A stretch of 64,000 nt of DNA, from contig NZ_CP129971.1 in NCBI RefSeq assembly GCF_030503855.1, positions 2,666,001 through 2,730,000 of the forward strand, given 5' to 3'. The notes under the pieces were generated by a model, which was given only the letters and a program-made list of their open reading frames with translations, was not told where the DNA came from and searched no databases. Made by a program: the position numbers and the translations under genes. Source of the DNA: Marivirga salinae (GTDB lineage Bacteria; Bacteroidota; Bacteroidia; Cytophagales; Cyclobacteriaceae). How positions within the stretch are numbered: position 1 is the stretch's first letter; each line of letters opens with the position of its first letter. This document shows positions 1 to 64,000 of the stretch, in pieces.

Positions 1-1226
1 ATTGATCCTGATTCCCTCAAATCTGATAGTTGTGGCCTTTTATCTCCACCACGGGTTTCAACCGCACGACTTAACTGTGAAAGTGCAATAACAGGTACAT
101 TTAGCTCTTTCGCTATATTTTTTAAAGATCGAGAAATCGAAGCAATTTCCTGCTCTCGGTTTCCTCCTGCACCACCCGATTTAGAAGTATCGCCTGACAT
201 CAATTGTAAGTAGTCAATTACAATCAGTTGAATATCATGTTGCTGTTTCAGTCTTCTACATTTTGCTCTCAATTCCAAAATGGATAGGGCAGGGGTATCA
301 TCTATAAAAATCGGGGCTTCTGTTAAAGCGGCCGTTTTATGCACCAACTGCTGCCATTCGTAATCTTTTAAATCTCCCTTTTTGATTTTTTCCGAATCTA
401 GTTCCGCTTCAGATGAAATCAATCTGTTAACTAACTGCACGGATGACATCTCCAAAGAGAAGATGGCTACAGGCTGTTTAAAGTCCACAGCAGCATTTCT
501 TAGTGCGGAAACTATAAAGGCTGTTTTCCCCATACCCGGCCTAGCGGCTATAATCACCATATCAGATTTTTGCCATCCGGAAGTTACTCGATCTAATGCT
601 GAGAAACCTGTAGGTACACCGGTTAAACCATCGGTATGATTCCTTCTTTCCTCTAATTCCACAAATGCTTGCTTCATTAAGGAAGACATATCCGCATAAT
701 TCTTTTTGATGTTGGAGTTGGTTACATCAAATAATTCTTGCTCGGTTTTATCTAACAAATCGAAAACATCAGTGGTATCTTCATAAGCATCTTGCTGAAT
801 TTCGCGGGATATTTTAATGAGTTGCCTTTTGATGGCCTGTTCAGCAATTATACGAGCATGATACTCAATATTGGCGGCTGAGTTTACTCTAGAAGTAAGG
901 GATGTAATATAATAAGCTCCACCTATTAGGTCTAATTTTCCATTTTTTCTTAACTGATTCGTAACTGTCATCAAGTCAACGGGTTCCGAATTGTTGAAAA
1001 GTTGAACAATGGCTTTATAAATTTCTTCGTGGGCTTCTCGGTAGAAACTTTCAGGTTTTAAGATGTCAATAACATTGGTCAAAGCATCTTTTTCTAGCAT
1101 TAATGCACCCAACACAACCTCTTCTAATTCTACCGCCTGAGGGGGCATTTTCCCCATGTTATCGCTTATATCAAGCTTTTTGTTTTTTTGACCAATTCTC
1201 AATGCGGATGATTTTTTTGACTCCAT
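1..1226 (-). CDS. dnaB: Replicative DNA helicase DnaB (partial, C-terminus beyond the window)
   Basis: This is the hexameric helicase that unwinds DNA ahead of the replication fork and loads primase. The reading frame is open to the window edge, giving about 408 residues. Translation shows the DnaB N-terminal domain (PPQAVELEEVVLGALM near the start), the RecA-like domain with Walker A ARPGMGKTAF, and the segment VIDYLQLMSG with a following SRSLKNIAKEL. The last visible residues, DLRESGSI, belong to motif H4, so only roughly the final 100 residues are missing. The start ATG reads MESKKSSALRIGQ and lies 30-40 nt downstream of a TAnnTTTG element on the same strand. It diverges from mpl. The family assignment is very secure. 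Confidence 0.96.
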   Translation of the reverse strand, partial: MESKKSSALRIGQKNKKLDISDNMGKMPPQAVELEEVVLGALMLEKDALTNVIDILKPESFYREAHEEIYKAIVQLFNNSEPVDLMTVTNQLRKNGKLDLIGGAYYITSLTSRVNSAANIEYHARIIAEQAIKRQLIKISREIQQDAYEDTTDVFDLLDKTEQELFDVTNSNIKKNYADMSSLMKQAFVELEERRNHTDGLTGVPTGFSALDRVTSGWQKSDMVIIAARPGMGKTAFIVSALRNAAVDFKQPVAIFSLEMSSVQLVNRLISSEAELDSEKIKKGDLKDYEWQQLVHKTAALTEAPIFIDDTPALSILELRAKCRRLKQQHDIQLIVIDYLQLMSGDTSKSGGAGGNREQEIASISRSLKNIAKELNVPVIALSQLSRAVETRGGDKRPQLSDLRESGS

Positions 1227-1263
1227 TTGTTCCCCTACTTAATTTGTGATTTTCAAAAGCTAA

Positions 1264-1271
1264 CAAATCTA
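1264..1271 (-). promoter_or_regulatory. Candidate -7 element for dnaB
   Basis: The minus strand reads TAGATTTG, an exact match to the Bacteroidota -7 consensus TAnnTTTG, 37 nt before the dnaB ATG. I see no good TTTG -33 box at the right distance, so this rests on one element. Confidence 0.35.
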
Positions 1272-1359
1272 AATTATTATTTTCTTTATCTTTAGCGAAA
1301 ACCGACCAAGTTTCCGACAACTTATCCACAGCTTATCAACATCTAAAAACTTAAGATAA

Positions 1360-1391
1360 TTTGCCACAGCATAAACTTTATTCTATTTTTG
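1360..1391 (+). promoter_or_regulatory. Promoter of the mpl-exonuclease operon
   Basis: TTTG (1360-1363) is followed after 20 nt by TATTTTTG (1384-1391). Both match the Bacteroidota primary-sigma consensus exactly at normal spacing. Transcription would start near 1398, leaving a leader of about 14 nt before the mpl ATG. It is the cleanest promoter in the window. Confidence 0.6.
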
Positions 1392-1411
1392 GATAATCTA
1401 ATACAAACTCA

Positions 1412-2785
1412 ATGGATTTAAATCATATTAAACAAGTACATTTTATAGCAATAGGCGGCAGCGTGATGCATAATCTCGCTTTAGCCCTTCACAAAAGAAA
1501 TATTAAAGTTTCAGGTTCGGATGATGAAATATATGAGCCTGCAGCAGGAAAATTAAAAGCAGCTGGATTAAATGCTTCTGTAGGATGGAATCCTGATCAG
1601 CTTCATAAAGAGTTGGATGCAGTCATTTTAGGCATGCACGCCAAGGAAGATAATCCTGAATTGAAAAAAGCACAAGAATTAGGCTTGCGAATTTTTTCCT
1701 TTCCTGAATTTATCAGAGAAGTGTCTGCCAATAAACAAAGAATCGTAGTAGGAGGAAGCCATGGAAAAAGCTCCATCACGACCATGATCATGCATGTCTT
1801 AAAATCTGCTGGTAAAACATTTGATTATTTAGTGGGGGCTGAAATTGAAGGCTTTGATTTAACAGTTCAAATATCAGATGCTGCTATCATCATCATTGAA
1901 GGAGATGAATATTTAGCCTCAAAATTAGATCCTCAACCTAAGTTTTTGAAATATGACCATCATATTGGGGTGATTTCAGGAATCAAATGGGATCATAAAA
2001 ATGTGTTCCCCACTTTTGAGGATTATACCAAACAGTTTGATTTGTTTGCAGACAAAACACCTAAAGCGGGATCATTAATTTATTGCGAAGAAGATAATCT
2101 TGCTAACATTGTAGGAGCTAAAGAACGTGAAGATGTGCGTAAAATTGCTTATTCTGCCCATGAGGCTGAAATTAAGGATGGCAAAACTTATCTGAAAACC
2201 AAAGATCATGGAAATGTAAAAATCAACGTTTTTGGGAAGCATAACCTACAAAATATTAAAGCAGCTCAAGAAGTATGTGATCTTTTGGGAGTTCCTGCGG
2301 ATAAGTTCTATGCAGCAATCACCTCATTTAAAGGAGCTAAAAACAGATTGGAATTATTGGCGGAAAATAATGATGTAAGGGTTTATAAAGATTATGCCCA
2401 CGCGCCATCTAAGCTAAAAGCTACCGTCAATGCATTGCATCATCAATTCAAACATGGTAAAATTTGTGTGGCTTATGAATTACACACTTTTAGCAGTTTA
2501 GATCGTGAATTTTTAAATGAATATAAGGATACTTTAAAGTATGCTGACCTAGCATTTTTATATATCAACCCTGATAATCTTAAAATAGAAAAGGGTGATC
2601 AATATAGTGAAGATGATCTTAAAAAAGCTTTCAATAAATCTGATTTGCAGTTTTTTGATGATGAAAATGAATTAAAAAACGCATTGGAAGGACAAAAAGG
2701 AAAGGTATCTACCTTTGCATTTTTAAGTTCAGGTCATTTTGGAAACTTAAACCTTAATGAAACCGCTCAAAATTTAGTTAAATAA
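1412..2785 (+). CDS. mpl: UDP-N-acetylmuramate:L-Ala-gamma-D-Glu-meso-DAP ligase (Mpl, Mur ligase family)
   Basis: Mpl recycles cell-wall tripeptide in the cytoplasm by joining it to UDP-MurNAc with ATP. The 457-residue protein has the normal length. Visible are the Rossmann start FIAIGGSVMHNLALAL (about residues 11-26), LGMHAKEDNPEL (73-84), the ATP loop GGSHGKSSI (114-122), EGDEYLASKLD and the GIKWDHKNVFPTFEDY block typical of Mpl rather than MurC. The P-loop carries GKSS where Mur ligases usually have GKTT or GKTS. It is followed 3 nt later by the exonuclease gene, so the two are probably co-transcribed from the promoter at 1360-1391. MurC is the alternative, but the LGMHAKEDNPEL and YDHHIGVISGIKWDH blocks favour Mpl. 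Confidence 0.88.
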   Translation: MDLNHIKQVHFIAIGGSVMHNLALALHKRNIKVSGSDDEIYEPAAGKLKAAGLNASVGWNPDQLHKELDAVILGMHAKEDNPELKKAQELGLRIFSFPEFIREVSANKQRIVVGGSHGKSSITTMIMHVLKSAGKTFDYLVGAEIEGFDLTVQISDAAIIIIEGDEYLASKLDPQPKFLKYDHHIGVISGIKWDHKNVFPTFEDYTKQFDLFADKTPKAGSLIYCEEDNLANIVGAKEREDVRKIAYSAHEAEIKDGKTYLKTKDHGNVKINVFGKHNLQNIKAAQEVCDLLGVPADKFYAAITSFKGAKNRLELLAENNDVRVYKDYAHAPSKLKATVNALHHQFKHGKICVAYELHTFSSLDREFLNEYKDTLKYADLAFLYINPDNLKIEKGDQYSEDDLKKAFNKSDLQFFDDENELKNALEGQKGKVSTFAFLSSGHFGNLNLNETAQNLVK

Positions 2786-2788
2786 TAT

Positions 2789-3592
2789 ATGTTTTTAAAA
2801 CTCAAAAATCCATTAGTCATTTTTGACCTGGAAACAACTGGAACCAATGTTGTAAGTGATAGGATAGTAGAATATTCTTTCGTGAAAGTAATGCCTGATG
2901 GAGAAGTCATTAAGAATACTGAAAGGGTAAATCCAGAAAGACCCATTCCCATTGAAACCAGTTTGATTCACGGAATTTATGATAAAGATGTAAAAGATAA
3001 GCCAGCATTCAAATCGCTAGCAAAGGAGCTGTCTGCCTTTTTGCATGGATGCGACTTAGCAGGTTTCAACATCCTTAAATTTGATGTACCTGTATTGGTA
3101 GAAGAATTTCTAAGAGCAGATGTTGATTTCGACATCTCTAAGAGAAAATTGTTAGATGCCCAAAAGATTTTCCATATGATGGAAAAGAGAACTTTAACAG
3201 CAGCTTATAAATTTTATTGTGATAAAGATTTAGTTGATGCTCATTCAGCTGAAGCTGATACATTAGCAACTCTTGAGGTATTGGATGCTCAGATCAAAAG
3301 ATATGAAGGTGAAAGTTTAAAGGACTTAAAGGGTAAGGTGATAGGCACAATTGAAAATGATGTAGAAATCTTACATCAAATCACCAATGATAATATGGTA
3401 GATTTAGCGGGTAGATTTGTTTTTAATGATGATGGGATTGAGGTATTCAATTTTGGAAAACACAAAGGACAAGCCGTTGAAGATGTTTTGAAAAGAGAAT
3501 CTGGCTATTATGACTGGATGATGAAAGGTGACTTTCCAATGGACACAAAAAGAAAGTTAACAGAGATTAAATTAAGAGGTTTTCAAAGGTAA
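2789..3592 (+). CDS. DnaQ-like 3'-5' exonuclease with C-terminal DUF3820-like domain
   Basis: This is a DEDDh-type 3'-5' exonuclease related to the DNA polymerase III epsilon subunit. The metal-binding residues are all visible: D13 and E15 in IFDLETTG, D99 in FNILKFDVPVL, and H152 plus D157 in AHSAEADTLAT. The exonuclease domain covers about residues 8-170. After a linker, residues 220-262 (FNFGKHKGQAVEDVL...YYDWMMKGDF) look like the small DUF3820-type domain often attached to such exonucleases in Bacteroidota. The gene sits 3 nt behind mpl and ends just before a good terminator. It may act in repair or RNA/DNA processing rather than as the polymerase proofreader. That functional choice is inference. 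Confidence 0.87.
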   Translation: MFLKLKNPLVIFDLETTGTNVVSDRIVEYSFVKVMPDGEVIKNTERVNPERPIPIETSLIHGIYDKDVKDKPAFKSLAKELSAFLHGCDLAGFNILKFDVPVLVEEFLRADVDFDISKRKLLDAQKIFHMMEKRTLTAAYKFYCDKDLVDAHSAEADTLATLEVLDAQIKRYEGESLKDLKGKVIGTIENDVEILHQITNDNMVDLAGRFVFNDDGIEVFNFGKHKGQAVEDVLKRESGYYDWMMKGDFPMDTKRKLTEIKLRGFQR

Positions 3593-3614
3593 TTTAAAGA
3601 CTTAAAGTGTATAA

Positions 3615-3651
3615 AAGCCTGAATTATTAATTTAATTCGGGCTTTTTTTTT
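3615..3651 (+). terminator. Rho-independent terminator after the mpl-exonuclease operon
   Basis: An 11-bp stem (AAGCCTGAATT with AATTCGGGCTT, one G-T pair) closes an 8-nt AT loop and runs into nine T residues. It lies 22 nt after the exonuclease stop. Confidence 0.85.
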
Positions 3652-3765
3652 GTATTTTTATTTAATTTAGAATAATTCGTATTTAAAATTTAACTTATTT
3701 TTTATTTAATTTTCATTATATACTACATTAACTATAATTGAAGTGTTCAGTCAATTTTCTGATTG

Positions 3766-3773
3766 TAATTTTG
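3766..3773 (+). promoter_or_regulatory. Candidate -7 element for the PAS histidine kinase
   Basis: TAATTTTG matches TAnnTTTG exactly, about 50 nt before the proposed TTG start. No TTTG is found at the expected upstream distance. Confidence 0.35.
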
Positions 3774-3825
3774 TATATTTTTAGGTTGTGTAAAATTATA
3801 CAAAACCTTATAATTCATTATTGAA

Positions 3826-6072
3826 TTGAATACAGCATATTTAGAAGAAATAACTACTCTATTAGACAACCAAAATCTTAATTATGAGCTTTTGGATAGT
3901 TTGAATATCGTTGATTTCAATAATTTTAATTGTCATTATATATTAATAGAAAACTGTATTCTTTATGCTATTACGATCGGCCAAGTAAATGGTAAAAAAT
4001 CTCAATTCTTTTTTAAGAATCTACAAGAAGCAGCACAATTAAATCAGGAGCAAAAATTAACTTTTATAATGGATACTTCTCATTTGGAGAGTATTCCTGC
4101 CTCAGCCAGAGAGGAAATACATTTTTTTGATTTATCCTTCAGAAAATATTGGTCTAAATTTTTATTTATTTATGATGGTATTGGCAAAGTAATCATAGAC
4201 TTGTATGAGATTCATAAACCAGAGCATTTAATAGGTGTTGAGAAAGTAAGTAAGCCTAAATTAGCTATTGATTATGCAATAAATAGTAAAAAGCCTGATC
4301 CATCCTCTGATGATTATTTAAATTCTCTTTCACGTCAGGAACTGATAAAGGAGATTAAGGAACTGAAAGCAAAGGTTAATGTGCAGAATGAGGATGTGAA
4401 AAAAGACGAAAATCAATTAATTGATATTTTAAATAATTTAAGCTGGAAGGGAAAGGATACTAATTTAATAAAAGAAGAAAACGTAGGAAATTTAATTCCA
4501 GTGCACGGCTTGTTAAATACGATTATCACTGATTTTAAGGCGTTAAATCAGGAGCTTGATGACTTGAGAGATGAGTTTTATGATAAGCTCCAATTTCAAG
4601 TTGGTGAAGTTTTGCATCAGGAAGCTACTTTAAGGGCTATTTTTGATAATCTTGAATCCATTGTTTGGATGGTGGATGCTGAGTATAATATTTTGGCATT
4701 TAATAATAAGTTTCATCAACATGTAAAAAGTCATTATGGAATTTCTCCCGAGGTAGGAATGAATCTGTTGGAGCAAAGTGAATTAGCTTCCCAATATGAC
4801 AATACAATTAAGCGTATTGATTTAGCGCTGAACGGTAAGGAAGAAAGATATAGAGATTTTTATAGGGAGAATGGAATAGTTATTAAAGTAGTAGACTCTA
4901 AAATCTTTCCTGTTTTAGTAAATAAATATATAAACGGAATTGTTTGCATTACTGATGACATCACTCAAAATTTTGAAGCCAAAGAGAGAATTAAGAATAA
5001 CGAAAGAATCATTGCATCAGTAAATAAGAATATTTCTGAAGCGATTTATAGAAGTACCCATGATAAAGGCTTGATTTTCGTAAATGAGGCTTTTGTTAAA
5101 ATGTTTGGTTTTGAATCTAAAGATGAACTATATCATCATGCTAAATTGAACAGCCTATATGCAAATCCAGATGACAGAGAACGCTTGGGGAATTTACTTA
5201 TCAAAAAGAAAGAAGTGACTAATGTGGAAGTCCAGTTTCGAAAGAAAAATGGAGAGACTTTTACTGGATTGATTAGTAGTATGGTCAGTGAAGAAGAGGA
5301 GGGAGCCGCCACCTATTTTGATGGGGCAATACGCGATGTCACCGCAATTAAAAGCGCACAGGAAAAATTAAAAAAGCAAAATAGGGAATTAAAGAAATTG
5401 AATACTGAGTTGGATAGCTTTGTCTATAGCGCATCCCATGATCTGAAAGCTCCACTTAGCTCTATCAAAGGCTTGATCAATTTAGCTAAGAATGAAAATG
5501 ATAAAGAACAACTTGCCAATTATTTGGATTTAGTGGATCAAAGCATAAATAAGCTCGATGATTTTATAAAAGATATAGTAGATCTTTCAAGAAATTCAAG
5601 ACAAGACGTAAAGTCAGAACCTATAGATTTTCAACAAATAGTGAAGGATACACTCGAAAATTATCAATATTTACAGAATTATGATAAAATCGAAAAGCAG
5701 ATTGAAATTGATTCGGATGTAGATTTTTATTCTGATAAAAGAAGATTGAAAGTTATATTCAATAACCTAATTTCCAATTCAATTCGATATTTCAATCCGT
5801 ATATTGATAATCCTTATGTTAAAATTTCTATTAAAACGGATAAAGAAAAATCTGTGATAAAAATTTTAGATAATGGATTAGGAATTGAAAATCAATATCT
5901 TGAGAAGATATTTGATATGTTCTTTAGAGCTTCTAACAATAGCAAAGGCACTGGTATTGGTTTGTATATTGTTAAAGAAACCATTCAAAAGGTGAATGGA
6001 GAAATAAAAGTAGAGTCAGAAATTGAAAAAGGTACTACTTTTACGGTTACCATCCCGAATCTGAATGCTTAG
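3826..6072 (+). CDS. PAS-domain sensor histidine kinase (soluble)
   Basis: A 748-residue kinase without membrane segments, so probably a cytoplasmic sensor. Residues 1-150 form an unrecognised N-terminal domain ([21 protein letters not shown]). Two PAS domains follow at about 265-385 (ILAFNNKF) and 395-515 ([15 protein letters not shown]). The kinase core has the phosphoacceptor H538 in [13 protein letters not shown] box [12 protein letters not shown]1 DNGLGI and G2 [11 protein letters not shown]. No receiver domain is attached and no response regulator lies nearby. The start must be TTG (or a rare ATT), because an in-frame stop occurs at 3811 and the next ATG lies about 80 residues in. Its stop overlaps that of the convergent DUF3109 gene. 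The ligand is unknown. Confidence 0.88.
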
Positions 6073-6644
6073 CTTTCTGAATTGCCAGGTTCAATTTCCT
6101 TTACTAACTCTTCATACCATTCTTTACTATAATTTCTTATCAAGGCATCTTTCAAGAATTTATATAAAGGAACACCCAGTTTTTCACCAAAATCACAAGC
6201 AGGATTACAAATTTCCCATCTATCGTAATTTAAGGCATCGTATTCATCATATTTTGTAATTCTAATTGGGTATAAATGGCAAGAAATAGGTTTTAAGAAA
6301 TCAATTTTCCCGTCATTATGGGCTTGTTCAATACCACATTTTAAAATTCCTTTATCATCGTATATAGCATAGGCGCATTCTTTTTCATTGATGGTGGTGG
6401 TGCTATAATCGCCTTCCCAATCTTCAATGTATTCTCCTTGTTCCTCTATGGCTTTTATGCCTTCTGCTGATAAATAAGGCTTCACTTTTGGATAAATTTC
6501 CTTCATGATGGGCAGTTCCTCATCTGTTAATGGAGCACCCAAATCGCCTTCCACACAACATGCGCCTTTGCATTTTTCAATGTTACAAACAAAATTTTTA
6601 TCCTTAATGTCATCGGTGATGACTGCATTGCCTACTAATATCAT
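6069..6644 (-). CDS. DUF3109 family cysteine-rich protein
   Basis: A 191-residue protein of the DUF3109 family, common in Bacteroidota. A dense cysteine cluster near the N-terminus (C20, C25, C29, C30 in [11 protein letters not shown]) and later cysteines in [19 protein letters not shown] and [11 protein letters not shown] suggest zinc or iron-sulfur binding, as in related YkgJ-type proteins. The sequence [21 protein letters not shown] is diagnostic of the family. There is no signal peptide, so it should be cytoplasmic. The reaction is unknown. It converges on the PAS kinase gene with overlapping stop codons. Family assignment is secure and function is not. Confidence 0.85.
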
Positions 6645-6734
6645 ATTGCAAAATTAAATTTAATTGATGGATTTGCCTCAATAGATTTGAAATGATTTCT
6701 TAGAAAACATTTTTAAGTGAAAAAGTTCCCTAAC

Positions 6735-8054
6735 TTATTTAGTTGGCAACAAAATTCGGAATGAAGTACCTTTTCCAAGAATACTATCTACGGTAACTTG
6801 ACCATCATTAAGTTCTACAAACTCTTTTACCAACAATAGGCCTATGCCTGCTCCATTAGAGGAGGAAGTTCCAATTAATGTGTCTTTACTGATTTCGAAC
6901 AACTGTTGCAATTTTTCGGGGGGTATTCCTATACCTGAATCAGAAACTTCAAGTTTAATCATTTCGTCATTGTGGATCTTTGATGAAATTGATATTTTTC
7001 CTCCAAATGGCGTGAATTTAATCGCATTTGAAATAATATTTCGGAATACAATTTGAATACTTTCTTTATCTACCAGAACGTTTTCATTATCTGTTATCGA
7101 AATCACGAGGTCAATCTTTTTGGCTTTTAGCTGCGACTCAAATAACTTTTTTATGATCAATAATTCTTCATGTAGATTGATAGTTGTCTTTTTTATTTCT
7201 AATCCCTGTAATTGAGTTTTTGACCATGCAAGTAGATTATCCAATAAATAGGAAGAACTATCAAATTCATTTTCCAAATTATTAGTTAATTGCTTGAATT
7301 CTTCCTCACTAATCCCCCCCTTTTTATATAAACTTAATATTCCTTTTAGAGAAACAATGGGGCCTCTGAGATCATGTGAAATTATAGAAAAGAGTTTGTT
7401 TTTGACTTTATTCAACTCATCTACCTTTTGTACTTCTAAACCCAGCTCATTTTTATTAATGAAAGAAGTCATCTTTTGTCTGTCAAGTAAGTAGGAAGCT
7501 AAAATCCCCACCAAATAAATTACAAAAAGCTGAGATATTTGTCTTTCGGCTATAGCTGAATACTTGATATTTTCCACATATAAAATATAGCCTACAAAAT
7601 TGATAGTATTTACCATGAGTGCATATCGGAATCTCATACCCATAATGGTAGAAGTAATAAAGATTATTACCATCAATATATTTGATAAGAATATATTAAA
7701 AGCTGGATCATTATTAAAATGATAATGTAAAAAGAAAACAGTGGATACGAATAATGCTATTAATATCCCCATATATTGTGTGGATTGATATTTTTCCTGT
7801 TTGAAAAGAAAAGTCAACCCGCCTAATATCATCAGAATAAGAGCCATTCCACCACGGAATATTATGGATATTAAATCAGGTTTATATCGAATTACATCTA
7901 CAAAAATGAAAATAATACTTAGGGTCGTGCCTAAAATAATGACAAAACGAAGTGCGTATAAATCTTCTTTAAAGCTACTAAGATTAAACTTTTTCTCAGT
8001 TTCAGGATTTTTAAACCACAGAAATAATGGATTATATTTATATATTTTGTCCAA
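6735..8054 (-). CDS. Membrane sensor histidine kinase
   Basis: A 439-residue histidine kinase. The first 200 residues contain about six hydrophobic segments (roughly 36-54, 66-85, 93-112, 120-140, 146-162 and 172-190), forming an integral-membrane sensor without an extracellular loop domain. The kinase core has H227 in SIISHDLRGPIVSLKG, N box NIISNAIKFTPFGG, G1 DSGIGIPPEKL and G2 GAGIGLLLVKEF. No receiver domain is fused and no regulator gene is adjacent, so its partner must be encoded elsewhere. It diverges from the SLC13-type permease. The stimulus cannot be read from the sequence. Membrane state or a small hydrophobic signal is a guess. Confidence 0.9.
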   Translation of the reverse strand: MDKIYKYNPLFLWFKNPETEKKFNLSSFKEDLYALRFVIILGTTLSIIFIFVDVIRYKPDLISIIFRGGMALILMILGGLTFLFKQEKYQSTQYMGILIALFVSTVFFLHYHFNNDPAFNIFLSNILMVIIFITSTIMGMRFRYALMVNTINFVGYILYVENIKYSAIAERQISQLFVIYLVGILASYLLDRQKMTSFINKNELGLEVQKVDELNKVKNKLFSIISHDLRGPIVSLKGILSLYKKGGISEEEFKQLTNNLENEFDSSSYLLDNLLAWSKTQLQGLEIKKTTINLHEELLIIKKLFESQLKAKKIDLVISITDNENVLVDKESIQIVFRNIISNAIKFTPFGGKISISSKIHNDEMIKLEVSDSGIGIPPEKLQQLFEISKDTLIGTSSSNGAGIGLLLVKEFVELNDGQVTVDSILGKGTSFRILLPTK

Positions 8055-8099
8055 AATGTAAAATTTATATCAATTTAATAAATTTATATCAATTATTGG

Positions 8100-8132
8100 C
8101 AAAAGTATATTACGCTAATATCCAAATTCAAA
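8100..8132 (-). promoter_or_regulatory. Candidate promoter of the membrane histidine kinase
   Basis: On the minus strand TTTG (8132-8129) is followed after 21 nt by TACTTTTG (8107-8100), an exact TAnnTTTG. The leader to the ATG would be about 40 nt. Confidence 0.4.
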
Positions 8133-8315
8133 CTTCTATTTTCAACATTTAACTTCCATCATTTAAGGATTTGTTTCAAAATATTTTCTTATTATTTCCT
8201 TTCTCTTTCCTCAATCCAGCGCTATTGTACACTTTTTACTTCCCACTTCTAACTTCTCAATTCCCTATTTTCTAATTCTCTATAGATTTAGTAGATTTAT
8301 GTGGATTTTCCATCC

Positions 8316-8323
8316 TATATTTG
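8316..8323 (+). promoter_or_regulatory. Candidate -7 element for the SLC13 permease
   Basis: TATATTTG followed by CGGC is an exact TAnnTTTG in the extended form often seen in Bacteroidota, 19 nt before the ATG. The -33 box is poor. The rest of the 288-nt divergent intergenic region is AT- and pyrimidine-rich and holds nothing else I can name. Confidence 0.45.
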
Positions 8324-8342
8324 CGGCAAGTAAACCAACTAT

Positions 8343-10148
8343 ATGGATTTTCAAACTATTGCGACCTTAGCGGTCATTTTATTGGCTATCATACTATTTG
8401 TAACTGAAAAGCTTTCAGTTGACTTAATAGGCTTAGTGATAATATGTGCTTTGGTGATAACTGGGGTGATAAGTCCTGTTGAAGGAATTAAGGGTTTTAG
8501 CAATACGGCCACCATTACCGTAGCTTTTATGTTTGTGATGAGTGCTGCCCTCTTAAAAACTGGTGCCTTGCAGTTTGTAGCTTATAAGTTATCAGATATT
8601 TTTAAAAAGAATTTTAGGTTAGGATTGGTCATGATGATGCTTTTGATAGCCTTAATTTCTGCCTTTATTAATAATACACCAGTGGTGGCTGTTTTTATTC
8701 CTGTGGTAATCCAGATTGCCAAAAGTACAGGCAAAAGTCCGTCACAATTACTAATCCCACTTTCATTTGCTTCAATTTTCGGAGGAACCTGTACGTATAT
8801 TGGTACTTCCACTAATGTGTTGGTAAGCGGTATTGCCCAAGATTTTGGTTTTGAAGGATTCTCGATGTTTCAATTAATGCCTTTTGGTATAATATTGGTT
8901 TTGGTGGGTACACTCTATATGATGTTGGTAGGTTCTAGGCTTTTGCCTAAAAGACGAAAAAATGATGAAGATCTAGAAGAGAAATTTGGTATGCGTGAAT
9001 ACCTTACCGAAATAGAACTACAAGATAGTACAGACTCTATTGGGAAAACTATCATGCAAAGTTCATTGGTGAATGATTTGAAAATAGATATTCTGGAAAT
9101 TAATCGACAGGGGACACGTTATAATTTACCGCAAGGAGATTTTATTTTACATTCTGGAGATATTTTAAAAGTCCGTTGCAATTTATCCAATATTAAAGAG
9201 CTGAAAAGTAGAGCAAAGGTTTTGGAGGGGTCTTCTTTGAAAATGGCTGGAGATAATTTGCAAGGAACTGGCACTTCTTTAGTAGAAATGGTCATCAGTT
9301 CAAATTCTGAATTTGATGGAAAAAATTTACAAGAACTTGACTTTAGAAGACGATATAGAGCTTCTCCTTTAGCTATTCGTCATAGAGAAGAGGTTTTGCA
9401 CGAAGATTTGTATGATATCAAATTGAAAGCTGGAGACGTATTGCTAGCGGAGGTAAAATCTCACTATGTGAAAGAACTCCGCAAAAAGGAAATGAGCCAG
9501 AATGCTCCTTTTGCCTTGCTTTCGTCAGATATTGTGATCGATTTTAATAAAAAGCAATTCTTAATTGTAACAAGTATTTTAGCAACAGTTATTGCGTTGG
9601 CTACATTCGAAGTTTTAGATATTGTTATTTCTGTAATGGCTGGAGTTGTAGCTTTGGTATTACTTAATATTTTGAATATGCGTGAAGTGTATAAAGCCAT
9701 CAACTGGAAGATTGTATTCTTGCTTGCAGGAGTTTTAAGCTTTGGAGTGGCTTTAAGTAATACAGGGTTAGATCAAAAAATAGCCAGTGGACTTTTAAAT
9801 CAGTTAGGAGCATTTGGACCCGTGATAGTACTAAGTGGTTTGTATTTAGTTACTTCTTTCTTAACTGAATTAATGTCTAATAATGCTACAGCAGCCTTGA
9901 TGGCACCCATTGCTATTGCAATAAGTACGCAACTGGGATTAGTACCTACTCCATTTTTAATGGCGGTTACTTTTGCTGCTTCTGCTAGTTTTATGACTCC
10001 TATTGGTTATCAAACCAACACTATGGTGTATACGGCCGGAAGTTATAAATTCACTGATTTTACCAAAGTGGGAGTGAGTTTAAATTTGCTATTCTGGATT
10101 TTGGCAACCATTTTCTTGCCTATGATTTTCCCTTTTCAATCGCTTTAA
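8343..10148 (+). CDS. SLC13/DASS-family permease with central TrkA-C (RCK-C) domains
   Basis: A 601-residue inner-membrane transporter of the divalent anion/Na+ symporter type. Hydrophobic segments fill residues 1-200 and 395-600. The two inverted halves carry [13 protein letters not shown] with GTSTNVL, and [15 protein letters not shown] with [11 protein letters not shown], which are the substrate- and ion-binding loops of the family. The middle (about 205-385) is soluble and contains two TrkA-C-like repeats ([19 protein letters not shown] and [13 protein letters not shown]), probably a cytoplasmic ligand-sensing module. Substrate is not deducible. Sulfate and dicarboxylates are the usual candidates for proteins with this architecture. 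Its stop overlaps that of the convergent DUF6122 gene. Confidence 0.88.
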
Positions 10149-10462
10149 AACGTACCCTGAAACCAGCAATCTAAACCATCGGTAAACATATGAAAAAGGA
10201 GTCCGATGGCTACTAGGCGGCTTCTTTTCGGGAATAGTAGAAAGAAATAAATAAGAATGGCATAGTAAGAGTGAAGAGGGTGAAACCCAACGCTGCATCG
10301 ATCAGGATCGAATATAGGACTTGCTAAAAGGTGGTCTAAATCAACCAACATTGTGCCTAATAAAACGAAATAGGCATTCTTCCAATTTTTAGGACTATAC
10401 AAATAAGCAATCCCTAATGGTGCAATAAAATGTAAGCTATAATGTATAATAGTTGTCATCAT
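10145..10462 (-). CDS. DUF6122 family small membrane protein
   Basis: A 105-residue hydrophobic protein with three to four predicted membrane segments. Its sequence pattern (HYSLHFIAPLGIAYLY, MLVDLDHLLASPIFDPDRCS, GFHPLHSYYAI) matches the DUF6122 family. The conserved Asp and His residues resemble the metal-binding pattern of membrane-bound hydrolases such as the YdjM/DUF457 group, but that link is inference. The ATG overlaps the stop of the upstream TPR kinase gene (TGATG), so translation is probably coupled. The function is unknown. Confidence 0.75.
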   Translation of the reverse strand: MMTTIIHYSLHFIAPLGIAYLYSPKNWKNAYFVLLGTMLVDLDHLLASPIFDPDRCSVGFHPLHSYYAILIYFFLLFPKRSRLVAIGLLFHMFTDGLDCWFQGTF

Positions 10463-12330
10463 CAGATTCCTTCAGTTGCTTTAGGGAATGTTAAAATAAA
10501 GCGTGTTCCTTTTCCTTCTTCACTCTCAATTTCTATAAAGGCATTATTGAATGTTAAAAACTGCTTAACTAAAAGCATTCCTAAGCCAGTGCCTATTTCC
10601 TTAGCTGTTCCTTTTCTAGAGAATGATCGTTCGTTTAATTCTCCTTTTAAGCTGGCTAAAGTATTTTGGTCCATTCCAATTCCGTTATCTTCTATACTTA
10701 AAAAGATAGAAGTATCATTTTGAGAGTAATTAACTTCAATAAATCCTCCTGTTGGAGTAAATTTGATAGAATTATTAAGCAAATTATTAATTATTATATT
10801 GAGTTGTTCAGGATCCATGTAAACAAAGCTTTTTGCTATATTATGCTTTAATTCAATGCCTTTTTCTTGAGCTATATACTTTATGGAATTTAAATTTTCA
10901 TCTACCGTTTTTTCTAATTGAACTACTTTAGGATTTGTCTTGAAGCCATCCATTTGGGTATTTGCCCATTTTAACAATCTATTGATTTGCTGATTTACAT
11001 TTCCCACTTCTTGGGTTAATCTGTTCATGAATTTTTCATTGTCATCTTCTGAAATACTTCCTCTAATTTCCAGTAATTGTTTCACTGAATTAATAGGAGA
11101 TCTTAAATCATGCGAAAGAATGGAGAATAAGCGGTTTTTAGCATTGTTTATTTGCTTTAATTCTTCATTCTGCTTTTCAATTTGCAATTTTTTATCCGCT
11201 AATTGCCTATTAATAGCTCCTAAATTCTGATTGTATTTTTCCTTTTGTCTAATATGTCTTCTGTATAGCAAAGCTAAAATTACCAGAAATAATACTAGTG
11301 AGGCTAGCAAGGCAATGATCAATTGGTTTCGGTCTTTATCAGACGAAAGCAAATTCTTTTGCACTTTAAGTTGTTCGTTTTCTGCCTTAGATTGCTGTAA
11401 TTCTGCCCAATTGATTTCATGATTCATTTCTTCGTTCAAAAGGCTATCGCTATATGCCTTATGTATTTTATGATATTCTAATGCCTTTTGGAGTAAATTT
11501 ATTTTTTCATAAGTTTTACTTAATTTTAATGCCACTTCAGAAGCATCCCATTTGGCACCGATTTCTTTAGCTATTTCGAAGGATTTTAAACCATATTCAA
11601 TAGCTTTAGTATAATTCTCTTTTTTGAATTCCAATTCTGTTAATCCGCTTAGGTTATAGCTTTTTTCCCACTGATTTGACTTGCTATCATAAACTTTTAA
11701 TAGATAATATTCTGCAGAATCCAATTGATTTTTTTCTAAAAATAATGACCCTAATCGGTTCATGTCCATTAATGCATATATTTCAAGATCATTCCTTATA
11801 GAGATTTTATAAGATTCGTGATAAGCTGTGTAGGCATCTTCCCATTCCCCGAGTTCTTGATAACAAATTCCAATATTGAGAAGATTAGCAGCTATACTCT
11901 TTTGATGGGCTATTTTTCTATTTATCACTAATGCTTTTTTTATCTCTATTAGGGCTTCATTAAAAAGCTCACGACCTAAGTGTATTAAGCCTCTACCATT
12001 TAGTGCTCTGGCAATACCAACTTCATTGTGGATCTCTTTTGATATATTAAAAAGCTCTTCGTAGCTGTTTCTTGATTCTAAATAATCACTTTGTACGTAT
12101 TGAATAGCAGATTTTATAAAAAGTAATTCTGTATAGAAGATACTTTTTTGGTTTTTAGTCGTTTTCATTTTCTGCTCGACAAGTTTTAATGTTGAGTCAG
12201 GGGAATTATAACGCAATTCGTTTAGCCTATTTATGATACTATCTTGTTCTTTTGTTAATTGTTGAGCATAAACAAAAGAATTCAGAGTAACTGAAAATAT
12301 CAAGCAAATTATAAAAGCTGCATTCATCAA
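10462..12330 (-). CDS. TPR-containing membrane sensor histidine kinase
   Basis: A 622-residue kinase with a signal peptide (residues 1-22, ending VYAQQ), a periplasmic array of tetratricopeptide repeats (about 30-310, for example GRGLIHLGRELFNEALIEI and NIGICYQELGEWEDAYTAY), a membrane segment at 335-357, a coiled coil to about 395, then the kinase core. H407 lies in LFSILSHDLRSPINSV, N box NNLLNNSIKFTPTGG, G1 DNGIGM and G2 GTGLGMLLVKQF. The TPR region probably senses a protein or peptide partner across the membrane. No response regulator is present. It is followed, with a 1-nt overlap, by the DUF6122 gene and lies 53 nt after the helicase gene, so the three may form one transcript. Confidence 0.9.
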   Translation of the reverse strand: MMNAAFIICLIFSVTLNSFVYAQQLTKEQDSIINRLNELRYNSPDSTLKLVEQKMKTTKNQKSIFYTELLFIKSAIQYVQSDYLESRNSYEELFNISKEIHNEVGIARALNGRGLIHLGRELFNEALIEIKKALVINRKIAHQKSIAANLLNIGICYQELGEWEDAYTAYHESYKISIRNDLEIYALMDMNRLGSLFLEKNQLDSAEYYLLKVYDSKSNQWEKSYNLSGLTELEFKKENYTKAIEYGLKSFEIAKEIGAKWDASEVALKLSKTYEKINLLQKALEYHKIHKAYSDSLLNEEMNHEINWAELQQSKAENEQLKVQKNLLSSDKDRNQLIIALLASLVLFLVILALLYRRHIRQKEKYNQNLGAINRQLADKKLQIEKQNEELKQINNAKNRLFSILSHDLRSPINSVKQLLEIRGSISEDDNEKFMNRLTQEVGNVNQQINRLLKWANTQMDGFKTNPKVVQLEKTVDENLNSIKYIAQEKGIELKHNIAKSFVYMDPEQLNIIINNLLNNSIKFTPTGGFIEVNYSQNDTSIFLSIEDNGIGMDQNTLASLKGELNERSFSRKGTAKEIGTGLGMLLVKQFLTFNNAFIEIESEEGKGTRFILTFPKATEGI

Positions 12331-12383
12331 CTGCCAGGATTTAGATTGATAAGACTCTAAATTACACTATAAATATTTACTGG

Positions 12384-14351
12384 CTATTGATTAAAAATAT
12401 TTTCGATTAAAGTCTTATAAATAGGGTTAGATTGCAGTGTAGAAGGGTTCCCTATTATAATTAATTTTCTTTTAGCTCTGGTTAGTGCAACATTTAAACG
12501 CCTATAGTCACGCAGAAAACCAATATTTCCATCTGGGTTGGAGCGAACCAAACTGATAATAATTACTTCTTTCTCTCGTCCTTGAAATCCGTCAATTGAT
12601 TTGATTTCAACATGATAATCCCTTAAAGCAGACTTTAAACGACTTACTTGCTGATCATATGGTGAAATGATCCCGATATCTTCTGGAAACAGTCTGGAAG
12701 ACAATAGAGCATCAGTTATTTCTTTTGTTAAGGCTATTTCTTCCAAATTAAACCAAGAATGGCTATCGGCTAACTGTTGTTCTTTACCATTATCACAATT
12801 TATAAAAACTATGGGTTCAGAAGCTTTAACAACCTTTTCTATAGCAGGATTAACATAGGGGAATGGCTCAAACCCCGGTAAATCATGTAAGCTATGATTA
12901 GAGACCGTTGGGTGTGCTTTTAACTGATTGTCATAAAAATTTTCATTTGAAAACTGCATGATCTCTTTATGCATTCTATATTGAATAGTTAAGATATCAA
13001 TCCTGTTTTCTGGTAATTCAGATTGAAATCTTTCGAACAAACTGATGCTTAAATCGCTTGCTTCTTTTGCCTTTACGGTAGGAGGCAGCTGTTGGTGATC
13101 ACCAGCCAATACCCATTTTCTTCCTTTTACTAGCGGGATTAAAGCTTCTGGTTCTGTCGATTGGGTTGCTTCGTCTATACAGACCACATCAAAGATAATA
13201 TCCTTTAAAAGATCACTTCCAGCGGAAGAATTGGTTGTGCAAATCACAGGACTTTTTTCTAAAATACTTTCAATTGCACTTGTTTGTAAAGCCTGTGCTT
13301 CCTCGTAATTCTTATTTATTTCTTGTTGTATTTTTATCCACTTTGCCATCTTTCTAAGCTTGGCAGATTGTATGCCTCGGTAAGGTTTTTTAGAACTTGC
13401 CAATTGTATTATTTTACTATCACTTAACCCTCTTCTGTTTTGCCCTGAAGCTGGAACGTAATCGTCTTGTTCCTTTTTTAATACTTGAATTTTATTCCAA
13501 ATTCCATTGGCTTGTTGGTATTCTGGATGGTCTTGTAGCTGAACATCTAAACTTAAATTGAGTAGATTTTCATCCATCCGAATCGGATTTCCAATTCGGG
13601 TAGCAGGGATTTCCAAGGTTTGAAGTTTCTCTAAAATATTATCTACAGCAGTATTGGAGGGAGCAGTGACCAATACTTTTTCTTGTTCTTGAAATAAAGA
13701 TTTTATAAGGTAAGATAGGGTAGTGGTCTTGCCTGTTCCTGGAGGCCCGTGTATTAAAAAAATATCATTTATATCTAAAGCTTGATTTATTATTTCTTGC
13801 TGTTTTGAATTCAAAATATCACTACTGAATTTTTGAATATTCAAATTTTCTGATTCATGTAATAGTACAATATTTGATTTAACATATTCTTGTAAATTTG
13901 GTAGCTTTTCTAGGCTGTCAATGGCATCCAGCATTCTTTGAAAAGTTATATCATTTGAATAAAGATCAAGCCTCAAATTTCTTCCGAAAACTAAATAGGG
14001 TGGGATCTTATTATAGGCTATAGTGATGCTTCTTTTGGTCTTACTTACAACGGTTGCTTGCTCTTCTTTTCCTGTAGGTTTATCCTTTGAAATGATGACT
14101 ACATCTCCATTGGAAATTTCATTATCTGGTAGGCCAGAACCTCTCACTAATTTTACTAAAAACACTCCGCCAATTCCGGTGCCAGCATCCTTGCCAATTA
14201 GGTTTAGAATTGCTCGTCCTTTAGCCTCTCTTTGGCGAGCAGATAGAAGCGAGATCTCATTGAGATGAAATTCCATTTCGGCTTTTCTTTCTTTTTGAAT
14301 TAAGCTCTCAAAAAAATTCTTGTACTGATTAATATCGGTAAATCTCTTCAT
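12384..14351 (-). CDS. Superfamily 1 DNA/RNA helicase (IGHMBP2/Upf1-like)
   Basis: An ATP-dependent helicase of the IGHMBP2/Upf1-like SF1 group. Motif I is GPPGTGKTTTLSYLI, motif II is DEATQ, and later motifs include LAGDHQQLPPTV (III), QYRMHKEIMQFSN (IV), SIDGFQGREKEVII (V) and RLNVALTRAKRKLIIIG (VI). An N-terminal OB-like region (GGVFLVKLVRG, NGDVVIISKDKP) precedes the helicase core. I place the start at the ATG reading MKRFTDINQY, 27 nt inside the longest frame. An exact TAnnTTTG element covers the more upstream ATG, and homologues start near this point. The product has 655 residues, the usual length. The role is probably RNA or DNA remodelling in the cytoplasm. Confidence 0.9.
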   Translation of the reverse strand: MKRFTDINQYKNFFESLIQKERKAEMEFHLNEISLLSARQREAKGRAILNLIGKDAGTGIGGVFLVKLVRGSGLPDNEISNGDVVIISKDKPTGKEEQATVVSKTKRSITIAYNKIPPYLVFGRNLRLDLYSNDITFQRMLDAIDSLEKLPNLQEYVKSNIVLLHESENLNIQKFSSDILNSKQQEIINQALDINDIFLIHGPPGTGKTTTLSYLIKSLFQEQEKVLVTAPSNTAVDNILEKLQTLEIPATRIGNPIRMDENLLNLSLDVQLQDHPEYQQANGIWNKIQVLKKEQDDYVPASGQNRRGLSDSKIIQLASSKKPYRGIQSAKLRKMAKWIKIQQEINKNYEEAQALQTSAIESILEKSPVICTTNSSAGSDLLKDIIFDVVCIDEATQSTEPEALIPLVKGRKWVLAGDHQQLPPTVKAKEASDLSISLFERFQSELPENRIDILTIQYRMHKEIMQFSNENFYDNQLKAHPTVSNHSLHDLPGFEPFPYVNPAIEKVVKASEPIVFINCDNGKEQQLADSHSWFNLEEIALTKEITDALLSSRLFPEDIGIISPYDQQVSRLKSALRDYHVEIKSIDGFQGREKEVIIISLVRSNPDGNIGFLRDYRRLNVALTRAKRKLIIIGNPSTLQSNPIYKTLIENIFNQ

Positions 14352-14377
14352 TTCATTAATTGATATTATTGGCAACA

Positions 14378-14407
14378 CAAACTTAAGTAAAAGCTGATAG
14401 TTTCAAG
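14378..14407 (-). promoter_or_regulatory. Candidate promoter of the SF1 helicase
   Basis: The minus strand has CTTG (14407-14404), 18 nt, then TAAGTTTG (14385-14378), an exact TAnnTTTG. The element overlaps the most upstream possible ATG of the helicase frame, which argues for the internal start chosen here. Confidence 0.42.
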
Positions 14408-15011
14408 AACTTATTCATAGCTAGTAGGGGAGATTAGTAAAATACAATTTCAGTTTTTATTAAGTTTGAATATATGTTTTTATTTGTTCGATAGCCTATT
14501 CGAATTAGCCTTTCCAAATTTTCTACATGCTGTTTTTGATATTGTATTATTATTATAATATCCCAAAACTTAATGTGTTTTGATGATTTTCGTAGATATC
14601 CCTTAGTTTTTGAGTCTATTTTAATAACAGTAGATTATTTGGTTCGAATTCTCCACTTAATGTAATGCTTTGTTAATAAGTTTTAAAATACTATAAATGA
14701 ATTATTAATAAATTTTTAATAAAGTATAACTTCAATAAATTACTTGAGTTCATTTTTCGTTTTTTTTCATGCGCAGAATTTTATTCTGTAAAATGGATAC
14801 GGTTTGTTTACCCCTAATAGAATACCAATTGTATGATTTAGTATTTATTTTGACAATTATTATCAATCTATAGAATTGTGTTTTAATTATATACTATTTT
14901 GATTCATGATAATGTGTTTTGATGTGTTCTAATTTTTTAAATAAAGGTTAATGATTTTATTATAATATATAGTAAGGGCTTGTATTAGAATATTATAATT
15001 TAAGTTTTATC

Positions 15012-15019
15012 TAGTTTTG
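15012..15019 (+). promoter_or_regulatory. Candidate -7 element for the EEP gene
   Basis: TAGTTTTG followed by CA is an exact TAnnTTTG. It covers the TTG that begins the longest frame, so the true start is the ATG at 15065, with a leader of about 40 nt. Confidence 0.45.
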
Positions 15020-15064
15020 CAATATAGATTTCTACTTATTAACTATTTTTACTATTATCGCTTT

Positions 15065-16069
15065 ATGAAGAAGGTATTTTTAATTACAGGAATTATTATA
15101 GTCTCAAGTTTTATCATTTTCTATTTTTGGGCAAGTTCAAGTTTCCATAATTCAGAGAATTATAATAAGGTAGTTAGTTATGCAAGTGAGTATAAAATTA
15201 ATTCAGATACTTTGTCAGTTCTTACTTACAATATTGGTTACCTATCAGGCATGACTAACAATCTTCCCGTTGATAGAAAGGAGTCTTTGTTTTCTGCTAA
15301 TTTATCAAAATCGACCAGCTTATTAAGAGAGTATAATTTTGACTTTATCGGTTTACAAGAAGTTGACTTTGGAGCCTCGAGAAGTTTTAATTATAATCAA
15401 TTTGATAGTCTAGGTATTCACTTAGGATTTCATCAAGGAGCATATGCAGTTAACTGGGATAAGTCCTATGTTCCTTTTCCTTATTTTCCTATTAAAAATC
15501 ATTTTGGTAAGATCTATTCTGGGCAGGGTGTTCTTAGTAAAACACAAATTATTACTAATGATTTGGTGGTTTTAAGTAAACCAATTAGTGCCCCATTTTA
15601 TTATAATGCATTTTATCTGGACCGAATTTTACAAATAAATAAAATACAAATTGGTTTAGATACACTTATTATTATGAATGTTCATTTAGAAGCATTTGAT
15701 AAAGAAACTAGAGAACTTCAAGCAGAAAAGGTTTTAACAGAATTTAATAGGTGGTCAAAAGATTATCCAGTTATTTTGATGGGTGATTTTAATAGTTGTC
15801 CGCCCTTTGCTAGTGACATCATAGAACAGGAGAAAACAATTGAAATATTTTTAAATAGTCCACTTATTAGTGAGGCAATCTCTAAAGATAGATACCTTCA
15901 AAATGAATCTCGATATTTTACTTTTGATACTGCTGAACCTTACGAAAGATTGGACTATATATTTTATAATAATAATAAGATTCAAAAAATTGATTCGGAT
16001 GTACTAAGAGAAGCTAAAGATATATCAGATCACCTTCCTGTTTGGATGGCTTTCACCTTAATTGAATAA
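15065..16069 (+). CDS. Endonuclease/exonuclease/phosphatase family protein, membrane-anchored
   Basis: A 334-residue protein of the EEP (DNase I-like) superfamily. An N-terminal hydrophobic segment (KKVFLITGIIIVSSFIIFYF) acts as an anchor or uncleaved signal, placing the catalytic domain outside the cytoplasm. The family motifs are in order: LTYNIGYLSG, GLQEVDFG (catalytic Glu), MNVHLEAFD, LMGDFNSCPP (Asp/Asn), RLDYIFYN and ISDHLPVWMAF (catalytic Asp-His). Substrates of the superfamily range from DNA to phosphoinositides and sphingomyelin. An extracytoplasmic phosphodiesterase is likely but the substrate is open. It appears to be a single-gene unit. Confidence 0.85.
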   Translation: MKKVFLITGIIIVSSFIIFYFWASSSFHNSENYNKVVSYASEYKINSDTLSVLTYNIGYLSGMTNNLPVDRKESLFSANLSKSTSLLREYNFDFIGLQEVDFGASRSFNYNQFDSLGIHLGFHQGAYAVNWDKSYVPFPYFPIKNHFGKIYSGQGVLSKTQIITNDLVVLSKPISAPFYYNAFYLDRILQINKIQIGLDTLIIMNVHLEAFDKETRELQAEKVLTEFNRWSKDYPVILMGDFNSCPPFASDIIEQEKTIEIFLNSPLISEAISKDRYLQNESRYFTFDTAEPYERLDYIFYNNNKIQKIDSDVLREAKDISDHLPVWMAFTLIE

Positions 16070-16371
16070 GTGGTTTCATCTGTTTCATCCATTGTGTCAG
16101 GATCAGCCTTTGTTGAAATAATTTTAATTGATACTATACATTTCATAGTGATTGAAGTCTAGAGCTATTAGTTAATATTTTACAACATCTGGCTGCCTTT
16201 TGTATTCTCTTGTTTCACCATTACAGCTGTAAGTATCTTTTTAAAATTAGAGTACTTAGCGGGTTTCGTGTTTATTTAATTTTCATCTGGTATTAAAATT
16301 CGAATCTATATTTTTAATGTCGATTTCAATATTTATTCTTAATTTCAGATTTATATAATTCTTTAATAATT
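16070..16371. other. Intergenic region, nothing recognised
   Basis: About 300 nt of AT-rich sequence. It has a short direct repeat (GGTTTCATC / GTTTCATCC) just after the EEP stop and no clear terminator, promoter or ORF. Confidence 0.4.
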
Positions 16372-16920
16372 ATGAATCCAAAAATTCAAAAGCATTGGGC
16401 TAGAGTAGAAGAAGGGAAAGCTTATTACGAAGCACTCTTACAAGTTTTCAATGATGAGCAACTTAATTTTCATCCTGAAGAAGGTTCTTGGTCAATGCTA
16501 GATGTTATGCAACATCTTTATACTTCTGAGAATATCAGTTTGCAGTTTATGCAAAATTTTGATTTTAATAGAAAAGACGAAAAAGTAGGATTGAAGTCAG
16601 AAATCAAAACGATATTGTTGGTTAATCGATTAAATTCTAAAAAGAAATATAAAGCCCCTAAGGTTTTATCTGAAAAGAAAGATAGTTTAAGTATAAGTCA
16701 TGATGCTCATGATTTTTCTCATCAATGGGAACATTTAAGAAATGATATGTTTAATTTTTTAAGTGAATTTCCTGAAGAGAAAATAGGTCATTTTATTTTT
16801 GTGCATCCGGCAGTTGGTAAATTGAATGTTTTACAAACTTTGCAATTTTTTGTATCACATTTAAAACATCATCAATATCAGATAGAGTCTATCAACCATC
16901 ATAAAGATTTCCCAAAATAA
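16372..16920 (+). CDS. DinB-like (DinB_2) family protein
   Basis: A 182-residue four-helix protein of the DinB/YfiT superfamily. The hallmark first-helix pattern SWSMLDVMQHLYTSE places a metal-ligand histidine at H48. The C-terminal helix contains the histidine-rich FVSHLKHHQYQIE that supplies the other ligands. Family members are metal-dependent enzymes, some of them thiol transferases or hydrolases, but most in Bacteroidota are uncharacterised. There is no signal peptide, so it is cytoplasmic. The gene stands alone between two intergenic gaps. Superfamily assignment is good and function is unknown. Confidence 0.75.
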   Translation: MNPKIQKHWARVEEGKAYYEALLQVFNDEQLNFHPEEGSWSMLDVMQHLYTSENISLQFMQNFDFNRKDEKVGLKSEIKTILLVNRLNSKKKYKAPKVLSEKKDSLSISHDAHDFSHQWEHLRNDMFNFLSEFPEEKIGHFIFVHPAVGKLNVLQTLQFFVSHLKHHQYQIESINHHKDFPK

Positions 16921-17039
16921 TTATTGATTTAGTAGAGTATAGGTTCATGTTAATCGAAAATTAAATTTTTCTTCAACATTCAATGACAATAATTTCCTTC
17001 TTTATTTATATTGCTAAAAATTTAACTTAACCATTAACT

Positions 17040-17501
17040 ATGATACCCGAATTAGAAAATTTATCAGAATCAGAGATTGACTTGTTGAAAAAAATACCTG
17101 CAATGGTTACTATTTTAATAGCAGGGGCTGATGAGCAGATCAGTAAAGGTGAATTAAAAGAAGCAATAAATTTGACTAAGATAAAGCAAAGTAAGGCTAG
17201 AAAGGAATTACTTAGTTATTATCAAGATATAGCACCAGATTTTGAAAAAAGTTTAAATGAACTACTGAATACTTACCCTAAGGAAGCGGAAGTCAGGAGT
17301 AAGCAAGTAATTGAGGATATTGAAAGATTAAATGACATTTTAAAGAAAGTAGATAAAAACTGGGCCAATCAGTTTGTTGAATCTATGAAAGACATTGCTA
17401 AAAAGGTTGCAGAAGCTGCTGGTGGTGTTTTCGGGTATATGTCTATAGGATATGAGGAATCGAAATTGATCGATTTGAAAATGATTAAAGTGCCTGATTA
17501 A
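17040..17501 (+). CDS. Hypothetical protein with TerB-like helical domain
   Basis: A 153-residue, mainly helical protein. The segment ILIAGADEQISKGELKEA (about residues 26-43) resembles the acidic first-repeat signature of TerB-like proteins (DjlA/TerB fold), and the C-terminal AKKVAEAAGGVFGYMSIG is rich in small residues. There is no signal peptide or membrane helix. Similar stand-alone proteins occur in many Bacteroidota without known function. The TerB link is a pattern judgement and does not imply tellurite resistance. Confidence 0.6.
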   Translation: MIPELENLSESEIDLLKKIPAMVTILIAGADEQISKGELKEAINLTKIKQSKARKELLSYYQDIAPDFEKSLNELLNTYPKEAEVRSKQVIEDIERLNDILKKVDKNWANQFVESMKDIAKKVAEAAGGVFGYMSIGYEESKLIDLKMIKVPD

Positions 17502-17700
17502 TTGAAGTTTACTTAAAAATAGTGCTTAGCTGTTAAAGAATTTAAGTTTTGAGGTGAATAATTGGGTAGGTGAAAAATTGGTGAAGTATTAATTATGTTC
17601 ATCTCTTCTAAATCTGCTTACATGTAAACCTGCCTTTTACTAGCTAGAAGGGAAATGTTTACTTTTAATAGCGGGTCAATATCTATTCACCTCAGTACTT

Positions 17701-18732
17701 TTACTTTCCCAAAGTAGATTCTCTTAAAATCAAGGAAGTTTCCATAATATAGGTTTCATATTTAATGGGTTTATTTTCTCTGGTAAGTTGAATTTCATTA
17801 ATGATTAGTTCTACTGCTTTCTTACCCATTTCATAATCAGGTTGAGCTACAGAAGATAGGGGAGGATCTACTACTGATGCCATTTTCCAATCACTAAATC
17901 CCATAACGGCAATATCTTCCGGAATTCTTAATCCCTTTTCTTTTATAGCTTGAATAGCCCCTATTGCTGTTGGGTCTGTTGCACAAAAAATTGCATCTGG
18001 AATTTCATTTTCTGATAATAAGGTTAAAGTTGATGTATAGCCATCTTCCCTTGAAACCAAATTGCATTTTTTCATAAAGTTAGGATAGAAGGTTAATTTA
18101 TAGTCTCTTAAAGCAGATTCAAATCCCTTATATCTTTCTTTTATAGTGTAGGGGTCTGCTAAGCCAGTAATATGGGCTATTTTCTTTTTTCCTAGGCTAA
18201 TTAAATGTTCTGTTGCGTAATAGGCACCTTTATAATCATCACAAATTATTTTTGCAGATTCCATCTCAGGATTAACCTTATCTATCATTACGACCGGAAC
18301 ATTATGTTCTTGTAAATTTTTAAGGTGATCTACATTAATAGTATTGTCTGATAGAGAAATAATCAAGCCGTCAATCATACTCCTTTGAAATGTATCTACT
18401 CCTTTAAGTTCAGATTCATAAGATTCATTACTTTGATAAAGCATCACACTATAGCTAAGTTTTTCAGCTTCGTTAATTATCCCACTGATTACGTTGGAAA
18501 AAAAATGATGAACTATTTGTGGTATGATTACCCCAATTATAAACGATTTTTGGTTTTTAAGATTAATTGCAAACTGATTTCTTTGATAATGTAATTTCTC
18601 AGCAAGTTCAAAAACCTTCTTCTTTGTTTCTTTTCCGATATCTGGTTTGTTATTCAAAGCTCTTGAAACTGAAGGTATGCTTATACCTAATTCTTCTGCA
18701 ATATCTTTCAACCTAATATTATGTTTACTCAT
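17701..18732 (-). CDS. LacI-family transcriptional regulator
   Basis: A 343-residue LacI/GalR repressor. The N-terminal helix-turn-helix is RLKDIAEELGISIPSVSRALNN (in two parts, residues 7-28), with the hinge helix at about 45-60, then a periplasmic-binding-protein-like sugar sensor domain (IIGVIIPQIVHHFFSNV, DGLIISLSD, AHITGLADPYTIKERYKGF, PDAIFCATDPTAIGA, VMGFSDWKMASVVDPPLSS). The effector is probably a sugar or sugar phosphate. It is divergent from the SusC gene of the trehalase locus, and a LacI-type palindrome lies between them, so it likely controls that locus. Trehalose or a derivative is the inferred inducer. Confidence 0.92.
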   Translation of the reverse strand: MSKHNIRLKDIAEELGISIPSVSRALNNKPDIGKETKKKVFELAEKLHYQRNQFAINLKNQKSFIIGVIIPQIVHHFFSNVISGIINEAEKLSYSVMLYQSNESYESELKGVDTFQRSMIDGLIISLSDNTINVDHLKNLQEHNVPVVMIDKVNPEMESAKIICDDYKGAYYATEHLISLGKKKIAHITGLADPYTIKERYKGFESALRDYKLTFYPNFMKKCNLVSREDGYTSTLTLLSENEIPDAIFCATDPTAIGAIQAIKEKGLRIPEDIAVMGFSDWKMASVVDPPLSSVAQPDYEMGKKAVELIINEIQLTRENKPIKYETYIMETSLILRESTLGK

Positions 18733-18800
18733 ATTAATATTATTTTAACCAAAAGTTTCAGTTTAATTTAGAAAAAATCTAAATAGTAAGTGTTTTTCGC

Positions 18801-18818
18801 TACGTAAACGATTACGTA
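18801..18818. promoter_or_regulatory. LacI-type operator between regulator and SusC gene
   Basis: TACGTAAACGATTACGTA is an 18-nt palindrome in which 8 of 9 base pairs match, with a central CpG as expected for LacI/GalR operators (consensus of the type GTAANCGNTTAC). It lies 69 nt from the LacI start and 192 nt from the SusC start, well placed to control both. I cannot point to a convincing SusC promoter nearby. Confidence 0.6.
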
Positions 18819-19009
18819 AGATACTAAGTGTACTTTTTACACACAAAGCCTTGCAGAGATATTTTGGAATTTTTACATTGTTATTAATTTATTGTTAAAA
18901 CCAAATAAAATATAAACAGTTATGTATTGAATGGAGTAAAAACAAATGTAAACTAGGAAAAATCAAAATTAAATTATGGAACTATTAAACGGCTAAAATT
19001 CAAAAATTC

Positions 19010-22000
19010 ATGAGACACTTTTTACTAATTATTGCAAGTGTATGCTGGTTTTCCTTGGGAAGCCTTTATGCACAAGACAGAACAGTCAGCGGGACTGTTA
19101 CTGACTCTAAAACCGGGGAAGGTCTTCCCGGAGTAAATGTATTGGTAGTGGGAACATCCGAGGGTGCTACTACTGATTTTGATGGGAAATATAAGTTGAG
19201 TATATCGGGAGATGTCAGCTTAAAATTCTCATACATTGGTTACAAATCCCAAACTATTGAAGTTGGGAGTAGAAGTGTAATCGATGTACAATTACAAGAA
19301 GATGTTGAACAGCTATCAGAAGTGGTTGTAGTAGGTTATGGCGAAGTAGAAGCCAGAGATGCTACGGGTGCAGTAGAGCGTGTTACCTCTAAGGAATTCA
19401 ATGGGGGTGTGATTTCATCTCCAGAACAATTGATTCAAGGTAAATCTGCCGGTGTTCAAATTACATCTGCTTCTGGAGAACCTGGCGCAGGAGTAAGTAT
19501 TCGTGTGAGAGGTAGTTCATCTGTAAGAAATGGTAATAATCCATTATTCGTAGTAGATGGTATTCCTTTGGCTGGTAATGATGTAACAGCTGGTGGACCA
19601 GATGGCGGATTAGGAACTTCTGCCCCAAGAAACCCTTTAAACTTCTTAAATCCGAATGATATAGCAAGTATGGATATCCTAAAGGATGCTTCTGCAACTG
19701 CTATTTATGGTGCTAGAGGTGCTAATGGAGTTGTGTTAATCACAACCAAAAGTGGTAAAGGCATGGGTAAAACAATTAGTTATGATGCTAATGTAAGTAT
19801 TTCGGCTCCAGCAAATAGATATAATCTATTGAATAAAGATCAATATTTGCAAGGTGTTGCTGATTTAGGTTCTAATCCGGAAGATGTTAGATTTGATGAT
19901 GCTGATACTGATTGGCAAGATCAAATTATGAGAACAGCTATATCAACCAAGCATGATATAGCTTATGGTGATTCTTATTCAACTGGTAGTTATAGAGCAT
20001 CTGTTGGATATGAAAAGCAAAATGGTATTATTGAAAGTGCATCGTTAGAAAGATTCAATGCTCGTATTAATTGGAATCAAAAATTATTGGATGATAAATT
20101 AACCTTTAATACATCTACTAATTTTTCAAGAGTCAATGATAGTTTTGCTCCAATCACGAATAATGCTGGTTTCCAAGGTGATTTACTAGGTGCTGCTTTA
20201 GTTGCACCGCCAACACTTGCTCCCGATTTTGAAACATTAGGTTATTTAAATCCAAATAAATTATTAGAATATAATCAGGACTTAGCCGAAACAAATCGTG
20301 CGTTAATAAACATTTCTGCTGATTATGACTTAACTGAAAATTTCAATATTAGATTGAACGGAGGTCTCGATTATTCAAATTCAACAAGAAATACAGTTAC
20401 TTCACAAGATTTGGTTATTGATACAAGAGGTATCACTAATAATGGTAGAGGGAGTAGTGTAAATATTGAAAATAGAAGTACATTATTTGAAGCGTTGTTG
20501 AATTACAATAAAAAAGTAGGAGAAGGCAATTTAGATATCCTAGCGGGTTATTCTTACCAAGACTTTCTTTATACAGGAAGATCTGTTAGTGGATTTGGTT
20601 ATGGTACTTCTGATTTGAATGCAATGGTTGACCAAACCATTCAAGCAGGAAATGCTGTGAGAGGTGCTATCACCGGAGATTATCAGCAATTTGGTTATGC
20701 TGAAGGTGGAGATACCTTCTTTACGAATCAGTTTGGTGACGCTCCTTCTTTGGGTAATCCTGGTAGTGTGCCTGTTGATGCAGTGGTAGAAAATAACTAT
20801 GGAAATTATAATGAGTTACAATCATTCTTTGGTAGAATAAATTATAGTTTGTATGATAAGTTTTTATTCACTGCAACAATCAGAACGGATGGTTCAACTC
20901 GATTCGGAGGGGATAACAAGTATGGAATATTCCCTTCGGGAGCTTTTGCTTGGAGAATTTCTGATGAGGATTGGGCAGCTGAGACTTTCGATAACTTAAA
21001 ATTAAGATTAGGTTATGGTGTAACAGGTAATCAAGAAATTCCTCATAATCTTCATCAGAGAAGAGATTCTTATGGTGGGATTGACATAAATAATGATGGA
21101 ACTGTTCAGCAGCCCGGAACTAGTCCAGTGGCATTTGAAAATCCTGGACTTAGATGGGAACAGACTTCAATGTATAATGGTGGGTTTGATTTTGGTATAA
21201 TTAATAACAGATTAACAGGTAGTATTGATTATTACTACAAAAATACTGAAGACCTATTAATTCAAATATTTTCACCTCAACCAGCAGCTACTCCTTTCTT
21301 TTGGACTAATTTAGATGCAAATGTTGTGAATCAAGGATTCGAATTAATGTTAGATTATGTAGCTATTGATAATGAGAATTTGACATGGAATGTTGGGTTT
21401 AATGTATCAAGAAACGAAAATGAAGTTAAAAACTTAGGTGAATTTTTCTTTGATACTGGGAATATTTTTGGACAAGGACTTTCTGGTGCTTTTGCACAAA
21501 GAATTGCCAACAATCAGCCATTGTTTTCTTATTATATGGTTGAATCTAATGGGTTTGATGCACAAGGTTTTAATGATATCGAAGGTGAAAATCCAGAATT
21601 AGTGGGTAAATTCCCTATTCCTGTATGGAATTATGGATTCAATACTACTGTTGCCTACAAGAATTTTGACTTTGCATTATACTTGAATGGTCAAGGAGGC
21701 CACCACATTTATAACAATACTGCAAATGCATTCTTTACTGCAGGTAGTTTAGGAAGTGGTAGAAATGTTACAGAAGATGTATTGGAAAGTGGTGAGGCAC
21801 AAGGTAATACACCTATCGTTTCAACTTATTTCTTAGAAAAAGCAGATTTTTTAAGAGTTCAGAATCTTTCCGTTGGATATAATTTTGATTTAGATGAAAA
21901 CAGCTTTATTAAATCTATGAGACTTTCTGCAAATGCTCAAAATTTACATGTTTTCACAAATTATAGTGGGATAGACCCTGAAGTATCCAATACAGCAGCT

Positions 22001-22087
22001 AGAAATGGAATTCCTTCTTTTGGAATTGATTACACTCCATTTCCTAGACCACGAACTTTAACAATTGGTCTTAATGTTACATTTTAA
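19010..22087 (+). CDS. SusC/RagA-type TonB-dependent outer-membrane transporter (trehalase locus)
   Basis: A 1025-residue TonB-dependent importer. It has a signal peptide (cleavage after LYAQ, about residue 22), a carboxypeptidase-regulatory-like domain (TVSGTVTDSKTGEGLPGVNV, to about 105), a TonB-box-like EVVVVGYGEV, a plug domain (SPEQLIQGKSAGVQI, GNNPLFVVDGIPL, ILKDASATAIYGARGANGVV) and a beta-barrel ending in LTIGLNVTF. It should work with the SusD lipoprotein encoded 11 nt downstream to import a glycan. The neighbouring trehalase and symporter point to a small sugar such as trehalose or a derivative. It is probably controlled by the divergent LacI protein. Confidence 0.95.
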   Translation: MRHFLLIIASVCWFSLGSLYAQDRTVSGTVTDSKTGEGLPGVNVLVVGTSEGATTDFDGKYKLSISGDVSLKFSYIGYKSQTIEVGSRSVIDVQLQEDVEQLSEVVVVGYGEVEARDATGAVERVTSKEFNGGVISSPEQLIQGKSAGVQITSASGEPGAGVSIRVRGSSSVRNGNNPLFVVDGIPLAGNDVTAGGPDGGLGTSAPRNPLNFLNPNDIASMDILKDASATAIYGARGANGVVLITTKSGKGMGKTISYDANVSISAPANRYNLLNKDQYLQGVADLGSNPEDVRFDDADTDWQDQIMRTAISTKHDIAYGDSYSTGSYRASVGYEKQNGIIESASLERFNARINWNQKLLDDKLTFNTSTNFSRVNDSFAPITNNAGFQGDLLGAALVAPPTLAPDFETLGYLNPNKLLEYNQDLAETNRALINISADYDLTENFNIRLNGGLDYSNSTRNTVTSQDLVIDTRGITNNGRGSSVNIENRSTLFEALLNYNKKVGEGNLDILAGYSYQDFLYTGRSVSGFGYGTSDLNAMVDQTIQAGNAVRGAITGDYQQFGYAEGGDTFFTNQFGDAPSLGNPGSVPVDAVVENNYGNYNELQSFFGRINYSLYDKFLFTATIRTDGSTRFGGDNKYGIFPSGAFAWRISDEDWAAETFDNLKLRLGYGVTGNQEIPHNLHQRRDSYGGIDINNDGTVQQPGTSPVAFENPGLRWEQTSMYNGGFDFGIINNRLTGSIDYYYKNTEDLLIQIFSPQPAATPFFWTNLDANVVNQGFELMLDYVAIDNENLTWNVGFNVSRNENEVKNLGEFFFDTGNIFGQGLSGAFAQRIANNQPLFSYYMVESNGFDAQGFNDIEGENPELVGKFPIPVWNYGFNTTVAYKNFDFALYLNGQGGHHIYNNTANAFFTAGSLGSGRNVTEDVLESGEAQGNTPIVSTYFLEKADFLRVQNLSVGYNFDLDENSFIKSMRLSANAQNLHVFTNYSGIDPEVSNTAARNGIPSFGIDYTPFPRPRTLTIGLNVTF

Positions 22088-22098
22088 AAGATATTAAA

Positions 22099-23682
22099 AT
22101 GAAAAATTTTAAAAATATATTATTAACAACTTTGGCGGTCACTGCATTTAGTTGTACCGACTTAGAAGTAGAAGAAATAGATTCTGAAATAGTAGAACAA
22201 GATTTCAGTAATGTGAATGTCGGCAGTAGGCTTTCTGGAATGTATAATCAATTTGGCGAATATTTACATTCTCAAGAAAATACTTATGCTTTAATGGCAT
22301 TAACAGGTGATGCTCAACTAGTTCCGACAAGAGGAACCGACTGGGGAGATGGAGGAGTTTGGAGACAACTACATCAACATAGTTGGAATTCAAGTCATCC
22401 TCAAATTTTAAATTCATGGAATCAATTAAATGAGTTTACTTTTGCAGCAAATCAAATCTTATTATCAAACCCTAGTGCTAAAGAGGAAGCTGAGGCAAGA
22501 TATTTTCGTGCTCTAGCTAGGTTCTTGATTCTAGATTTTTGGGGTAAGGTACCTGATCGTGATCCTTCAGAACCAGTAGATGCAACACCAATAGTTTATA
22601 AAAGAGATGAAGGTGCTGAACATACTGTTGCTGAATTAATAGGTCTTATAGAAGAAGATTTATCTGATTCTTATATTAATAGTCTTCCATCTACTGGCCC
22701 AGGTGCTGGTGCAGATGTATTAAGAAGAGCTTCAAAAGCTTCTGCTTTACATTTAAGAGCAAAATTCTATTTAAACAAACATATACTTTTGAATGGCGCT
22801 ACGGCAAATTCTAGTCCAGAAGCTGCAGATATGCAACAGGTAATTGAAGATGTTGATGCTATTACAGCTGAAGGTTTTTCTTTACAAGAGGATTTTTTTG
22901 GGATGTTTGAAACACCAGAAGCTAGTTCAGAATCAATTTATTTGATAACTGGGTCAAATGGTGCAAATCCAAGAATAGCGAATACACTTCATTACAACCA
23001 TAGTTTTATACTAAGTGGTGGTGGATGGAATGGTTTTGCTACAACATCTGAATTCTATTCTTTATTTGAAGGACCGGAAGATACGAACGCTCCAGAAAGT
23101 GGTCAAGAAATTAGAAGGGGTTATGTTCCAGATAATGGTTTAGGTAGAGGTATGTTATATGGTCAGCAATATGGAACCGCTCTTGATAAAGATAGTGCTT
23201 ATGCCTTGGAGACTAGAGGTGGAGAACCATTGTTCTTTACAAGGGAGATGCCAGAAGAACTGACTGGACATGGTGAAGCTACTGGTATCAGATTGATAAA
23301 ATATCCTCCTATTCCTGAAGGAGGAGAGCCTGGTGTTGGTCCATCTAATCAAATTTTCTTTAGATATGCTGATGCTTGGTTAATGAAAGCGGAAGCTTTA
23401 CACAGATCAGGTAACACGGGCCAAGCGCTTATAATGATTAATGAATTGCGTGATTTACGTGGCGCAACTCCTTTAGCAGGTCTTACTGATGATGATATCA
23501 TTGATGAAAGAGGTCGTGAATTATACATTGAATTCTGGAGAAGACAGGATTTAATTCGATTTGGAAAATTCTTAGATCCTTGGTTGTATAAACCACAATC
23601 AGATGAAACAAGACTGTTATTTCCAATCCCAATTACAGCAGTAAGTACTAACCCTGATTTAGATCAAAACCCTGGTTATTAA
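22099..23682 (+). CDS. SusD/RagB-family glycan-binding lipoprotein (trehalase locus)
   Basis: A 527-residue surface lipoprotein that forms the lid of the SusC channel. The lipobox is AFSC with C19 as the lipidated residue, followed by an acidic stretch that fits surface export. SusD features include EAEARYFRALARFLILDFWG, the TPR-like helices (ASALHLRAKFYLN), AWLMKAEALHRSG and the C-terminal signature ERGRELYIEFWRRQDLIRFGKF with LFPIPITAVSTNPDLDQNPGY. The gene is 11 nt after SusC, and a hairpin-T tract follows it, separating it from the downstream lipoproteins. Confidence 0.94.
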   Translation: MKNFKNILLTTLAVTAFSCTDLEVEEIDSEIVEQDFSNVNVGSRLSGMYNQFGEYLHSQENTYALMALTGDAQLVPTRGTDWGDGGVWRQLHQHSWNSSHPQILNSWNQLNEFTFAANQILLSNPSAKEEAEARYFRALARFLILDFWGKVPDRDPSEPVDATPIVYKRDEGAEHTVAELIGLIEEDLSDSYINSLPSTGPGAGADVLRRASKASALHLRAKFYLNKHILLNGATANSSPEAADMQQVIEDVDAITAEGFSLQEDFFGMFETPEASSESIYLITGSNGANPRIANTLHYNHSFILSGGGWNGFATTSEFYSLFEGPEDTNAPESGQEIRRGYVPDNGLGRGMLYGQQYGTALDKDSAYALETRGGEPLFFTREMPEELTGHGEATGIRLIKYPPIPEGGEPGVGPSNQIFFRYADAWLMKAEALHRSGNTGQALIMINELRDLRGATPLAGLTDDDIIDERGRELYIEFWRRQDLIRFGKFLDPWLYKPQSDETRLLFPIPITAVSTNPDLDQNPGY

Positions 23683-23700
23683 TTAATTTACTCAGTTAAA

Positions 23701-23738
23701 AAAAGGGTAATGGATTATTTTCCATTATCCTTTTTTTA
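23701..23738 (+). terminator. Terminator or attenuator after SusCD
   Basis: Stem GGGTAATGGA / TCCATTATCC (10 bp, one G-T pair), extended by A-T pairs, with a 6-nt loop and seven T residues. Because the following genes clearly belong to the same locus, partial termination that lowers their expression relative to SusCD is plausible. Confidence 0.8.
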
Positions 23739-23746
23739 TACATTTA

Positions 23747-23760
23747 AGGTTTTAAAACCT
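23747..23760. repeat. Perfect 14-bp palindrome before the first VCBS lipoprotein gene
   Basis: AGGTTTTAAAACCT is a perfect inverted repeat with no spacer, 7 nt before the ATG at 23768 and 8 nt after the T tract of the terminator. It could be an operator or an RNA hairpin near the ribosome-binding region. It may also be chance in AT-rich DNA. Confidence 0.4.
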
Positions 23761-23767
23761 ATATTCG

Positions 23768-26700
23768 ATGTTTAATAGAAGATCACTTTTTTATTACTGG
23801 AGTCTTATTTTTATTATGCTTATGGCTTGTGAAAACAATCCTGAAAGTGAAAAGACATCTGATTTAAAAACAAATACTTTTGAATTACTTGATTCAACTC
23901 AAACAGGAATAACCTTTCTTAATCAAGTAGAAAATAAATATAAATTCAATATTTTTTCCTACCGTAACTTCTACAATGGGGGCGGTGTGGGCATCATTGA
24001 TATTAATAATGATGGGCTACAAGATATTATTTTTACGGGTAACCAAGTCAATAATAAACTTTACCTTAATAAAGGAAATTTCAAATTTGAGGACATTACT
24101 GAAAGCGCTGGATTGAAGGGATACGGAGGCTGGAGTACGGGGGTCAGCATAATTGATCTTAACCAAGATGGTTTTAAAGATATTTACATTAGCAATGCAG
24201 GTTACCAAGAAGGCAGTGAACCTGTAAATGAATTATTTATTAATAATGGTGATAACACTTTTTCAGAAAAAGCCACTGATTATGGCTTAGATGAATCAGG
24301 TTATACTACGCATGCTGCCTTTTTTGATTATGATGGAGATGGTGATTTAGATGTTTATATTCTAAATAATTCATTCATCCCTGTAAACACACTCAATAAT
24401 AGCAATAAAAGAGATTTATATGCCGAAGATTGGGATGTAAAAGATTTTGTAAAAGGCGGTGGCGATAAATTGTTACGAAATGATAATGACAAATTTGTTG
24501 ATGTAAGTAGAGAAGCAGGAATTTACGGTTCTTTAATTGGTTTCGGGCTTGGAGTAACAGTAGGGGATGTAAATGGAGATCATTTACAAGATATTTACGT
24601 TTCCAATGATTTCTTTGAAAGAGATTATCTCTACATCAATCAAGGAGATGGGACATTCTCTGAAGACAGTAAAAAATGGATGGATCATATGAGTCTGGCT
24701 TCCATGGGAGCCGATTTGGCTGACATCAATAATGATGGTTATCCTGAAATTTTCACCACTGAAATGATACCGGAAACGGATCAACTTATCAAACAGAAAT
24801 TACAGTTTGAAAATTATAATACTTACCAACTCAAACTCCGAAGAGATTTTTACCATCAATACATGCACAATGCATTGCAATTGAATACAGGAAATGGAAG
24901 TTTTCAAGAAATAGCATGGTATGCAGGTGTTGCACAATCCGACTGGAGTTGGGGGGCTTTAATGTTCGATGCAAATATGGATGGATACAATGACATATTT
25001 GTTTGTAATGGTGTTTATCAAGATGTAACGGATGCCGATTTTATGGACTTCTTTGCAAATGATGTGGTTCAGCGTATGGTGCTGACTGGCAAAAAAGACA
25101 AAATGGAAGATATCCTTGCCAAGATGCCAAGTAATCCTCAAGCAAATAAAATGTTTATCAATCAAGGTAACTTACAGTTTGCCAGCAAGGAAAAAGAAAT
25201 GGGCTTAGGTCAGGAGACTTTCTCAAATGGTGCAGCTTATGCTGATTTGAATAATGATGGAAGTCTAGACATTATAGTTAATAATCTCAATCACCCTTCA
25301 ACAATTTATAAGAGTAATGCTAAGACAGAGAGCACTCACTTTTTAAAAGTAGCATTAGAATTTGAAAAGCCTAATCGTGATGCCATTGGGGCAAAAGTCC
25401 ATGTATTTGGAGGAGGATCTCAATTCTACCGTCAAATGATGCCAAGTAGAGGTTTCCAATCTTCGGTTGATTATAATCTTCATTTTGGAATAGGTGAAAT
25501 TCAAAAATTAGACTCAATTAAAGTCATCTGGCCTAATAAAATGATAAGTATAATTGAAAAGCCTGCAATTGATACTTTGCTCACCGTTGATTATAAAAAT
25601 ATATCTAAAAAAGAAGGGACAGTTAAGACTCCATTTTTGAAAGAATCAAAAGAGCAGTATTTTAAGCAGGTAAATAATGATTTTAAAAAGCATGAAGAAG
25701 ATAATCATGTTGATTATTATTATGAGGGGCTGATTATGAGGATGCTCTCAAAGGAAGGACCTTCAGTAGAGGTAGTCGATTTGAATAATGACGAATTAGA
25801 AGATGTAATTATAGGCGGTGCAGTAGGTCAAGTAAGTAGTATTTATTATCAGCAACCTAATGGTCAATTCAAATCTAAAGAATTGAATGATCAGGAAAAT
25901 GAAGTGACCGCTATCCATGCTTTTGATGCTAATGATGATGGTTTATTGGATATATATTTTGGTTATGGTGGAAACCATACTTCTGCAAATTCAGCTGTTT
26001 TTAATGATAAGTTGTTTCTACAAACTGCCTCAGGTGATTTTGAAGAACAATCAAATGCAATTCCAGAAATAGGATATAATACTTCAGTTGTTTTAAGTTT
26101 TGATTATGATGAAGATGGTGATTTAGATTTATTTGTGGGGAGTCGATCAGTTCCTCAGGAATATGGTCAAAGCCCGAAAAGCTTTTTGTTTGAAAATGAT
26201 GGAAATGGAAACTTCAAGGATATGACTATCAGAAGAGCAAAAGAGTTGGATGGGCTTGGAATGATCACAGATGCGAAAATAGAAGATATCAACCAAGACG
26301 GTAATCAAAATTTAATTATTTCAGGCGAATGGATGGGCATTGAAATATTTGAAATTGCAGGTAAACAGCTGAAAAGAATAGAGTATAATCCTTTAAAGGA
26401 TTTAAAAGGCTGGTGGAATTCTGTTGAAGTAGCTGATTTGAATAATGATGGTATGCCTGATTTGGTATTAGGTAATAGGGGCGAGAATTTCTATTTCTCA
26501 GCTACTGATGAAAAGCCAGTTAAGATTTGGCTTGAGGATTTTGACTCTAATGGTGATAAGGATAAGATTTTGACTAGAACAATCGATGGAAAAGATATGC
26601 CCATTCAACAGAAAGGAGAAATGATTGGTCAACTCCCTATATTGAAAAAGCAAAATTTGAAATATAAAGATTATGGCACTAAATCCATTGAAGATTTATT

Positions 26701-27112
26701 TGGTGCTGAAAAAATTAAAGATGCATCCAATAAAACAGTTAATACTTTCCAAACAATGGTTATGCTTAATAAAGGAAATGGTGAATTTGAAAAAGCAAAT
26801 CTGCCAATTCAAGCACAATTATCAGCAGTTCATTCAGTAGAAATACTGGATGTTAATCAAGATGATAATTTGGATTTGATATTGGCTGGTAATGAAGAAG
26901 GCTTTAAACCGCAATATGGTAAGTTGGATGCCAATGATGGTTTAGTGTTGTTTGGAGATGGTGAAGGTAATTTCAACTCAATGAATGAACATAAAAGCTT
27001 AGGAATCAGAGGAAATGTTCGCTCTATCAATTCTATTCAAATCCAAAACCAAAACTATTTACTATTTGGTATCAATAATAAAGAAGCTGTTCTACTACAA
27101 ATCAGGAAATAA
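23768..27112 (+). CDS. Giant FG-GAP/VCBS-repeat lipoprotein with ASPIC/UnbV domain (copy 1)
   Basis: A 1114-residue lipoprotein (lipobox MLMAC, C21). It consists of many FG-GAP/VCBS blades with calcium-loop patterns such as DINNDGLQD, DYDGDGDLD, DVNGDHLQD, DLNNDGSLD and DYDEDGDLD, forming one or two beta-propellers of the CRTAC1 type. An ASPIC/UnbV segment lies at about 540-600 (GAKVHVFGGGSQFYRQMMPSRG and FGIGEIQKLDSIKVIWPN, two separate pieces). Proteins of this kind are placed on the cell surface in Bacteroidota and their biochemical roles are unknown. It is followed 3 nt later by a full-length relative, so it is in an operon with it, the haloperoxidase-like gene and trehalase. Confidence 0.9.
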   Translation: MFNRRSLFYYWSLIFIMLMACENNPESEKTSDLKTNTFELLDSTQTGITFLNQVENKYKFNIFSYRNFYNGGGVGIIDINNDGLQDIIFTGNQVNNKLYLNKGNFKFEDITESAGLKGYGGWSTGVSIIDLNQDGFKDIYISNAGYQEGSEPVNELFINNGDNTFSEKATDYGLDESGYTTHAAFFDYDGDGDLDVYILNNSFIPVNTLNNSNKRDLYAEDWDVKDFVKGGGDKLLRNDNDKFVDVSREAGIYGSLIGFGLGVTVGDVNGDHLQDIYVSNDFFERDYLYINQGDGTFSEDSKKWMDHMSLASMGADLADINNDGYPEIFTTEMIPETDQLIKQKLQFENYNTYQLKLRRDFYHQYMHNALQLNTGNGSFQEIAWYAGVAQSDWSWGALMFDANMDGYNDIFVCNGVYQDVTDADFMDFFANDVVQRMVLTGKKDKMEDILAKMPSNPQANKMFINQGNLQFASKEKEMGLGQETFSNGAAYADLNNDGSLDIIVNNLNHPSTIYKSNAKTESTHFLKVALEFEKPNRDAIGAKVHVFGGGSQFYRQMMPSRGFQSSVDYNLHFGIGEIQKLDSIKVIWPNKMISIIEKPAIDTLLTVDYKNISKKEGTVKTPFLKESKEQYFKQVNNDFKKHEEDNHVDYYYEGLIMRMLSKEGPSVEVVDLNNDELEDVIIGGAVGQVSSIYYQQPNGQFKSKELNDQENEVTAIHAFDANDDGLLDIYFGYGGNHTSANSAVFNDKLFLQTASGDFEEQSNAIPEIGYNTSVVLSFDYDEDGDLDLFVGSRSVPQEYGQSPKSFLFENDGNGNFKDMTIRRAKELDGLGMITDAKIEDINQDGNQNLIISGEWMGIEIFEIAGKQLKRIEYNPLKDLKGWWNSVEVADLNNDGMPDLVLGNRGENFYFSATDEKPVKIWLEDFDSNGDKDKILTRTIDGKDMPIQQKGEMIGQLPILKKQNLKYKDYGTKSIEDLFGAEKIKDASNKTVNTFQTMVMLNKGNGEFEKANLPIQAQLSAVHSVEILDVNQDDNLDLILAGNEEGFKPQYGKLDANDGLVLFGDGEGNFNSMNEHKSLGIRGNVRSINSIQIQNQNYLLFGINNKEAVLLQIRK

Positions 27113-27115
27113 TAA

Positions 27116-30100
27116 ATGAAAGTTAGCATAGTGAAGAGAATTAATTTCAAGTATAATACTTCATACTTAATAAGCAGTTTTTCGCTTATTGTTTTAAGTC
27201 TATTTTCAGCATGTCAGGATTCAGAAGAATCATATTTTGAATTATTAAAGGCAGAAAAAACTGGTTTGGATTTCGAGAATACCTTGGAGCAAACCACGGA
27301 ATTCTCCTTTTTTGATTATATGTATTTCTACAATGGAGGAGGAGTAGCTGCAGGAGATTTTAATAATGATGGTTTGGTCGATTTATTTTTCACTTCCAAT
27401 ATGGGAGAAAATAAGCTTTTTCTAAATCAAGGTGACTTCAAGTTTAAAGATGTCAGTAAAGAAGCAGGAATTGTAGGGGAAGGTTATTGGTCAACCGGAG
27501 CTTCGGTGGTAGATATTAATCAAGATGGAATGCTAGATATCTATGTAAATGTAGTAGGTGATCATGAAATCCTGAAAGGATCCAATCAGCTATTTGTTTG
27601 CAAAAAAATAGAAAATGGAATTCCTGTTTTTGAGGATGAAGCCATCGCTTATGACTTAGACTTGGCTGGTTTTGGTACACAAGCAGCTTTTGCTGATTTT
27701 GATAAAGATGGTGACTTGGATATGTTCCAGTTGAATCACAGTATACATCAAAATGGGACTTTCGGAAAAAGAGAATCTTTTGAGGAAGAAACAAGTAATG
27801 TTTCCGGAGATCGATATTTCAGAAATGATAATGGCACATTCATAAATGCAACCGAAGAAAGTGGTATTAATAGTACTGTTATTGGCTATGGTTTGGGTGT
27901 AGTGGTCGGTGATGTTAATAATGACGGCTATCCTGATATTTATGTGGGCAATGATTTTCATGAAAATGATTATCTCTATATCAATCAGCAGGATGGTACT
28001 TTTAAAGAGATGCTGACGGAGCAAATGCAACATACCAGCCGATTTTCAATGGGTGTAGATATGGCAGATATTAATAATGATGGCTTTAACGATATCATTT
28101 CTTTAGATATGCTCCCATACGATCCTCAGATTTTGAAGAGTAGTTTGGGAGAAGAAGCCTTTGATGTTTATCGCTTTAAAAAGGATTTTGGTTATAACGA
28201 CCAATTTGCTCGTAACAACTTGCAATTGAATAATCAAAACGGCACTTTTAGTGAGATTGCGCTATATGCCGATATCTATGCTACAGATTGGTCTTGGGCA
28301 CCGCTTTTTATGGATTTTGATAATAATGGCCAAAAAGATTTATTCGTTTCCAATGGGATTCCGCGCAGAATGAATGATATAGACTATATCAATTATATGA
28401 GCTCAAATGAGAATCAGCGAAAAAAGACTGAAATGGGCATAGTAGATAAGGAGGATTTAGAAATAGTGGAGCGAATGCCGAAAATCAAATTGCCTAACCG
28501 CTTCTTTTCCAATAATAAAGACCTGACTTTTGATGATGTAAGCTCTCAAATCAGCAATAATCAAAATTCTTATTCTAATGGTGCCATTTATGTGGATTTA
28601 GACAATGATGGTGATTTAGATATAGTAGTAAATAATTTAGAAGACAAGCCTTTTATTTATAAAAACACTGCTGTAGAAGATAATAGAAGTGGGAAGTATT
28701 TACAATTAGAATTAGTAGGCAGTGAGAATAACCGAAATGCCATCGGAAGCCGAGTTATTGTAAAACAGAAAAATAATGAAAGTTTGAGCTATGAATATTT
28801 CCCTGTGAAAGGCTTTCAAAGTTCTGCACAAGATAAATTGCATATTGCAATAGGAGATAGTAGTCAGGTTGAAAATATCCAATTGATTTGGCCAGATGGA
28901 AGCACTCAAAATCTGAATAATCTTAAATATAATAAAGTTCACAAGGTCAAATATCAAGATGGTTTAGACTCTTTTGATTTCGCATCACTTCATCCAACTA
29001 ATTTTGATTACAGAGCCATTGAGTTGCAAGATTCTTTAGGTTTAGATGTAGTACATAAAGAGAATCAATTTGTAGAATTTATCAGAGAACCTTTAATGCC
29101 TCATATGGTATCTTCTGAAGGGCCAGCTTTAGCTGTAGCTGATATCAATGGAGACGGTAGAGAGGATTTTTTTATTGGATCTTCCAAGCGTGAAGATAGT
29201 CAGCTCTGGATACAAACTGAGGAGGGGAAATTTAAATTGATGGAACAGCCATTAATCCAAAACGATCATACTTTTGAAGATGTTAATGCTGTTTTTGCCG
29301 ATATAGATAATGATGGAGACCAAGATTTAATTATTGCATCCGGAGGAAATGAATACAGAGGAGATTCTGAATATATTACACAGAGAGTTTATTTGAATGA
29401 TGGTAAAGGTAATTATAATGATAAATATGTATTTGAAAACAGCCATATGACGGCTTCTTCAGTGGCCGTTGCAGATTTCAATGGCGATGGTTTTCAAGAT
29501 GTGTTTTTTGGCGGTCGTGCGGTTCCTTATGGATATGGATTAGCACCAGGATCTAAACTTTACTTCAATAATCAAGACGGAACTTTTAAATTAGCAAATA
29601 ATGTGATGGCTCCATTTTTAGATGAAATGGGAATGATAACTGATGCTTCATCAGCAGACCTAAATGGAGATGGGAAACCCGATATTATCTTAGCTATTGA
29701 ATGGGAGAGTATTAAACTCATGATTAATGAAGGTGATAAATTTGTACTTCATGAAGTTGGAAATGAGAAAGGGTGGTGGAGACACATAAAAGCAGGTGAT
29801 TTCGATGGTGATGGCCATATTGATATTATTGCTGGAAATATTGGCGAAAACTCAAGGTTTAAGCCAACTGAGGAAGAACCCGTCAATTTATATATCAAAG
29901 ATTTTGATGATAATGGTCAAACGGATCCTTTATTGACCTATTATCTTGATGGTAAGGAAATTCCGTTTGCCAATCATTCGGAGATCTTAAAGCAATTGCC
30001 TATGCTCAAGAAAGATTGGAAATATGCGCAGGATTTTTCAAAGGCAGATTTAAGCGATGTTTTTGGACGAGATGCTTTAGAATCTGCTGAAAAGTTATCA

Positions 30101-30469
30101 GCTAATGATTTTTCAAGTTATTTTTATAAAAATAATGGCGATGGGGCTTTCGAAGCCATAGCCTTACCGATGGAATTACAAATATCTTCTCTTAATGCCC
30201 TAGAATTTATAGATGACGATAATCGGGAACTATTAGGGGCTGGAAACTTTTATGAGAATAATATTGAAATGGGTAAATATGATGCTCAATATGGAACAGT
30301 ATTTCAATTACAAGATTCTATCATTAACATTAAGAAAGTGAAAGCCTTGAAATTGGATGGTCAAGTGAGAAACATAAGATCAATCGATGTGAATGGTGAA
30401 AAATATTTTCTGGTTAGCAGAAATGACAATAGTTTGAAATTGATAACATTCGATAAGATAAATAATTGA
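27116..30469 (+). CDS. Giant FG-GAP/VCBS-repeat lipoprotein with ASPIC/UnbV domain (copy 2)
   Basis: A 1117-residue paralogue of the preceding gene with the same order of parts: lipobox LFSAC (C33) after a long signal peptide, N-terminal blades beginning FYNGGGVAAGDFNNDGLVD, the ASPIC/UnbV piece (NAIGSRVIVKQKNN, FPVKGFQSSAQDKLHIAIGD), and C-terminal blades (DINGDGREDFF, DIDNDGDQDLI, DFNGDGFQDVF, DLNGDGKPDII). Nearly equal length and matching landmarks, such as DWSWG/A near the middle, point to an old tandem duplication followed by divergence. The first methionine may not be the true start, since MKVSIVKRINFK is long for a lipoprotein signal. Function unknown; a surface scaffold or binding protein is a guess. 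Confidence 0.9.
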   Translation: MKVSIVKRINFKYNTSYLISSFSLIVLSLFSACQDSEESYFELLKAEKTGLDFENTLEQTTEFSFFDYMYFYNGGGVAAGDFNNDGLVDLFFTSNMGENKLFLNQGDFKFKDVSKEAGIVGEGYWSTGASVVDINQDGMLDIYVNVVGDHEILKGSNQLFVCKKIENGIPVFEDEAIAYDLDLAGFGTQAAFADFDKDGDLDMFQLNHSIHQNGTFGKRESFEEETSNVSGDRYFRNDNGTFINATEESGINSTVIGYGLGVVVGDVNNDGYPDIYVGNDFHENDYLYINQQDGTFKEMLTEQMQHTSRFSMGVDMADINNDGFNDIISLDMLPYDPQILKSSLGEEAFDVYRFKKDFGYNDQFARNNLQLNNQNGTFSEIALYADIYATDWSWAPLFMDFDNNGQKDLFVSNGIPRRMNDIDYINYMSSNENQRKKTEMGIVDKEDLEIVERMPKIKLPNRFFSNNKDLTFDDVSSQISNNQNSYSNGAIYVDLDNDGDLDIVVNNLEDKPFIYKNTAVEDNRSGKYLQLELVGSENNRNAIGSRVIVKQKNNESLSYEYFPVKGFQSSAQDKLHIAIGDSSQVENIQLIWPDGSTQNLNNLKYNKVHKVKYQDGLDSFDFASLHPTNFDYRAIELQDSLGLDVVHKENQFVEFIREPLMPHMVSSEGPALAVADINGDGREDFFIGSSKREDSQLWIQTEEGKFKLMEQPLIQNDHTFEDVNAVFADIDNDGDQDLIIASGGNEYRGDSEYITQRVYLNDGKGNYNDKYVFENSHMTASSVAVADFNGDGFQDVFFGGRAVPYGYGLAPGSKLYFNNQDGTFKLANNVMAPFLDEMGMITDASSADLNGDGKPDIILAIEWESIKLMINEGDKFVLHEVGNEKGWWRHIKAGDFDGDGHIDIIAGNIGENSRFKPTEEEPVNLYIKDFDDNGQTDPLLTYYLDGKEIPFANHSEILKQLPMLKKDWKYAQDFSKADLSDVFGRDALESAEKLSANDFSSYFYKNNGDGAFEAIALPMELQISSLNALEFIDDDNRELLGAGNFYENNIEMGKYDAQYGTVFQLQDSIINIKKVKALKLDGQVRNIRSIDVNGEKYFLVSRNDNSLKLITFDKINN

Positions 30470-30472
30470 TAA

Positions 30473-31816
30473 ATGAAGAGTACAGTATTCTATTTTTTAG
30501 CATTTTTTGGGTTCTTTTTTTCTTGTACCCAGTCTGAAAATCATAAGACTCCTGTGGAAGCAAAGGACTTGCATTCTTTAATGCAAAGAGTAACAGATGT
30601 GACGGTTCATGATATTTTTTCTCCACCGGTAGCAAGCAGGGTATATGTATATCCTTCCATTGCTACTTATGAAGTTTTAGCAAAGCAAGATTCTTCCTAT
30701 AAATCTTTAGCAGGACAAGTTAATGGTCTCCAACCAATTCCAAATCCTGATAATGAAAATGTAAACCTCCAATTAGCTGCACTTTATGCTAATTACTTAA
30801 CTTCCAAAATGCTGATTTTCTCAGAAGAAAAAATGGAAGAATGGCTATCTGATTGGAAAACTGAATTAGAAAATAGAGGAATGGATGATGATGAATGGGA
30901 GTCTTCTGTGAATTATGCCACTAAAGTTCATCAGCATATTGTAGCATGGGCTAATGAAGATAATTATAAGGAAACTAGGACTATGTCTAAACATCCTTTA
31001 AGTGATAAATCCCATCATTGGGAGCCTACACCTCCAGCGTATATGGCAGCTATAGAACCACATTGGAATAAAATCAGAACATTTGCATTGGACAGTGCTA
31101 ATCAGTTTATCCCTCAACCTCCTTATGAATTTAGTTTAGATGAAAGCAGTCCTTTCTATAAAGAAATGATGGAAGTTTATAATGTGGTTAAGGGTGTAGA
31201 TAAGGAAAAGAAAGAGATTGCTTCATTTTGGGATTGTAATCCTTATGTGATGAATATAACCGGTCATGTGATGTTTGCAACTAAGAAAATTACGCCTGGA
31301 GGTCACTGGATGGGAATTGCCAAAATTGCATCTATGCTAGATGAGGCTGATTTAATGAAAAGCAGTTATGCTTATACCAAAACTTCAATTGCTTTGGCAG
31401 ATGGTTTTATCGCATGCTGGGATGAAAAGTATCGTTCAAATTTAATCAGACCAGAAACTATCATTAATAGAAAAATTGATAATGACTGGTCTCCAACATT
31501 ACAAACACCACCTTTTCCTGAATATACAAGCGGACATAGTGTGATTTCTACAGCGGCTGCTAATGCCTTAACTGATGTATATGGTGATAATTTTAGTTTT
31601 GTTGATAGCACCGAAGTTAAATTCGGACTTCCTTCCAGAAAATTTAATTCATTTATGGAAGCATCTCAGGAAGCTGCTATGAGCCGATTGTATGGTGGTA
31701 TTCACTACAGACGAGCAATAGAAGAGGGAATATGGCAAGGACAGAAAGTTGGCGATTTGATTAGAGAAAAATTAGATTTTAAAAGTAATAACACAATAGC
31801 AAGTAAACAGAAATGA
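30473..31816 (+). CDS. Vanadium-dependent haloperoxidase / PAP2-like lipoprotein
   Basis: A 447-residue lipoprotein (lipobox FFFSC, C18) of the vanadium haloperoxidase/PAP2 phosphatase superfamily. The vanadate- or phosphate-binding residues are all present: K319 and R326 in KYRSNLIRP (K-x6-RP), the acid-base H355 in YTSGHSV, and R405 with H411 in SRLYGGIH (SR-x5-H). Two changes from the classical motif are visible: TSGH instead of PSGH, and Ala where the D of H-x3-D usually sits. Bacteroidota members are mostly uncharacterised, so haloperoxidase and phosphatase are both possible. It lies 3 nt after the second giant lipoprotein and overlaps the trehalase gene by 4 nt (ATGA), which ties it to sugar use. 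Confidence 0.87.
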   Translation: MKSTVFYFLAFFGFFFSCTQSENHKTPVEAKDLHSLMQRVTDVTVHDIFSPPVASRVYVYPSIATYEVLAKQDSSYKSLAGQVNGLQPIPNPDNENVNLQLAALYANYLTSKMLIFSEEKMEEWLSDWKTELENRGMDDDEWESSVNYATKVHQHIVAWANEDNYKETRTMSKHPLSDKSHHWEPTPPAYMAAIEPHWNKIRTFALDSANQFIPQPPYEFSLDESSPFYKEMMEVYNVVKGVDKEKKEIASFWDCNPYVMNITGHVMFATKKITPGGHWMGIAKIASMLDEADLMKSSYAYTKTSIALADGFIACWDEKYRSNLIRPETIINRKIDNDWSPTLQTPPFPEYTSGHSVISTAAANALTDVYGDNFSFVDSTEVKFGLPSRKFNSFMEASQEAAMSRLYGGIHYRRAIEEGIWQGQKVGDLIREKLDFKSNNTIASKQK

Positions 31817-33444
31817 AAGAATTTTATCATTATTCAAAACACTATTGTTTAATATTAATAATTATACTTTCAGCCTCTTGTTCTGCAGTTGTTGAAAGGG
31901 AAAAGAATAACAAAGTAGAAAATTCACTGAATGATTTTCTTGAATTTTATGATTCTGAATTATTCAAAGCTGTGCAATTGAAAGGAGTTTTTAAGGATTC
32001 AAAAACATTTGTCGATTGCATTCCTAAAAGCAGTTTAAAGAAAATTCAAATTAGTTATTTAGCAGAAAAGGACAGAAAAAATTTTGATCTGAAAGAATTT
32101 TTAAATAATAATTTTGAGCTTCCAGAAGATCCTAAAACAGAATTTGAAACAGATCAGCTAATGGATATGTACGATCATATCGAAAGCTTGTGGCCAGTAT
32201 TAACTCGAACTGAAGACACTATTCAAAACTCTTCTTTAATTCCATTGCCTAACCCTTATGTTGTTCCTGGCGGTCGTTTTAGAGAGATATATTATTGGGA
32301 TTCATATTTTACTATGCTCGGGCTTAAAGCATCGGGCAAGGAAGATCTAGCTATTAGTATGTTGGATAATTTTGCATTTCTGATTGATAGTTTAGGCTTT
32401 ATCCCAAATGGAAATAGGGCTTACTATACAGGTAGAAGTCAACCACCATTTTTCTCTCTTATGGTGGATGAATTAACGGCTAACAATCGCTCTAAATTTA
32501 TTTCTTATCAGCCTCAACTATTGAAAGAATATGAGTTTTGGATGAAGGGAAGTGAAAAATTATCTGAAGTTAATCCTGCTATCAATAGAGTAGTATTATT
32601 AGAGGGTGATATCGTCTTAAATCGATATTTTGATGAATATGCTAAAGCCAGGCCTGAATCATTTAAAGAAGATTATGAATTGGTTCATGAAAATGATTTA
32701 GATGAAGATAAAACTTTCAGAGATTTGAGAGCTGGTGCTGAATCAGGATGGGATTATAGTAGCAGATGGTTTGCTGATCCTCAAGAAATGAAAACAATTC
32801 AAACTACTGATATCATTCCTATTGACTTGAATGTACTCTTATATTTTTTAGAAGTTAAAATAGCACAGGCTTATAACTGGAACGAACAACTCGATAGCGC
32901 GGATATTTACTTAGAAAAAGCCAATAATCGAAAAAATGCCATCAATAGCTTACTTTGGAATGAAAAAGATCAACGTTATGCTGATTATAATTTCAGGAAG
33001 AGTGAACACACTAAAATTTTAAGTATGGCATCTGCCTATCCTCTATTTGCAAAAATTGCGCCTAAGGACAAAGCTCGAATGGTGATGAAGCAAATGAAAA
33101 ATCGTTTACTATTAGACGGAGGCTTTGTGAGTACTACCGTAGAAAGTGGGCAACAATGGGATTATCCTAATGCCTGGGCACCACTGCAATGGATAGGAAT
33201 TCAAGCACTATTTAACTATGGTGAACATGAAGCAGGTTTGGATGTGATGAACAGATGGCTCAGTTTAAATGAGAAGGTTTACCAACAAACCGGTAAAATG
33301 ATGGAAAAATACAATGTCGCAGATACTAGTCTGCAAGCAGGAGGTGGGGAGTATCCATTACAAGACGGTTTTGGTTGGACCAATGGAGTGGCCGTGGCGA
33401 TGAAAAAAATACTACAAGAGAAGGAAGAATTAGCACTTAAATAG
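31813..33444 (+). CDS. treA: Trehalase, glycoside hydrolase family 37, lipoprotein
   Basis: Splits alpha,alpha-trehalose into two glucose molecules, here in the periplasm or on the surface since a lipobox (SASC, C23) is present. Trehalase signature 1 is PGGRFREIYYWDSYF and signature 2 is QWDYPNAWAPLQ. The catalytic acid is D314 in AESGWDYSSRW and the catalytic base is E498 in MMEKYNV, both by analogy with Tre37A of Escherichia coli. The 543-residue length is normal. Its start overlaps the haloperoxidase-like gene by 4 nt. It gives the best clue that the whole locus handles trehalose or a related disaccharide. Confidence 0.95.
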   Translation: MKEFYHYSKHYCLILIIILSASCSAVVEREKNNKVENSLNDFLEFYDSELFKAVQLKGVFKDSKTFVDCIPKSSLKKIQISYLAEKDRKNFDLKEFLNNNFELPEDPKTEFETDQLMDMYDHIESLWPVLTRTEDTIQNSSLIPLPNPYVVPGGRFREIYYWDSYFTMLGLKASGKEDLAISMLDNFAFLIDSLGFIPNGNRAYYTGRSQPPFFSLMVDELTANNRSKFISYQPQLLKEYEFWMKGSEKLSEVNPAINRVVLLEGDIVLNRYFDEYAKARPESFKEDYELVHENDLDEDKTFRDLRAGAESGWDYSSRWFADPQEMKTIQTTDIIPIDLNVLLYFLEVKIAQAYNWNEQLDSADIYLEKANNRKNAINSLLWNEKDQRYADYNFRKSEHTKILSMASAYPLFAKIAPKDKARMVMKQMKNRLLLDGGFVSTTVESGQQWDYPNAWAPLQWIGIQALFNYGEHEAGLDVMNRWLSLNEKVYQQTGKMMEKYNVADTSLQAGGGEYPLQDGFGWTNGVAVAMKKILQEKEELALK

Positions 33445-33620
33445 AATTGCTGTTTTCGCTTGGAAAGAGATAATTTAACTGGAGCTAATGAAAACAATAG
33501 ATTAAGGAGTCTAGTAATATTGATTTTGACATTCAGATAAAAATTTATTATTCGACATGATTTTATGCCACTCAGCAAATCCAATTTTTTATTTTCAAAA
33601 ATTCCCTCTAATTTCCACAA

Positions 33621-33755
33621 ATGGAAAACGATAAAGATTTAGAAGATAATAACCCACCTTTACTTGGGAAGTGGAAGAATTTCTATTGGTTATTGATTAT
33701 CGTATTAGTCAGTTTGATTAGTATTTTTTATGCCATAACCCGATATTTTGCATGA
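33621..33755 (+). CDS. 44-residue single-pass membrane peptide coupled to the symporter
   Basis: A short ORF starting MENDKDLEDNNPPLLGKWKN, with one strong membrane helix (FYWLLIIVLVSLISIFY) and ending ITRYFA. Its TGA overlaps the ATG of the Na+/solute symporter (ATGA), so the two are translationally coupled. Short peptides with the same layout (acidic start, PP-x-GKWK-like turn, one helix) sit before symporters of this type in other Bacteroidota, as far as I recall, which suggests a small accessory subunit. It is not a fragment of a larger gene. Confidence 0.7.
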   Translation: MENDKDLEDNNPPLLGKWKNFYWLLIIVLVSLISIFYAITRYFA

Positions 33756-35428
33756 GCGCTTTAGATTGGATTGTCCTTTTCGGAACTCTTATAATGATTG
33801 TAAGCTATGGTGTTTATAAAACCAGAGGAAGCAAAAACATTGAATCTTATTTAAAGGGAGACAATAGCATGAAGTGGTGGACCATAGGTTTGTCCATTAT
33901 GGCAACCCAAGCTAGTGCTATCACCTTTTTATCTACTCCTGGTCAAGCTTACGAAAGCGGTATGGGTTTCATACAGTTTTACTTTGGTTTACCTATAGCC
34001 ATGATAATTCTGAGTATTTGGGTTTTACCGATCTATTACAAACTAAAAGTTTATACCGCTTACGAATATCTAGAATCACGTTTCGATTTAAAAACCAGAA
34101 TTTTAGGAGCATTTCTTTTCTTAATTCAAAGAGGATTAGCTGCAGGAATCACTATTTATGCTCCCGCCATTATTCTTTCTTCTATATTAGGTTGGCCATT
34201 GGTTTACACCACCGTAATTATTGGTTCGTTGGTTATCATTTATACCGTAAGTGGAGGTACAAAAGCAGTAAGTCAAACCCAAAAGCTTCAGATGATTGTG
34301 ATGATGGGAGGGATGATTGTTGCCGGACTTTTTGTAGTGAAATTGCTACCTGAAGATATTGGAATTGTTGGAGCAACAAAAATAGCAGGCCATTTAGGAA
34401 AGCTTGATTTGATTAATACTGAAGTGGACTTAGAAAACCGATACACTTTATGGACCGGTTTGTTAGGTGGGCTGTTTGTCGCTTTATCATATTTTGGTAC
34501 TGATCAATCACAAGTAGCACGTTATTTATCAGGCAAATCATTAACAGAAAGTAGATTAGGGTTGATGTTCAACGGTTTGTTGAAAATACCTATGCAGTTT
34601 GTTATTCTTTTTATCGGGGCATTGGTTTTTGTTTTTTATCAATTCAACCAAGCACCTGTTTTTTTTAATGAGGCGGCTAAAGATGAAGTCTACTTAAATG
34701 AAGAACAAAAAGAGAAGTATCAGGCTGTTGAGCAGGAATATGCTGATTTATTTGAAGAAAAAAGGAGACAAGTACATTTATTGTCAGAAGCAGAAGGCAA
34801 TGAAGTAGAGGTTTTAAAAGAGAAAATTTCAGGTATTCACGACAGGGAAGACCAATTGCGAAATGAGGCTAAAGATATAATTAAAGCTACAAATGAGGAT
34901 TTAGAAACCACTGATACTGATTACGTTTTTATCACTTTTGTAATGGAAAACTTGCCTAAAGGTATAATTGGACTTTTGTTGGCTGTGATTTTTTCTGCTG
35001 CTATGTCATCGACTGCATCAGAATTGAATGCGTTAGCCTCTACTAGTATTATAGATATTTATAAACGAAATATTTATAAAAAGGGGAGTGAAAAACATTA
35101 TTTAATAGCCTCTAAGCTTTTTACGCTTTTCTGGGGATTAGTCGCAGTGTTTTTTGCCACTTTTGCTGGTTTGTTAGATAATTTAATTCAAGCCGTAAAT
35201 ATTTTAGGGTCAATATTTTATGGAACCATACTGGGTATTTTCTTATCAGGATTCTTCATCAAGTATATAAAAGGAAATGCCGTATTTGTTGGGGCAGTAG
35301 TTGCACAAATGGTAGTTTTGTACTTTTATTTCTTTAGTGAAATGGCCTATCTATGGTTTAATCTCTTGGGTTGCGGAATTGTAATTTTGGTAGGATTACT
35401 TTATCAATATTTAAAAAACAACAAATAA
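33752..35428 (+). CDS. Sodium:solute symporter (SSS/SLC5 family)
   Basis: A 558-residue inner-membrane importer with about 13 membrane helices. Family features are SYLKGDNSMKWWTIGLSIMA, ATQASAITFLSTPGQAY (Na+-site region), the GTDQSQVARYLSGKS loop and AAMSSTASELNALASTS. Residues 301-390 are a long charged insertion (EEQKEKYQAVEQEYADLFEE) that looks like a coiled-coil pair of helices between two membrane segments, much longer than in typical sugar symporters. The gene follows the trehalase and the small membrane peptide, so the likely cargo is glucose or another sugar freed by the locus. There is no clear terminator after it. Confidence 0.9.
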   Translation: MSALDWIVLFGTLIMIVSYGVYKTRGSKNIESYLKGDNSMKWWTIGLSIMATQASAITFLSTPGQAYESGMGFIQFYFGLPIAMIILSIWVLPIYYKLKVYTAYEYLESRFDLKTRILGAFLFLIQRGLAAGITIYAPAIILSSILGWPLVYTTVIIGSLVIIYTVSGGTKAVSQTQKLQMIVMMGGMIVAGLFVVKLLPEDIGIVGATKIAGHLGKLDLINTEVDLENRYTLWTGLLGGLFVALSYFGTDQSQVARYLSGKSLTESRLGLMFNGLLKIPMQFVILFIGALVFVFYQFNQAPVFFNEAAKDEVYLNEEQKEKYQAVEQEYADLFEEKRRQVHLLSEAEGNEVEVLKEKISGIHDREDQLRNEAKDIIKATNEDLETTDTDYVFITFVMENLPKGIIGLLLAVIFSAAMSSTASELNALASTSIIDIYKRNIYKKGSEKHYLIASKLFTLFWGLVAVFFATFAGLLDNLIQAVNILGSIFYGTILGIFLSGFFIKYIKGNAVFVGAVVAQMVVLYFYFFSEMAYLWFNLLGCGIVILVGLLYQYLKNNK

Positions 35429-35576
35429 GCAGGTAACATTAATCTTACTTAAGGATTATCAATCACTTCTAATCGCATAGTTAGTTACTTAATAAATAAT
35501 AAAAAGCTGATTATTAATAATTTATACTTTTAAACTTCATTCAGGCCAGTTCATTCCATGTTAAGGTGATTATACG

Positions 35577-35605
35577 TTTGACCATCTATTATTTGAATAA
35601 ATTTG
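35577..35605 (+). promoter_or_regulatory. Candidate promoter of the first OmpA/PD40 gene
   Basis: TTTG (35577-35580), 17 nt, then TAAATTTG (35598-35605), an exact TAnnTTTG. It covers the upstream TTG that begins the longest frame, so the ATG at 35642 is the real start. Confidence 0.42.
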
Positions 35606-35641
35606 GAGGTTTCCTTTGGTAGTTGTATTTTTCTAATCTAT

Positions 35642-37393
35642 ATGAAGCTTTACAGTAAAATAACTCTTTCCATTTTGCTTTTATTCATGAGCATCAAATT
35701 GATGGCTCAAGATCCTGAATTGTCTAAAATTTACATGGAACAAGCAGATCAGGTATATGCGGAAGCTAAAGACGCTATTGAGATTGCGAAAGATATTTAT
35801 ATTCAAGCTGCTGAAGCAGACACCATGAATGTGAGAGCCAACTACATGGCAGGGAAACTTTATCTGGAAACTGTAAATCGAGACTATTCCACTAAATATT
35901 TTGAAAGAGTAAAAAGATTAGATTCCAAATATCGATTTAATATCGATTATTTATTGGGTAGAGGATATCAATACGGATTGGAATTTGAAAAGGCTTTAGA
36001 TTATTTTTTAGCTTATAAAGAAAAGTTAAGGTCAGATCGAAGTTATAGAGGCAGGGATAAAACTTCAGTTTATGAAGTAAATGACAGAATTGAAGAATGT
36101 AGAAATGCAAAAGAGATTATTGGAATGCCATCTTCCTATATAATAGAAAATGTAAGTGAAAATATAAATTCTACATGGCCTGATTATGCTCCAGTTTTAA
36201 ATGAAGATGAAACGGTAATGATTTTTACTTCAAGAAGGCAAGAAGGTAATATGAATGAAAATGTTGATAATGATAACTTTTATTTTGAAGATATTTATAT
36301 CTCAAAAAGACAAGGCGTGACTTGGAGTAAAGCTAAAAATATTGGTCCAAATATAAATACCTTATACCACGATTCTAATCTTTTCTTAAGCAGTGATGGT
36401 AAGACATTGTATATTTATTCTGATCAAGGAAATGGTGATATTGTATATAGTACTGAAAATGAGAATGATGAATGGACTAAACCTAAACCCTTGGAAGGAA
36501 GAATCAATTCACAAGGATTTGCAGAACAATCAATTTGGGTCTCCGATGATGGTGAATTTATGATGTTTGCTTCTAATAGACCCGGAGGTTATGGAGGTTT
36601 TGATATTTATGGATGTTACAAAGAAGATGGCCAATGGAAAAGACCTTTCAATATGGGGCCAGAGATTAACACCAAAGAAGATGAAGATGGGCCTTATATG
36701 GCAAAAGATGGAGTGACTGTTTATTTTAGTAGTAAAGGACATAAGGGGTTTGGTGGCTTTGACGTTTTTACCACCAAGTATGATGGAGATTCAGAAAAAT
36801 GGGAAAAACCAGAAAACTTAGGATATCCTGTGAATACAGTTGATGATGAAGTCTATTTTCATCCTACAGCTGATGGAGAAAGGGGATATTTGGCTTCAGT
36901 TCGTGAAGAGGGCTTAGGATTTACAGATATTTATATGGTAACGCATATTGGAGATTTAGAAAAAACAGCTAAAGATAGAATTTCTAAATTAAAAGAGCGA
37001 GATAACGATTTTATTACGGATGAAGAATTGGAGGTTAAAAAATTGATCGATTCGGTTCTTAATATTTCGGCCTATCAAGTCTATTTTGATGTGAATTCTA
37101 GTGAAGTTGCTGAGCGTCATGAAGAAAAGTTAATCGATATGGCTAACTTTTTGAAATCACATCAAAATTTAGGTGTTCAAATTTCAGCTTTTGCTTCAGC
37201 TGATGGTAATCCCAAATATAATTATGAATTATCGAACAAAAGAGCTCAATCCGTTTTGAAGTTCTTTAAAGAAAATGGAATTGAAGCTGATCGTTTGGCT
37301 GCTAGGGGGTTTGGTGTTTTGAGTGGAGGAAGTGAAGATAAGTCCAGAAAGGCAGAAGTGAAAGTATTAGATCTCTCGAAATTTGATGAATAA
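35642..37393 (+). CDS. OmpA-family protein with TPR-like and PD40 propeller repeats
   Basis: A 583-residue envelope protein. It has a signal peptide (MKLYSKITLSILLLFMSIKLMAQ in two parts, cleaved near residue 22), a helical TPR-like region (about 22-150), PD40/WD40-like blades (FLSSDGKTLYIYSD, WVSDDGEFMMFASNRPGGYGG, MAKDGVTVYFSSKGHKGFGG) and a C-terminal OmpA domain (YFDVNSSEVAERHEEKL, ISAFASADGNPKYNYELSNKRA). The OmpA part should bind peptidoglycan. The layout resembles proteins such as PorE of the type IX secretion system, but no other secretion genes are nearby, so that link is weak. It stands as a single unit. Confidence 0.88.
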   Translation: MKLYSKITLSILLLFMSIKLMAQDPELSKIYMEQADQVYAEAKDAIEIAKDIYIQAAEADTMNVRANYMAGKLYLETVNRDYSTKYFERVKRLDSKYRFNIDYLLGRGYQYGLEFEKALDYFLAYKEKLRSDRSYRGRDKTSVYEVNDRIEECRNAKEIIGMPSSYIIENVSENINSTWPDYAPVLNEDETVMIFTSRRQEGNMNENVDNDNFYFEDIYISKRQGVTWSKAKNIGPNINTLYHDSNLFLSSDGKTLYIYSDQGNGDIVYSTENENDEWTKPKPLEGRINSQGFAEQSIWVSDDGEFMMFASNRPGGYGGFDIYGCYKEDGQWKRPFNMGPEINTKEDEDGPYMAKDGVTVYFSSKGHKGFGGFDVFTTKYDGDSEKWEKPENLGYPVNTVDDEVYFHPTADGERGYLASVREEGLGFTDIYMVTHIGDLEKTAKDRISKLKERDNDFITDEELEVKKLIDSVLNISAYQVYFDVNSSEVAERHEEKLIDMANFLKSHQNLGVQISAFASADGNPKYNYELSNKRAQSVLKFFKENGIEADRLAARGFGVLSGGSEDKSRKAEVKVLDLSKFDE

Positions 37394-37427
37394 AAAAAGC
37401 CGGTAATGAAATCATCAAAACCGGCTT
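37391..37427 (-). terminator. Terminator of the DUF2911 gene, overlapping the OmpA stop
   Basis: On the minus strand AAGCCGGT pairs with ACCGGCTT around a 15-nt loop and is followed by seven T residues. The T tract overlaps the TAA stop of the convergent OmpA/PD40 gene. On the plus strand the stem lacks a T tract. Confidence 0.7.
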
Positions 37428-37447
37428 AAAACTGAAATTTTAAAATT

Positions 37448-38317
37448 TTACAAAGAATCTATTAAATCTTGATTTCTTTTCACGTAACCAAAATCTCCAG
37501 AGCTATTCTTTTTAGCTAATTCGATTGATTTTTCTGCTACTTTCTTTGCTTCTTTTTTATCTCCCATTTTGGCTAAAATTTTTGCTTTCAAATGCAAATT
37601 CCAAAACTGGGCACTATTATTACCTTCTGCTAAATAGGAATTAACCCATGCTAAAGCTTGTTTTAAGTCTCTTTCATTAGTGTAGTAATAGTTTGCTGCA
37701 GTAATTAAATTTCCGGGATCCACCTTTGTATATTTCTCTATTTGAGCCATTACTAGCTCATCATAAGAAACCTCAAAAGGAACTTTCAAACTAACATTTT
37801 CCCATCTGAAATGAATGTTTGCCGATTTATTATCAGCACTAATATCTGAAATTTGGTACGTTAAAGTTTCAACAGGCTCCTCTAATTTTTCAACTTCTTG
37901 AATAACAGATATCAACTCTTTAGATTCATCGTAGTTTCCAACATTTCCACCTAAAGATAAATCACTGTACAACTTAAACTCCCATTCGTTTTCGCCAGGC
38001 GTCATGAAAATTAAATATTCTCCAGCCTCTACTTTGTTCCCTGCGATTACCGCATCAGTGCTAAGTGTTAATACAGATCCACTATTGGCTCCAGCTCTCC
38101 ACAATACTCCGTAAGGTTGCAAAAAGTCATCTCCTTCACCAAAAATTTCACGTCCTTTCACGCTAGGTCTAAAATAACTAATGGCCACATCAGTTAATCC
38201 CACAGTAGTCTCTACTTTTGCCTTAGCAGACGGTTGTGGTATGTTTATTTGAGCTTTTAACTCAAGCGTACCTATTATTAAAATAGATAAACCAAATAGT
38301 AAAATGGATTTTTTCAT
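37448..38317 (-). CDS. DUF2911 domain protein, exported
   Basis: A 289-residue protein with a signal peptide (MKKSILLFGLSILIIGTLEL, cleavage near LKAQ). The DUF2911 pattern is clear: VTDVAISYFRPSVKGREIFG-like sequence at about 40-65 (here LTDVAISYFRPSVKGREIFG), LWRAGANSGSVLTLSTDA and GEYLIFMTPGENEWEFKLY. The C-terminal part (about 190-289) is helical and TPR-like (YTNERDLKQALAWVNSYLA, KMGDKKEAKKVAEKSIELA). DUF2911 proteins are frequent in Bacteroidota and lack a known function. The gene is divergent from the DNA glycosylase. Confidence 0.85.
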   Translation of the reverse strand: MKKSILLFGLSILIIGTLELKAQINIPQPSAKAKVETTVGLTDVAISYFRPSVKGREIFGEGDDFLQPYGVLWRAGANSGSVLTLSTDAVIAGNKVEAGEYLIFMTPGENEWEFKLYSDLSLGGNVGNYDESKELISVIQEVEKLEEPVETLTYQISDISADNKSANIHFRWENVSLKVPFEVSYDELVMAQIEKYTKVDPGNLITAANYYYTNERDLKQALAWVNSYLAEGNNSAQFWNLHLKAKILAKMGDKKEAKKVAEKSIELAKKNSSGDFGYVKRNQDLIDSL

Positions 38318-38377
38318 AATGATTTGTGTTTAAGTTTAATTAATTTGCTATTTAGCCAACTAAAACTACTTTTCTAA

Positions 38378-38989
38378 ATGAAAGTTGCAAAAAAAAGATT
38401 AGATCGATCAATTTTTCATAACCCCGATGTGGTAGAACTAGCTCAACTCTTATTAGGTAAAGTTATTTGCACCAATATAGATGGTTTTTATTGTGAAGCA
38501 ATGATTACAGAAACGGAAGCATATTCTGGTGAAAACGATAAAGCCTGCCATGCTCATATGGGGAAATTTACAAAAAGAACAGCAACTATGTACGAAGAAG
38601 GGGGGCATGCATATGTTTATTTGTGTTATGGTATACATCATCTCTTTAATATCGTATCAAATGTAAAAGGAAAGGCAGATGCCATCTTGATTCGCTCGGT
38701 TGAACCCTTGAGTGGTACTAAAATTATGTTAGAAAGAAGAAATGTCAAAAAAAGTACCCCGAAAGTTTATGCTGGACCTGCTAAGTTATCTCAGGCATTA
38801 GGTATTGATAAATCTTTAAATGGGGTCGATCTCGTAAATAATGAACATATATATTTGATTGATAAAGGGTTTGTTGTAGAAGATTTTGTTAAAAGCTGTC
38901 GAATAGGAATCGATTACGCTGAAGAAGATGCTTTATTACCGTGGAGGTTTTATATTTCAGGAAATAAGTATGTTAGTAAGTATATATAA
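38378..38989 (+). CDS. DNA-3-methyladenine glycosylase (AAG/MPG family)
   Basis: A 203-residue base-excision repair enzyme that removes alkylated purines from DNA. It carries the AAG-family active-site block TETEAYSGENDKACHA, with the Glu of ETEAY matching the general base E125 of human AAG, and the following block YVYLCYGIHHLFNIV corresponds to human YVYIIYGMYF. Further matches are ILIRSVEPLSG and VYAGPAKLSQALGID. Length is normal for bacterial members. It appears to be monocistronic, 60 nt from the divergent DUF2911 start. Confidence 0.94.
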   Translation: MKVAKKRLDRSIFHNPDVVELAQLLLGKVICTNIDGFYCEAMITETEAYSGENDKACHAHMGKFTKRTATMYEEGGHAYVYLCYGIHHLFNIVSNVKGKADAILIRSVEPLSGTKIMLERRNVKKSTPKVYAGPAKLSQALGIDKSLNGVDLVNNEHIYLIDKGFVVEDFVKSCRIGIDYAEEDALLPWRFYISGNKYVSKYI

Positions 38990-39029
38990 TATTTATTTTT
39001 TTTTAAATTGAACATAAAATAATTTTGAT

Positions 39030-39857
39030 ATGGATAAATTTTTGTGCCCAATAGATTTTTCAACCTATTCCTTAAATGCACTGGAATATGCCGCTAAAAT
39101 ATTAAAAGTGAGGAAAGGGAGCCTAACACTTATCCATATATTTACAGAGAAAGAATTTTTGCACTCATTGGATGGAGAAAAGTCTGAATTCAATGATCTA
39201 AAAGATCATGCAAAGGATAAACTCTATAATTTGGCTGATGAAATTGAAAAGGAATATGGTTTTGAATGTGATGTGGTATTATCAATTGGTGATGTAAATA
39301 ATTCTATTAGTAAGTATGCCAATGATAATGATTATGATTTAATCGTAATGGGAACTCAAGGAAATGGCTACAGTAGAAAAACAATTATTGGCAGTCGCAC
39401 GATAAGGACAGTAGAAAATAGCGATATACCTGTATTAACGATTCCACTTGAAGCTGATTTTAATGGCTGGAATTCTGTGGTATATGCATCTGATTATTCT
39501 GAAAATGATAAAATAATCATGCAAAAATTGGTAAGTTTTGTTTATAGTTTCCGAAGCAGAATTCGGTTTGTGCATGTAAGCCATTCTACAAACAAGATGA
39601 GTGAGAAAAGTTATCAGGAATTTAAAGATGAACTGTCAAGTTTTTTAGGCTATGATAAAATTAGTTATTACCTAAAAGAATATAAAAAAGACATCAGCAG
39701 CGGTATTGAGGAATTTGTAAATGAACAGCAGGGAGATTTGCTAGTTTTGCTGAAACGCAAAAGGAACTTCTTTGAAAAAATTATGGGGAATAGCGTATCT
39801 ACAGAAATTACCTATCTAAGTACTCATCCTTTATTAATCTATCATGAAAATGATTAA
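39030..39857 (+). CDS. Universal stress protein with two Usp domains
   Basis: A 275-residue tandem UspA protein. The first domain (about 1-142) has the ATP-binding signature GTQGNGYSRKTIIGS, an exact G-x2-G-x9-G-S, followed by DIPVLTIP. The second domain (about 147-275) keeps the fold (SVVYASDYSENDKIIMQKLV) but lacks the nucleotide loop, having RKRNFFEKIMGNSVSTEITY instead. This pattern of one binding and one degenerate half is common. The protein is cytoplasmic and probably acts in stress signalling. A TAnnTTTG match lies only 3 nt before the ATG and is judged chance. Confidence 0.9.
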   Translation: MDKFLCPIDFSTYSLNALEYAAKILKVRKGSLTLIHIFTEKEFLHSLDGEKSEFNDLKDHAKDKLYNLADEIEKEYGFECDVVLSIGDVNNSISKYANDNDYDLIVMGTQGNGYSRKTIIGSRTIRTVENSDIPVLTIPLEADFNGWNSVVYASDYSENDKIIMQKLVSFVYSFRSRIRFVHVSHSTNKMSEKSYQEFKDELSSFLGYDKISYYLKEYKKDISSGIEEFVNEQQGDLLVLLKRKRNFFEKIMGNSVSTEITYLSTHPLLIYHEND

Positions 39858-40219
39858 ATACCTCCCTTATTTTAATTTAGTATCAATATCCTTTCCTTCA
39901 TGTAATGATTTTTGATATTAATTGATGTTTTATTATAAATTTAGTTTTTGACTTAATTGATAAGCTTGAAATCTTAACAATACTTCATACTTTTAATTTT
40001 ATTTCATAAGTATCTGAAAAACAACTCAAAAGGTGCTTGTAATTATTTTATAGCTTTAAGTTGATTTTAGTGAAAAATGTATTAGATTAGCATCTCATTA
40101 TTTTAATACTATTGTTATTTTTATTAAATAATTTAAAGAGAAGAGGTAATATTTTTTTAAATTGATGATTGTAATGTTTTATGTTTTACAATATCTTGTA
40201 AGTATATAATATTTTAAGA
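39858..40219. other. AT-rich intergenic region, nothing recognised
   Basis: About 360 nt between two plus-strand genes, without an ORF, strong hairpin or exact TAnnTTTG. A promoter for the OmpA/PD40 gene downstream must lie here, but I cannot place it. Confidence 0.4.
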
Positions 40220-41800
40220 ATGAAGGCCTTTATATTTATATTCATATCATTTTTTTTAGCCATGAAGGGTGTTTCTCAGGATAAACCGATCCTTATCGAT
40301 TCTCTTGAAAGCATATATGATGATATAGCGCCTATTATTACTCCAGATGGAAACAATTTATACTTTACTAAAAAGAATCATCCTGATAATAAAGGTGGGG
40401 AGAGAGACCTAGGTGATATTTGGTCTTCAGAGTTTGAAAACGGAGTTTGGAAATCAGCAAAACGTTTAAAAGGCCCCATAAATAATACAAATTTTAATGC
40501 AGTTATTGGTATTACACCTGATGGTAACATCATGTATGTTGTTGGAAATTACAAAAGTCCAAGAAAGGGTGGAGTTTCATTTTCACGTAAAATTGGTGAA
40601 AACTGGAGCGAACCTCAACCAATAGATATACCTTATTTTAAAAACAAATCAGATCATTTATCTGGTAGCTTAAGTAAGGATGGGAAAATCATGGTTTTAA
40701 GCCTTGAAAGTTTTGGAAGCAGAGGAAATGAAGATATTTATTATACCTTCCGGAAATCTATTGATGAATGGACTGAATTAAGAAATTTAGGTGTTGATAT
40801 CAATACGGAGGCACAGGAATTAACTCCTTTTTTAGCTAAAGATAATAAAACTTTGTTTTTCAGCTCAAATGGCAGAGGCGGAATGGGGAGCAGGGATGTT
40901 TTTTATAGTAAAAGACAAGATGCTACTTGGACTACCTGGTCGGAACCGAAAAACTTAGACAATGTTAACTCAGAAGGTGCTGATTGGTATTTTAGATTAA
41001 TTGATGAAGGAGAAAATGCTTTACTGGTCAACACAGTAAACAGTATTGGTTTAGGAAATATTTTAAAAACTAGCACTCCTCTTGAAGTTGAGATTGAGCC
41101 TGAAATTGAGAAAAGCATGACGGCTTCTTCGCAGTCGGTATTACCATTTCAAAATAATAATACCAATAATAAGACTCGTGAAAAGATAAAAGTGAAGTTT
41201 AATGTAGTAGATGGATTTACAGGAAATCCATTAAAACCTCAATTGCTTATAAAGGGTGTGAATGAGATGAGCAAAAGTTCTTATTCTGAAATTGTGATGG
41301 GAACAACTTCTTCATATCAGACTAAATTAAATAAAGACTCTGTATATACAATTGACATTTCTGTTGAAGGCTATTTAGACGATAAGCAAACTATCAAAAC
41401 TGATACTATAGAGGATAATTCTACAATTAGACTTGAGCTCTTAAGTTTAAAAGAGGGAACCACCATACAGTTGAAGAGTGTTTTGTTCAAAAGAGGTACA
41501 TCCGATATTAAAGATGGATCTTTTGAGGAATTAGATAGAGTTTATACAATGCTGAAGAAAAATCCTTCTATTGAAATTGAATTATCTGGGCATACAGATA
41601 ATACTGGAAGTGCTAAATTAAATATAGAGCTATCACAAAAACGCTCAGACAGAATTAAAGAATATTTAGTTGAGAAGGGGATAAACTCCAAACGATTACA
41701 AAGCAAAGGGTATGGCGGTGCACGTCCAATTGCGAGTAATAAATCCGAAGCAACCAGAAAATTAAACCGAAGAGTTGAATTTACTATCATCAAAATTTAA
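40220..41800 (+). CDS. OmpA-family protein with PD40 repeats and a carboxypeptidase-regulatory-like domain
   Basis: A 526-residue envelope protein. Its order is signal peptide (ends about residue 19, KGVSQ), PD40 propeller blades (ITPDGNNLYFTKKNHP, GITPDGNIMYVVGNY, LSKDGKIMVLSLESFG, FLAKDNKTLFFSSNGRGGMG), a linker, a carboxypeptidase-regulatory-like beta domain at about 318-400 (VKFNVVDGFTGNPLKPQLLI), then OmpA (LSGHTDNTGSAKLNIELSQK, GYGGARPIASNKSE). The OmpA core contains the D and R residues used for peptidoglycan binding. The order propeller, CRD, OmpA resembles PorE. A TetR regulator follows 8 nt downstream, so the two are likely co-transcribed. Confidence 0.88.
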   Translation: MKAFIFIFISFFLAMKGVSQDKPILIDSLESIYDDIAPIITPDGNNLYFTKKNHPDNKGGERDLGDIWSSEFENGVWKSAKRLKGPINNTNFNAVIGITPDGNIMYVVGNYKSPRKGGVSFSRKIGENWSEPQPIDIPYFKNKSDHLSGSLSKDGKIMVLSLESFGSRGNEDIYYTFRKSIDEWTELRNLGVDINTEAQELTPFLAKDNKTLFFSSNGRGGMGSRDVFYSKRQDATWTTWSEPKNLDNVNSEGADWYFRLIDEGENALLVNTVNSIGLGNILKTSTPLEVEIEPEIEKSMTASSQSVLPFQNNNTNNKTREKIKVKFNVVDGFTGNPLKPQLLIKGVNEMSKSSYSEIVMGTTSSYQTKLNKDSVYTIDISVEGYLDDKQTIKTDTIEDNSTIRLELLSLKEGTTIQLKSVLFKRGTSDIKDGSFEELDRVYTMLKKNPSIEIELSGHTDNTGSAKLNIELSQKRSDRIKEYLVEKGINSKRLQSKGYGGARPIASNKSEATRKLNRRVEFTIIKI

Positions 41801-41808
41801 ATAATTTC

Positions 41809-42447
41809 ATGCTTACAGATGGGCTTAGCTTGAGGGAAAGAAAGGCAGCAAAATTAAAATTGCTGATTTTAAATCTTGCTAAAAATATGCTCATTGAAAA
41901 GAATTTTAATGATATTCATGTAACTGATCTTTGTAAGGAAGCTAATATTTCCAAAGTTACCTTCTTTCGATATTTCCCTCAGAAAGAAGATTTATTACTT
42001 TATTTTATGCGTGTTTGGTCTTTTGAAATTAGTGTAAGCCTGCAAAAGCAAGATTTGAAAGGGATCAAGGCTGTAAAGTATATTTATGATCGTTACGGTG
42101 ATCTGTGTGAACGTTATAATTCCATGATTTTACATTTAATAAAGTATCATGCAGCCTCTTCCAAAGTCTTAAAACCAATAAGCATAAAGAAAGCAGAAAA
42201 GCACCTCTTATTCCCTAGTTTTGAGGATGTTCAACAAATGGAAGTCTTAGCTTTTGACAAATTACTAGAGAAATATTTATTGGAAGCCATATTTCAAACA
42301 GAAATCACTAAAAGTTCTAATGTAAATGATATGGTAAGCATGCTTCTTACCACAACTTATGGTTCCATTTTGGTAGCTAAGATGAAGCAATTACCAGTAA
42401 AAGCACTTCTTAAGAAAAATATTAATTCAATTTTGGAAACTTTCTGA
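41809..42447 (+). CDS. TetR/AcrR-family transcriptional regulator
   Basis: A 212-residue regulator. The N-terminal HTH (about residues 27-65) reads FNDIHVTDLCKEANISKVTF followed by FRYFPQKEDLLLYF, typical of TetR. The C-terminal ligand domain is not assigned. Its gene lies 8 nt after an OmpA/PD40 gene on the same strand, an unusual partner for TetR, which suggests envelope-linked autoregulation. That is inference. The ligand is unknown. Confidence 0.9.
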   Translation: MLTDGLSLRERKAAKLKLLILNLAKNMLIEKNFNDIHVTDLCKEANISKVTFFRYFPQKEDLLLYFMRVWSFEISVSLQKQDLKGIKAVKYIYDRYGDLCERYNSMILHLIKYHAASSKVLKPISIKKAEKHLLFPSFEDVQQMEVLAFDKLLEKYLLEAIFQTEITKSSNVNDMVSMLLTTTYGSILVAKMKQLPVKALLKKNINSILETF

Positions 42448-42476
42448 ATAATATTATTTCCTGTCTTTCTCTTCGC

Positions 42477-42484
42477 TATTTTTG
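42477..42484 (+). promoter_or_regulatory. Candidate -7 element for the deoxyhypusine-synthase-like gene
   Basis: TATTTTTG matches TAnnTTTG exactly, 28 nt before the ATG. The -33 box is poor. Confidence 0.4.
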
Positions 42485-42511
42485 ATTATTTTTACTGCAA
42501 ATAATTAATCT

Positions 42512-43477
42512 ATGAAAATTACAGAATTTTTAAAACATAATTACCGTCACTTTAATGCGGCTGCACTTATTGATGCTGCTGATGCTTATAAAAATCACGT
42601 TGAATCAGGCAAGAAAATGTTGGTGTCTCTTGCGGGAGCCATGTCTACAGCTGAACTGGGGATTTCATTTGCCGAAATGATTCGCCAAGATAAAGTGCAA
42701 ATTATCAGTTGCACGGGTGCTAACCTTGAAGAGGACTTAATGAACTTAGTGGCACATAGCCATTATGAAAGGGTTCCTAATTATAGAGATTTAACGCCAC
42801 AGCAGGAGTGGGATTTGTTAGAGAAAGGACTTAATAGAGTAACCGATACTTGTATTCCAGAAGAAGAAGCATTTAGAAGGCTACAGCAACATATTTTTGA
42901 AATTTGGAAGGATGCAGAAGAAAAGGGGGAGCGTTATTTTCCACATGAGTTCATGTATAAATTGATCAGATCAGGTGTATTAGAACAATACTATGAAATT
43001 GATCCTAAAAATAGCTGGATGTTAGCAGCTGCTGAAAAGAATTTACCAATCATTGTTCCAGGATGGGAGGATAGTACAATGGGTAATATCTTTGCAAGCT
43101 ATTGCGTAAAAGGTGAGTTGAAACCTTCCACTATGAAATCAGGAATTGAATACATGACTTTTTTGGCAGACTGGTATAAGCAAAATGCAGGAACTGAAGG
43201 AGTTGGATTCTTTCAAATAGGAGGGGGGATAGCAGGAGATTTCCCTATATGTGTTGTTCCAATGCTTTATCAAGATTTGGAGTACACTGATGTTCCATTT
43301 TGGAGCTACTTCTGTCAAATTTCCGATTCCACCACTAGTTATGGTTCTTATTCAGGAGCAGTGCCTAATGAGAAGATCACTTGGGGTAAATTAGATATAG
43401 ACACGCCTAAATTCATTGTTGAATCTGATGCTACTATCGTAGCACCACTGATTTTTGCAATTGTTTTAGGACAATAG
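42512..43477 (+). CDS. Deoxyhypusine-synthase-family protein
   Basis: A 321-residue homologue of deoxyhypusine synthase, the NAD-dependent enzyme that moves the aminobutyl group of spermidine to eIF5A in eukaryotes and archaea. Matches include MLVSLAGAMSTAELG, ISCTGANLEEDL (NAD-binding region), VPGWEDSTMGNIFA and GGGIAGDFPICVVP. The catalytic lysine is kept as K293 in ITWGKLDID, equal to K329 of the human enzyme in SWGKI. Bacteria have no eIF5A, so the substrate must differ. Polyamine synthesis, for example homospermidine- or spermidine-type products, is the likely role. It is a single gene with its own promoter element and terminator. Confidence 0.9.
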   Translation: MKITEFLKHNYRHFNAAALIDAADAYKNHVESGKKMLVSLAGAMSTAELGISFAEMIRQDKVQIISCTGANLEEDLMNLVAHSHYERVPNYRDLTPQQEWDLLEKGLNRVTDTCIPEEEAFRRLQQHIFEIWKDAEEKGERYFPHEFMYKLIRSGVLEQYYEIDPKNSWMLAAAEKNLPIIVPGWEDSTMGNIFASYCVKGELKPSTMKSGIEYMTFLADWYKQNAGTEGVGFFQIGGGIAGDFPICVVPMLYQDLEYTDVPFWSYFCQISDSTTSYGSYSGAVPNEKITWGKLDIDTPKFIVESDATIVAPLIFAIVLGQ

Positions 43478-43491
43478 AATGATGATTTTTG

Positions 43492-43526
43492 AAAAACCTG
43501 CATAAGATTGGTTATGCAGGTTTTTT
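43492..43526. terminator. Bidirectional terminator between the DHS-like gene and the PUL regulator
   Basis: Stem AACCTGCATAA / TTATGCAGGTT (11 bp) with a 6-nt loop. Six T residues follow on the plus strand and five on the minus strand, so it can serve both convergent genes. Confidence 0.88.
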
Positions 43527-43539
43527 ATAGCTTTACTGT

Positions 43540-46440
43540 TTAATATTTCAAAATGAACTCCTGTAAGTTGTCAGACCGCTCTAATTCAAGTTTTTTCCTT
43601 AATCTGTAGCGAGCTATTTCCACACCACGTACCGAAATATTTAATAAATTTGCTATTTCCTTTGTGCTAAGGTTCATCCTTAAATAAGCACTTAATTTCA
43701 TTTCCTGTGGGCTTAAATTGGGGTAATCCTTTTGCCATCTCTTTATGAAGTCACCATGCACTTGGTCAAAATGAATGGAGAAATGCTCCCAATCTTCGTC
43801 TGCAGAGATGTTTTTATCAATGTTATGAATTACCCTGCCGATTTCATGCTTTACTTCCTGATTATTACTGCGTTTTGAAATATTATTCAAATTAGATTTT
43901 ATGCTATTGATAAAACTATTTTTGTTAATAAGATGCATGGTTGAGGTAGCCAATTCCTTATTTTTCAGCTTTATTTCTGATTTAAGCTTTTCGTTTTTTA
44001 GGTGTTCTAATTTCTGCTCAGAGGTTTTCAACTCACTGTCAATTCTAGTGATTTCTTTTTCTTTTTCCTCTGTGATGATTTCGGTTTTCTTTTTGTATCT
44101 CAATTCGAAAATCACAAAAACCAAAACTGAAGTAATTAGACCAAGAAAAATGTATAATCCATATGCCCAATTAGTACGATACCAGGGGGGTAATATAGTG
44201 AATTCATAGGTGGCAACTGAGCTAAGTTGGCCATGAATATTTTTAGCCCTAACATGAAATGTATAATCTCCCTCTTTTAAATTGGTATATTCTTTAGCAG
44301 TCCTCACAGACCATTCACTATATCCTACCTCATTGTTTTCAAGCCAATATTGATATTCATTTTGAAATTGACCATTCATATAGGGCGCGCTATATTCAAT
44401 TCTGATTGAATTGTCTTTAAATGGAATTTCAATTCCTTTATTAATTTGCTTAAAACTAACTTTATCACCTCTCATTTCTCTTCCATAAGTTATAATGGAG
44501 TCTTCTTTTGAATTGGAGATACTGATTTTTGTAAAAATTACATTATAATCTATGTCCTGTAGTTTTTGAACCGAATTATCAAAAAAAATGAAACCTTCCT
44601 TGGCAGCAAATAATACTTTATTCGCTTCTAAAGGAATAATATTATGAAGATCGTCATTTAGTGCATTTATTAATTGATTGAAGACGGCAGTATGTTTATT
44701 GTAATTGCCATTAGTACTTTTTTCTAATACACCTGTTTCAGTTGTACTAACAAAATATATATTTCCTAGTGCATCCTCAGTAAAACTCACAAACTGTACA
44801 TTTTCTGGAAAATACTCAGATAAAAATGATGATTTGATAAAGCGGTCTTGTTTTTTATTGTATTCATATAAACCACTTTCTGTGGAAAAAATCAAATTGT
44901 TATTTAATCTCCATACATTTATTAAAACTTTAGAGGGTAGTCCTTTTTCTTCTCCATAGTATTCTGATTGAACTGATTTTAAATCTTCAGATAAATTAAG
45001 TTTAAAAACACCTTTATATCCGTGTGTCATCCAGATGTTACCATCTTCGTCCTCCTCCATTACCCTTGAAGATTCTTCAAAACCTTCTAATTTATGATGG
45101 AATTTTATTCCGTTTTCAGATTTTTTAAAAAGACATATCCCCTTATAATTTCCTTGTAAAACATATTCAGGATGATTTTTTAGATCGAGAAAGGTCCAAG
45201 TTCCTGGTGTCTCTGAAAGAATACTTGCCTCACCGTTATTAATGTTAAAAGTTCCTGAATGGTGCCCCATTATAATTGAATTGTGTAAGTGTTCAATATT
45301 ATATACTTGGCCTGTTGTATTTTTCACCTTTTGAAAAGTGGTGTTTTTATTTAGAATGTTTTTGAAATAGAGTCCGTTATTAGTGCCCAAGTATAAAGTA
45401 TCTCTTAATAACAAGGCATCATATCCAGTACCAGGAAGTCCAGTTTGTTCATTTAGATGTTCAAAAGGTGAATTTAGAGCCACTGAAGAAATACCATTGT
45501 TATGCCCTAGCCATAAATTGCCTTGAATATCTTCATACAGAGATAATACAGTGCGGTTTTCAATTCCTCTACCTTTGGTGAGTTGCATTTTAATACTTCC
45601 TTTAGAATTAAGTAAGAAGAGCCCTTCGTTTTGCGTTCCAATAGCTATTTCTCCACTTTTTAATCTGATCATCTGATTAATATTAGAACTTTGAAAGATA
45701 TCCTGGTTTGATGTATTCCAAATTGAAATTGTATTACCAGTTTTTAAATATATCCCACTTTTTAAAGTGCTGATTAAAAGTTGATTATTGTTAATTTCAA
45801 GAATGCCACTAATGGTCATGTTTTTAAATAAATCACCAAACTCAGCTTGTTTTACATTGCCATTTTCCATTATAGATAATCCGCTCCCTGATTGGTTTAG
45901 GTAGAGTTGATTATTGACAAGGAAAAAGTTATCAGGATCAGTTTCCGGATCCACTATATCTAATAATTCCCCTGATATATTGAAAATAAAAATATCGTCA
46001 AAAGTGCAGAATAATAGTCTGTCATTCTTTTTAAAAACTCTCCATGCTTCATCAAAATTTCTATTTTCACCAGGGATGCTGTCGGCTAAACTGACAAAAG
46101 CTAATTTGCCTAATTCATTCGGTACATAATATCCAAAATCTCCTTGGGCTGCTATGTAAATTTTGCCATCAGTATCTACGAAAACATCTCTACATTTGGT
46201 ACCACTTTCTAAAGAGTATTTATTCCAATTAGTCCCATCAAATTCTAGTAGTCCAAAATTATTGGCCACATACAGAAGTCCATTTTGGCTTTGGGTTATT
46301 TTCCAATTTTGAATTCCACCATGATAATCCTGACTGGAGTAGTATTTATAGAATGGGTAACCAATAAACTGGCCATAACTGATATTTCCCACTAGAAATA
46401 GACCGATTATTATAAATAGTGTCTTAATCCTCCTTTTCAT
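43540..46440 (-). CDS. Membrane-spanning sensor with propeller, Y_Y_Y domain and LuxR-type HTH
   Basis: A 966-residue one-piece regulator. It has a signal peptide (about 1-23), a periplasmic beta-propeller of Reg_prop-like blades (EDIQGNLWLGHNNGIS, DEDGNIWMTHGYKGVF, EDALGNIYFVSTTETGV), a Y_Y_Y domain at about 690-755 (NEYQYWLENNEVGYSEWS, YTFHVRAKNIHG), a membrane helix at about 765-787, a long coiled coil (790-870) and a LuxR-type HTH at the C-terminus (LSPQEMKLSAYLRMNLSTKE, IANLLNISVRGVEIARYRLR). No kinase or receiver is present, so binding outside must be passed directly to DNA binding. It is divergent from the SusC gene of the beta-glucan locus, which it probably activates on sensing oligosaccharides. 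Confidence 0.92.
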   Translation of the reverse strand: MKRRIKTLFIIIGLFLVGNISYGQFIGYPFYKYYSSQDYHGGIQNWKITQSQNGLLYVANNFGLLEFDGTNWNKYSLESGTKCRDVFVDTDGKIYIAAQGDFGYYVPNELGKLAFVSLADSIPGENRNFDEAWRVFKKNDRLLFCTFDDIFIFNISGELLDIVDPETDPDNFFLVNNQLYLNQSGSGLSIMENGNVKQAEFGDLFKNMTISGILEINNNQLLISTLKSGIYLKTGNTISIWNTSNQDIFQSSNINQMIRLKSGEIAIGTQNEGLFLLNSKGSIKMQLTKGRGIENRTVLSLYEDIQGNLWLGHNNGISSVALNSPFEHLNEQTGLPGTGYDALLLRDTLYLGTNNGLYFKNILNKNTTFQKVKNTTGQVYNIEHLHNSIIMGHHSGTFNINNGEASILSETPGTWTFLDLKNHPEYVLQGNYKGICLFKKSENGIKFHHKLEGFEESSRVMEEDEDGNIWMTHGYKGVFKLNLSEDLKSVQSEYYGEEKGLPSKVLINVWRLNNNLIFSTESGLYEYNKKQDRFIKSSFLSEYFPENVQFVSFTEDALGNIYFVSTTETGVLEKSTNGNYNKHTAVFNQLINALNDDLHNIIPLEANKVLFAAKEGFIFFDNSVQKLQDIDYNVIFTKISISNSKEDSIITYGREMRGDKVSFKQINKGIEIPFKDNSIRIEYSAPYMNGQFQNEYQYWLENNEVGYSEWSVRTAKEYTNLKEGDYTFHVRAKNIHGQLSSVATYEFTILPPWYRTNWAYGLYIFLGLITSVLVFVIFELRYKKKTEIITEEKEKEITRIDSELKTSEQKLEHLKNEKLKSEIKLKNKELATSTMHLINKNSFINSIKSNLNNISKRSNNQEVKHEIGRVIHNIDKNISADEDWEHFSIHFDQVHGDFIKRWQKDYPNLSPQEMKLSAYLRMNLSTKEIANLLNISVRGVEIARYRLRKKLELERSDNLQEFILKY

Positions 46441-46644
46441 TCCTTTGATGTTAATTAGTTACAATTTAGTAAAATATGGTAAGATTGTAGTAATACGGGT
46501 GAAAATAGTGTAGAAAAAAACCAGACATATGTAGTAACTATAAATAGCCTCTATTTTACTTAAATGCTATTTTATTCATCTAAATGATGAGGTTTTGAGA
46601 AATTGATTATAAGGTGTTGATGTATTTATGATGTATGCTTAGAA

Positions 46645-46675
46645 TTTGTATATTTTTTTAAATAATGGTCATTTG
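46645..46675 (+). promoter_or_regulatory. Weak candidate promoter of the beta-glucan SusC gene
   Basis: TTTG (46645-46648) is followed after 20 nt by a -7-like box ending TTTG (46672-46675) that lacks the TA. It is about 52 nt before the SusC ATG. A poor -7 would fit a promoter that needs an activator, but the support is thin. Confidence 0.2.
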
Positions 46676-46726
46676 GATTATGCTTTTGTTAAGGAAGCGG
46701 TAAAAAAAATAATTGAATAATAACTA

Positions 46727-49700
46727 ATGACTATGAAGCACATTTTAACCTTATTTTTATTAGTCCTATACAGTTTTATTAGTATAGCACAGGACAGAAC
46801 AGTATCCGGTACGGTTACTGATGAAAATGATCAGCCTTTACCAGGGGTAAACATTATGATAATGGGTACAGCAGATGGTACAATTACTGACGTTGATGGG
46901 AATTTTAAATTAAGCGTTAATCAAGACGCTGTTTTAAGATTTAGTTTTATTGGATACAATCCAGAAGAAGTACAAGTTAATGGGAGATCAGTAATTGATA
47001 TTCAAATGGTGCCAAATTTCGAAGCTTTAAGTGAGATTGTGGTTGTTGGTTACGGAAGTACTACCAAAAAGGAATTGACAGGTGCAACCGCTCAAGTTGA
47101 TGGTGATAAAATCGAAGAGAGAAATGTACCTAGAGTTGATCAGGCATTACAAGGTCAGTTAGCTGGTGTTAATGTATCTACCAATTCTGGTGCACCTGGA
47201 GGCTCCTCTAACATTAATATTAGAGGGATTTCAACTAATGGAAATAATTCACCATTAATTATTGTAGATGGTATTATTTACGAATCGGATGGTTTGAATG
47301 CCTTAAATCCAAACGATATAGAGTCCATTAATGTTTTAAAAGATGGTACAGCAGGAATTTATGGTGTAAGGGCTGCCAATGGTGTAGTTATTATTGAAAC
47401 GAAAAAAGGGAAAAAGAATACGAAACCTTCTTTAAATTTTAGTGGATACTATGGTGTTCAAAGAACAGCAAAGAAATTAGATTTATTGAATGCAACGGAA
47501 TACGCTACACTTAAAAATGAAGCCTTCGTAGCTGGTAACCAGACACCTCCTTTCAACAATACTAATTTGGGCGAGGGAACCGATTGGCAAGATTTAGTTT
47601 TTCAAGATGCTCCTATTCAGAACTATAATTTAAGTGTGAGCGGGGGTACTGAGAAAACCACTTATAATATCGGTGGTTCTTATTTCGGTCAGGAAGGAAT
47701 AGTGGGAGGTGATAAAGCCTTCTTTGAGCGTTATAATGCTAGAGTAAATTTCACTACCGAAATACTCCCTAAATTGAAATTGACTAATGTTTTATTATAC
47801 ACAAATGAATTTAGTAAAAGTATTCCTCAAGGGGGAATTGGTTCAGTTTTGTATAATGCCACAAATGCTTATCCAACAGAACCATTAAGAACAGATGGAA
47901 GATATTCTTATTTGAATAATGTGGCAGATATCATCAATCCTATAGCTCAATTAGAAAATACACATAACGAAACCATGGTAAATAAACTTGTTGGAAAACA
48001 AGAACTTACTTATGATATAACTGAAAACTTATCGGCTAATGCTAGAATTGCCTATACTTACGCTTTAGTAGACTCGAAAGTCTTTAATCCGTTAGTATGG
48101 TATGGAGCTGGTAAAAGTCAAAACAGCGCATTAAATGCCGATTTAGATCCTACTACCACCACAATAGGTGATCCAGTAGGTGGGATTATTGTGGAGCGAG
48201 GTGCAAATGTTTACGAGGAAAGAACTTCTTATCTAGACTATCTTTTTGAAGGCTTTGTTAATTATAAGACAACAATTGGAGATCTTCATAATATTAAATC
48301 AACAGCTGGTTTATCATTGAACGAAACTTCTTTCCAGTCTCTATCCGGAACAGCATTTAATATTCCTAACAACGCTGTGAATCTTGCTGATATTTCCACT
48401 AACCAAGCAGTAGGAGGTTATTTGAATCAAGTTAATTCAGATCAAAATGTTGATAGGTTAAACTCATTTTTCTTAAGGGGTGAGTATGATTATGCTAAAA
48501 GATATTTGTTCTCAGGTATTATTAGACGAGATGGTTCAACCAGATTTGGTGCTAATAATAGATTTGGTTATTTCGGTTCACTTTCTGGAGCATGGGTTTT
48601 ATCTGATGAAAGCTTCTTTAATGTAGATGCCATCGAATTTGCTAAATTAAGATTAAGTCATGGCTGGTCAGGAAACGATAGAATTGATTCTTATGTGTAT
48701 AGGGCAAATTTAGGTGGTGAAGCTCAATATGTTTTTGACAATACAATTGTTAATGGAGTAGCAATTGGCATAGCACCTAATCCAAGTTTGCAATGGGAAT
48801 CTACTCAGCAAACAAATATTGGTTTAGATTTATCTCTTTTCAAAAGCCTAGATATTGGAGCTAACTATTTCATTAAAACCACAGACAATCTTTTAATTCA
48901 AGCGCAGGCTTCAGCAATTTTAGGAACTTATGGAGCTGGAAGTTTTCCTCCATTTGTAAATGCTGGAACTGTCCAAAACAAAGGTGTTGAGCTGGATTTC
49001 AATTATGAATTGAGACCTTCAGACGACTTCAGCTTGAATATAAATTACAATTTCACATATCTTCAAAATGAAGTGACTAGTCTTCCTGCGGGAACTGATT
49101 TCATTCCAGGGGTAGGATTTAGTGTTGGTGGTAATACTGCTACAAGATTTGAAGCAGGTTATCCTGTCGGTTATTTCATCGGTTTAGAGACAGATGGTAT
49201 ATGGCAAACGGAAGAAGAAATTGCTTCTAGCTCCGTTGTTCAGCCTGATGCTCAGCCTGGAGATTTGAGATATGTTGACCAAAATGGTGATGGAGTGATT
49301 AGTTTTGGTGATGATACAGATAGAACAATCATTGGTTCTCCTAATCCTGATTTCATTATGGGGTTAAATTTGAACGCTAAGTATAAGGGATTTGATCTGA
49401 CTGCAAATATTACCTCATTAATTGGAAATGAAATCATAAGAAATTATGAAAGACAGCAACCTTATGCTAATCAATTAGCTTATAACATCAACAGATGGAC
49501 TGGTGAAGGATCTACAAATGAGTATCCAAGATTAACTACTGGAGCAACAAGAAATACTGAGTTTTCAGATTTTTACGTGGAAGATGGCTCATTTGCTAGA
49601 GTGAGAAATATTCAAATTGGGTACAATTTACCAAAGAGTATATGTGAAAATATGAATATGACTAGTATGCGTATTTACATTGGATCTATTAATCCTTTCA

Positions 49701-49825
49701 CACTGACAAAGTATATGGGATATGACCCGGACATTAGCTCTACAAATCCTTTAGCAAGAGGTGTTGATTATGGTCAATATCCTCAAGCAAAATCATTGAT
49801 GGGTGGTTTTAATATTAAATTTTAA
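46727..49825 (+). CDS. SusC/RagA-type TonB-dependent transporter (beta-glucan locus)
   Basis: A 1032-residue outer-membrane importer. Signal peptide ends near SIAQ (about residue 22). A regulatory-like domain follows (TVSGTVTDENDQPLPGVNIM), then TonB-box-like EIVVVGYGSTTKKELTGA, plug (DQALQGQLAGVNVSTNSGAP, NNSPLIIVDGIIY, INVLKDGTAGIYGVRAANGV) and barrel ending in SLMGGFNIKF. Either of two close ATGs (residue 1 or 3) may be used. It heads a plus-strand run SusC-SusD-PKD-GH16-GH3-GH16-MFS and is presumed to import beta-1,3-glucan oligosaccharides. Confidence 0.95.
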   Translation: MTMKHILTLFLLVLYSFISIAQDRTVSGTVTDENDQPLPGVNIMIMGTADGTITDVDGNFKLSVNQDAVLRFSFIGYNPEEVQVNGRSVIDIQMVPNFEALSEIVVVGYGSTTKKELTGATAQVDGDKIEERNVPRVDQALQGQLAGVNVSTNSGAPGGSSNINIRGISTNGNNSPLIIVDGIIYESDGLNALNPNDIESINVLKDGTAGIYGVRAANGVVIIETKKGKKNTKPSLNFSGYYGVQRTAKKLDLLNATEYATLKNEAFVAGNQTPPFNNTNLGEGTDWQDLVFQDAPIQNYNLSVSGGTEKTTYNIGGSYFGQEGIVGGDKAFFERYNARVNFTTEILPKLKLTNVLLYTNEFSKSIPQGGIGSVLYNATNAYPTEPLRTDGRYSYLNNVADIINPIAQLENTHNETMVNKLVGKQELTYDITENLSANARIAYTYALVDSKVFNPLVWYGAGKSQNSALNADLDPTTTTIGDPVGGIIVERGANVYEERTSYLDYLFEGFVNYKTTIGDLHNIKSTAGLSLNETSFQSLSGTAFNIPNNAVNLADISTNQAVGGYLNQVNSDQNVDRLNSFFLRGEYDYAKRYLFSGIIRRDGSTRFGANNRFGYFGSLSGAWVLSDESFFNVDAIEFAKLRLSHGWSGNDRIDSYVYRANLGGEAQYVFDNTIVNGVAIGIAPNPSLQWESTQQTNIGLDLSLFKSLDIGANYFIKTTDNLLIQAQASAILGTYGAGSFPPFVNAGTVQNKGVELDFNYELRPSDDFSLNINYNFTYLQNEVTSLPAGTDFIPGVGFSVGGNTATRFEAGYPVGYFIGLETDGIWQTEEEIASSSVVQPDAQPGDLRYVDQNGDGVISFGDDTDRTIIGSPNPDFIMGLNLNAKYKGFDLTANITSLIGNEIIRNYERQQPYANQLAYNINRWTGEGSTNEYPRLTTGATRNTEFSDFYVEDGSFARVRNIQIGYNLPKSICENMNMTSMRIYIGSINPFTLTKYMGYDPDISSTNPLARGVDYGQYPQAKSLMGGFNIKF

Positions 49826-49836
49826 ATAACGATACC

Positions 49837-51336
49837 ATGAGATTATATAATAAAATATTTACTTTTTTTATACTGCTATCTGGCGGTGTAATCTTGAATT
49901 CTTGCGATGATAGGCTTGAATTGGATCCCTTGTATGCACAAGATGCTGATTCTTATTTTAATACACAGGAAGATTATCAGCGTGCATTAATTGGAGCATA
50001 TGATTTGATGCAAACTTCATACTTAAATCTTTGGATAGGTGAAATTGCATCTGATAATGCTATTGCAGGCGGTGAAAGTGTTAATGATACTCAAGGATTA
50101 CATGAGATTGAATCTATGAATCATAATGCTGTAAATAGTGAACTAAGAAGTGTTTTTCAGTTTAACTATGCAGGAATAACAAGGACAAATTATTTATTTA
50201 TCAATCAAGATAATATTGATTTTCCTGGTAAAGAAGTTCTATTTGGTGAAGCACATTTCCTTAGAGCTTATTATTACTTTCAGTTGGTGAAGTATTTTGG
50301 AGATGTTCCTTTAATTATCGATAAATTCTTAGGAGCAGATGAAGTTAATTCAATTGGTAGAACACCAGCTCAAGAAGTTTATGCACAAATTGAATCTGAT
50401 TTATTACAGGCTGCTGAAAGTTTAGAATGGACAGTTGAAGTTGAAGGGAAGGTTACCAAAGGTGCAGCTTTAGGTCTATTAGGTAGAGTATATTTATATC
50501 AAGATAAATTTGAAGAGGCTTCCGAAGTATTAGATCAAATAATCATGGAAGGACCATATAGTTTGATTGAATCCACTACAAGCGAAGAATATGCAGATTT
50601 ATTCAGTGTAAATCAAGAGGGTAATTCTGAATCAGTTTTTGAAATTCAATACTCTGGTCAAGAGGGTGGTGCCTATGGTTGTTTAGTTTGCTTAGAGGGG
50701 TTTGCAGCAGTAGGGTTTCAAGGTATTAGACAGTATGAAGGCCCTGAATATGGAGATGGTAATAGCTACAATCTTCCTACACAGGATTTATATGATGCCT
50801 ATGCTGTGGGTGATATAAGAAGAGACGGATCAGTTTTAAATTTAGATGCGTTTATAGATGCTCAGCCAAATTCTGCTGATATTTCTTATGCAATTGGTGG
50901 CGGTGGTCATACTGGCTTTTATAATAATAAGTATATCAAAAGACTAGATGAATTAGGATTGCCAGATAACGATTTGACTAGTCCAGTTAATTACCGATTA
51001 ATCAGACTTGCAGATGTTTATTTAATGGCTGCTGAAGCATTTAACAGAAAAGCGAGTCCAAATGATGCAAAAGCATTGGGGTATCTTAATGATGTGAGAG
51101 AGAGAGTAGGTATGCCTGCTTTGAGTTTATCAGGAGGTCAATTAACTGAAGCGATTTGGAATGAGAGAAGATTGGAGCTTTCAGGAGAAGGTTTTAGATT
51201 CTGGGATTTAGTGAGAACTGGAAGAGCTTCTGACGAAATAGAAGGTTTTACACCTGATAAAAATGAATTATTCCCAATTCCTCAAATAGAGATTGATCTT
51301 GCAGGTGGAAATTGGACTCAGAATCCTAATTATTAA
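49837..51336 (+). CDS. SusD/RagB-family lipoprotein (beta-glucan locus)
   Basis: A 499-residue surface glycan-binding lipoprotein, lipobox LNSC (C23) followed by DDRLELDP. SusD landmarks are FNTQEDYQRALIGAYDLM, FGEAHFLRAYYYFQLVKYFG, DVPLI, ALGLLGRVYLYQDKFEEAS, VYLMAAEAFNRKA and the C-terminal ERRLELSGEGFRFWDLVRTG with ELFPIPQIEI. It sits 11 nt after SusC, as usual, and should form the lid of that transporter. Confidence 0.94.
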   Translation: MRLYNKIFTFFILLSGGVILNSCDDRLELDPLYAQDADSYFNTQEDYQRALIGAYDLMQTSYLNLWIGEIASDNAIAGGESVNDTQGLHEIESMNHNAVNSELRSVFQFNYAGITRTNYLFINQDNIDFPGKEVLFGEAHFLRAYYYFQLVKYFGDVPLIIDKFLGADEVNSIGRTPAQEVYAQIESDLLQAAESLEWTVEVEGKVTKGAALGLLGRVYLYQDKFEEASEVLDQIIMEGPYSLIESTTSEEYADLFSVNQEGNSESVFEIQYSGQEGGAYGCLVCLEGFAAVGFQGIRQYEGPEYGDGNSYNLPTQDLYDAYAVGDIRRDGSVLNLDAFIDAQPNSADISYAIGGGGHTGFYNNKYIKRLDELGLPDNDLTSPVNYRLIRLADVYLMAAEAFNRKASPNDAKALGYLNDVRERVGMPALSLSGGQLTEAIWNERRLELSGEGFRFWDLVRTGRASDEIEGFTPDKNELFPIPQIEIDLAGGNWTQNPNY

Positions 51337-51357
51337 TCAAGATTTAATTAAACAATT

Positions 51358-53460
51358 ATGAGAAAATATATTTTCAATTTATTCATACTCTCATTACTAA
51401 TAGGTTTTACTTCCTGTAATGAGGAGTTTGTGCTTGAAGAAGCACCTGCACCAGCAGAAGCGAATTTTGAAGTAAACCCATCTTCAAAGGGCGAAAATTA
51501 CGTTGTATTATCAAATCCATCTGATGGATTTATAAAAAAATGGGATTTTGGAAATGGAGCAAGCGCAGAAGGAAGTGAAGTAGAAGCTTATTTCCCTTTT
51601 GAAGGAGAATATGAAGTTACGCTCACAGTTTATTCAAAAGGAGGTTCTGTAAGTTCATCTGAAACAATCTCAATAGCTAATACTGACCCAACGATATGTA
51701 ATGTTGAATTTTTAGAATTACTGACTGGAGGTTGTGATCAAACAGAGGGTAAAACTTGGGTGATTGATGCTGAACGTTCTGGTCATTTTGGAGTAGGACC
51801 TCCTAATGCTGCTGGACCGGATTATTATGCTGCTGGAGCGAATGAAAAAGCTGGTGGTGGTTTATATAATGATGAGTATACATTTATTTTAAATAATTAC
51901 CAATACATTCAAGAAACAAACGGTGATGTTTATTTAAACCCAGCACAAGAAGGGAATTTTCCGGGTGCATTTGAACCAGAGGTTGGTGATAGAACAGCAC
52001 CTTATGAAGCACCAGAAAACATTAACTATTCTATTTCTGAAGATGAAGAAGGTAATCCTGTAATTAGCTTTAATAACAATGGATTCATAGGGTATAATAC
52101 TGGCGTAAATACTTATACTATTCTATCTATTTCTGAAAATGAAATGTTTATTCGTTTCAATGATGCTTCCACACCTGACTTATCATGGTTTCACAGATTA
52201 ATTAGAAAAGGGTATGCACCTATTGCAGCAAGTTTTACGGTAGAAACCACTGAACTTACAGCTACATTCACAAATACTTCCTTAAATGCTGAAACTTATT
52301 TATGGGAATTTGGTGATGGTGCTACGAGTGCTGAAGAAAACCCTTCACATACTTATGCAGAGGAAGGTACTTATGAGGTAACCTTAACTGCAACTGGTCC
52401 AGGACAGTCAGCAACAGTAACCCAGGAAGTCTCTGTTTCAGCTGCACCTAAAGTATTGCCTTTTACTTTTGAAGAAAACAATACTCAATTTGGTACTTTT
52501 GGCGGAACAGTTTTTAATGTAGTAGACAATCCTGATCCATCTGGAGTAAATACTTCTTCTCGTGTTGGAGAATTCCAAAAAGGAACTGAATTTTCTTTTG
52601 CTGGATTAGCTATATTATTAGATGAACCAGTTGATTTTTCTGAAAATACTACTTTATCAATGAAAATTTGGTCTCCAGTAGCTACTAATGCTATTTTAAA
52701 AATGGAGGTAGCAGGTGATCCAAATACATTTACTGAACAGAATGTTAATATCCCTGTAGCAAATGAATGGGTTGAATTAACTTTTGATTTCTCAGGAGCT
52801 CAAAATAATCTGCAAAATCTTGTAATATTTGCTGATACGGATAATAATAATGGTGGTACTTTCTATATAGATGATATAGGCTTTGCAACTGAATCAGCTA
52901 ATGAAATTACTTTAGATTTATTAACTGGAGAAGATCAAAAGGCTTGGAAATTAAAAGAAGGCCCTGGCGCTTTTGGTGTAGGTCCAGAAAAAGGTAGCGA
53001 TGCATATTTCCCTAATGGAGCAGATATTTCTGGCGATAGACCATGTTTGTTTAATGATGAGTTCATTTTCAAAACAGGTGGGCAATATGAATATAATGCC
53101 AATGGTGATATTTATGCTGAAACATATATGGGAATAGATGAAGGTTGTACAGATGATACAGCACTTGACGGAACAGATGCTGAAGCATGGGGACCCGGTA
53201 AACATTCGTTTTCATTAACTCCAGCTACTGAAACTGAGCCTGCTTTCATTACAGTTAGAGGTACTGGTGCATTTATCGCTTTACCAAAAGCCTATAATGG
53301 AGGAGAATATACAGCTGCACCGCCTAATATGGATGCGGCTGTTACTTATGAAGTATTTGATTATACTAAGGATGCCTCAGGTGAGACTTTATCAATTGGA
53401 ATTGATGTTGCTGGGGACGGATCAGTATGGTGGAATTTTGTTTTAGTTCCTGCAAATTAA
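51358..53460 (+). CDS. PKD-domain surface lipoprotein, probable glycan-binding protein
   Basis: A 700-residue lipoprotein (lipobox FTSC, C20) in the position usually taken by the surface glycan-binding protein of a utilisation locus. It has a PKD-like domain at about 30-108 (KWDFGNGASAEGSEVEAYFP), a first unit at about 115-275 (HFGVGPPNAAG, LYNDEYTFIL, NGDVYL), a second PKD at 285-370 (YLWEFGDGATSAEENPSHTY), a CBM-like beta-sandwich at 366-515 (ENNTQFGTFGGTVFNVVDN), and a final unit at 520-700 that repeats the first (AFGVGPEKGSDAYF, LFNDEFIFK, NGDIYAE). No catalytic motif is visible. Binding of beta-glucan is inferred from context. Confidence 0.85.
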   Translation: MRKYIFNLFILSLLIGFTSCNEEFVLEEAPAPAEANFEVNPSSKGENYVVLSNPSDGFIKKWDFGNGASAEGSEVEAYFPFEGEYEVTLTVYSKGGSVSSSETISIANTDPTICNVEFLELLTGGCDQTEGKTWVIDAERSGHFGVGPPNAAGPDYYAAGANEKAGGGLYNDEYTFILNNYQYIQETNGDVYLNPAQEGNFPGAFEPEVGDRTAPYEAPENINYSISEDEEGNPVISFNNNGFIGYNTGVNTYTILSISENEMFIRFNDASTPDLSWFHRLIRKGYAPIAASFTVETTELTATFTNTSLNAETYLWEFGDGATSAEENPSHTYAEEGTYEVTLTATGPGQSATVTQEVSVSAAPKVLPFTFEENNTQFGTFGGTVFNVVDNPDPSGVNTSSRVGEFQKGTEFSFAGLAILLDEPVDFSENTTLSMKIWSPVATNAILKMEVAGDPNTFTEQNVNIPVANEWVELTFDFSGAQNNLQNLVIFADTDNNNGGTFYIDDIGFATESANEITLDLLTGEDQKAWKLKEGPGAFGVGPEKGSDAYFPNGADISGDRPCLFNDEFIFKTGGQYEYNANGDIYAETYMGIDEGCTDDTALDGTDAEAWGPGKHSFSLTPATETEPAFITVRGTGAFIALPKAYNGGEYTAAPPNMDAAVTYEVFDYTKDASGETLSIGIDVAGDGSVWWNFVLVPAN

Positions 53461-53468
53461 TTTGAGGA

Positions 53469-53499
53469 TGAAGTGGATGGTAACTTACCATCCACTTCA
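53469..53499 (+). repeat. Perfect 15-bp inverted repeat after the PKD gene
   Basis: The arms TGAAGTGGATGGTAA and TTACCATCCACTTCA flank one C. The next bases (CCTTCTTTTAATT) form only a weak T tract. It is probably an RNA hairpin that stabilises or attenuates the transcript between the SusCD/PKD part and the enzyme part of the operon. Confidence 0.65.
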
Positions 53500-53549
53500 C
53501 CTTCTTTTAATTATTAAAATGAATTTTTCAATAGCCTTAGTATCATAAT

Positions 53550-54644
53550 ATGATTTTCAGATTCCAAATGTTATTGCTTTCCTTGTTCTTTTTATCATGT
53601 GAGAGCACAGAACCGGATTTAGTTGCATTAACCCCAAGTAATCTAACTATTAATGTAAGTGTAGATGAAAGTATCACTAGTAAAGTTACAGTGGATGCAT
53701 CTGCTGAGAATGCAAATTACTATGAGTTTTCATTTGGAGATGGAACTGAAAAACTTAGAGATGATAGTGGTGAAATAACCTATACCTATCAGGAAGAAGG
53801 GAATTATACTATAGAGGTATTTGCGCATACTACCGCAGATGTATTTATTTCGGCTACTGAATCTGTTGAAATCATTATTGAACAGAATTCTGGAATTGAT
53901 GATGAAGGTTTTGAATCTCCTTTGGAGTACGAGGGCTATAATTTAGTATGGCAAGATGAATTTGAAGCTGATCAACTTTCTGACGACTATACATTTGAAA
54001 TCGGAAAAGGCAGCAGCGGATGGGGAAATAATGAATCTCAATATTATAGAGAAGAAAATACTCGCTTAGAAGAGGGGTATTTAGTTATTCAAGCCAAAAA
54101 AGAAAATTTTGAAGGACAAGAATATACATCCTCCAGAATTATTACCGAAGGTAAAAAGGAATTTAAGTATGGTCGATTTGATATTCGTGCCAGAATGCCA
54201 TACGGACAAGGAATTTGGCCTGCAATATGGATGTTAGGATCGAATTTTAGACAAGTCGGCTGGCCACAATGTGGTGAAATTGATATTATGGAAATGATAG
54301 GGGGGCAAGGAAGAGAAAGTATTGTTCACGGTACCGTTCACTGGCAAAGCGATAATGGTTATGCTAATTTTGGTCATAGTAAACAATTATCTGGTGTGAC
54401 ACTGGCGGATCAATTTCATGTGTTTTCTATTATTTGGGATGAGAATTCAATTACATGGTTAATTGATAACCAAGCTTATGGTTCAATTGATACCACGCCA
54501 TCGCATTTAGATGAATTTAGGGAGGAATTTTTCTTTATTTTTAATGTAGCCGTAGGAGGTAACTGGCCAGGCTATCCTGATGGGAATACTGAATTCCCAC
54601 AAGAAATGTGGATTGACTATGTAAGAGTCTTTCAGCAACCATAA
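53550..54644 (+). CDS. GH16 beta-glucanase lipoprotein with PKD-like domain
   Basis: A 364-residue glycoside hydrolase family 16 enzyme, most likely an endo-beta-1,3-glucanase (laminarinase). The lipobox is FLSC (C17). A PKD-like domain occupies about 25-110 (YYEFSFGDGTEKLR). The catalytic domain spans about 128-364, with nucleophile E243 and acid-base E248 in GEIDIMEMIG, flanked by GIWPAIWMLG and by VHGTVHWQSDNGY. It lies 89 nt after the PKD lipoprotein, past a hairpin, and 41 nt before the GH3 gene. It should be anchored outside and cut polymer into pieces for SusCD. Confidence 0.93.
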   Translation: MIFRFQMLLLSLFFLSCESTEPDLVALTPSNLTINVSVDESITSKVTVDASAENANYYEFSFGDGTEKLRDDSGEITYTYQEEGNYTIEVFAHTTADVFISATESVEIIIEQNSGIDDEGFESPLEYEGYNLVWQDEFEADQLSDDYTFEIGKGSSGWGNNESQYYREENTRLEEGYLVIQAKKENFEGQEYTSSRIITEGKKEFKYGRFDIRARMPYGQGIWPAIWMLGSNFRQVGWPQCGEIDIMEMIGGQGRESIVHGTVHWQSDNGYANFGHSKQLSGVTLADQFHVFSIIWDENSITWLIDNQAYGSIDTTPSHLDEFREEFFFIFNVAVGGNWPGYPDGNTEFPQEMWIDYVRVFQQP

Positions 54645-54685
54645 CTTATTTCAATTTGCCTACAACCATAAAACTTTAAATAACC

Positions 54686-56974
54686 ATGACTAAAATACTC
54701 TTGAAATTATTAGGGCTTAGTTTTGCAATTGCAACTCTATGGTCTTGTTCGAATCCTAATGAGAACAGAAGCTCGAATAATCAAATTAATGATAAAGTAG
54801 ATTCTGTCCTTGCTTTAATGAGGCTAGAGGAAAAAATTGGTCAATTAAATCAATATAGTCTAGGGAGTGAATTTACAGGTCCTGGCAATAAAAAAGGTCA
54901 AGATAGCATTCGTTACCAGCAATTAATTTCCGGTCAAGTGGGTTCTGTCTTAAATCTCTTAGGTGCTGAAGATACGCGTAAGATGCAGAAATTGGTTGTT
55001 GAAAACACCCGTTTAGGTATCCCTTTGCTATTTGCATACGATGTCATTCATGGTTATCAAACCATGTTTCCAGTTCCATTAGCTGAAAGTGCTTCATGGA
55101 ATTTAGATTTGATGCAAAAAACAGCTCAAGCAGCAGCAGCAGAAGCAGCTGCCTCAGGTCTGCATTGGACTTTTGCACCAATGATTGATGTAACCGTTGA
55201 TGCCCGCTGGGGAAGAGTAATGGAAGGTGCAGGTGAAGATCCTTATTTACAATCTGAAATAGCAAAAGCTAGAATCAATGGCTTTCAAGGTGAGGATTTA
55301 GCGCATAATAAAACAATAGCAGCCACTGCTAAACACTTTGCAGGTTATGGTTATGCAGAAAGTGGGAAAGATTATAATTCTGTGAATGTTAATCAATATA
55401 TTCTCCATAATCATATTCTTCCACCATTTAAAGCTGCATCTGAAGTTAATGTTGCAAGCTTTATGAATGCTTTTAATGATATTAATGCAGTTCCTGCCAC
55501 TGCAAACCAATATTTATTGCAGGATATCCTTAGAGAAAAGTGGAGTTATGATGGCGTTGTAGTTTCAGATTGGAATTCGATTGGGGAATTAGTTAATCAT
55601 GCCGTTAGTCCTGATTTAAAAGATGCAGCCAAAAAAGCAATTACAGCAGGAAGTGAAATTGATATGGAAGGAACAGCTTATGTTCAATATTTATCTCAAC
55701 TAGTAAAAGATGGGGAAATTGAAGAATCAGTAATAGATAATGCTGTAAAGCATGTTCTAAAACTAAAATTCCAATTAGGTCTTTTTGATGATCCTTATAA
55801 ATACTCTGATGTAGAAAGAGAAAAAGAAATTGTAGGAAACTCACAACATCACGCTTTAGCTGAAGAAATTGCAAAAGAATCAATAGTGCTGTTGAAGAAT
55901 GAGGATCATTTACTGCCATTAAAAAGCTTTAAAAATATTGCGGTTATTGGACCATTGGCTAAAGATAAAGATACGCCTTTAGGAAACTGGAGAGCCCAAG
56001 CAATACAAAATTCAGCAGTTTCATTGTACGAAGGTTTAGAAAATGCATTGCCTCAATCTACTAAATTGACATACGCTGAAGGAGTAAAATTGTCGATCGG
56101 TCCAAATAATTTTTTCCAAGAGCAAGTGATCAATCAGGATGATCGTTCAGGTTTTGAAGAAGCAAAAAGGACAGCAAAAAATGCAGATATAGTGATTATG
56201 GCCTTAGGAGAAACAGCTTATATGTCAGGAGAGGGAAGAAGCCGAGCAGATATTGACTTACCAGGTTTACAAAAGGAACTGTTAAAAGAAATTCATGCGA
56301 TCAATCCTAATATTGTATTAGTATTAATGAACGGAAGACCTTTAGAATTAAGGTGGGAAGATGAAAATATTCCTGCTATTGTAGAAACCTGGCATTTAGG
56401 ACAAAGAGCAGGTACTGCTATAGCTGAAACGCTTCTAGGTGATAATAATCCATCTGGTAAGTTAACGATGAGCTTTCCTCGCCATCTTGGTCAATTACCA
56501 ATTTACTATAATCATAAAGTTACAGGAAGACCTTCAACCGCACCAGGCCAAGTATTTTACAGCCACTATACAGATGTTGGTAATTCTCCACTTTATCCAT
56601 TTGGATATGGTTTAAGCTATTCAACATTTGAATATGGAGAAATTGAATTGTCAAAAAACACGCTTAAAGAGGAAGAAAATATCACGGTTTCAATCAATGT
56701 AAAAAACACAAGTGACAGAGATGGACAAGAAGTGGTACAACTTTATATTCAAGATTTAGTGGCGGAAGAGACTCCAATGATAAAATCATTGAAAGCATTT
56801 CAAAAAGTGCAGATTAAAGCAGGGGAATCAGTTAAGGTAGAGTTTTCTATAAATAAAGACATGCTATCTTATTACAAATCTAATGGGGATTTATCATTAG
56901 AGAAAGGTGCTTTTAGAGTATTTATTGGTGAAAATGCATCAGTTGAAAATTACAAGGAATTTGAATTGAAATGA
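54686..56974 (+). CDS. bglX: GH3 beta-glucosidase (BglX-like), lipoprotein
   Basis: A 762-residue family 3 beta-glucosidase. The signal peptide ends in a lipobox (LWSC, C21), so it is likely tethered in the periplasm. Landmarks are RLGIPLLFAYDVIHGYQTMF, FAPMIDVTVDARWGRVMEGA, KHFAGYG, the nucleophile D295 in GVVVSDWNSIGEL, SGEGRSRADIDLPG and the C-terminal fibronectin-III-like domain (NTSDRDGQEVVQLYIQD). It removes glucose from the non-reducing end of beta-glucan oligosaccharides. Its stop overlaps the start of the second GH16 gene by 4 nt. Confidence 0.94.
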   Translation: MTKILLKLLGLSFAIATLWSCSNPNENRSSNNQINDKVDSVLALMRLEEKIGQLNQYSLGSEFTGPGNKKGQDSIRYQQLISGQVGSVLNLLGAEDTRKMQKLVVENTRLGIPLLFAYDVIHGYQTMFPVPLAESASWNLDLMQKTAQAAAAEAAASGLHWTFAPMIDVTVDARWGRVMEGAGEDPYLQSEIAKARINGFQGEDLAHNKTIAATAKHFAGYGYAESGKDYNSVNVNQYILHNHILPPFKAASEVNVASFMNAFNDINAVPATANQYLLQDILREKWSYDGVVVSDWNSIGELVNHAVSPDLKDAAKKAITAGSEIDMEGTAYVQYLSQLVKDGEIEESVIDNAVKHVLKLKFQLGLFDDPYKYSDVEREKEIVGNSQHHALAEEIAKESIVLLKNEDHLLPLKSFKNIAVIGPLAKDKDTPLGNWRAQAIQNSAVSLYEGLENALPQSTKLTYAEGVKLSIGPNNFFQEQVINQDDRSGFEEAKRTAKNADIVIMALGETAYMSGEGRSRADIDLPGLQKELLKEIHAINPNIVLVLMNGRPLELRWEDENIPAIVETWHLGQRAGTAIAETLLGDNNPSGKLTMSFPRHLGQLPIYYNHKVTGRPSTAPGQVFYSHYTDVGNSPLYPFGYGLSYSTFEYGEIELSKNTLKEEENITVSINVKNTSDRDGQEVVQLYIQDLVAEETPMIKSLKAFQKVQIKAGESVKVEFSINKDMLSYYKSNGDLSLEKGAFRVFIGENASVENYKEFELK

Positions 56975-57771
56975 GAAATTTATATTTAATAAGTCTTTTA
57001 ATATTGTTTAGCCAGTGTAATCCAAAAGATGATTATTTGATTTGGTCTGATGAGTTTGATGGAAGCGGATTACCTGATTCTAAAAATTGGAATATTAAAG
57101 AAGGCAACGGCTGTCCTGAATTATGTGGATTTGGGAATAACGAAAAACAGTTTTATACCAAAAATTCTAACAATCTTCGGTTAGAAGATGGTAAGCTCAT
57201 AATCAATGCAATAAAAGATGAGGGAAAAGGATATACATCTGCTAAACTAACTACTGAAAATAAACAGGATTGGAAATATGGATACATAGAAGTTAGAGCT
57301 AAATTATCTAAAGGAAAAGGTTCATGGCCAGCTATTTGGATGCTTCCTACTTTGGAAGGGAATTTAGAATGGCCAAGAGATGGTGAAATTGATATAATGG
57401 AGTATGTTGGATATAATCCTGGAACTGTTTATGGAACAATACACACTGAAAGTTATAATCATGTAAAAGGGACAGAAAAATCAGATTCTATTAAAGTAGA
57501 AGATGCACATGAAAATTTTCATATCTATGCTATTCATTGGACTGATCAGAAAATCGAATGGATAGTAGATGGCATTCCTTATCATGCAGTTTATAAAAAT
57601 GGAGATGGAAAAGATGGTTGGCCTTTTGATAATAAATTTCATTTAATCTTAAATCTTGCAATTGGTGGAAATTGGGGAGGAAAGTATGGAATTGATGATG
57701 AAAGTTTTCCGCAAGAATTTGTGATAGATTATGTAAGAGTTTATTCTCAAAAGCCAGATTTATCTAAATAA
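56971..57771 (+). CDS. GH16 beta-glucanase lipoprotein (single domain)
   Basis: A 266-residue GH16 enzyme with lipobox FSQC (C16). The catalytic pair is E139 and E144 in GEIDIMEYVG, preceded by GSWPAIWMLP and followed by VYGTIHTESYNH, a laminarinase-like pattern. Unlike the other GH16 gene of this locus it has no PKD domain, and it carries the insertion CPELCGFGNNEKQ near residue 50, so the two probably differ in preferred chain length or linkage. It starts within the GH3 stop (ATGA). Confidence 0.93.
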   Translation: MRNLYLISLLILFSQCNPKDDYLIWSDEFDGSGLPDSKNWNIKEGNGCPELCGFGNNEKQFYTKNSNNLRLEDGKLIINAIKDEGKGYTSAKLTTENKQDWKYGYIEVRAKLSKGKGSWPAIWMLPTLEGNLEWPRDGEIDIMEYVGYNPGTVYGTIHTESYNHVKGTEKSDSIKVEDAHENFHIYAIHWTDQKIEWIVDGIPYHAVYKNGDGKDGWPFDNKFHLILNLAIGGNWGGKYGIDDESFPQEFVIDYVRVYSQKPDLSK

Positions 57772-57823
57772 ATTATTGGTAAGAAAACTAAAATATTGAC
57801 CACCTATAAAATTTACTGTTAAA

Positions 57824-57848
57824 TGATGTTTCAACATCAATTTTTTTT
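57824..57848 (+). terminator. Weak terminator or attenuator before the MFS gene
   Basis: TGATGT and ACATCA form a short stem around a 4-nt loop, followed after two A by eight T residues. The short stem suggests partial termination between the enzymes and the sugar porter. Confidence 0.5.
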
Positions 57849-57885
57849 GGTAATATAGCTTTTCACTTAAAACTACTATTGAAAA

Positions 57886-59298
57886 ATGTCAAAAAAGGGA
57901 CTTTTAATATTGATAGCTGCAGTTGCTGCCCTCGGTGGATTATTATTTGGTTATGATACTGGAGTAATCAACGGTGCACAATTCTATTTTAGTAAATATT
58001 TCGAATTGGATGCCGCCATGAAAGGTTGGGTAGTAGGCAGTGCTTTACTTGGGTGTTTAGTTGGAGCTTTGTCTGCAGGTTATATTACGACAAAAATTGG
58101 AAGAAAAGCTGCTCTAATTATTTCAGCTTCTTTATTTACGGTGTCTGCTTTTGGTTCTGGTTTACCTGAATTTATGCAACAATCCGTTACTTTACTTGTT
58201 ATTTTTAGAATAATCGGTGGATTAGGAATAGGTTTGGCTTCAATGGCTGCTCCAACTTATATAGCTGAAATTTCACCTAAAGACAAAAGAGGTATTCTTG
58301 TTTCATTTTATCAGTTAGCAGTAGTAACTGGTTTTTTTGTGGTGTTTTTAGCTACCTATTTTATTGGTGAAGGAAATACGCCTGAGCAAAATATAGAATC
58401 GGGATGGCGATGGATGTTCTGGTCAGAATTGATTCCTTGTTCAATTTTCTTAATTCTAACTTTTTTCATTCCTAGAAGTCCAAGATGGCTTGTTATGTCT
58501 GGTAGAGAAGAAGAAGCTTTGAAGGTTCTTAATACCTTGCATGAAAAGGAAGAAGCTCAAAAAGAAATTGATGAAATTAAATTTTCGCTCAATAAAGAAC
58601 GTAAAACACAATTGAAAGGTGCTTCAGTATTACAAAAATCAGTAATCCCGATCATTGTGATAGGATCTGTATTATCCTTGTTACAACAATTTACAGGAAT
58701 AAATGCAGTACTATACTATGGTGGTGATATTTTTGAAAAAGCATTAGGATTCACACAGGAAGATGTATTAGCACAACAGATTTTACTAGGTGCTGTGAAC
58801 TTTGTGTTTACATTCTTAGCCATGTTTACAGTTGATAAATTAGGTAGAAAACCATTGATCTACATTGGAGCATTTGGAATGATATTAGGGTTTCTTTTCT
58901 TAGGTGGTTCATTATATTTCGAAGCTGTTGGCCTAATTTCATTAATCGGTATCTTGTTATTTATTGGGGCATTTGCTATGAGTATGGGACCTGTTACCTG
59001 GGTTTTATTGTCTGAAATGTTTCCTAATAAAATTCGAAGTGCAGCCATGTCTATTGCAGTAGCAATCCAGTGGGCCGGAAATTATTTGGTATCTCAATCT
59101 TTCCCAATGATAGTCGAGAGTGATGCTAATGCAAGAGGGACTGGCTTTTGGAACGGATCTTTGCCTTATGTTATTTTTATAGCCTTCATTATCTTTTTAA
59201 TCTTCTTTACTAAGAAGTATATCATTGAAACTAAAGGTAAAAGCTTGGAGCAACTTGAAGGTATTTGGGCTGAAAAATATGGTAAAATAGAGTCGTAA
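57886..59298 (+). CDS. MFS sugar porter (SP family)
   Basis: A 470-residue inner-membrane transporter with 12 helices. Sugar-porter signatures are present: GGLLFGYDTGVINGA in helix 1, TKIGRKAALI, IGGLGIGLASMAAPTYIAEI, FIPRSPRWLVMSGREEEAL, QQFTGINAVLYYG, VDKLGRKPLIYIG and the C-terminal ETKGKSLEQLE. The QQFTGIN motif is typical of glucose, xylose or galactose carriers. As the last gene of the beta-glucan locus it should import glucose made by GH3. A strong terminator follows. Confidence 0.94.
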   Translation: MSKKGLLILIAAVAALGGLLFGYDTGVINGAQFYFSKYFELDAAMKGWVVGSALLGCLVGALSAGYITTKIGRKAALIISASLFTVSAFGSGLPEFMQQSVTLLVIFRIIGGLGIGLASMAAPTYIAEISPKDKRGILVSFYQLAVVTGFFVVFLATYFIGEGNTPEQNIESGWRWMFWSELIPCSIFLILTFFIPRSPRWLVMSGREEEALKVLNTLHEKEEAQKEIDEIKFSLNKERKTQLKGASVLQKSVIPIIVIGSVLSLLQQFTGINAVLYYGGDIFEKALGFTQEDVLAQQILLGAVNFVFTFLAMFTVDKLGRKPLIYIGAFGMILGFLFLGGSLYFEAVGLISLIGILLFIGAFAMSMGPVTWVLLSEMFPNKIRSAAMSIAVAIQWAGNYLVSQSFPMIVESDANARGTGFWNGSLPYVIFIAFIIFLIFFTKKYIIETKGKSLEQLEGIWAEKYGKIES

Positions 59299-59321
59299 TT
59301 TTTTTCATAATTAGTTTGTTT

Positions 59322-59353
59322 AAGCCTGAAATTAATTTTTCAGGCTTTTTTTT
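59322..59353 (+). terminator. Terminator at the end of the beta-glucan locus
   Basis: AAGCCTGAAA pairs with TTTCAGGCTT (10 bp) around a 6-nt loop and is followed by a run of T residues. Confidence 0.9.
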
Positions 59354-59514
59354 TATAATTAAAAATTAATTATTCCAATAAATGCTGTTTACTATCTTAT
59401 TAGGTTTAAACGCAATATTCTATTTTAAATTGATTTAAATGTATAAATAATGATGACCACTTTAATTTTTGTTTTTTGTACTTTACAAATAGACTTACTT
59501 TATTTGAATTAACG

Positions 59515-59557
59515 CACCAACCTTTTCATATTTATTGGTGTCACTAATGGTGAGACC
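59515..59557 (+). promoter_or_regulatory. Leader with two mutually exclusive hairpins
   Basis: CACCAA (59515-59520) can pair with TTGGTG (59535-59540). GGTGTCAC (59537-59544) can instead pair with GTGAGACC (59550-59557) with one mismatch. Both use the same GGTG, so only one can form. This sits 14-56 nt before the ATG of a small exported peptide and could be a switch, or simply chance. Confidence 0.35.
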
Positions 59558-59570
59558 CTAAAAATATAAT

Positions 59571-59771
59571 ATGAGAAGATTTTTCACCACATTTTTTTTA
59601 CTAGCTGGAGTAGCTTTTAGCTTGGTAATAAGTGATAGTTTTTTTAAGAATCAAAAACAGCAATACTCTGCTAAAAATACTAACAGAGAACTGGATAAAT
59701 CCATTGATTTGACGGAAGCAGATGTTTATGATTCCAAAAGAAATACTGTTCGTGTTAGCCTAACTAATTAA
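59571..59771 (+). CDS. Small exported peptide of unknown function
   Basis: A 66-residue ORF. The N-terminus MRRFFTTFFLLAGVAFSLVI is a good signal peptide or membrane anchor. The rest is polar (QYSAKNTNRELDKSIDLTEA) and ends in RNTVRVSLTN. I recognise no family. The position between a terminator and an independent promoter, and the plausible signal, suggest a real gene, although short length keeps doubt. Confidence 0.5.
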   Translation: MRRFFTTFFLLAGVAFSLVISDSFFKNQKQQYSAKNTNRELDKSIDLTEADVYDSKRNTVRVSLTN

Positions 59772-59806
59772 TTTCAATTATTTTATTAATAAGAATCTTG
59801 CCTGAG

Positions 59807-59814
59807 TATATTTG
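59807..59814 (+). promoter_or_regulatory. Candidate -7 element for the acyltransferase gene
   Basis: TATATTTG matches TAnnTTTG exactly, 16 nt before the ATG. The -33 position is not convincing. Confidence 0.45.
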
Positions 59815-59830
59815 TATATAATTCAAAGGC

Positions 59831-60388
59831 ATGTTTTATTACTTATCAAAAATGATACTTTGGCTAGGAGGCTGGAAAGTATCAGCAAAAATTCCGGAAA
59901 ATACTAGAAAAGCAGTAATGATTGCTGCTCCTCATACTTCCAATTGGGATTTAGTTTGGGCAAGAGCTGCATTCTTTATTCTGAAAATTCCGGTTCGATT
60001 CACTGTTAAAAAAGAACTATTGAAAGGTCCATTAAAATGGATTTTGAATGGACTAGGTGCAATAGGAATTGACAGAACTCATAAAAAAGGTAAAAAACAA
60101 TCCATGACGGAAGCCATGATTCAACTTTTTGATGAAAGGGAAGAGTTAGTAATTTTAATCACTCCTGAAGGAACCCGAAGTTATCAACCAGAATGGAAAT
60201 CTGGTTTTTATCGCATTGCGGAAGGAGCAGGAGTTCCTATTCTTTGCGGCTATTTAGATTATGAGAATAAAATAGCTGGGATTGGCCCAAGTTTTGAGGC
60301 AAAAGGAGATATGATTGAAAACATTGAGAAAATCAAAGACTTTTATAGACCAATTAAAGGTAAATATCCTGAAAAGGGTGTTCTGTAA
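59831..60388 (+). CDS. Lysophospholipid acyltransferase (PlsC-like)
   Basis: A 185-residue member of the LPLAT/PlsC superfamily, which moves acyl chains to lysophospholipids or related acceptors at the inner membrane. The catalytic H-x4-D box is HTSNWD in APHTSNWDLVWAR, the second block is GAIGIDRTHKKGKKQS and the third is ITPEGTRSYQPEWKSGFYRI. It is short, as typical for the Bacteroidota subgroup, and lacks a long membrane anchor. It converges on the msrB gene with only 3 nt between the stops. The acceptor is not known. Confidence 0.88.
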   Translation: MFYYLSKMILWLGGWKVSAKIPENTRKAVMIAAPHTSNWDLVWARAAFFILKIPVRFTVKKELLKGPLKWILNGLGAIGIDRTHKKGKKQSMTEAMIQLFDEREELVILITPEGTRSYQPEWKSGFYRIAEGAGVPILCGYLDYENKIAGIGPSFEAKGDMIENIEKIKDFYRPIKGKYPEKGVL

Positions 60389-60391
60389 TAA

Positions 60392-60904
60392 CTACTTCTC
60401 TTTAAAATCCAAAGCAGCTGAATTCAAGCAATATCTTAATCCTGTTGGTTTTGGGCCATCTTCAAAAACATGCCCTATATGACCTCCGCAACTAGCACAA
60501 ACCACTTCAGTACGAACCATTCCAAGTGACCGATCCTCTACTTCTAATACATTTTCATTGTTTAAAGGCTTGTAAAAACTTGGCCAGCCAGTTCCGCTTT
60601 CGTATTTAGTCTCTGAGCTAAATAATTCAGTTTTACATCCGTTACAAACATAAATACCTTCCTTTTTAAAATCGTTGTATTTTCCTGTAAAAGCACGCTC
60701 AGTTCCTTCTTCTCTTAAGACCTTATATTCTAAAGGACTTAAAACCTCTTTCCATTCAGCTTCTGTTTTCTGAACTTCAAAAGTATGGTCTTTTAAACTT
60801 TTTTTATTTTCGGAACTACTGCTTTGTTGTGCACATGATTGAAAGCTAAATACAAATATCAATCCTAATATGCCTGTAAATTTCCCTATTTTATTCCCCT
60901 TCAT
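60392..60904 (-). CDS. msrB: Peptide-methionine (R)-S-oxide reductase MsrB, lipoprotein
   Basis: Repairs oxidised methionine (R form) in proteins. The 170-residue protein begins with a lipoprotein signal (VFSFQSC, about C24), so this copy works outside the cytoplasm. The MsrB domain has two zinc CxxC pairs (CNGC and CASC), [30 protein letters not shown] and the catalytic Cys in [10 protein letters not shown] flavin reductase-like gene lies 69 nt upstream on the same strand. Confidence 0.95.
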
Positions 60905-60973
60905 ATTTGTAGTTTTTGATATATCGTTGCTTGTTATACTGTTTTAAACCAAATAGGTTTTGTGCTTTTTGAA

Positions 60974-61585
60974 TTATGGTTTTGCATATTCAAGCTTCTT
61001 TAATTTTACTGGCCTTAAATATTCATACAATCCTGAAATCGTAACAGTTCCCGCTTCAGAAAGATCTACGGAACCATCTGCCGAAATGAGTTTTTCATCT
61101 AAAAAAGCATGAATTACTTTACCTACAACCAATATGGTGTCATTTGCTTTAATTAAATGTTCTTCCTCAAATTGTAGTCCCAATTTTATTTTTGACTCTT
61201 TAACAAATGGCGCGCTGAATTCATTTAAATATTCTTCCTTAAAGCCACATGCCTGAAATTCAGATACGTTCCTTTCATACTTTGCGGATGTTTGATGTGC
61301 CTTTCCTATGAAACTTTCATGAACGTGATTTAATGTATAATACCCAGTTTCTTTTAAGTTTTCATAGGTATGTCTTTCAACTGTAGTAGGTCTTAAAATA
61401 AATCCTAAATAGGGTGGATTTGCACCTATATGAACCACAGAGTTGAATATAGCTAAATTCGTATTTCCAGATTTATTCACAGTTCCAATTAAATTGGCAC
61501 TTTTAAAACCTGATATTGTATTGAAAAGATTCGCTCTATAACGGCTATCCATTTTTTCTATTGATTCTAGGTCAATGTGAGTCAT
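60974..61585 (-). CDS. Flavin reductase-like (FMN-binding split barrel) protein
   Basis: A 203-residue protein with the split-barrel flavin-reductase fold: RANLFNTISGFKSANLIGTV, HIGANPPYLGFILRP and TYENLKETGYYTLNHV are the usual flavin-contact blocks. Such proteins bind FMN and reduce flavins or substrates with NAD(P)H. The partner is unknown. There is no signal peptide, so it is cytoplasmic, unlike the neighbouring msrB product. Both genes may be one transcript. It is divergent from the osmolyte transporter genes. Confidence 0.85.
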   Translation of the reverse strand: MTHIDLESIEKMDSRYRANLFNTISGFKSANLIGTVNKSGNTNLAIFNSVVHIGANPPYLGFILRPTTVERHTYENLKETGYYTLNHVHESFIGKAHQTSAKYERNVSEFQACGFKEEYLNEFSAPFVKESKIKLGLQFEEEHLIKANDTILVVGKVIHAFLDEKLISADGSVDLSEAGTVTISGLYEYLRPVKLKKLEYAKP

Positions 61586-61697
61586 GTCTGTTTTATTGAT
61601 TGAGTTAAAGACTTTTTTCTAACTTTTTTGTTTGTCTTAACTGAAAATATAGATGTATTTCTTTCTTGATATGTATTTCGGCCGTAAATTGTTATTT

Positions 61698-62594
61698 ATG
61701 ATCTCTTTCCAAAATATTGAAAAGTCATTTGACCAGCAGCTTGTCCTTAAAAAGATTAATCTAGAAATACAGGAGGGAGAATTGATGGTGCTTTTGGGAG
61801 CAAGTGGAAGTGGTAAAACAACTATGCTCCGGATGATCAATGGGTTGGAAAGACCTAATTCAGGCTCAATTGAGATTTCAAATAGGAATATAGATCAGCA
61901 TAATTTGCTTGATTTAAGAAAAGAAATCGGTTATGTAATTCAGAAAGTTGGATTGTTTCCCCATTATTCTGTTTATGATAATGTCGCCACAATTTTAAGG
62001 TTGAAAGGTGAATCTGAAGAATCAATTCAACAAAAAGTTCATCATTGGTTGGATAAAATTGGAATGTCAGCATCTTTATATTCTCATAAATTTCCATCTG
62101 AATTAAGTGGGGGAGAAGCACAAAGAATTGGTTTGGCTAGGGCATTGGTAGCACAACCTAAAATGATTTTGTTGGATGAACCTTTTAGTGCTTTAGATCC
62201 AATTTCAAGAGTGAAAATCCGTAATGAGTTTAGAAAGATTCAAAGAGAAGAGCGTTTGACTGCAGTCATGGTTACACATGATGTTTTAGAAGCGGTTAGT
62301 ATGGCTGATCGGATTTGTTTACTTGCCAATGGGGAAATTCAGCAAGTAGGAACAGCACAGGAAATTATTTTTTATCCCAAAAATGAATTAGTTAAGAAAT
62401 TTGTGAAAGGTGATCAGTTTCAAGCTTCTTTAGCTTCTGTTTCTTTAAATGAAATCCAAAAATATAGTAAGGAGCTATCTATTCCTAAAGAGAATGTTGG
62501 TAATTCAGTCTTAGATTTTCTACAAAATTCAGATAGCAAATTTCATTCAAAAGTATTGGATGCATTCTATAAATGGAAGGAGGCTAAAACATGA
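61698..62594 (+). CDS. ABC transporter ATPase, glycine betaine/choline type (OpuCA-like)
   Basis: A 298-residue ATPase of the osmoprotectant ABC family. Walker A GASGSGKTTMLRMINGLERP, Q-loop VIQKVGLFPHYSVYDNV, signature LSGGEAQRIGLARAL, Walker B ILLDEPFSALDP and the switch His in MVTHDVLEA are all present. The C-terminal part after about residue 235 is short and has no CBS pair, unlike many OpuCA proteins. I prefer the ATG reading MISFQNIEKS; the longer frame adds 15 unlikely residues. The stop overlaps the permease start by 4 nt (ATGA). Confidence 0.92.
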   Translation: MISFQNIEKSFDQQLVLKKINLEIQEGELMVLLGASGSGKTTMLRMINGLERPNSGSIEISNRNIDQHNLLDLRKEIGYVIQKVGLFPHYSVYDNVATILRLKGESEESIQQKVHHWLDKIGMSASLYSHKFPSELSGGEAQRIGLARALVAQPKMILLDEPFSALDPISRVKIRNEFRKIQREERLTAVMVTHDVLEAVSMADRICLLANGEIQQVGTAQEIIFYPKNELVKKFVKGDQFQASLASVSLNEIQKYSKELSIPKENVGNSVLDFLQNSDSKFHSKVLDAFYKWKEAKT

Positions 62595-64000
62595 GTTCGT
62601 TTTACGATTTCCTAATCAAAAATAAAGCTGAGGTTTTCAAACAATTGATCGAGCATATTGAGCTCACCTTAGTTTCTTTATGTATTGCGGTTTTGCTAGG
62701 AGTTACCATTGGTATTTTGATTGCTATTTACCAAAAAACGACTAAAACGGTTCTTTCCGTAGTTAATGTCATACAGACTGTACCTAGTTTAGCGCTTTTA
62801 GGCTTCTTGCTGCCTTTCTTTGGTATTGGAGTAGTTCCGGCAATCATAGCGCTTTTCCTTTACGCATTGCTCCCTATAGTGCGAAATACCTATACGGGAA
62901 TTACAGAAGTAGATCCTGCCGTAAAAGAATCAGCCATTGCAATGGGAATGAAACGCTCACAAGTTTTATTTAAGGGGGAGTTGCCATTGGCATTGCCATA
63001 TATTATGGCAGGGATCAGGACTGCTTCCGTCATAAATGTTGGGGTTGCTACATTAAGTGCTTTTATAGCAGCAGGTGGATTGGGTAAATTCATCTTACAA
63101 GGAATTCAGCTAAACAATACCAATATGATTTTGGCTGGAGCAATTCCTGCTTCTTTATTAGCGCTGTTTTTTGATGCTATTTTAGGTCGTGTACAAAAAA
63201 GTAGTTTAAAAATAATTCGCTGGTTCTCCATTGTTTTATTTGGCGGAATGCTTGTTTACTTAATGGTTTCAGGATTTCAAAAACTCAATTCTTCAAATGT
63301 TAAAAATGAATTGATAGGTGGATTTCCCTCTGAGTTTATCTATAGAGAAGATGGCTTGAAAGGATTATTCAAAACTTATGATTTTGAAATGGATTATGTG
63401 GAAATGGAAATTGGATTATTGTATCAAGCATTAGCTAATAAGGAAGTAGATGTAATTAGTGGCTTTTCTACTGATGGAAGGATTAAAGCTTTTAATTTAA
63501 AAACCTTGAAAGATAATCGTAATTATTTCCCACCTTATCAAGCAGCACCGGTTGCTAGGGCGACTATTTTGAAACAATATCCTGAAATAAGTGAAAGCTT
63601 ATCAAAGCTTGAAAATCAAATCAGTAATTCAGAAATGACTGAAATGAACTATAAGGTGGATGAAGGTAAAATGCAACCTGATGAGGTAGCTCATGGATTT
63701 CTTCAATCAAAGGGTTTGCTAAACAAGAATAAAAATAAAAAGGGTAATGCTGGTACCATTAAAATTGGTAGTAAAGCATTTACGGAGAATTACATTTTAG
63801 CGCATTTATTTAAGATGGTCATAGAGGAAAATACTCACTTGAATATTGAAATGAAATTAGGTTTTGGTGGTACTAAGCTTTTGATGGATGCCATGAAAAA
63901 CGATGAAATTGATATCTATCCTGAATATACAGGAACTGCTTTACTATTATTGTTGGAAACCAATGAAAAGGAAAGAGATGATTTGTTTTCTAATCCTGAT
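62591..64000 (+). CDS. Osmoprotectant ABC permease fused to a substrate-binding protein (partial, C-terminus beyond the window)
   Basis: The visible 470 residues hold a six-helix permease (about 1-200) with the EAA loop ESAIAMGMKRSQVLFKGELP at 113-132, a further membrane helix at 209-228, and then binding-protein sequence. The first part of that (about 240-378: GGFPSEFIYREDGLKGL, VDVISGFSTDGRIKA, FPPYQAAPVARATIL) matches the second half of OpuCC/OsmF-type glycine betaine/choline binding domains. Only after it comes the part that normally begins such domains (TIKIGSKAFTENYILAHLF, DEIDIYPEYTGTALLL, 389-455). The lobe order is therefore permuted or the domain is duplicated and truncated. The end lies outside the window. 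Confidence 0.9.
   Translation, partial: MSSFYDFLIKNKAEVFKQLIEHIELTLVSLCIAVLLGVTIGILIAIYQKTTKTVLSVVNVIQTVPSLALLGFLLPFFGIGVVPAIIALFLYALLPIVRNTYTGITEVDPAVKESAIAMGMKRSQVLFKGELPLALPYIMAGIRTASVINVGVATLSAFIAAGGLGKFILQGIQLNNTNMILAGAIPASLLALFFDAILGRVQKSSLKIIRWFSIVLFGGMLVYLMVSGFQKLNSSNVKNELIGGFPSEFIYREDGLKGLFKTYDFEMDYVEMEIGLLYQALANKEVDVISGFSTDGRIKAFNLKTLKDNRNYFPPYQAAPVARATILKQYPEISESLSKLENQISNSEMTEMNYKVDEGKMQPDEVAHGFLQSKGLLNKNKNKKGNAGTIKIGSKAFTENYILAHLFKMVIEENTHLNIEMKLGFGGTKLLMDAMKNDEIDIYPEYTGTALLLLLETNEKERDDLFSNPD

Follow-up and report, generated by a model that had tools for sequence, protein, structure and literature searches.

A candidate alpha-glucoside utilisation locus of Marivirga salinae that joins a GH37 trehalase and a vanadium iodoperoxidase-type lipoprotein

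Genes and organization of the locus

The locus occupies positions 17701-35428 of the window, the whole 64,000-nt stretch of Marivirga salinae DNA (NZ_CP129971.1) that was analysed. All the genes named in a preliminary description of this DNA are present, and their families are backed by Pfam and NCBIfam. A LacI-family regulator (17701-18732, minus strand; PF00356 and PF13377 above cut-off) is divergent from the gene for a SusC TonB-linked outer-membrane transporter (19010-22087, plus strand; TIGR04056, 685 bits against a cut-off of 368). The single gene direction described earlier thus holds from SusC to the symporter, all on the plus strand, but not for LacI. SusC is followed by a SusD lid lipoprotein (22099-23682; PF07980 above cut-off) and by two giant lipoproteins. 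The first, VCBS1 (23768-27112; 1114 aa), carries FG-GAP repeats, then an ASPIC domain, then a second propeller; its paralogue VCBS2 (27116-30469; 1117 aa) aligns with the VCBS1 family and has the same Pfam domains (PF13517, PF07593). Next come a vanadium iodoperoxidase-type lipoprotein of the PAP2 superfamily (VIPO; 30473-31816; 447 aa) and a GH37 trehalase (31813-33444) whose N-terminus resembles, by eye, that of a lipoprotein. The coordinates put gaps of 3 nt between the first three of the four central genes, and the last two overlap by 4 nt, just as first noted. A 44-aa membrane peptide (33621-33755), also recognized at that stage, overlaps the start of a sodium:solute symporter of the SSS family (33752-35428; PF00474 and TIGR00813 above cut-off). 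With SusC and SusD adjacent and accompanied by a glycan enzyme and a regulator (coordinates, Pfam/NCBIfam), the locus has the gene content of a PUL.

The trehalase matches its family profiles well (PF01204, 471.3 against 21 bits; NF009773, TreF, 556.8 against 512 bits). It is full length, matches PDB 5z66 and 2jf4 by sequence, and has kept its motifs: SGWDYSSRW at residue 311 and EKYNV at residue 498 align with 2jf4 and contain what we take to be the catalytic Asp and Glu. These GH37 motifs are shared with the E. coli type trehalases TreA and TreF (PDB 2jf4), from which the window enzyme differs in its lipoprotein-like N-terminus (by eye) and in its setting within a SusCD locus.

A near-palindrome, TTACGTAAnCGnTTACGTAA, lies at 18800-18819, about 190 bp 5' of SusC. 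It is exact in six of eight genus sequences and has one mismatch each in the window and in genome G199; the block directly 3' of it is conserved in the genus sequences too. Searched at up to three mismatches, it has a single match in the window, where 0.02 would be expected. LacI itself is 69-86% identical to its same-position counterpart in seven genus members. The palindrome is likely the LacI operator, and we infer that the regulator would bind there.

Conservation within the genus

Throughout the genus the order LacI-SusC-SusD-VCBS1-VCBS2-VIPO-GH37 is maintained, and the propellers, VIPO and GH37 of its members are 59-86% identical in protein sequence to those of the window. Synonymous change between the window and three genus members has reached or nearly reached saturation, and dN/dS is below 0.1 for both propellers, VIPO and GH37 wherever dS can be computed. 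The 44-aa peptide is conserved in all six genus members with a readable symporter, our own included. Among the matches listed, GH37 directly follows VIPO in 8/8 GH37-bearing genus genomes. A GH13 gene and a second SSS gene come right after GH37 in four of the eight other VIPO-bearing genus members, and two of the remaining four are cut by contig ends.

It is hardly credible that these genes became neighbours in the genus by accident and share no function. Such an accident would agree with the rest of the order, where GH37 and VIPO are neighbours in none of the 36 genomes with both (among the matches listed). However, the order of genes has been kept in all eight of the GH37-bearing genus genomes despite near-saturated synonymous change, and the GH37-VIPO pairing recurs in other families.

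The haloperoxidase-type lipoprotein

The protein originally described as PAP2/haloperoxidase-like can be placed more precisely. VIPO matches PDB 4cit and 4usz over residues 7-443 (phmmer, 522 bits) and shares 54% identity over 443 columns with 4cit, the Zobellia enzyme of known structure; it is thus homologous over nearly its full length to the characterised VIPO, with which it also groups. Residues W316, K319, R326, F348, S353, H355, R405 and H411 are invariant across 29 relatives, and G354 is nearly invariant across the 29 rows. The series K, R, S-G-H, R, H presumably binds vanadate in vanadium-dependent haloperoxidases, and all of it is present in VIPO as K319, R326, S353-G354-H355, R405 and H411. 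ZgVIPO1 of Zobellia galactanivorans (PDB 4cit, 4usz) has, in the alignment, the same vanadate-site residues and groups with trehalase-linked VIPOs: 4cit clusters with two trehalase-near VIPOs, L197 (68%) and L198 (63%), in a trio with an SH-aLRT of 100. Judged by its sequence, the window protein is intact and related to vanadium iodoperoxidase.

VIPO also matches PF01569 (PAP2 superfamily, Pfam), and the pocket shared by PAP2 proteins and haloperoxidases does not decide between phosphatase and haloperoxidase. Vanadium-free haloperoxidases show phosphatase activity. In the available part of one crystallographic report, phosphate had replaced vanadate in haloperoxidase crystals (PMC11871015). 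VIPO might accordingly be a phosphatase whose vanadate pocket binds phosphate and which dephosphorylates a sugar or glycolipid of the trehalose type ahead of GH37, a reading close to the one first proposed. We think this improbable, because the closest solved relative, which groups with the trehalase-linked VIPOs, is a measured iodoperoxidase; in the accessible portion of a study that used ZgvIPO1 as a control, the enzyme had iodoperoxidase activity only (PMC10427571).

The propeller lipoproteins

Both giant proteins contain FG-GAP repeats and UnbV_ASPIC (Pfam), which places them in the CRTAC1/ASPIC family; the whole genome has only three UnbV_ASPIC matches, two of them within the locus. The best match of the modelled VCBS1 is CRTAC1 (PDB 9etn), from which VCBS1 differs by its second propeller (about residues 626-1114) and, by eye, a lipoprotein-like signal. 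The pair are predicted to be CRTAC1-type ASPIC proteins with two propellers. A catalytic role was sought for the two giant ASPIC lipoproteins and none was found. The proposal that the three lipoproteins strip a phosphate, sulfate or lipid group from a decorated disaccharide finds no support here, given the CRTAC1 match of the modelled VCBS1 and the nearness of VIPO, with its site kept, to a measured iodoperoxidase. The recurrent link of VIPO with trehalose- and kojibiose-type enzymes suggests that paired CRTAC1-type propeller lipoproteins may serve as a surface part of a SusCD machine.

Co-occurrence beyond the genus

Random association of these genes had been named in advance as grounds for rejecting a trehalose locus. 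Among the matches listed, GH37 and VIPO are at most 10 kb apart in 6/24 genomes with both in a class sample (0.19 expected; own genome left out) and in 11/28 in family f61 (0.32 expected; three genomes common to both samples). In the window's order a GH65 kojibiose hydrolase is equally close to VIPO in 7/23 genomes that have these two, again among the matches listed (0.13 expected). All these counts are set against Poisson expectations that ignore kinship among genomes and so overstate independence. The association of GH37 with VIPO is therefore not random in the class sample and f61, but within the order only the genus shows it. GH37-linked VIPOs do not form one clade (single clade rejected, p-AU 6e-6); separate lineages therefore gained or retained the pairing; the tree over-represents linked rows, since 15 regions from f61, f74 and f56 were chosen for GH37-VIPO closeness (14 within 10 kb, and G313 within 19 kb).

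SusC-SusD-propellers-VIPO is a recurring core outside the genus, and its alpha-glucosidase partner varies among GH37, GH65, GH13 and GH97; in other families GH65 (kojibiose hydrolase family) and GH37 share VIPO loci. Sixty VIPO loci of the order outside the genus, nine of them shorter than 17 kb, were screened with alpha-glucosidase queries alone. GH37 is absent from all 60, and 23 hold SusC/D, propellers and VIPO without any searched alpha-glucosidase, so the role of the core is not tied to trehalase alone. Both this and the changing partner enzyme would fit two modules in one operon, in which the core deals with a separate substrate (perhaps in a task related to peroxide), alpha-glucosidases joined several times because they are useful on the same food, and VIPO does not contribute to sugar use. 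This reading deserves to be kept in view as a somewhat unlikely one; the joins of GH37 and of GH65 recur far above chance, and alpha-glucosidases were the partners queried in the 60 loci.

Predicted function

On balance, and by a slight margin over doubt, we interpret the region as an alpha-glucoside utilisation locus whose regulator is most likely LacI and whose substrate is most likely trehalose or alpha-glucosylated trehalose, with a surface set that would include a vanadium haloperoxidase. The trehalose utilisation first proposed gains from the full-length GH37, from the GH13 and second SSS genes of four genus members and from VIPO loci elsewhere that hold both GH65 and GH37. In this alpha-glucoside locus, the sugar would relieve LacI repression, the saccharide would be bound on the cell surface by SusD and the propellers, GH37 would cleave the alpha,alpha-1,1 bond to give two glucoses, and the SSS symporter would bring the sugar in. 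For VIPO we infer a function within the locus: anchored alongside, it would oxidise iodide with H2O2 to hypoiodous acid. Its most economical purpose would be to consume peroxide and make a local oxidant guarding the released sugar.

The H2O2 could be fuelled by the freed glucose, as proposed for Arenibacter sp. C-21, or be encountered by the cell as it feeds on algae. Among the eight main proteins, Pfam/NCBIfam revealed no oxidase that would make H2O2. Iodine uptake by Arenibacter sp. C-21 needs glucose and oxygen, with H2O2 as go-between, and glucose oxidase and haloperoxidase have been proposed to act in it; the strain has at least five homologues of 4USZ, and its report, unlike the window locus, has no mention of trehalase (PMC5064120). 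A Zobellia iodoperoxidase, vIPO3, is up on brown alga relative to alginate in the available part of another study (PMC9296495).

A wider reading, which we hold to be unlikely, would make the iodoperoxidases of this clade, the Zobellia enzyme included, working parts of alpha-glucoside uptake: a trehalase or kojibiose hydrolase would free glucose at the surface, its oxidation would yield H2O2, and VIPO with iodide would turn this into a local oxidant against competitors. If true, sugar feeding would drive biological iodide oxidation, and the link would connect marine sugar turnover with it. The far-above-chance link to trehalose- and kojibiose-type enzymes also offers a concrete growth condition under which the purpose of iodoperoxidases could be sought.

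Relation to known systems

The available text on the Bacteroides levan and dextran utilisomes (PMC7618045) leads us to expect a shared plan of SusC2D2, surface lipoproteins and enzyme on one machine; the corresponding surface set in the window would comprise the two propeller proteins together with a haloperoxidase and a trehalase. FjDexUL, the branched-dextran locus of Flavobacterium johnsoniae, combines SusR-SusC-SusD with a GH65 kojibiose hydrolase, like the f61 VIPO loci, and has GH66, GH31, GH97 and a SusE/F-type binder; the accessible part of its description names neither a haloperoxidase nor VCBS (PMC10316084). The window locus is not of this type, as no GH65, GH66 or GH31 was detected among its proteins (Pfam/NCBIfam); NF053734 has no match at E 1e-100 in genome G000. 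In the open-licence literature we found no report that treats trehalase, SusD and haloperoxidase jointly, or any three of PUL, ASPIC, VCBS and GH37, though trehalose, GH37 and SusC do occur together in four papers. Trehalase and haloperoxidase are both named in the available part of an open-licence paper on a marine fungus.

Organization of the locus

The window lies in a single-contig genome of 4.49 Mb. The closest named relatives of its VIPO locus come from Marivirga species, which makes Marivirga the most likely source of the window. Gene calls and Pfam/NCBIfam profiles recovered every gene of the preliminary description in the family named there, including two giant FG-GAP/ASPIC propeller lipoproteins (VCBS1, 23768-27112; VCBS2, 27116-30469), a PAP2/haloperoxidase-like lipoprotein (here a vanadium iodoperoxidase-type protein, VIPO, 30473-31816), a GH37 trehalase (31813-33444; full length, motifs kept) and a sodium:solute symporter (SSS, 33752-35428). 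The tight spacing from VCBS1 to GH37 is confirmed (two 3-nt gaps and one 4-nt overlap), and the single direction claimed holds for all but the LacI gene, which is on the minus strand.

Against solved structures, VIPO matches the Zobellia vanadium-dependent haloperoxidase ZgVIPO1 (4cit/4usz; phmmer, 522 bits, residues 7-443), with 54% identity to 4cit across 443 columns. W316, K319, R326, P327, F348, S353, H355, R405 and H411 are invariant and G354 nearly so in an alignment of 29 relatives; we take these to be the vanadate-site residues. The 4cit chain clusters with L197 (68% identity) and L198 (63%), VIPOs encoded near a trehalase in a family other than the window's, and the trio has an SH-aLRT of 100. 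Used as a control in another study, ZgvIPO1 displayed iodoperoxidase activity only (PMC10427571). A further PAP2/haloperoxidase-like gene, longer at 513 aa, adjoins VIPO and GH37 at L199:8003-9544, and similar pairs occur in genomes G627 and G694.

Conservation within the genus

VIPO is found in nine of 10 genus genomes and a full GH37 in eight, in all of which GH37 lies directly 3' of VIPO; the ninth VIPO is truncated where its contig stops, and the tenth genome lacks both genes. Compared with three genus members, the two propellers, VIPO and GH37 have dN/dS values under 0.1 wherever these could be computed. The palindrome TTACGTAAnCGnTTACGTAA (18800-18819), a likely LacI operator, is exact in 6/8 LacI-SusC intergenic regions and differs at a single position in the window and in G199; the window holds no second such site. 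G194 and G195 share 97-99% identity in LacI, propellers, VIPO and GH37, 67% in SusC and 58% in SusD; for G194 and G202 the SusC and SusD values are 94% and 93%. SusC and SusD thus seem to have been exchanged together. Two SusC/SusD types, not tracking descent, occur among genus loci L083-L096 and the window (19010-23682).

An extra SSS gene and a GH13 lie between GH37 and the symporter in four genomes (G202, G199, G195, G194) and are absent after GH37 from the window's genome and G198. The contig ends within the extra SSS gene in G200 and inside VIPO in G201; downstream of GH37 in G197, none of the locus gene set was found. The one GH13 tested (L004, Marivirga sericea) is of the oligo-1,6-glucosidase type.

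Recurrence outside the genus

The locus and its gene association are real and recurrent. The upper portion of the order-sample list supplied 60 VIPO places, a few near the end of that portion being skipped. Propellers occur at 38/60, SusC and/or SusD at 33/60, propellers together with SusC and/or SusD at 31/60, a GH65 kojibiose hydrolase at 9/60, GH13 at 2/60 and GH37 at 0/60. As a control, 40 of the order's 65 GH37 places were inspected: none has a clear VIPO, and one has propellers. With co-location defined as at most 10 kb, start to start, and the window's genome left out, GH37 and VIPO are co-located in 0/36 order genomes having both and in 6/24 such class-sample genomes (expected 0.19, kinship ignored). 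The count in family f61 is 11/28 (expected 0.32, kinship ignored), three genomes being shared with the class sample. GH65 kojibiose hydrolase and VIPO are co-located in 7/23 order genomes having both (expected 0.13, kinship ignored).

Fifteen regions were chosen for GH37 near VIPO, 14 within 10 kb and G313 within 19 kb. Propeller genes are present in 12, GH65 in 12 (by clustering with a tested member) and SusC and/or SusD in 11. Among the four without SusC/D, G625 and G694 are cut by contig ends, the G585 stretch fetched is too short, and G309 lacks SusCD and propellers alike. A frequent arrangement in f61, subject to local shifts in gene order and strand, is SusC-SusD-VCBS-VCBS-small membrane protein (opposite strand)-GH65-VIPO-GH37. 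SusR precedes SusC in five regions; both SusR (G399) and the kojibiose hydrolase (G343) pass the NCBIfam threshold. In family f74, VIPO is followed by a GyrI-like protein (L197:10650-11558) and then GH37, with GH97, GH100-like and MFS genes intervening before GH37 in G545. The regions of G343, G627 and G694 further contain OtsAB and a GH15 trehalase-like gene, as tested in G343. On a Saprospiraceae MAG contig (L020), the order is GH37 (truncated by the contig end)-aldo/keto reductase-GH13-VIPO-SSS-SSS.

GH37-linked VIPOs fall into two distant groups of a 96-row tree in which the f61 rows were chosen for linkage. A single clade of GH37-linked VIPOs is rejected (p-AU 6e-6).

Several further features were observed. 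A protein of ~310 aa without a Pfam match (L211:13814-14749, opposite strand) occurs in 11/15 chosen regions, where it usually separates the propellers from GH65 or VIPO. A lipoprotein-like protein of ~200 aa, also without a Pfam match (L035:2211-2810), is found in 29/80 VIPO-locus relatives, mostly between propeller genes in the loci inspected. At L009:605-13808, VIPO adjoins a LacI gene, and SusCD and a propeller gene are transcribed divergently; because a Rep3 replication initiator is close by, this locus is perhaps plasmid-borne. Four f13 GH37 loci (L171, L181, L183, L191) have SusC, SusD and GH13, lack VIPO and propellers, and look like plain trehalose/alpha-glucoside loci.

Probable substrate and possible mechanism

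The GH37 (alpha-1,1), GH65 (alpha-1,2) and GH13/GH97 enzymes of VIPO loci point to small alpha-glucosides. Since GH37 stands alone in the window locus, our best guess for its substrate is trehalose or a trehalose-ended sugar. 2-O-alpha-glucosyl-trehalose, known as selaginose, would require GH65 and GH37 alone. The earlier proposal that the three lipoproteins strip groups off a decorated sugar is unsupported, and the genes are better read as an alpha-glucoside locus that includes a haloperoxidase. SusCD, propellers, VIPO and GH37 may assemble as one surface machine, for which utilisomes (PMC7618045) offer a model. No oxidase was found in the window locus; a trehalase next to VIPO would fit the chain proposed for Arenibacter sp. 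C-21, in which glucose oxidase and a haloperoxidase, with H2O2 as go-between, account for an iodine uptake that depends on glucose and oxygen (PMC5064120). The Zobellia iodoperoxidase vIPO3 was upregulated on A. nodosum, a brown alga, relative to alginate (PMC9296495), which also fits peroxide met on algae.

Downstream of the symporter, the window encodes two OmpA-like proteins with PD40 propeller repeats (35603-37393 and 40220-41800), the first keeping its position in genus members where the symporter is seen. A second sugar locus (43540-59298), which resembles one for beta-glucan of the laminarin type, comprises a regulator containing Reg_prop, Y_Y_Y and LuxR parts, SusC, SusD, a PKD protein, GH16, GH3, GH16 and an MFS sugar transporter.
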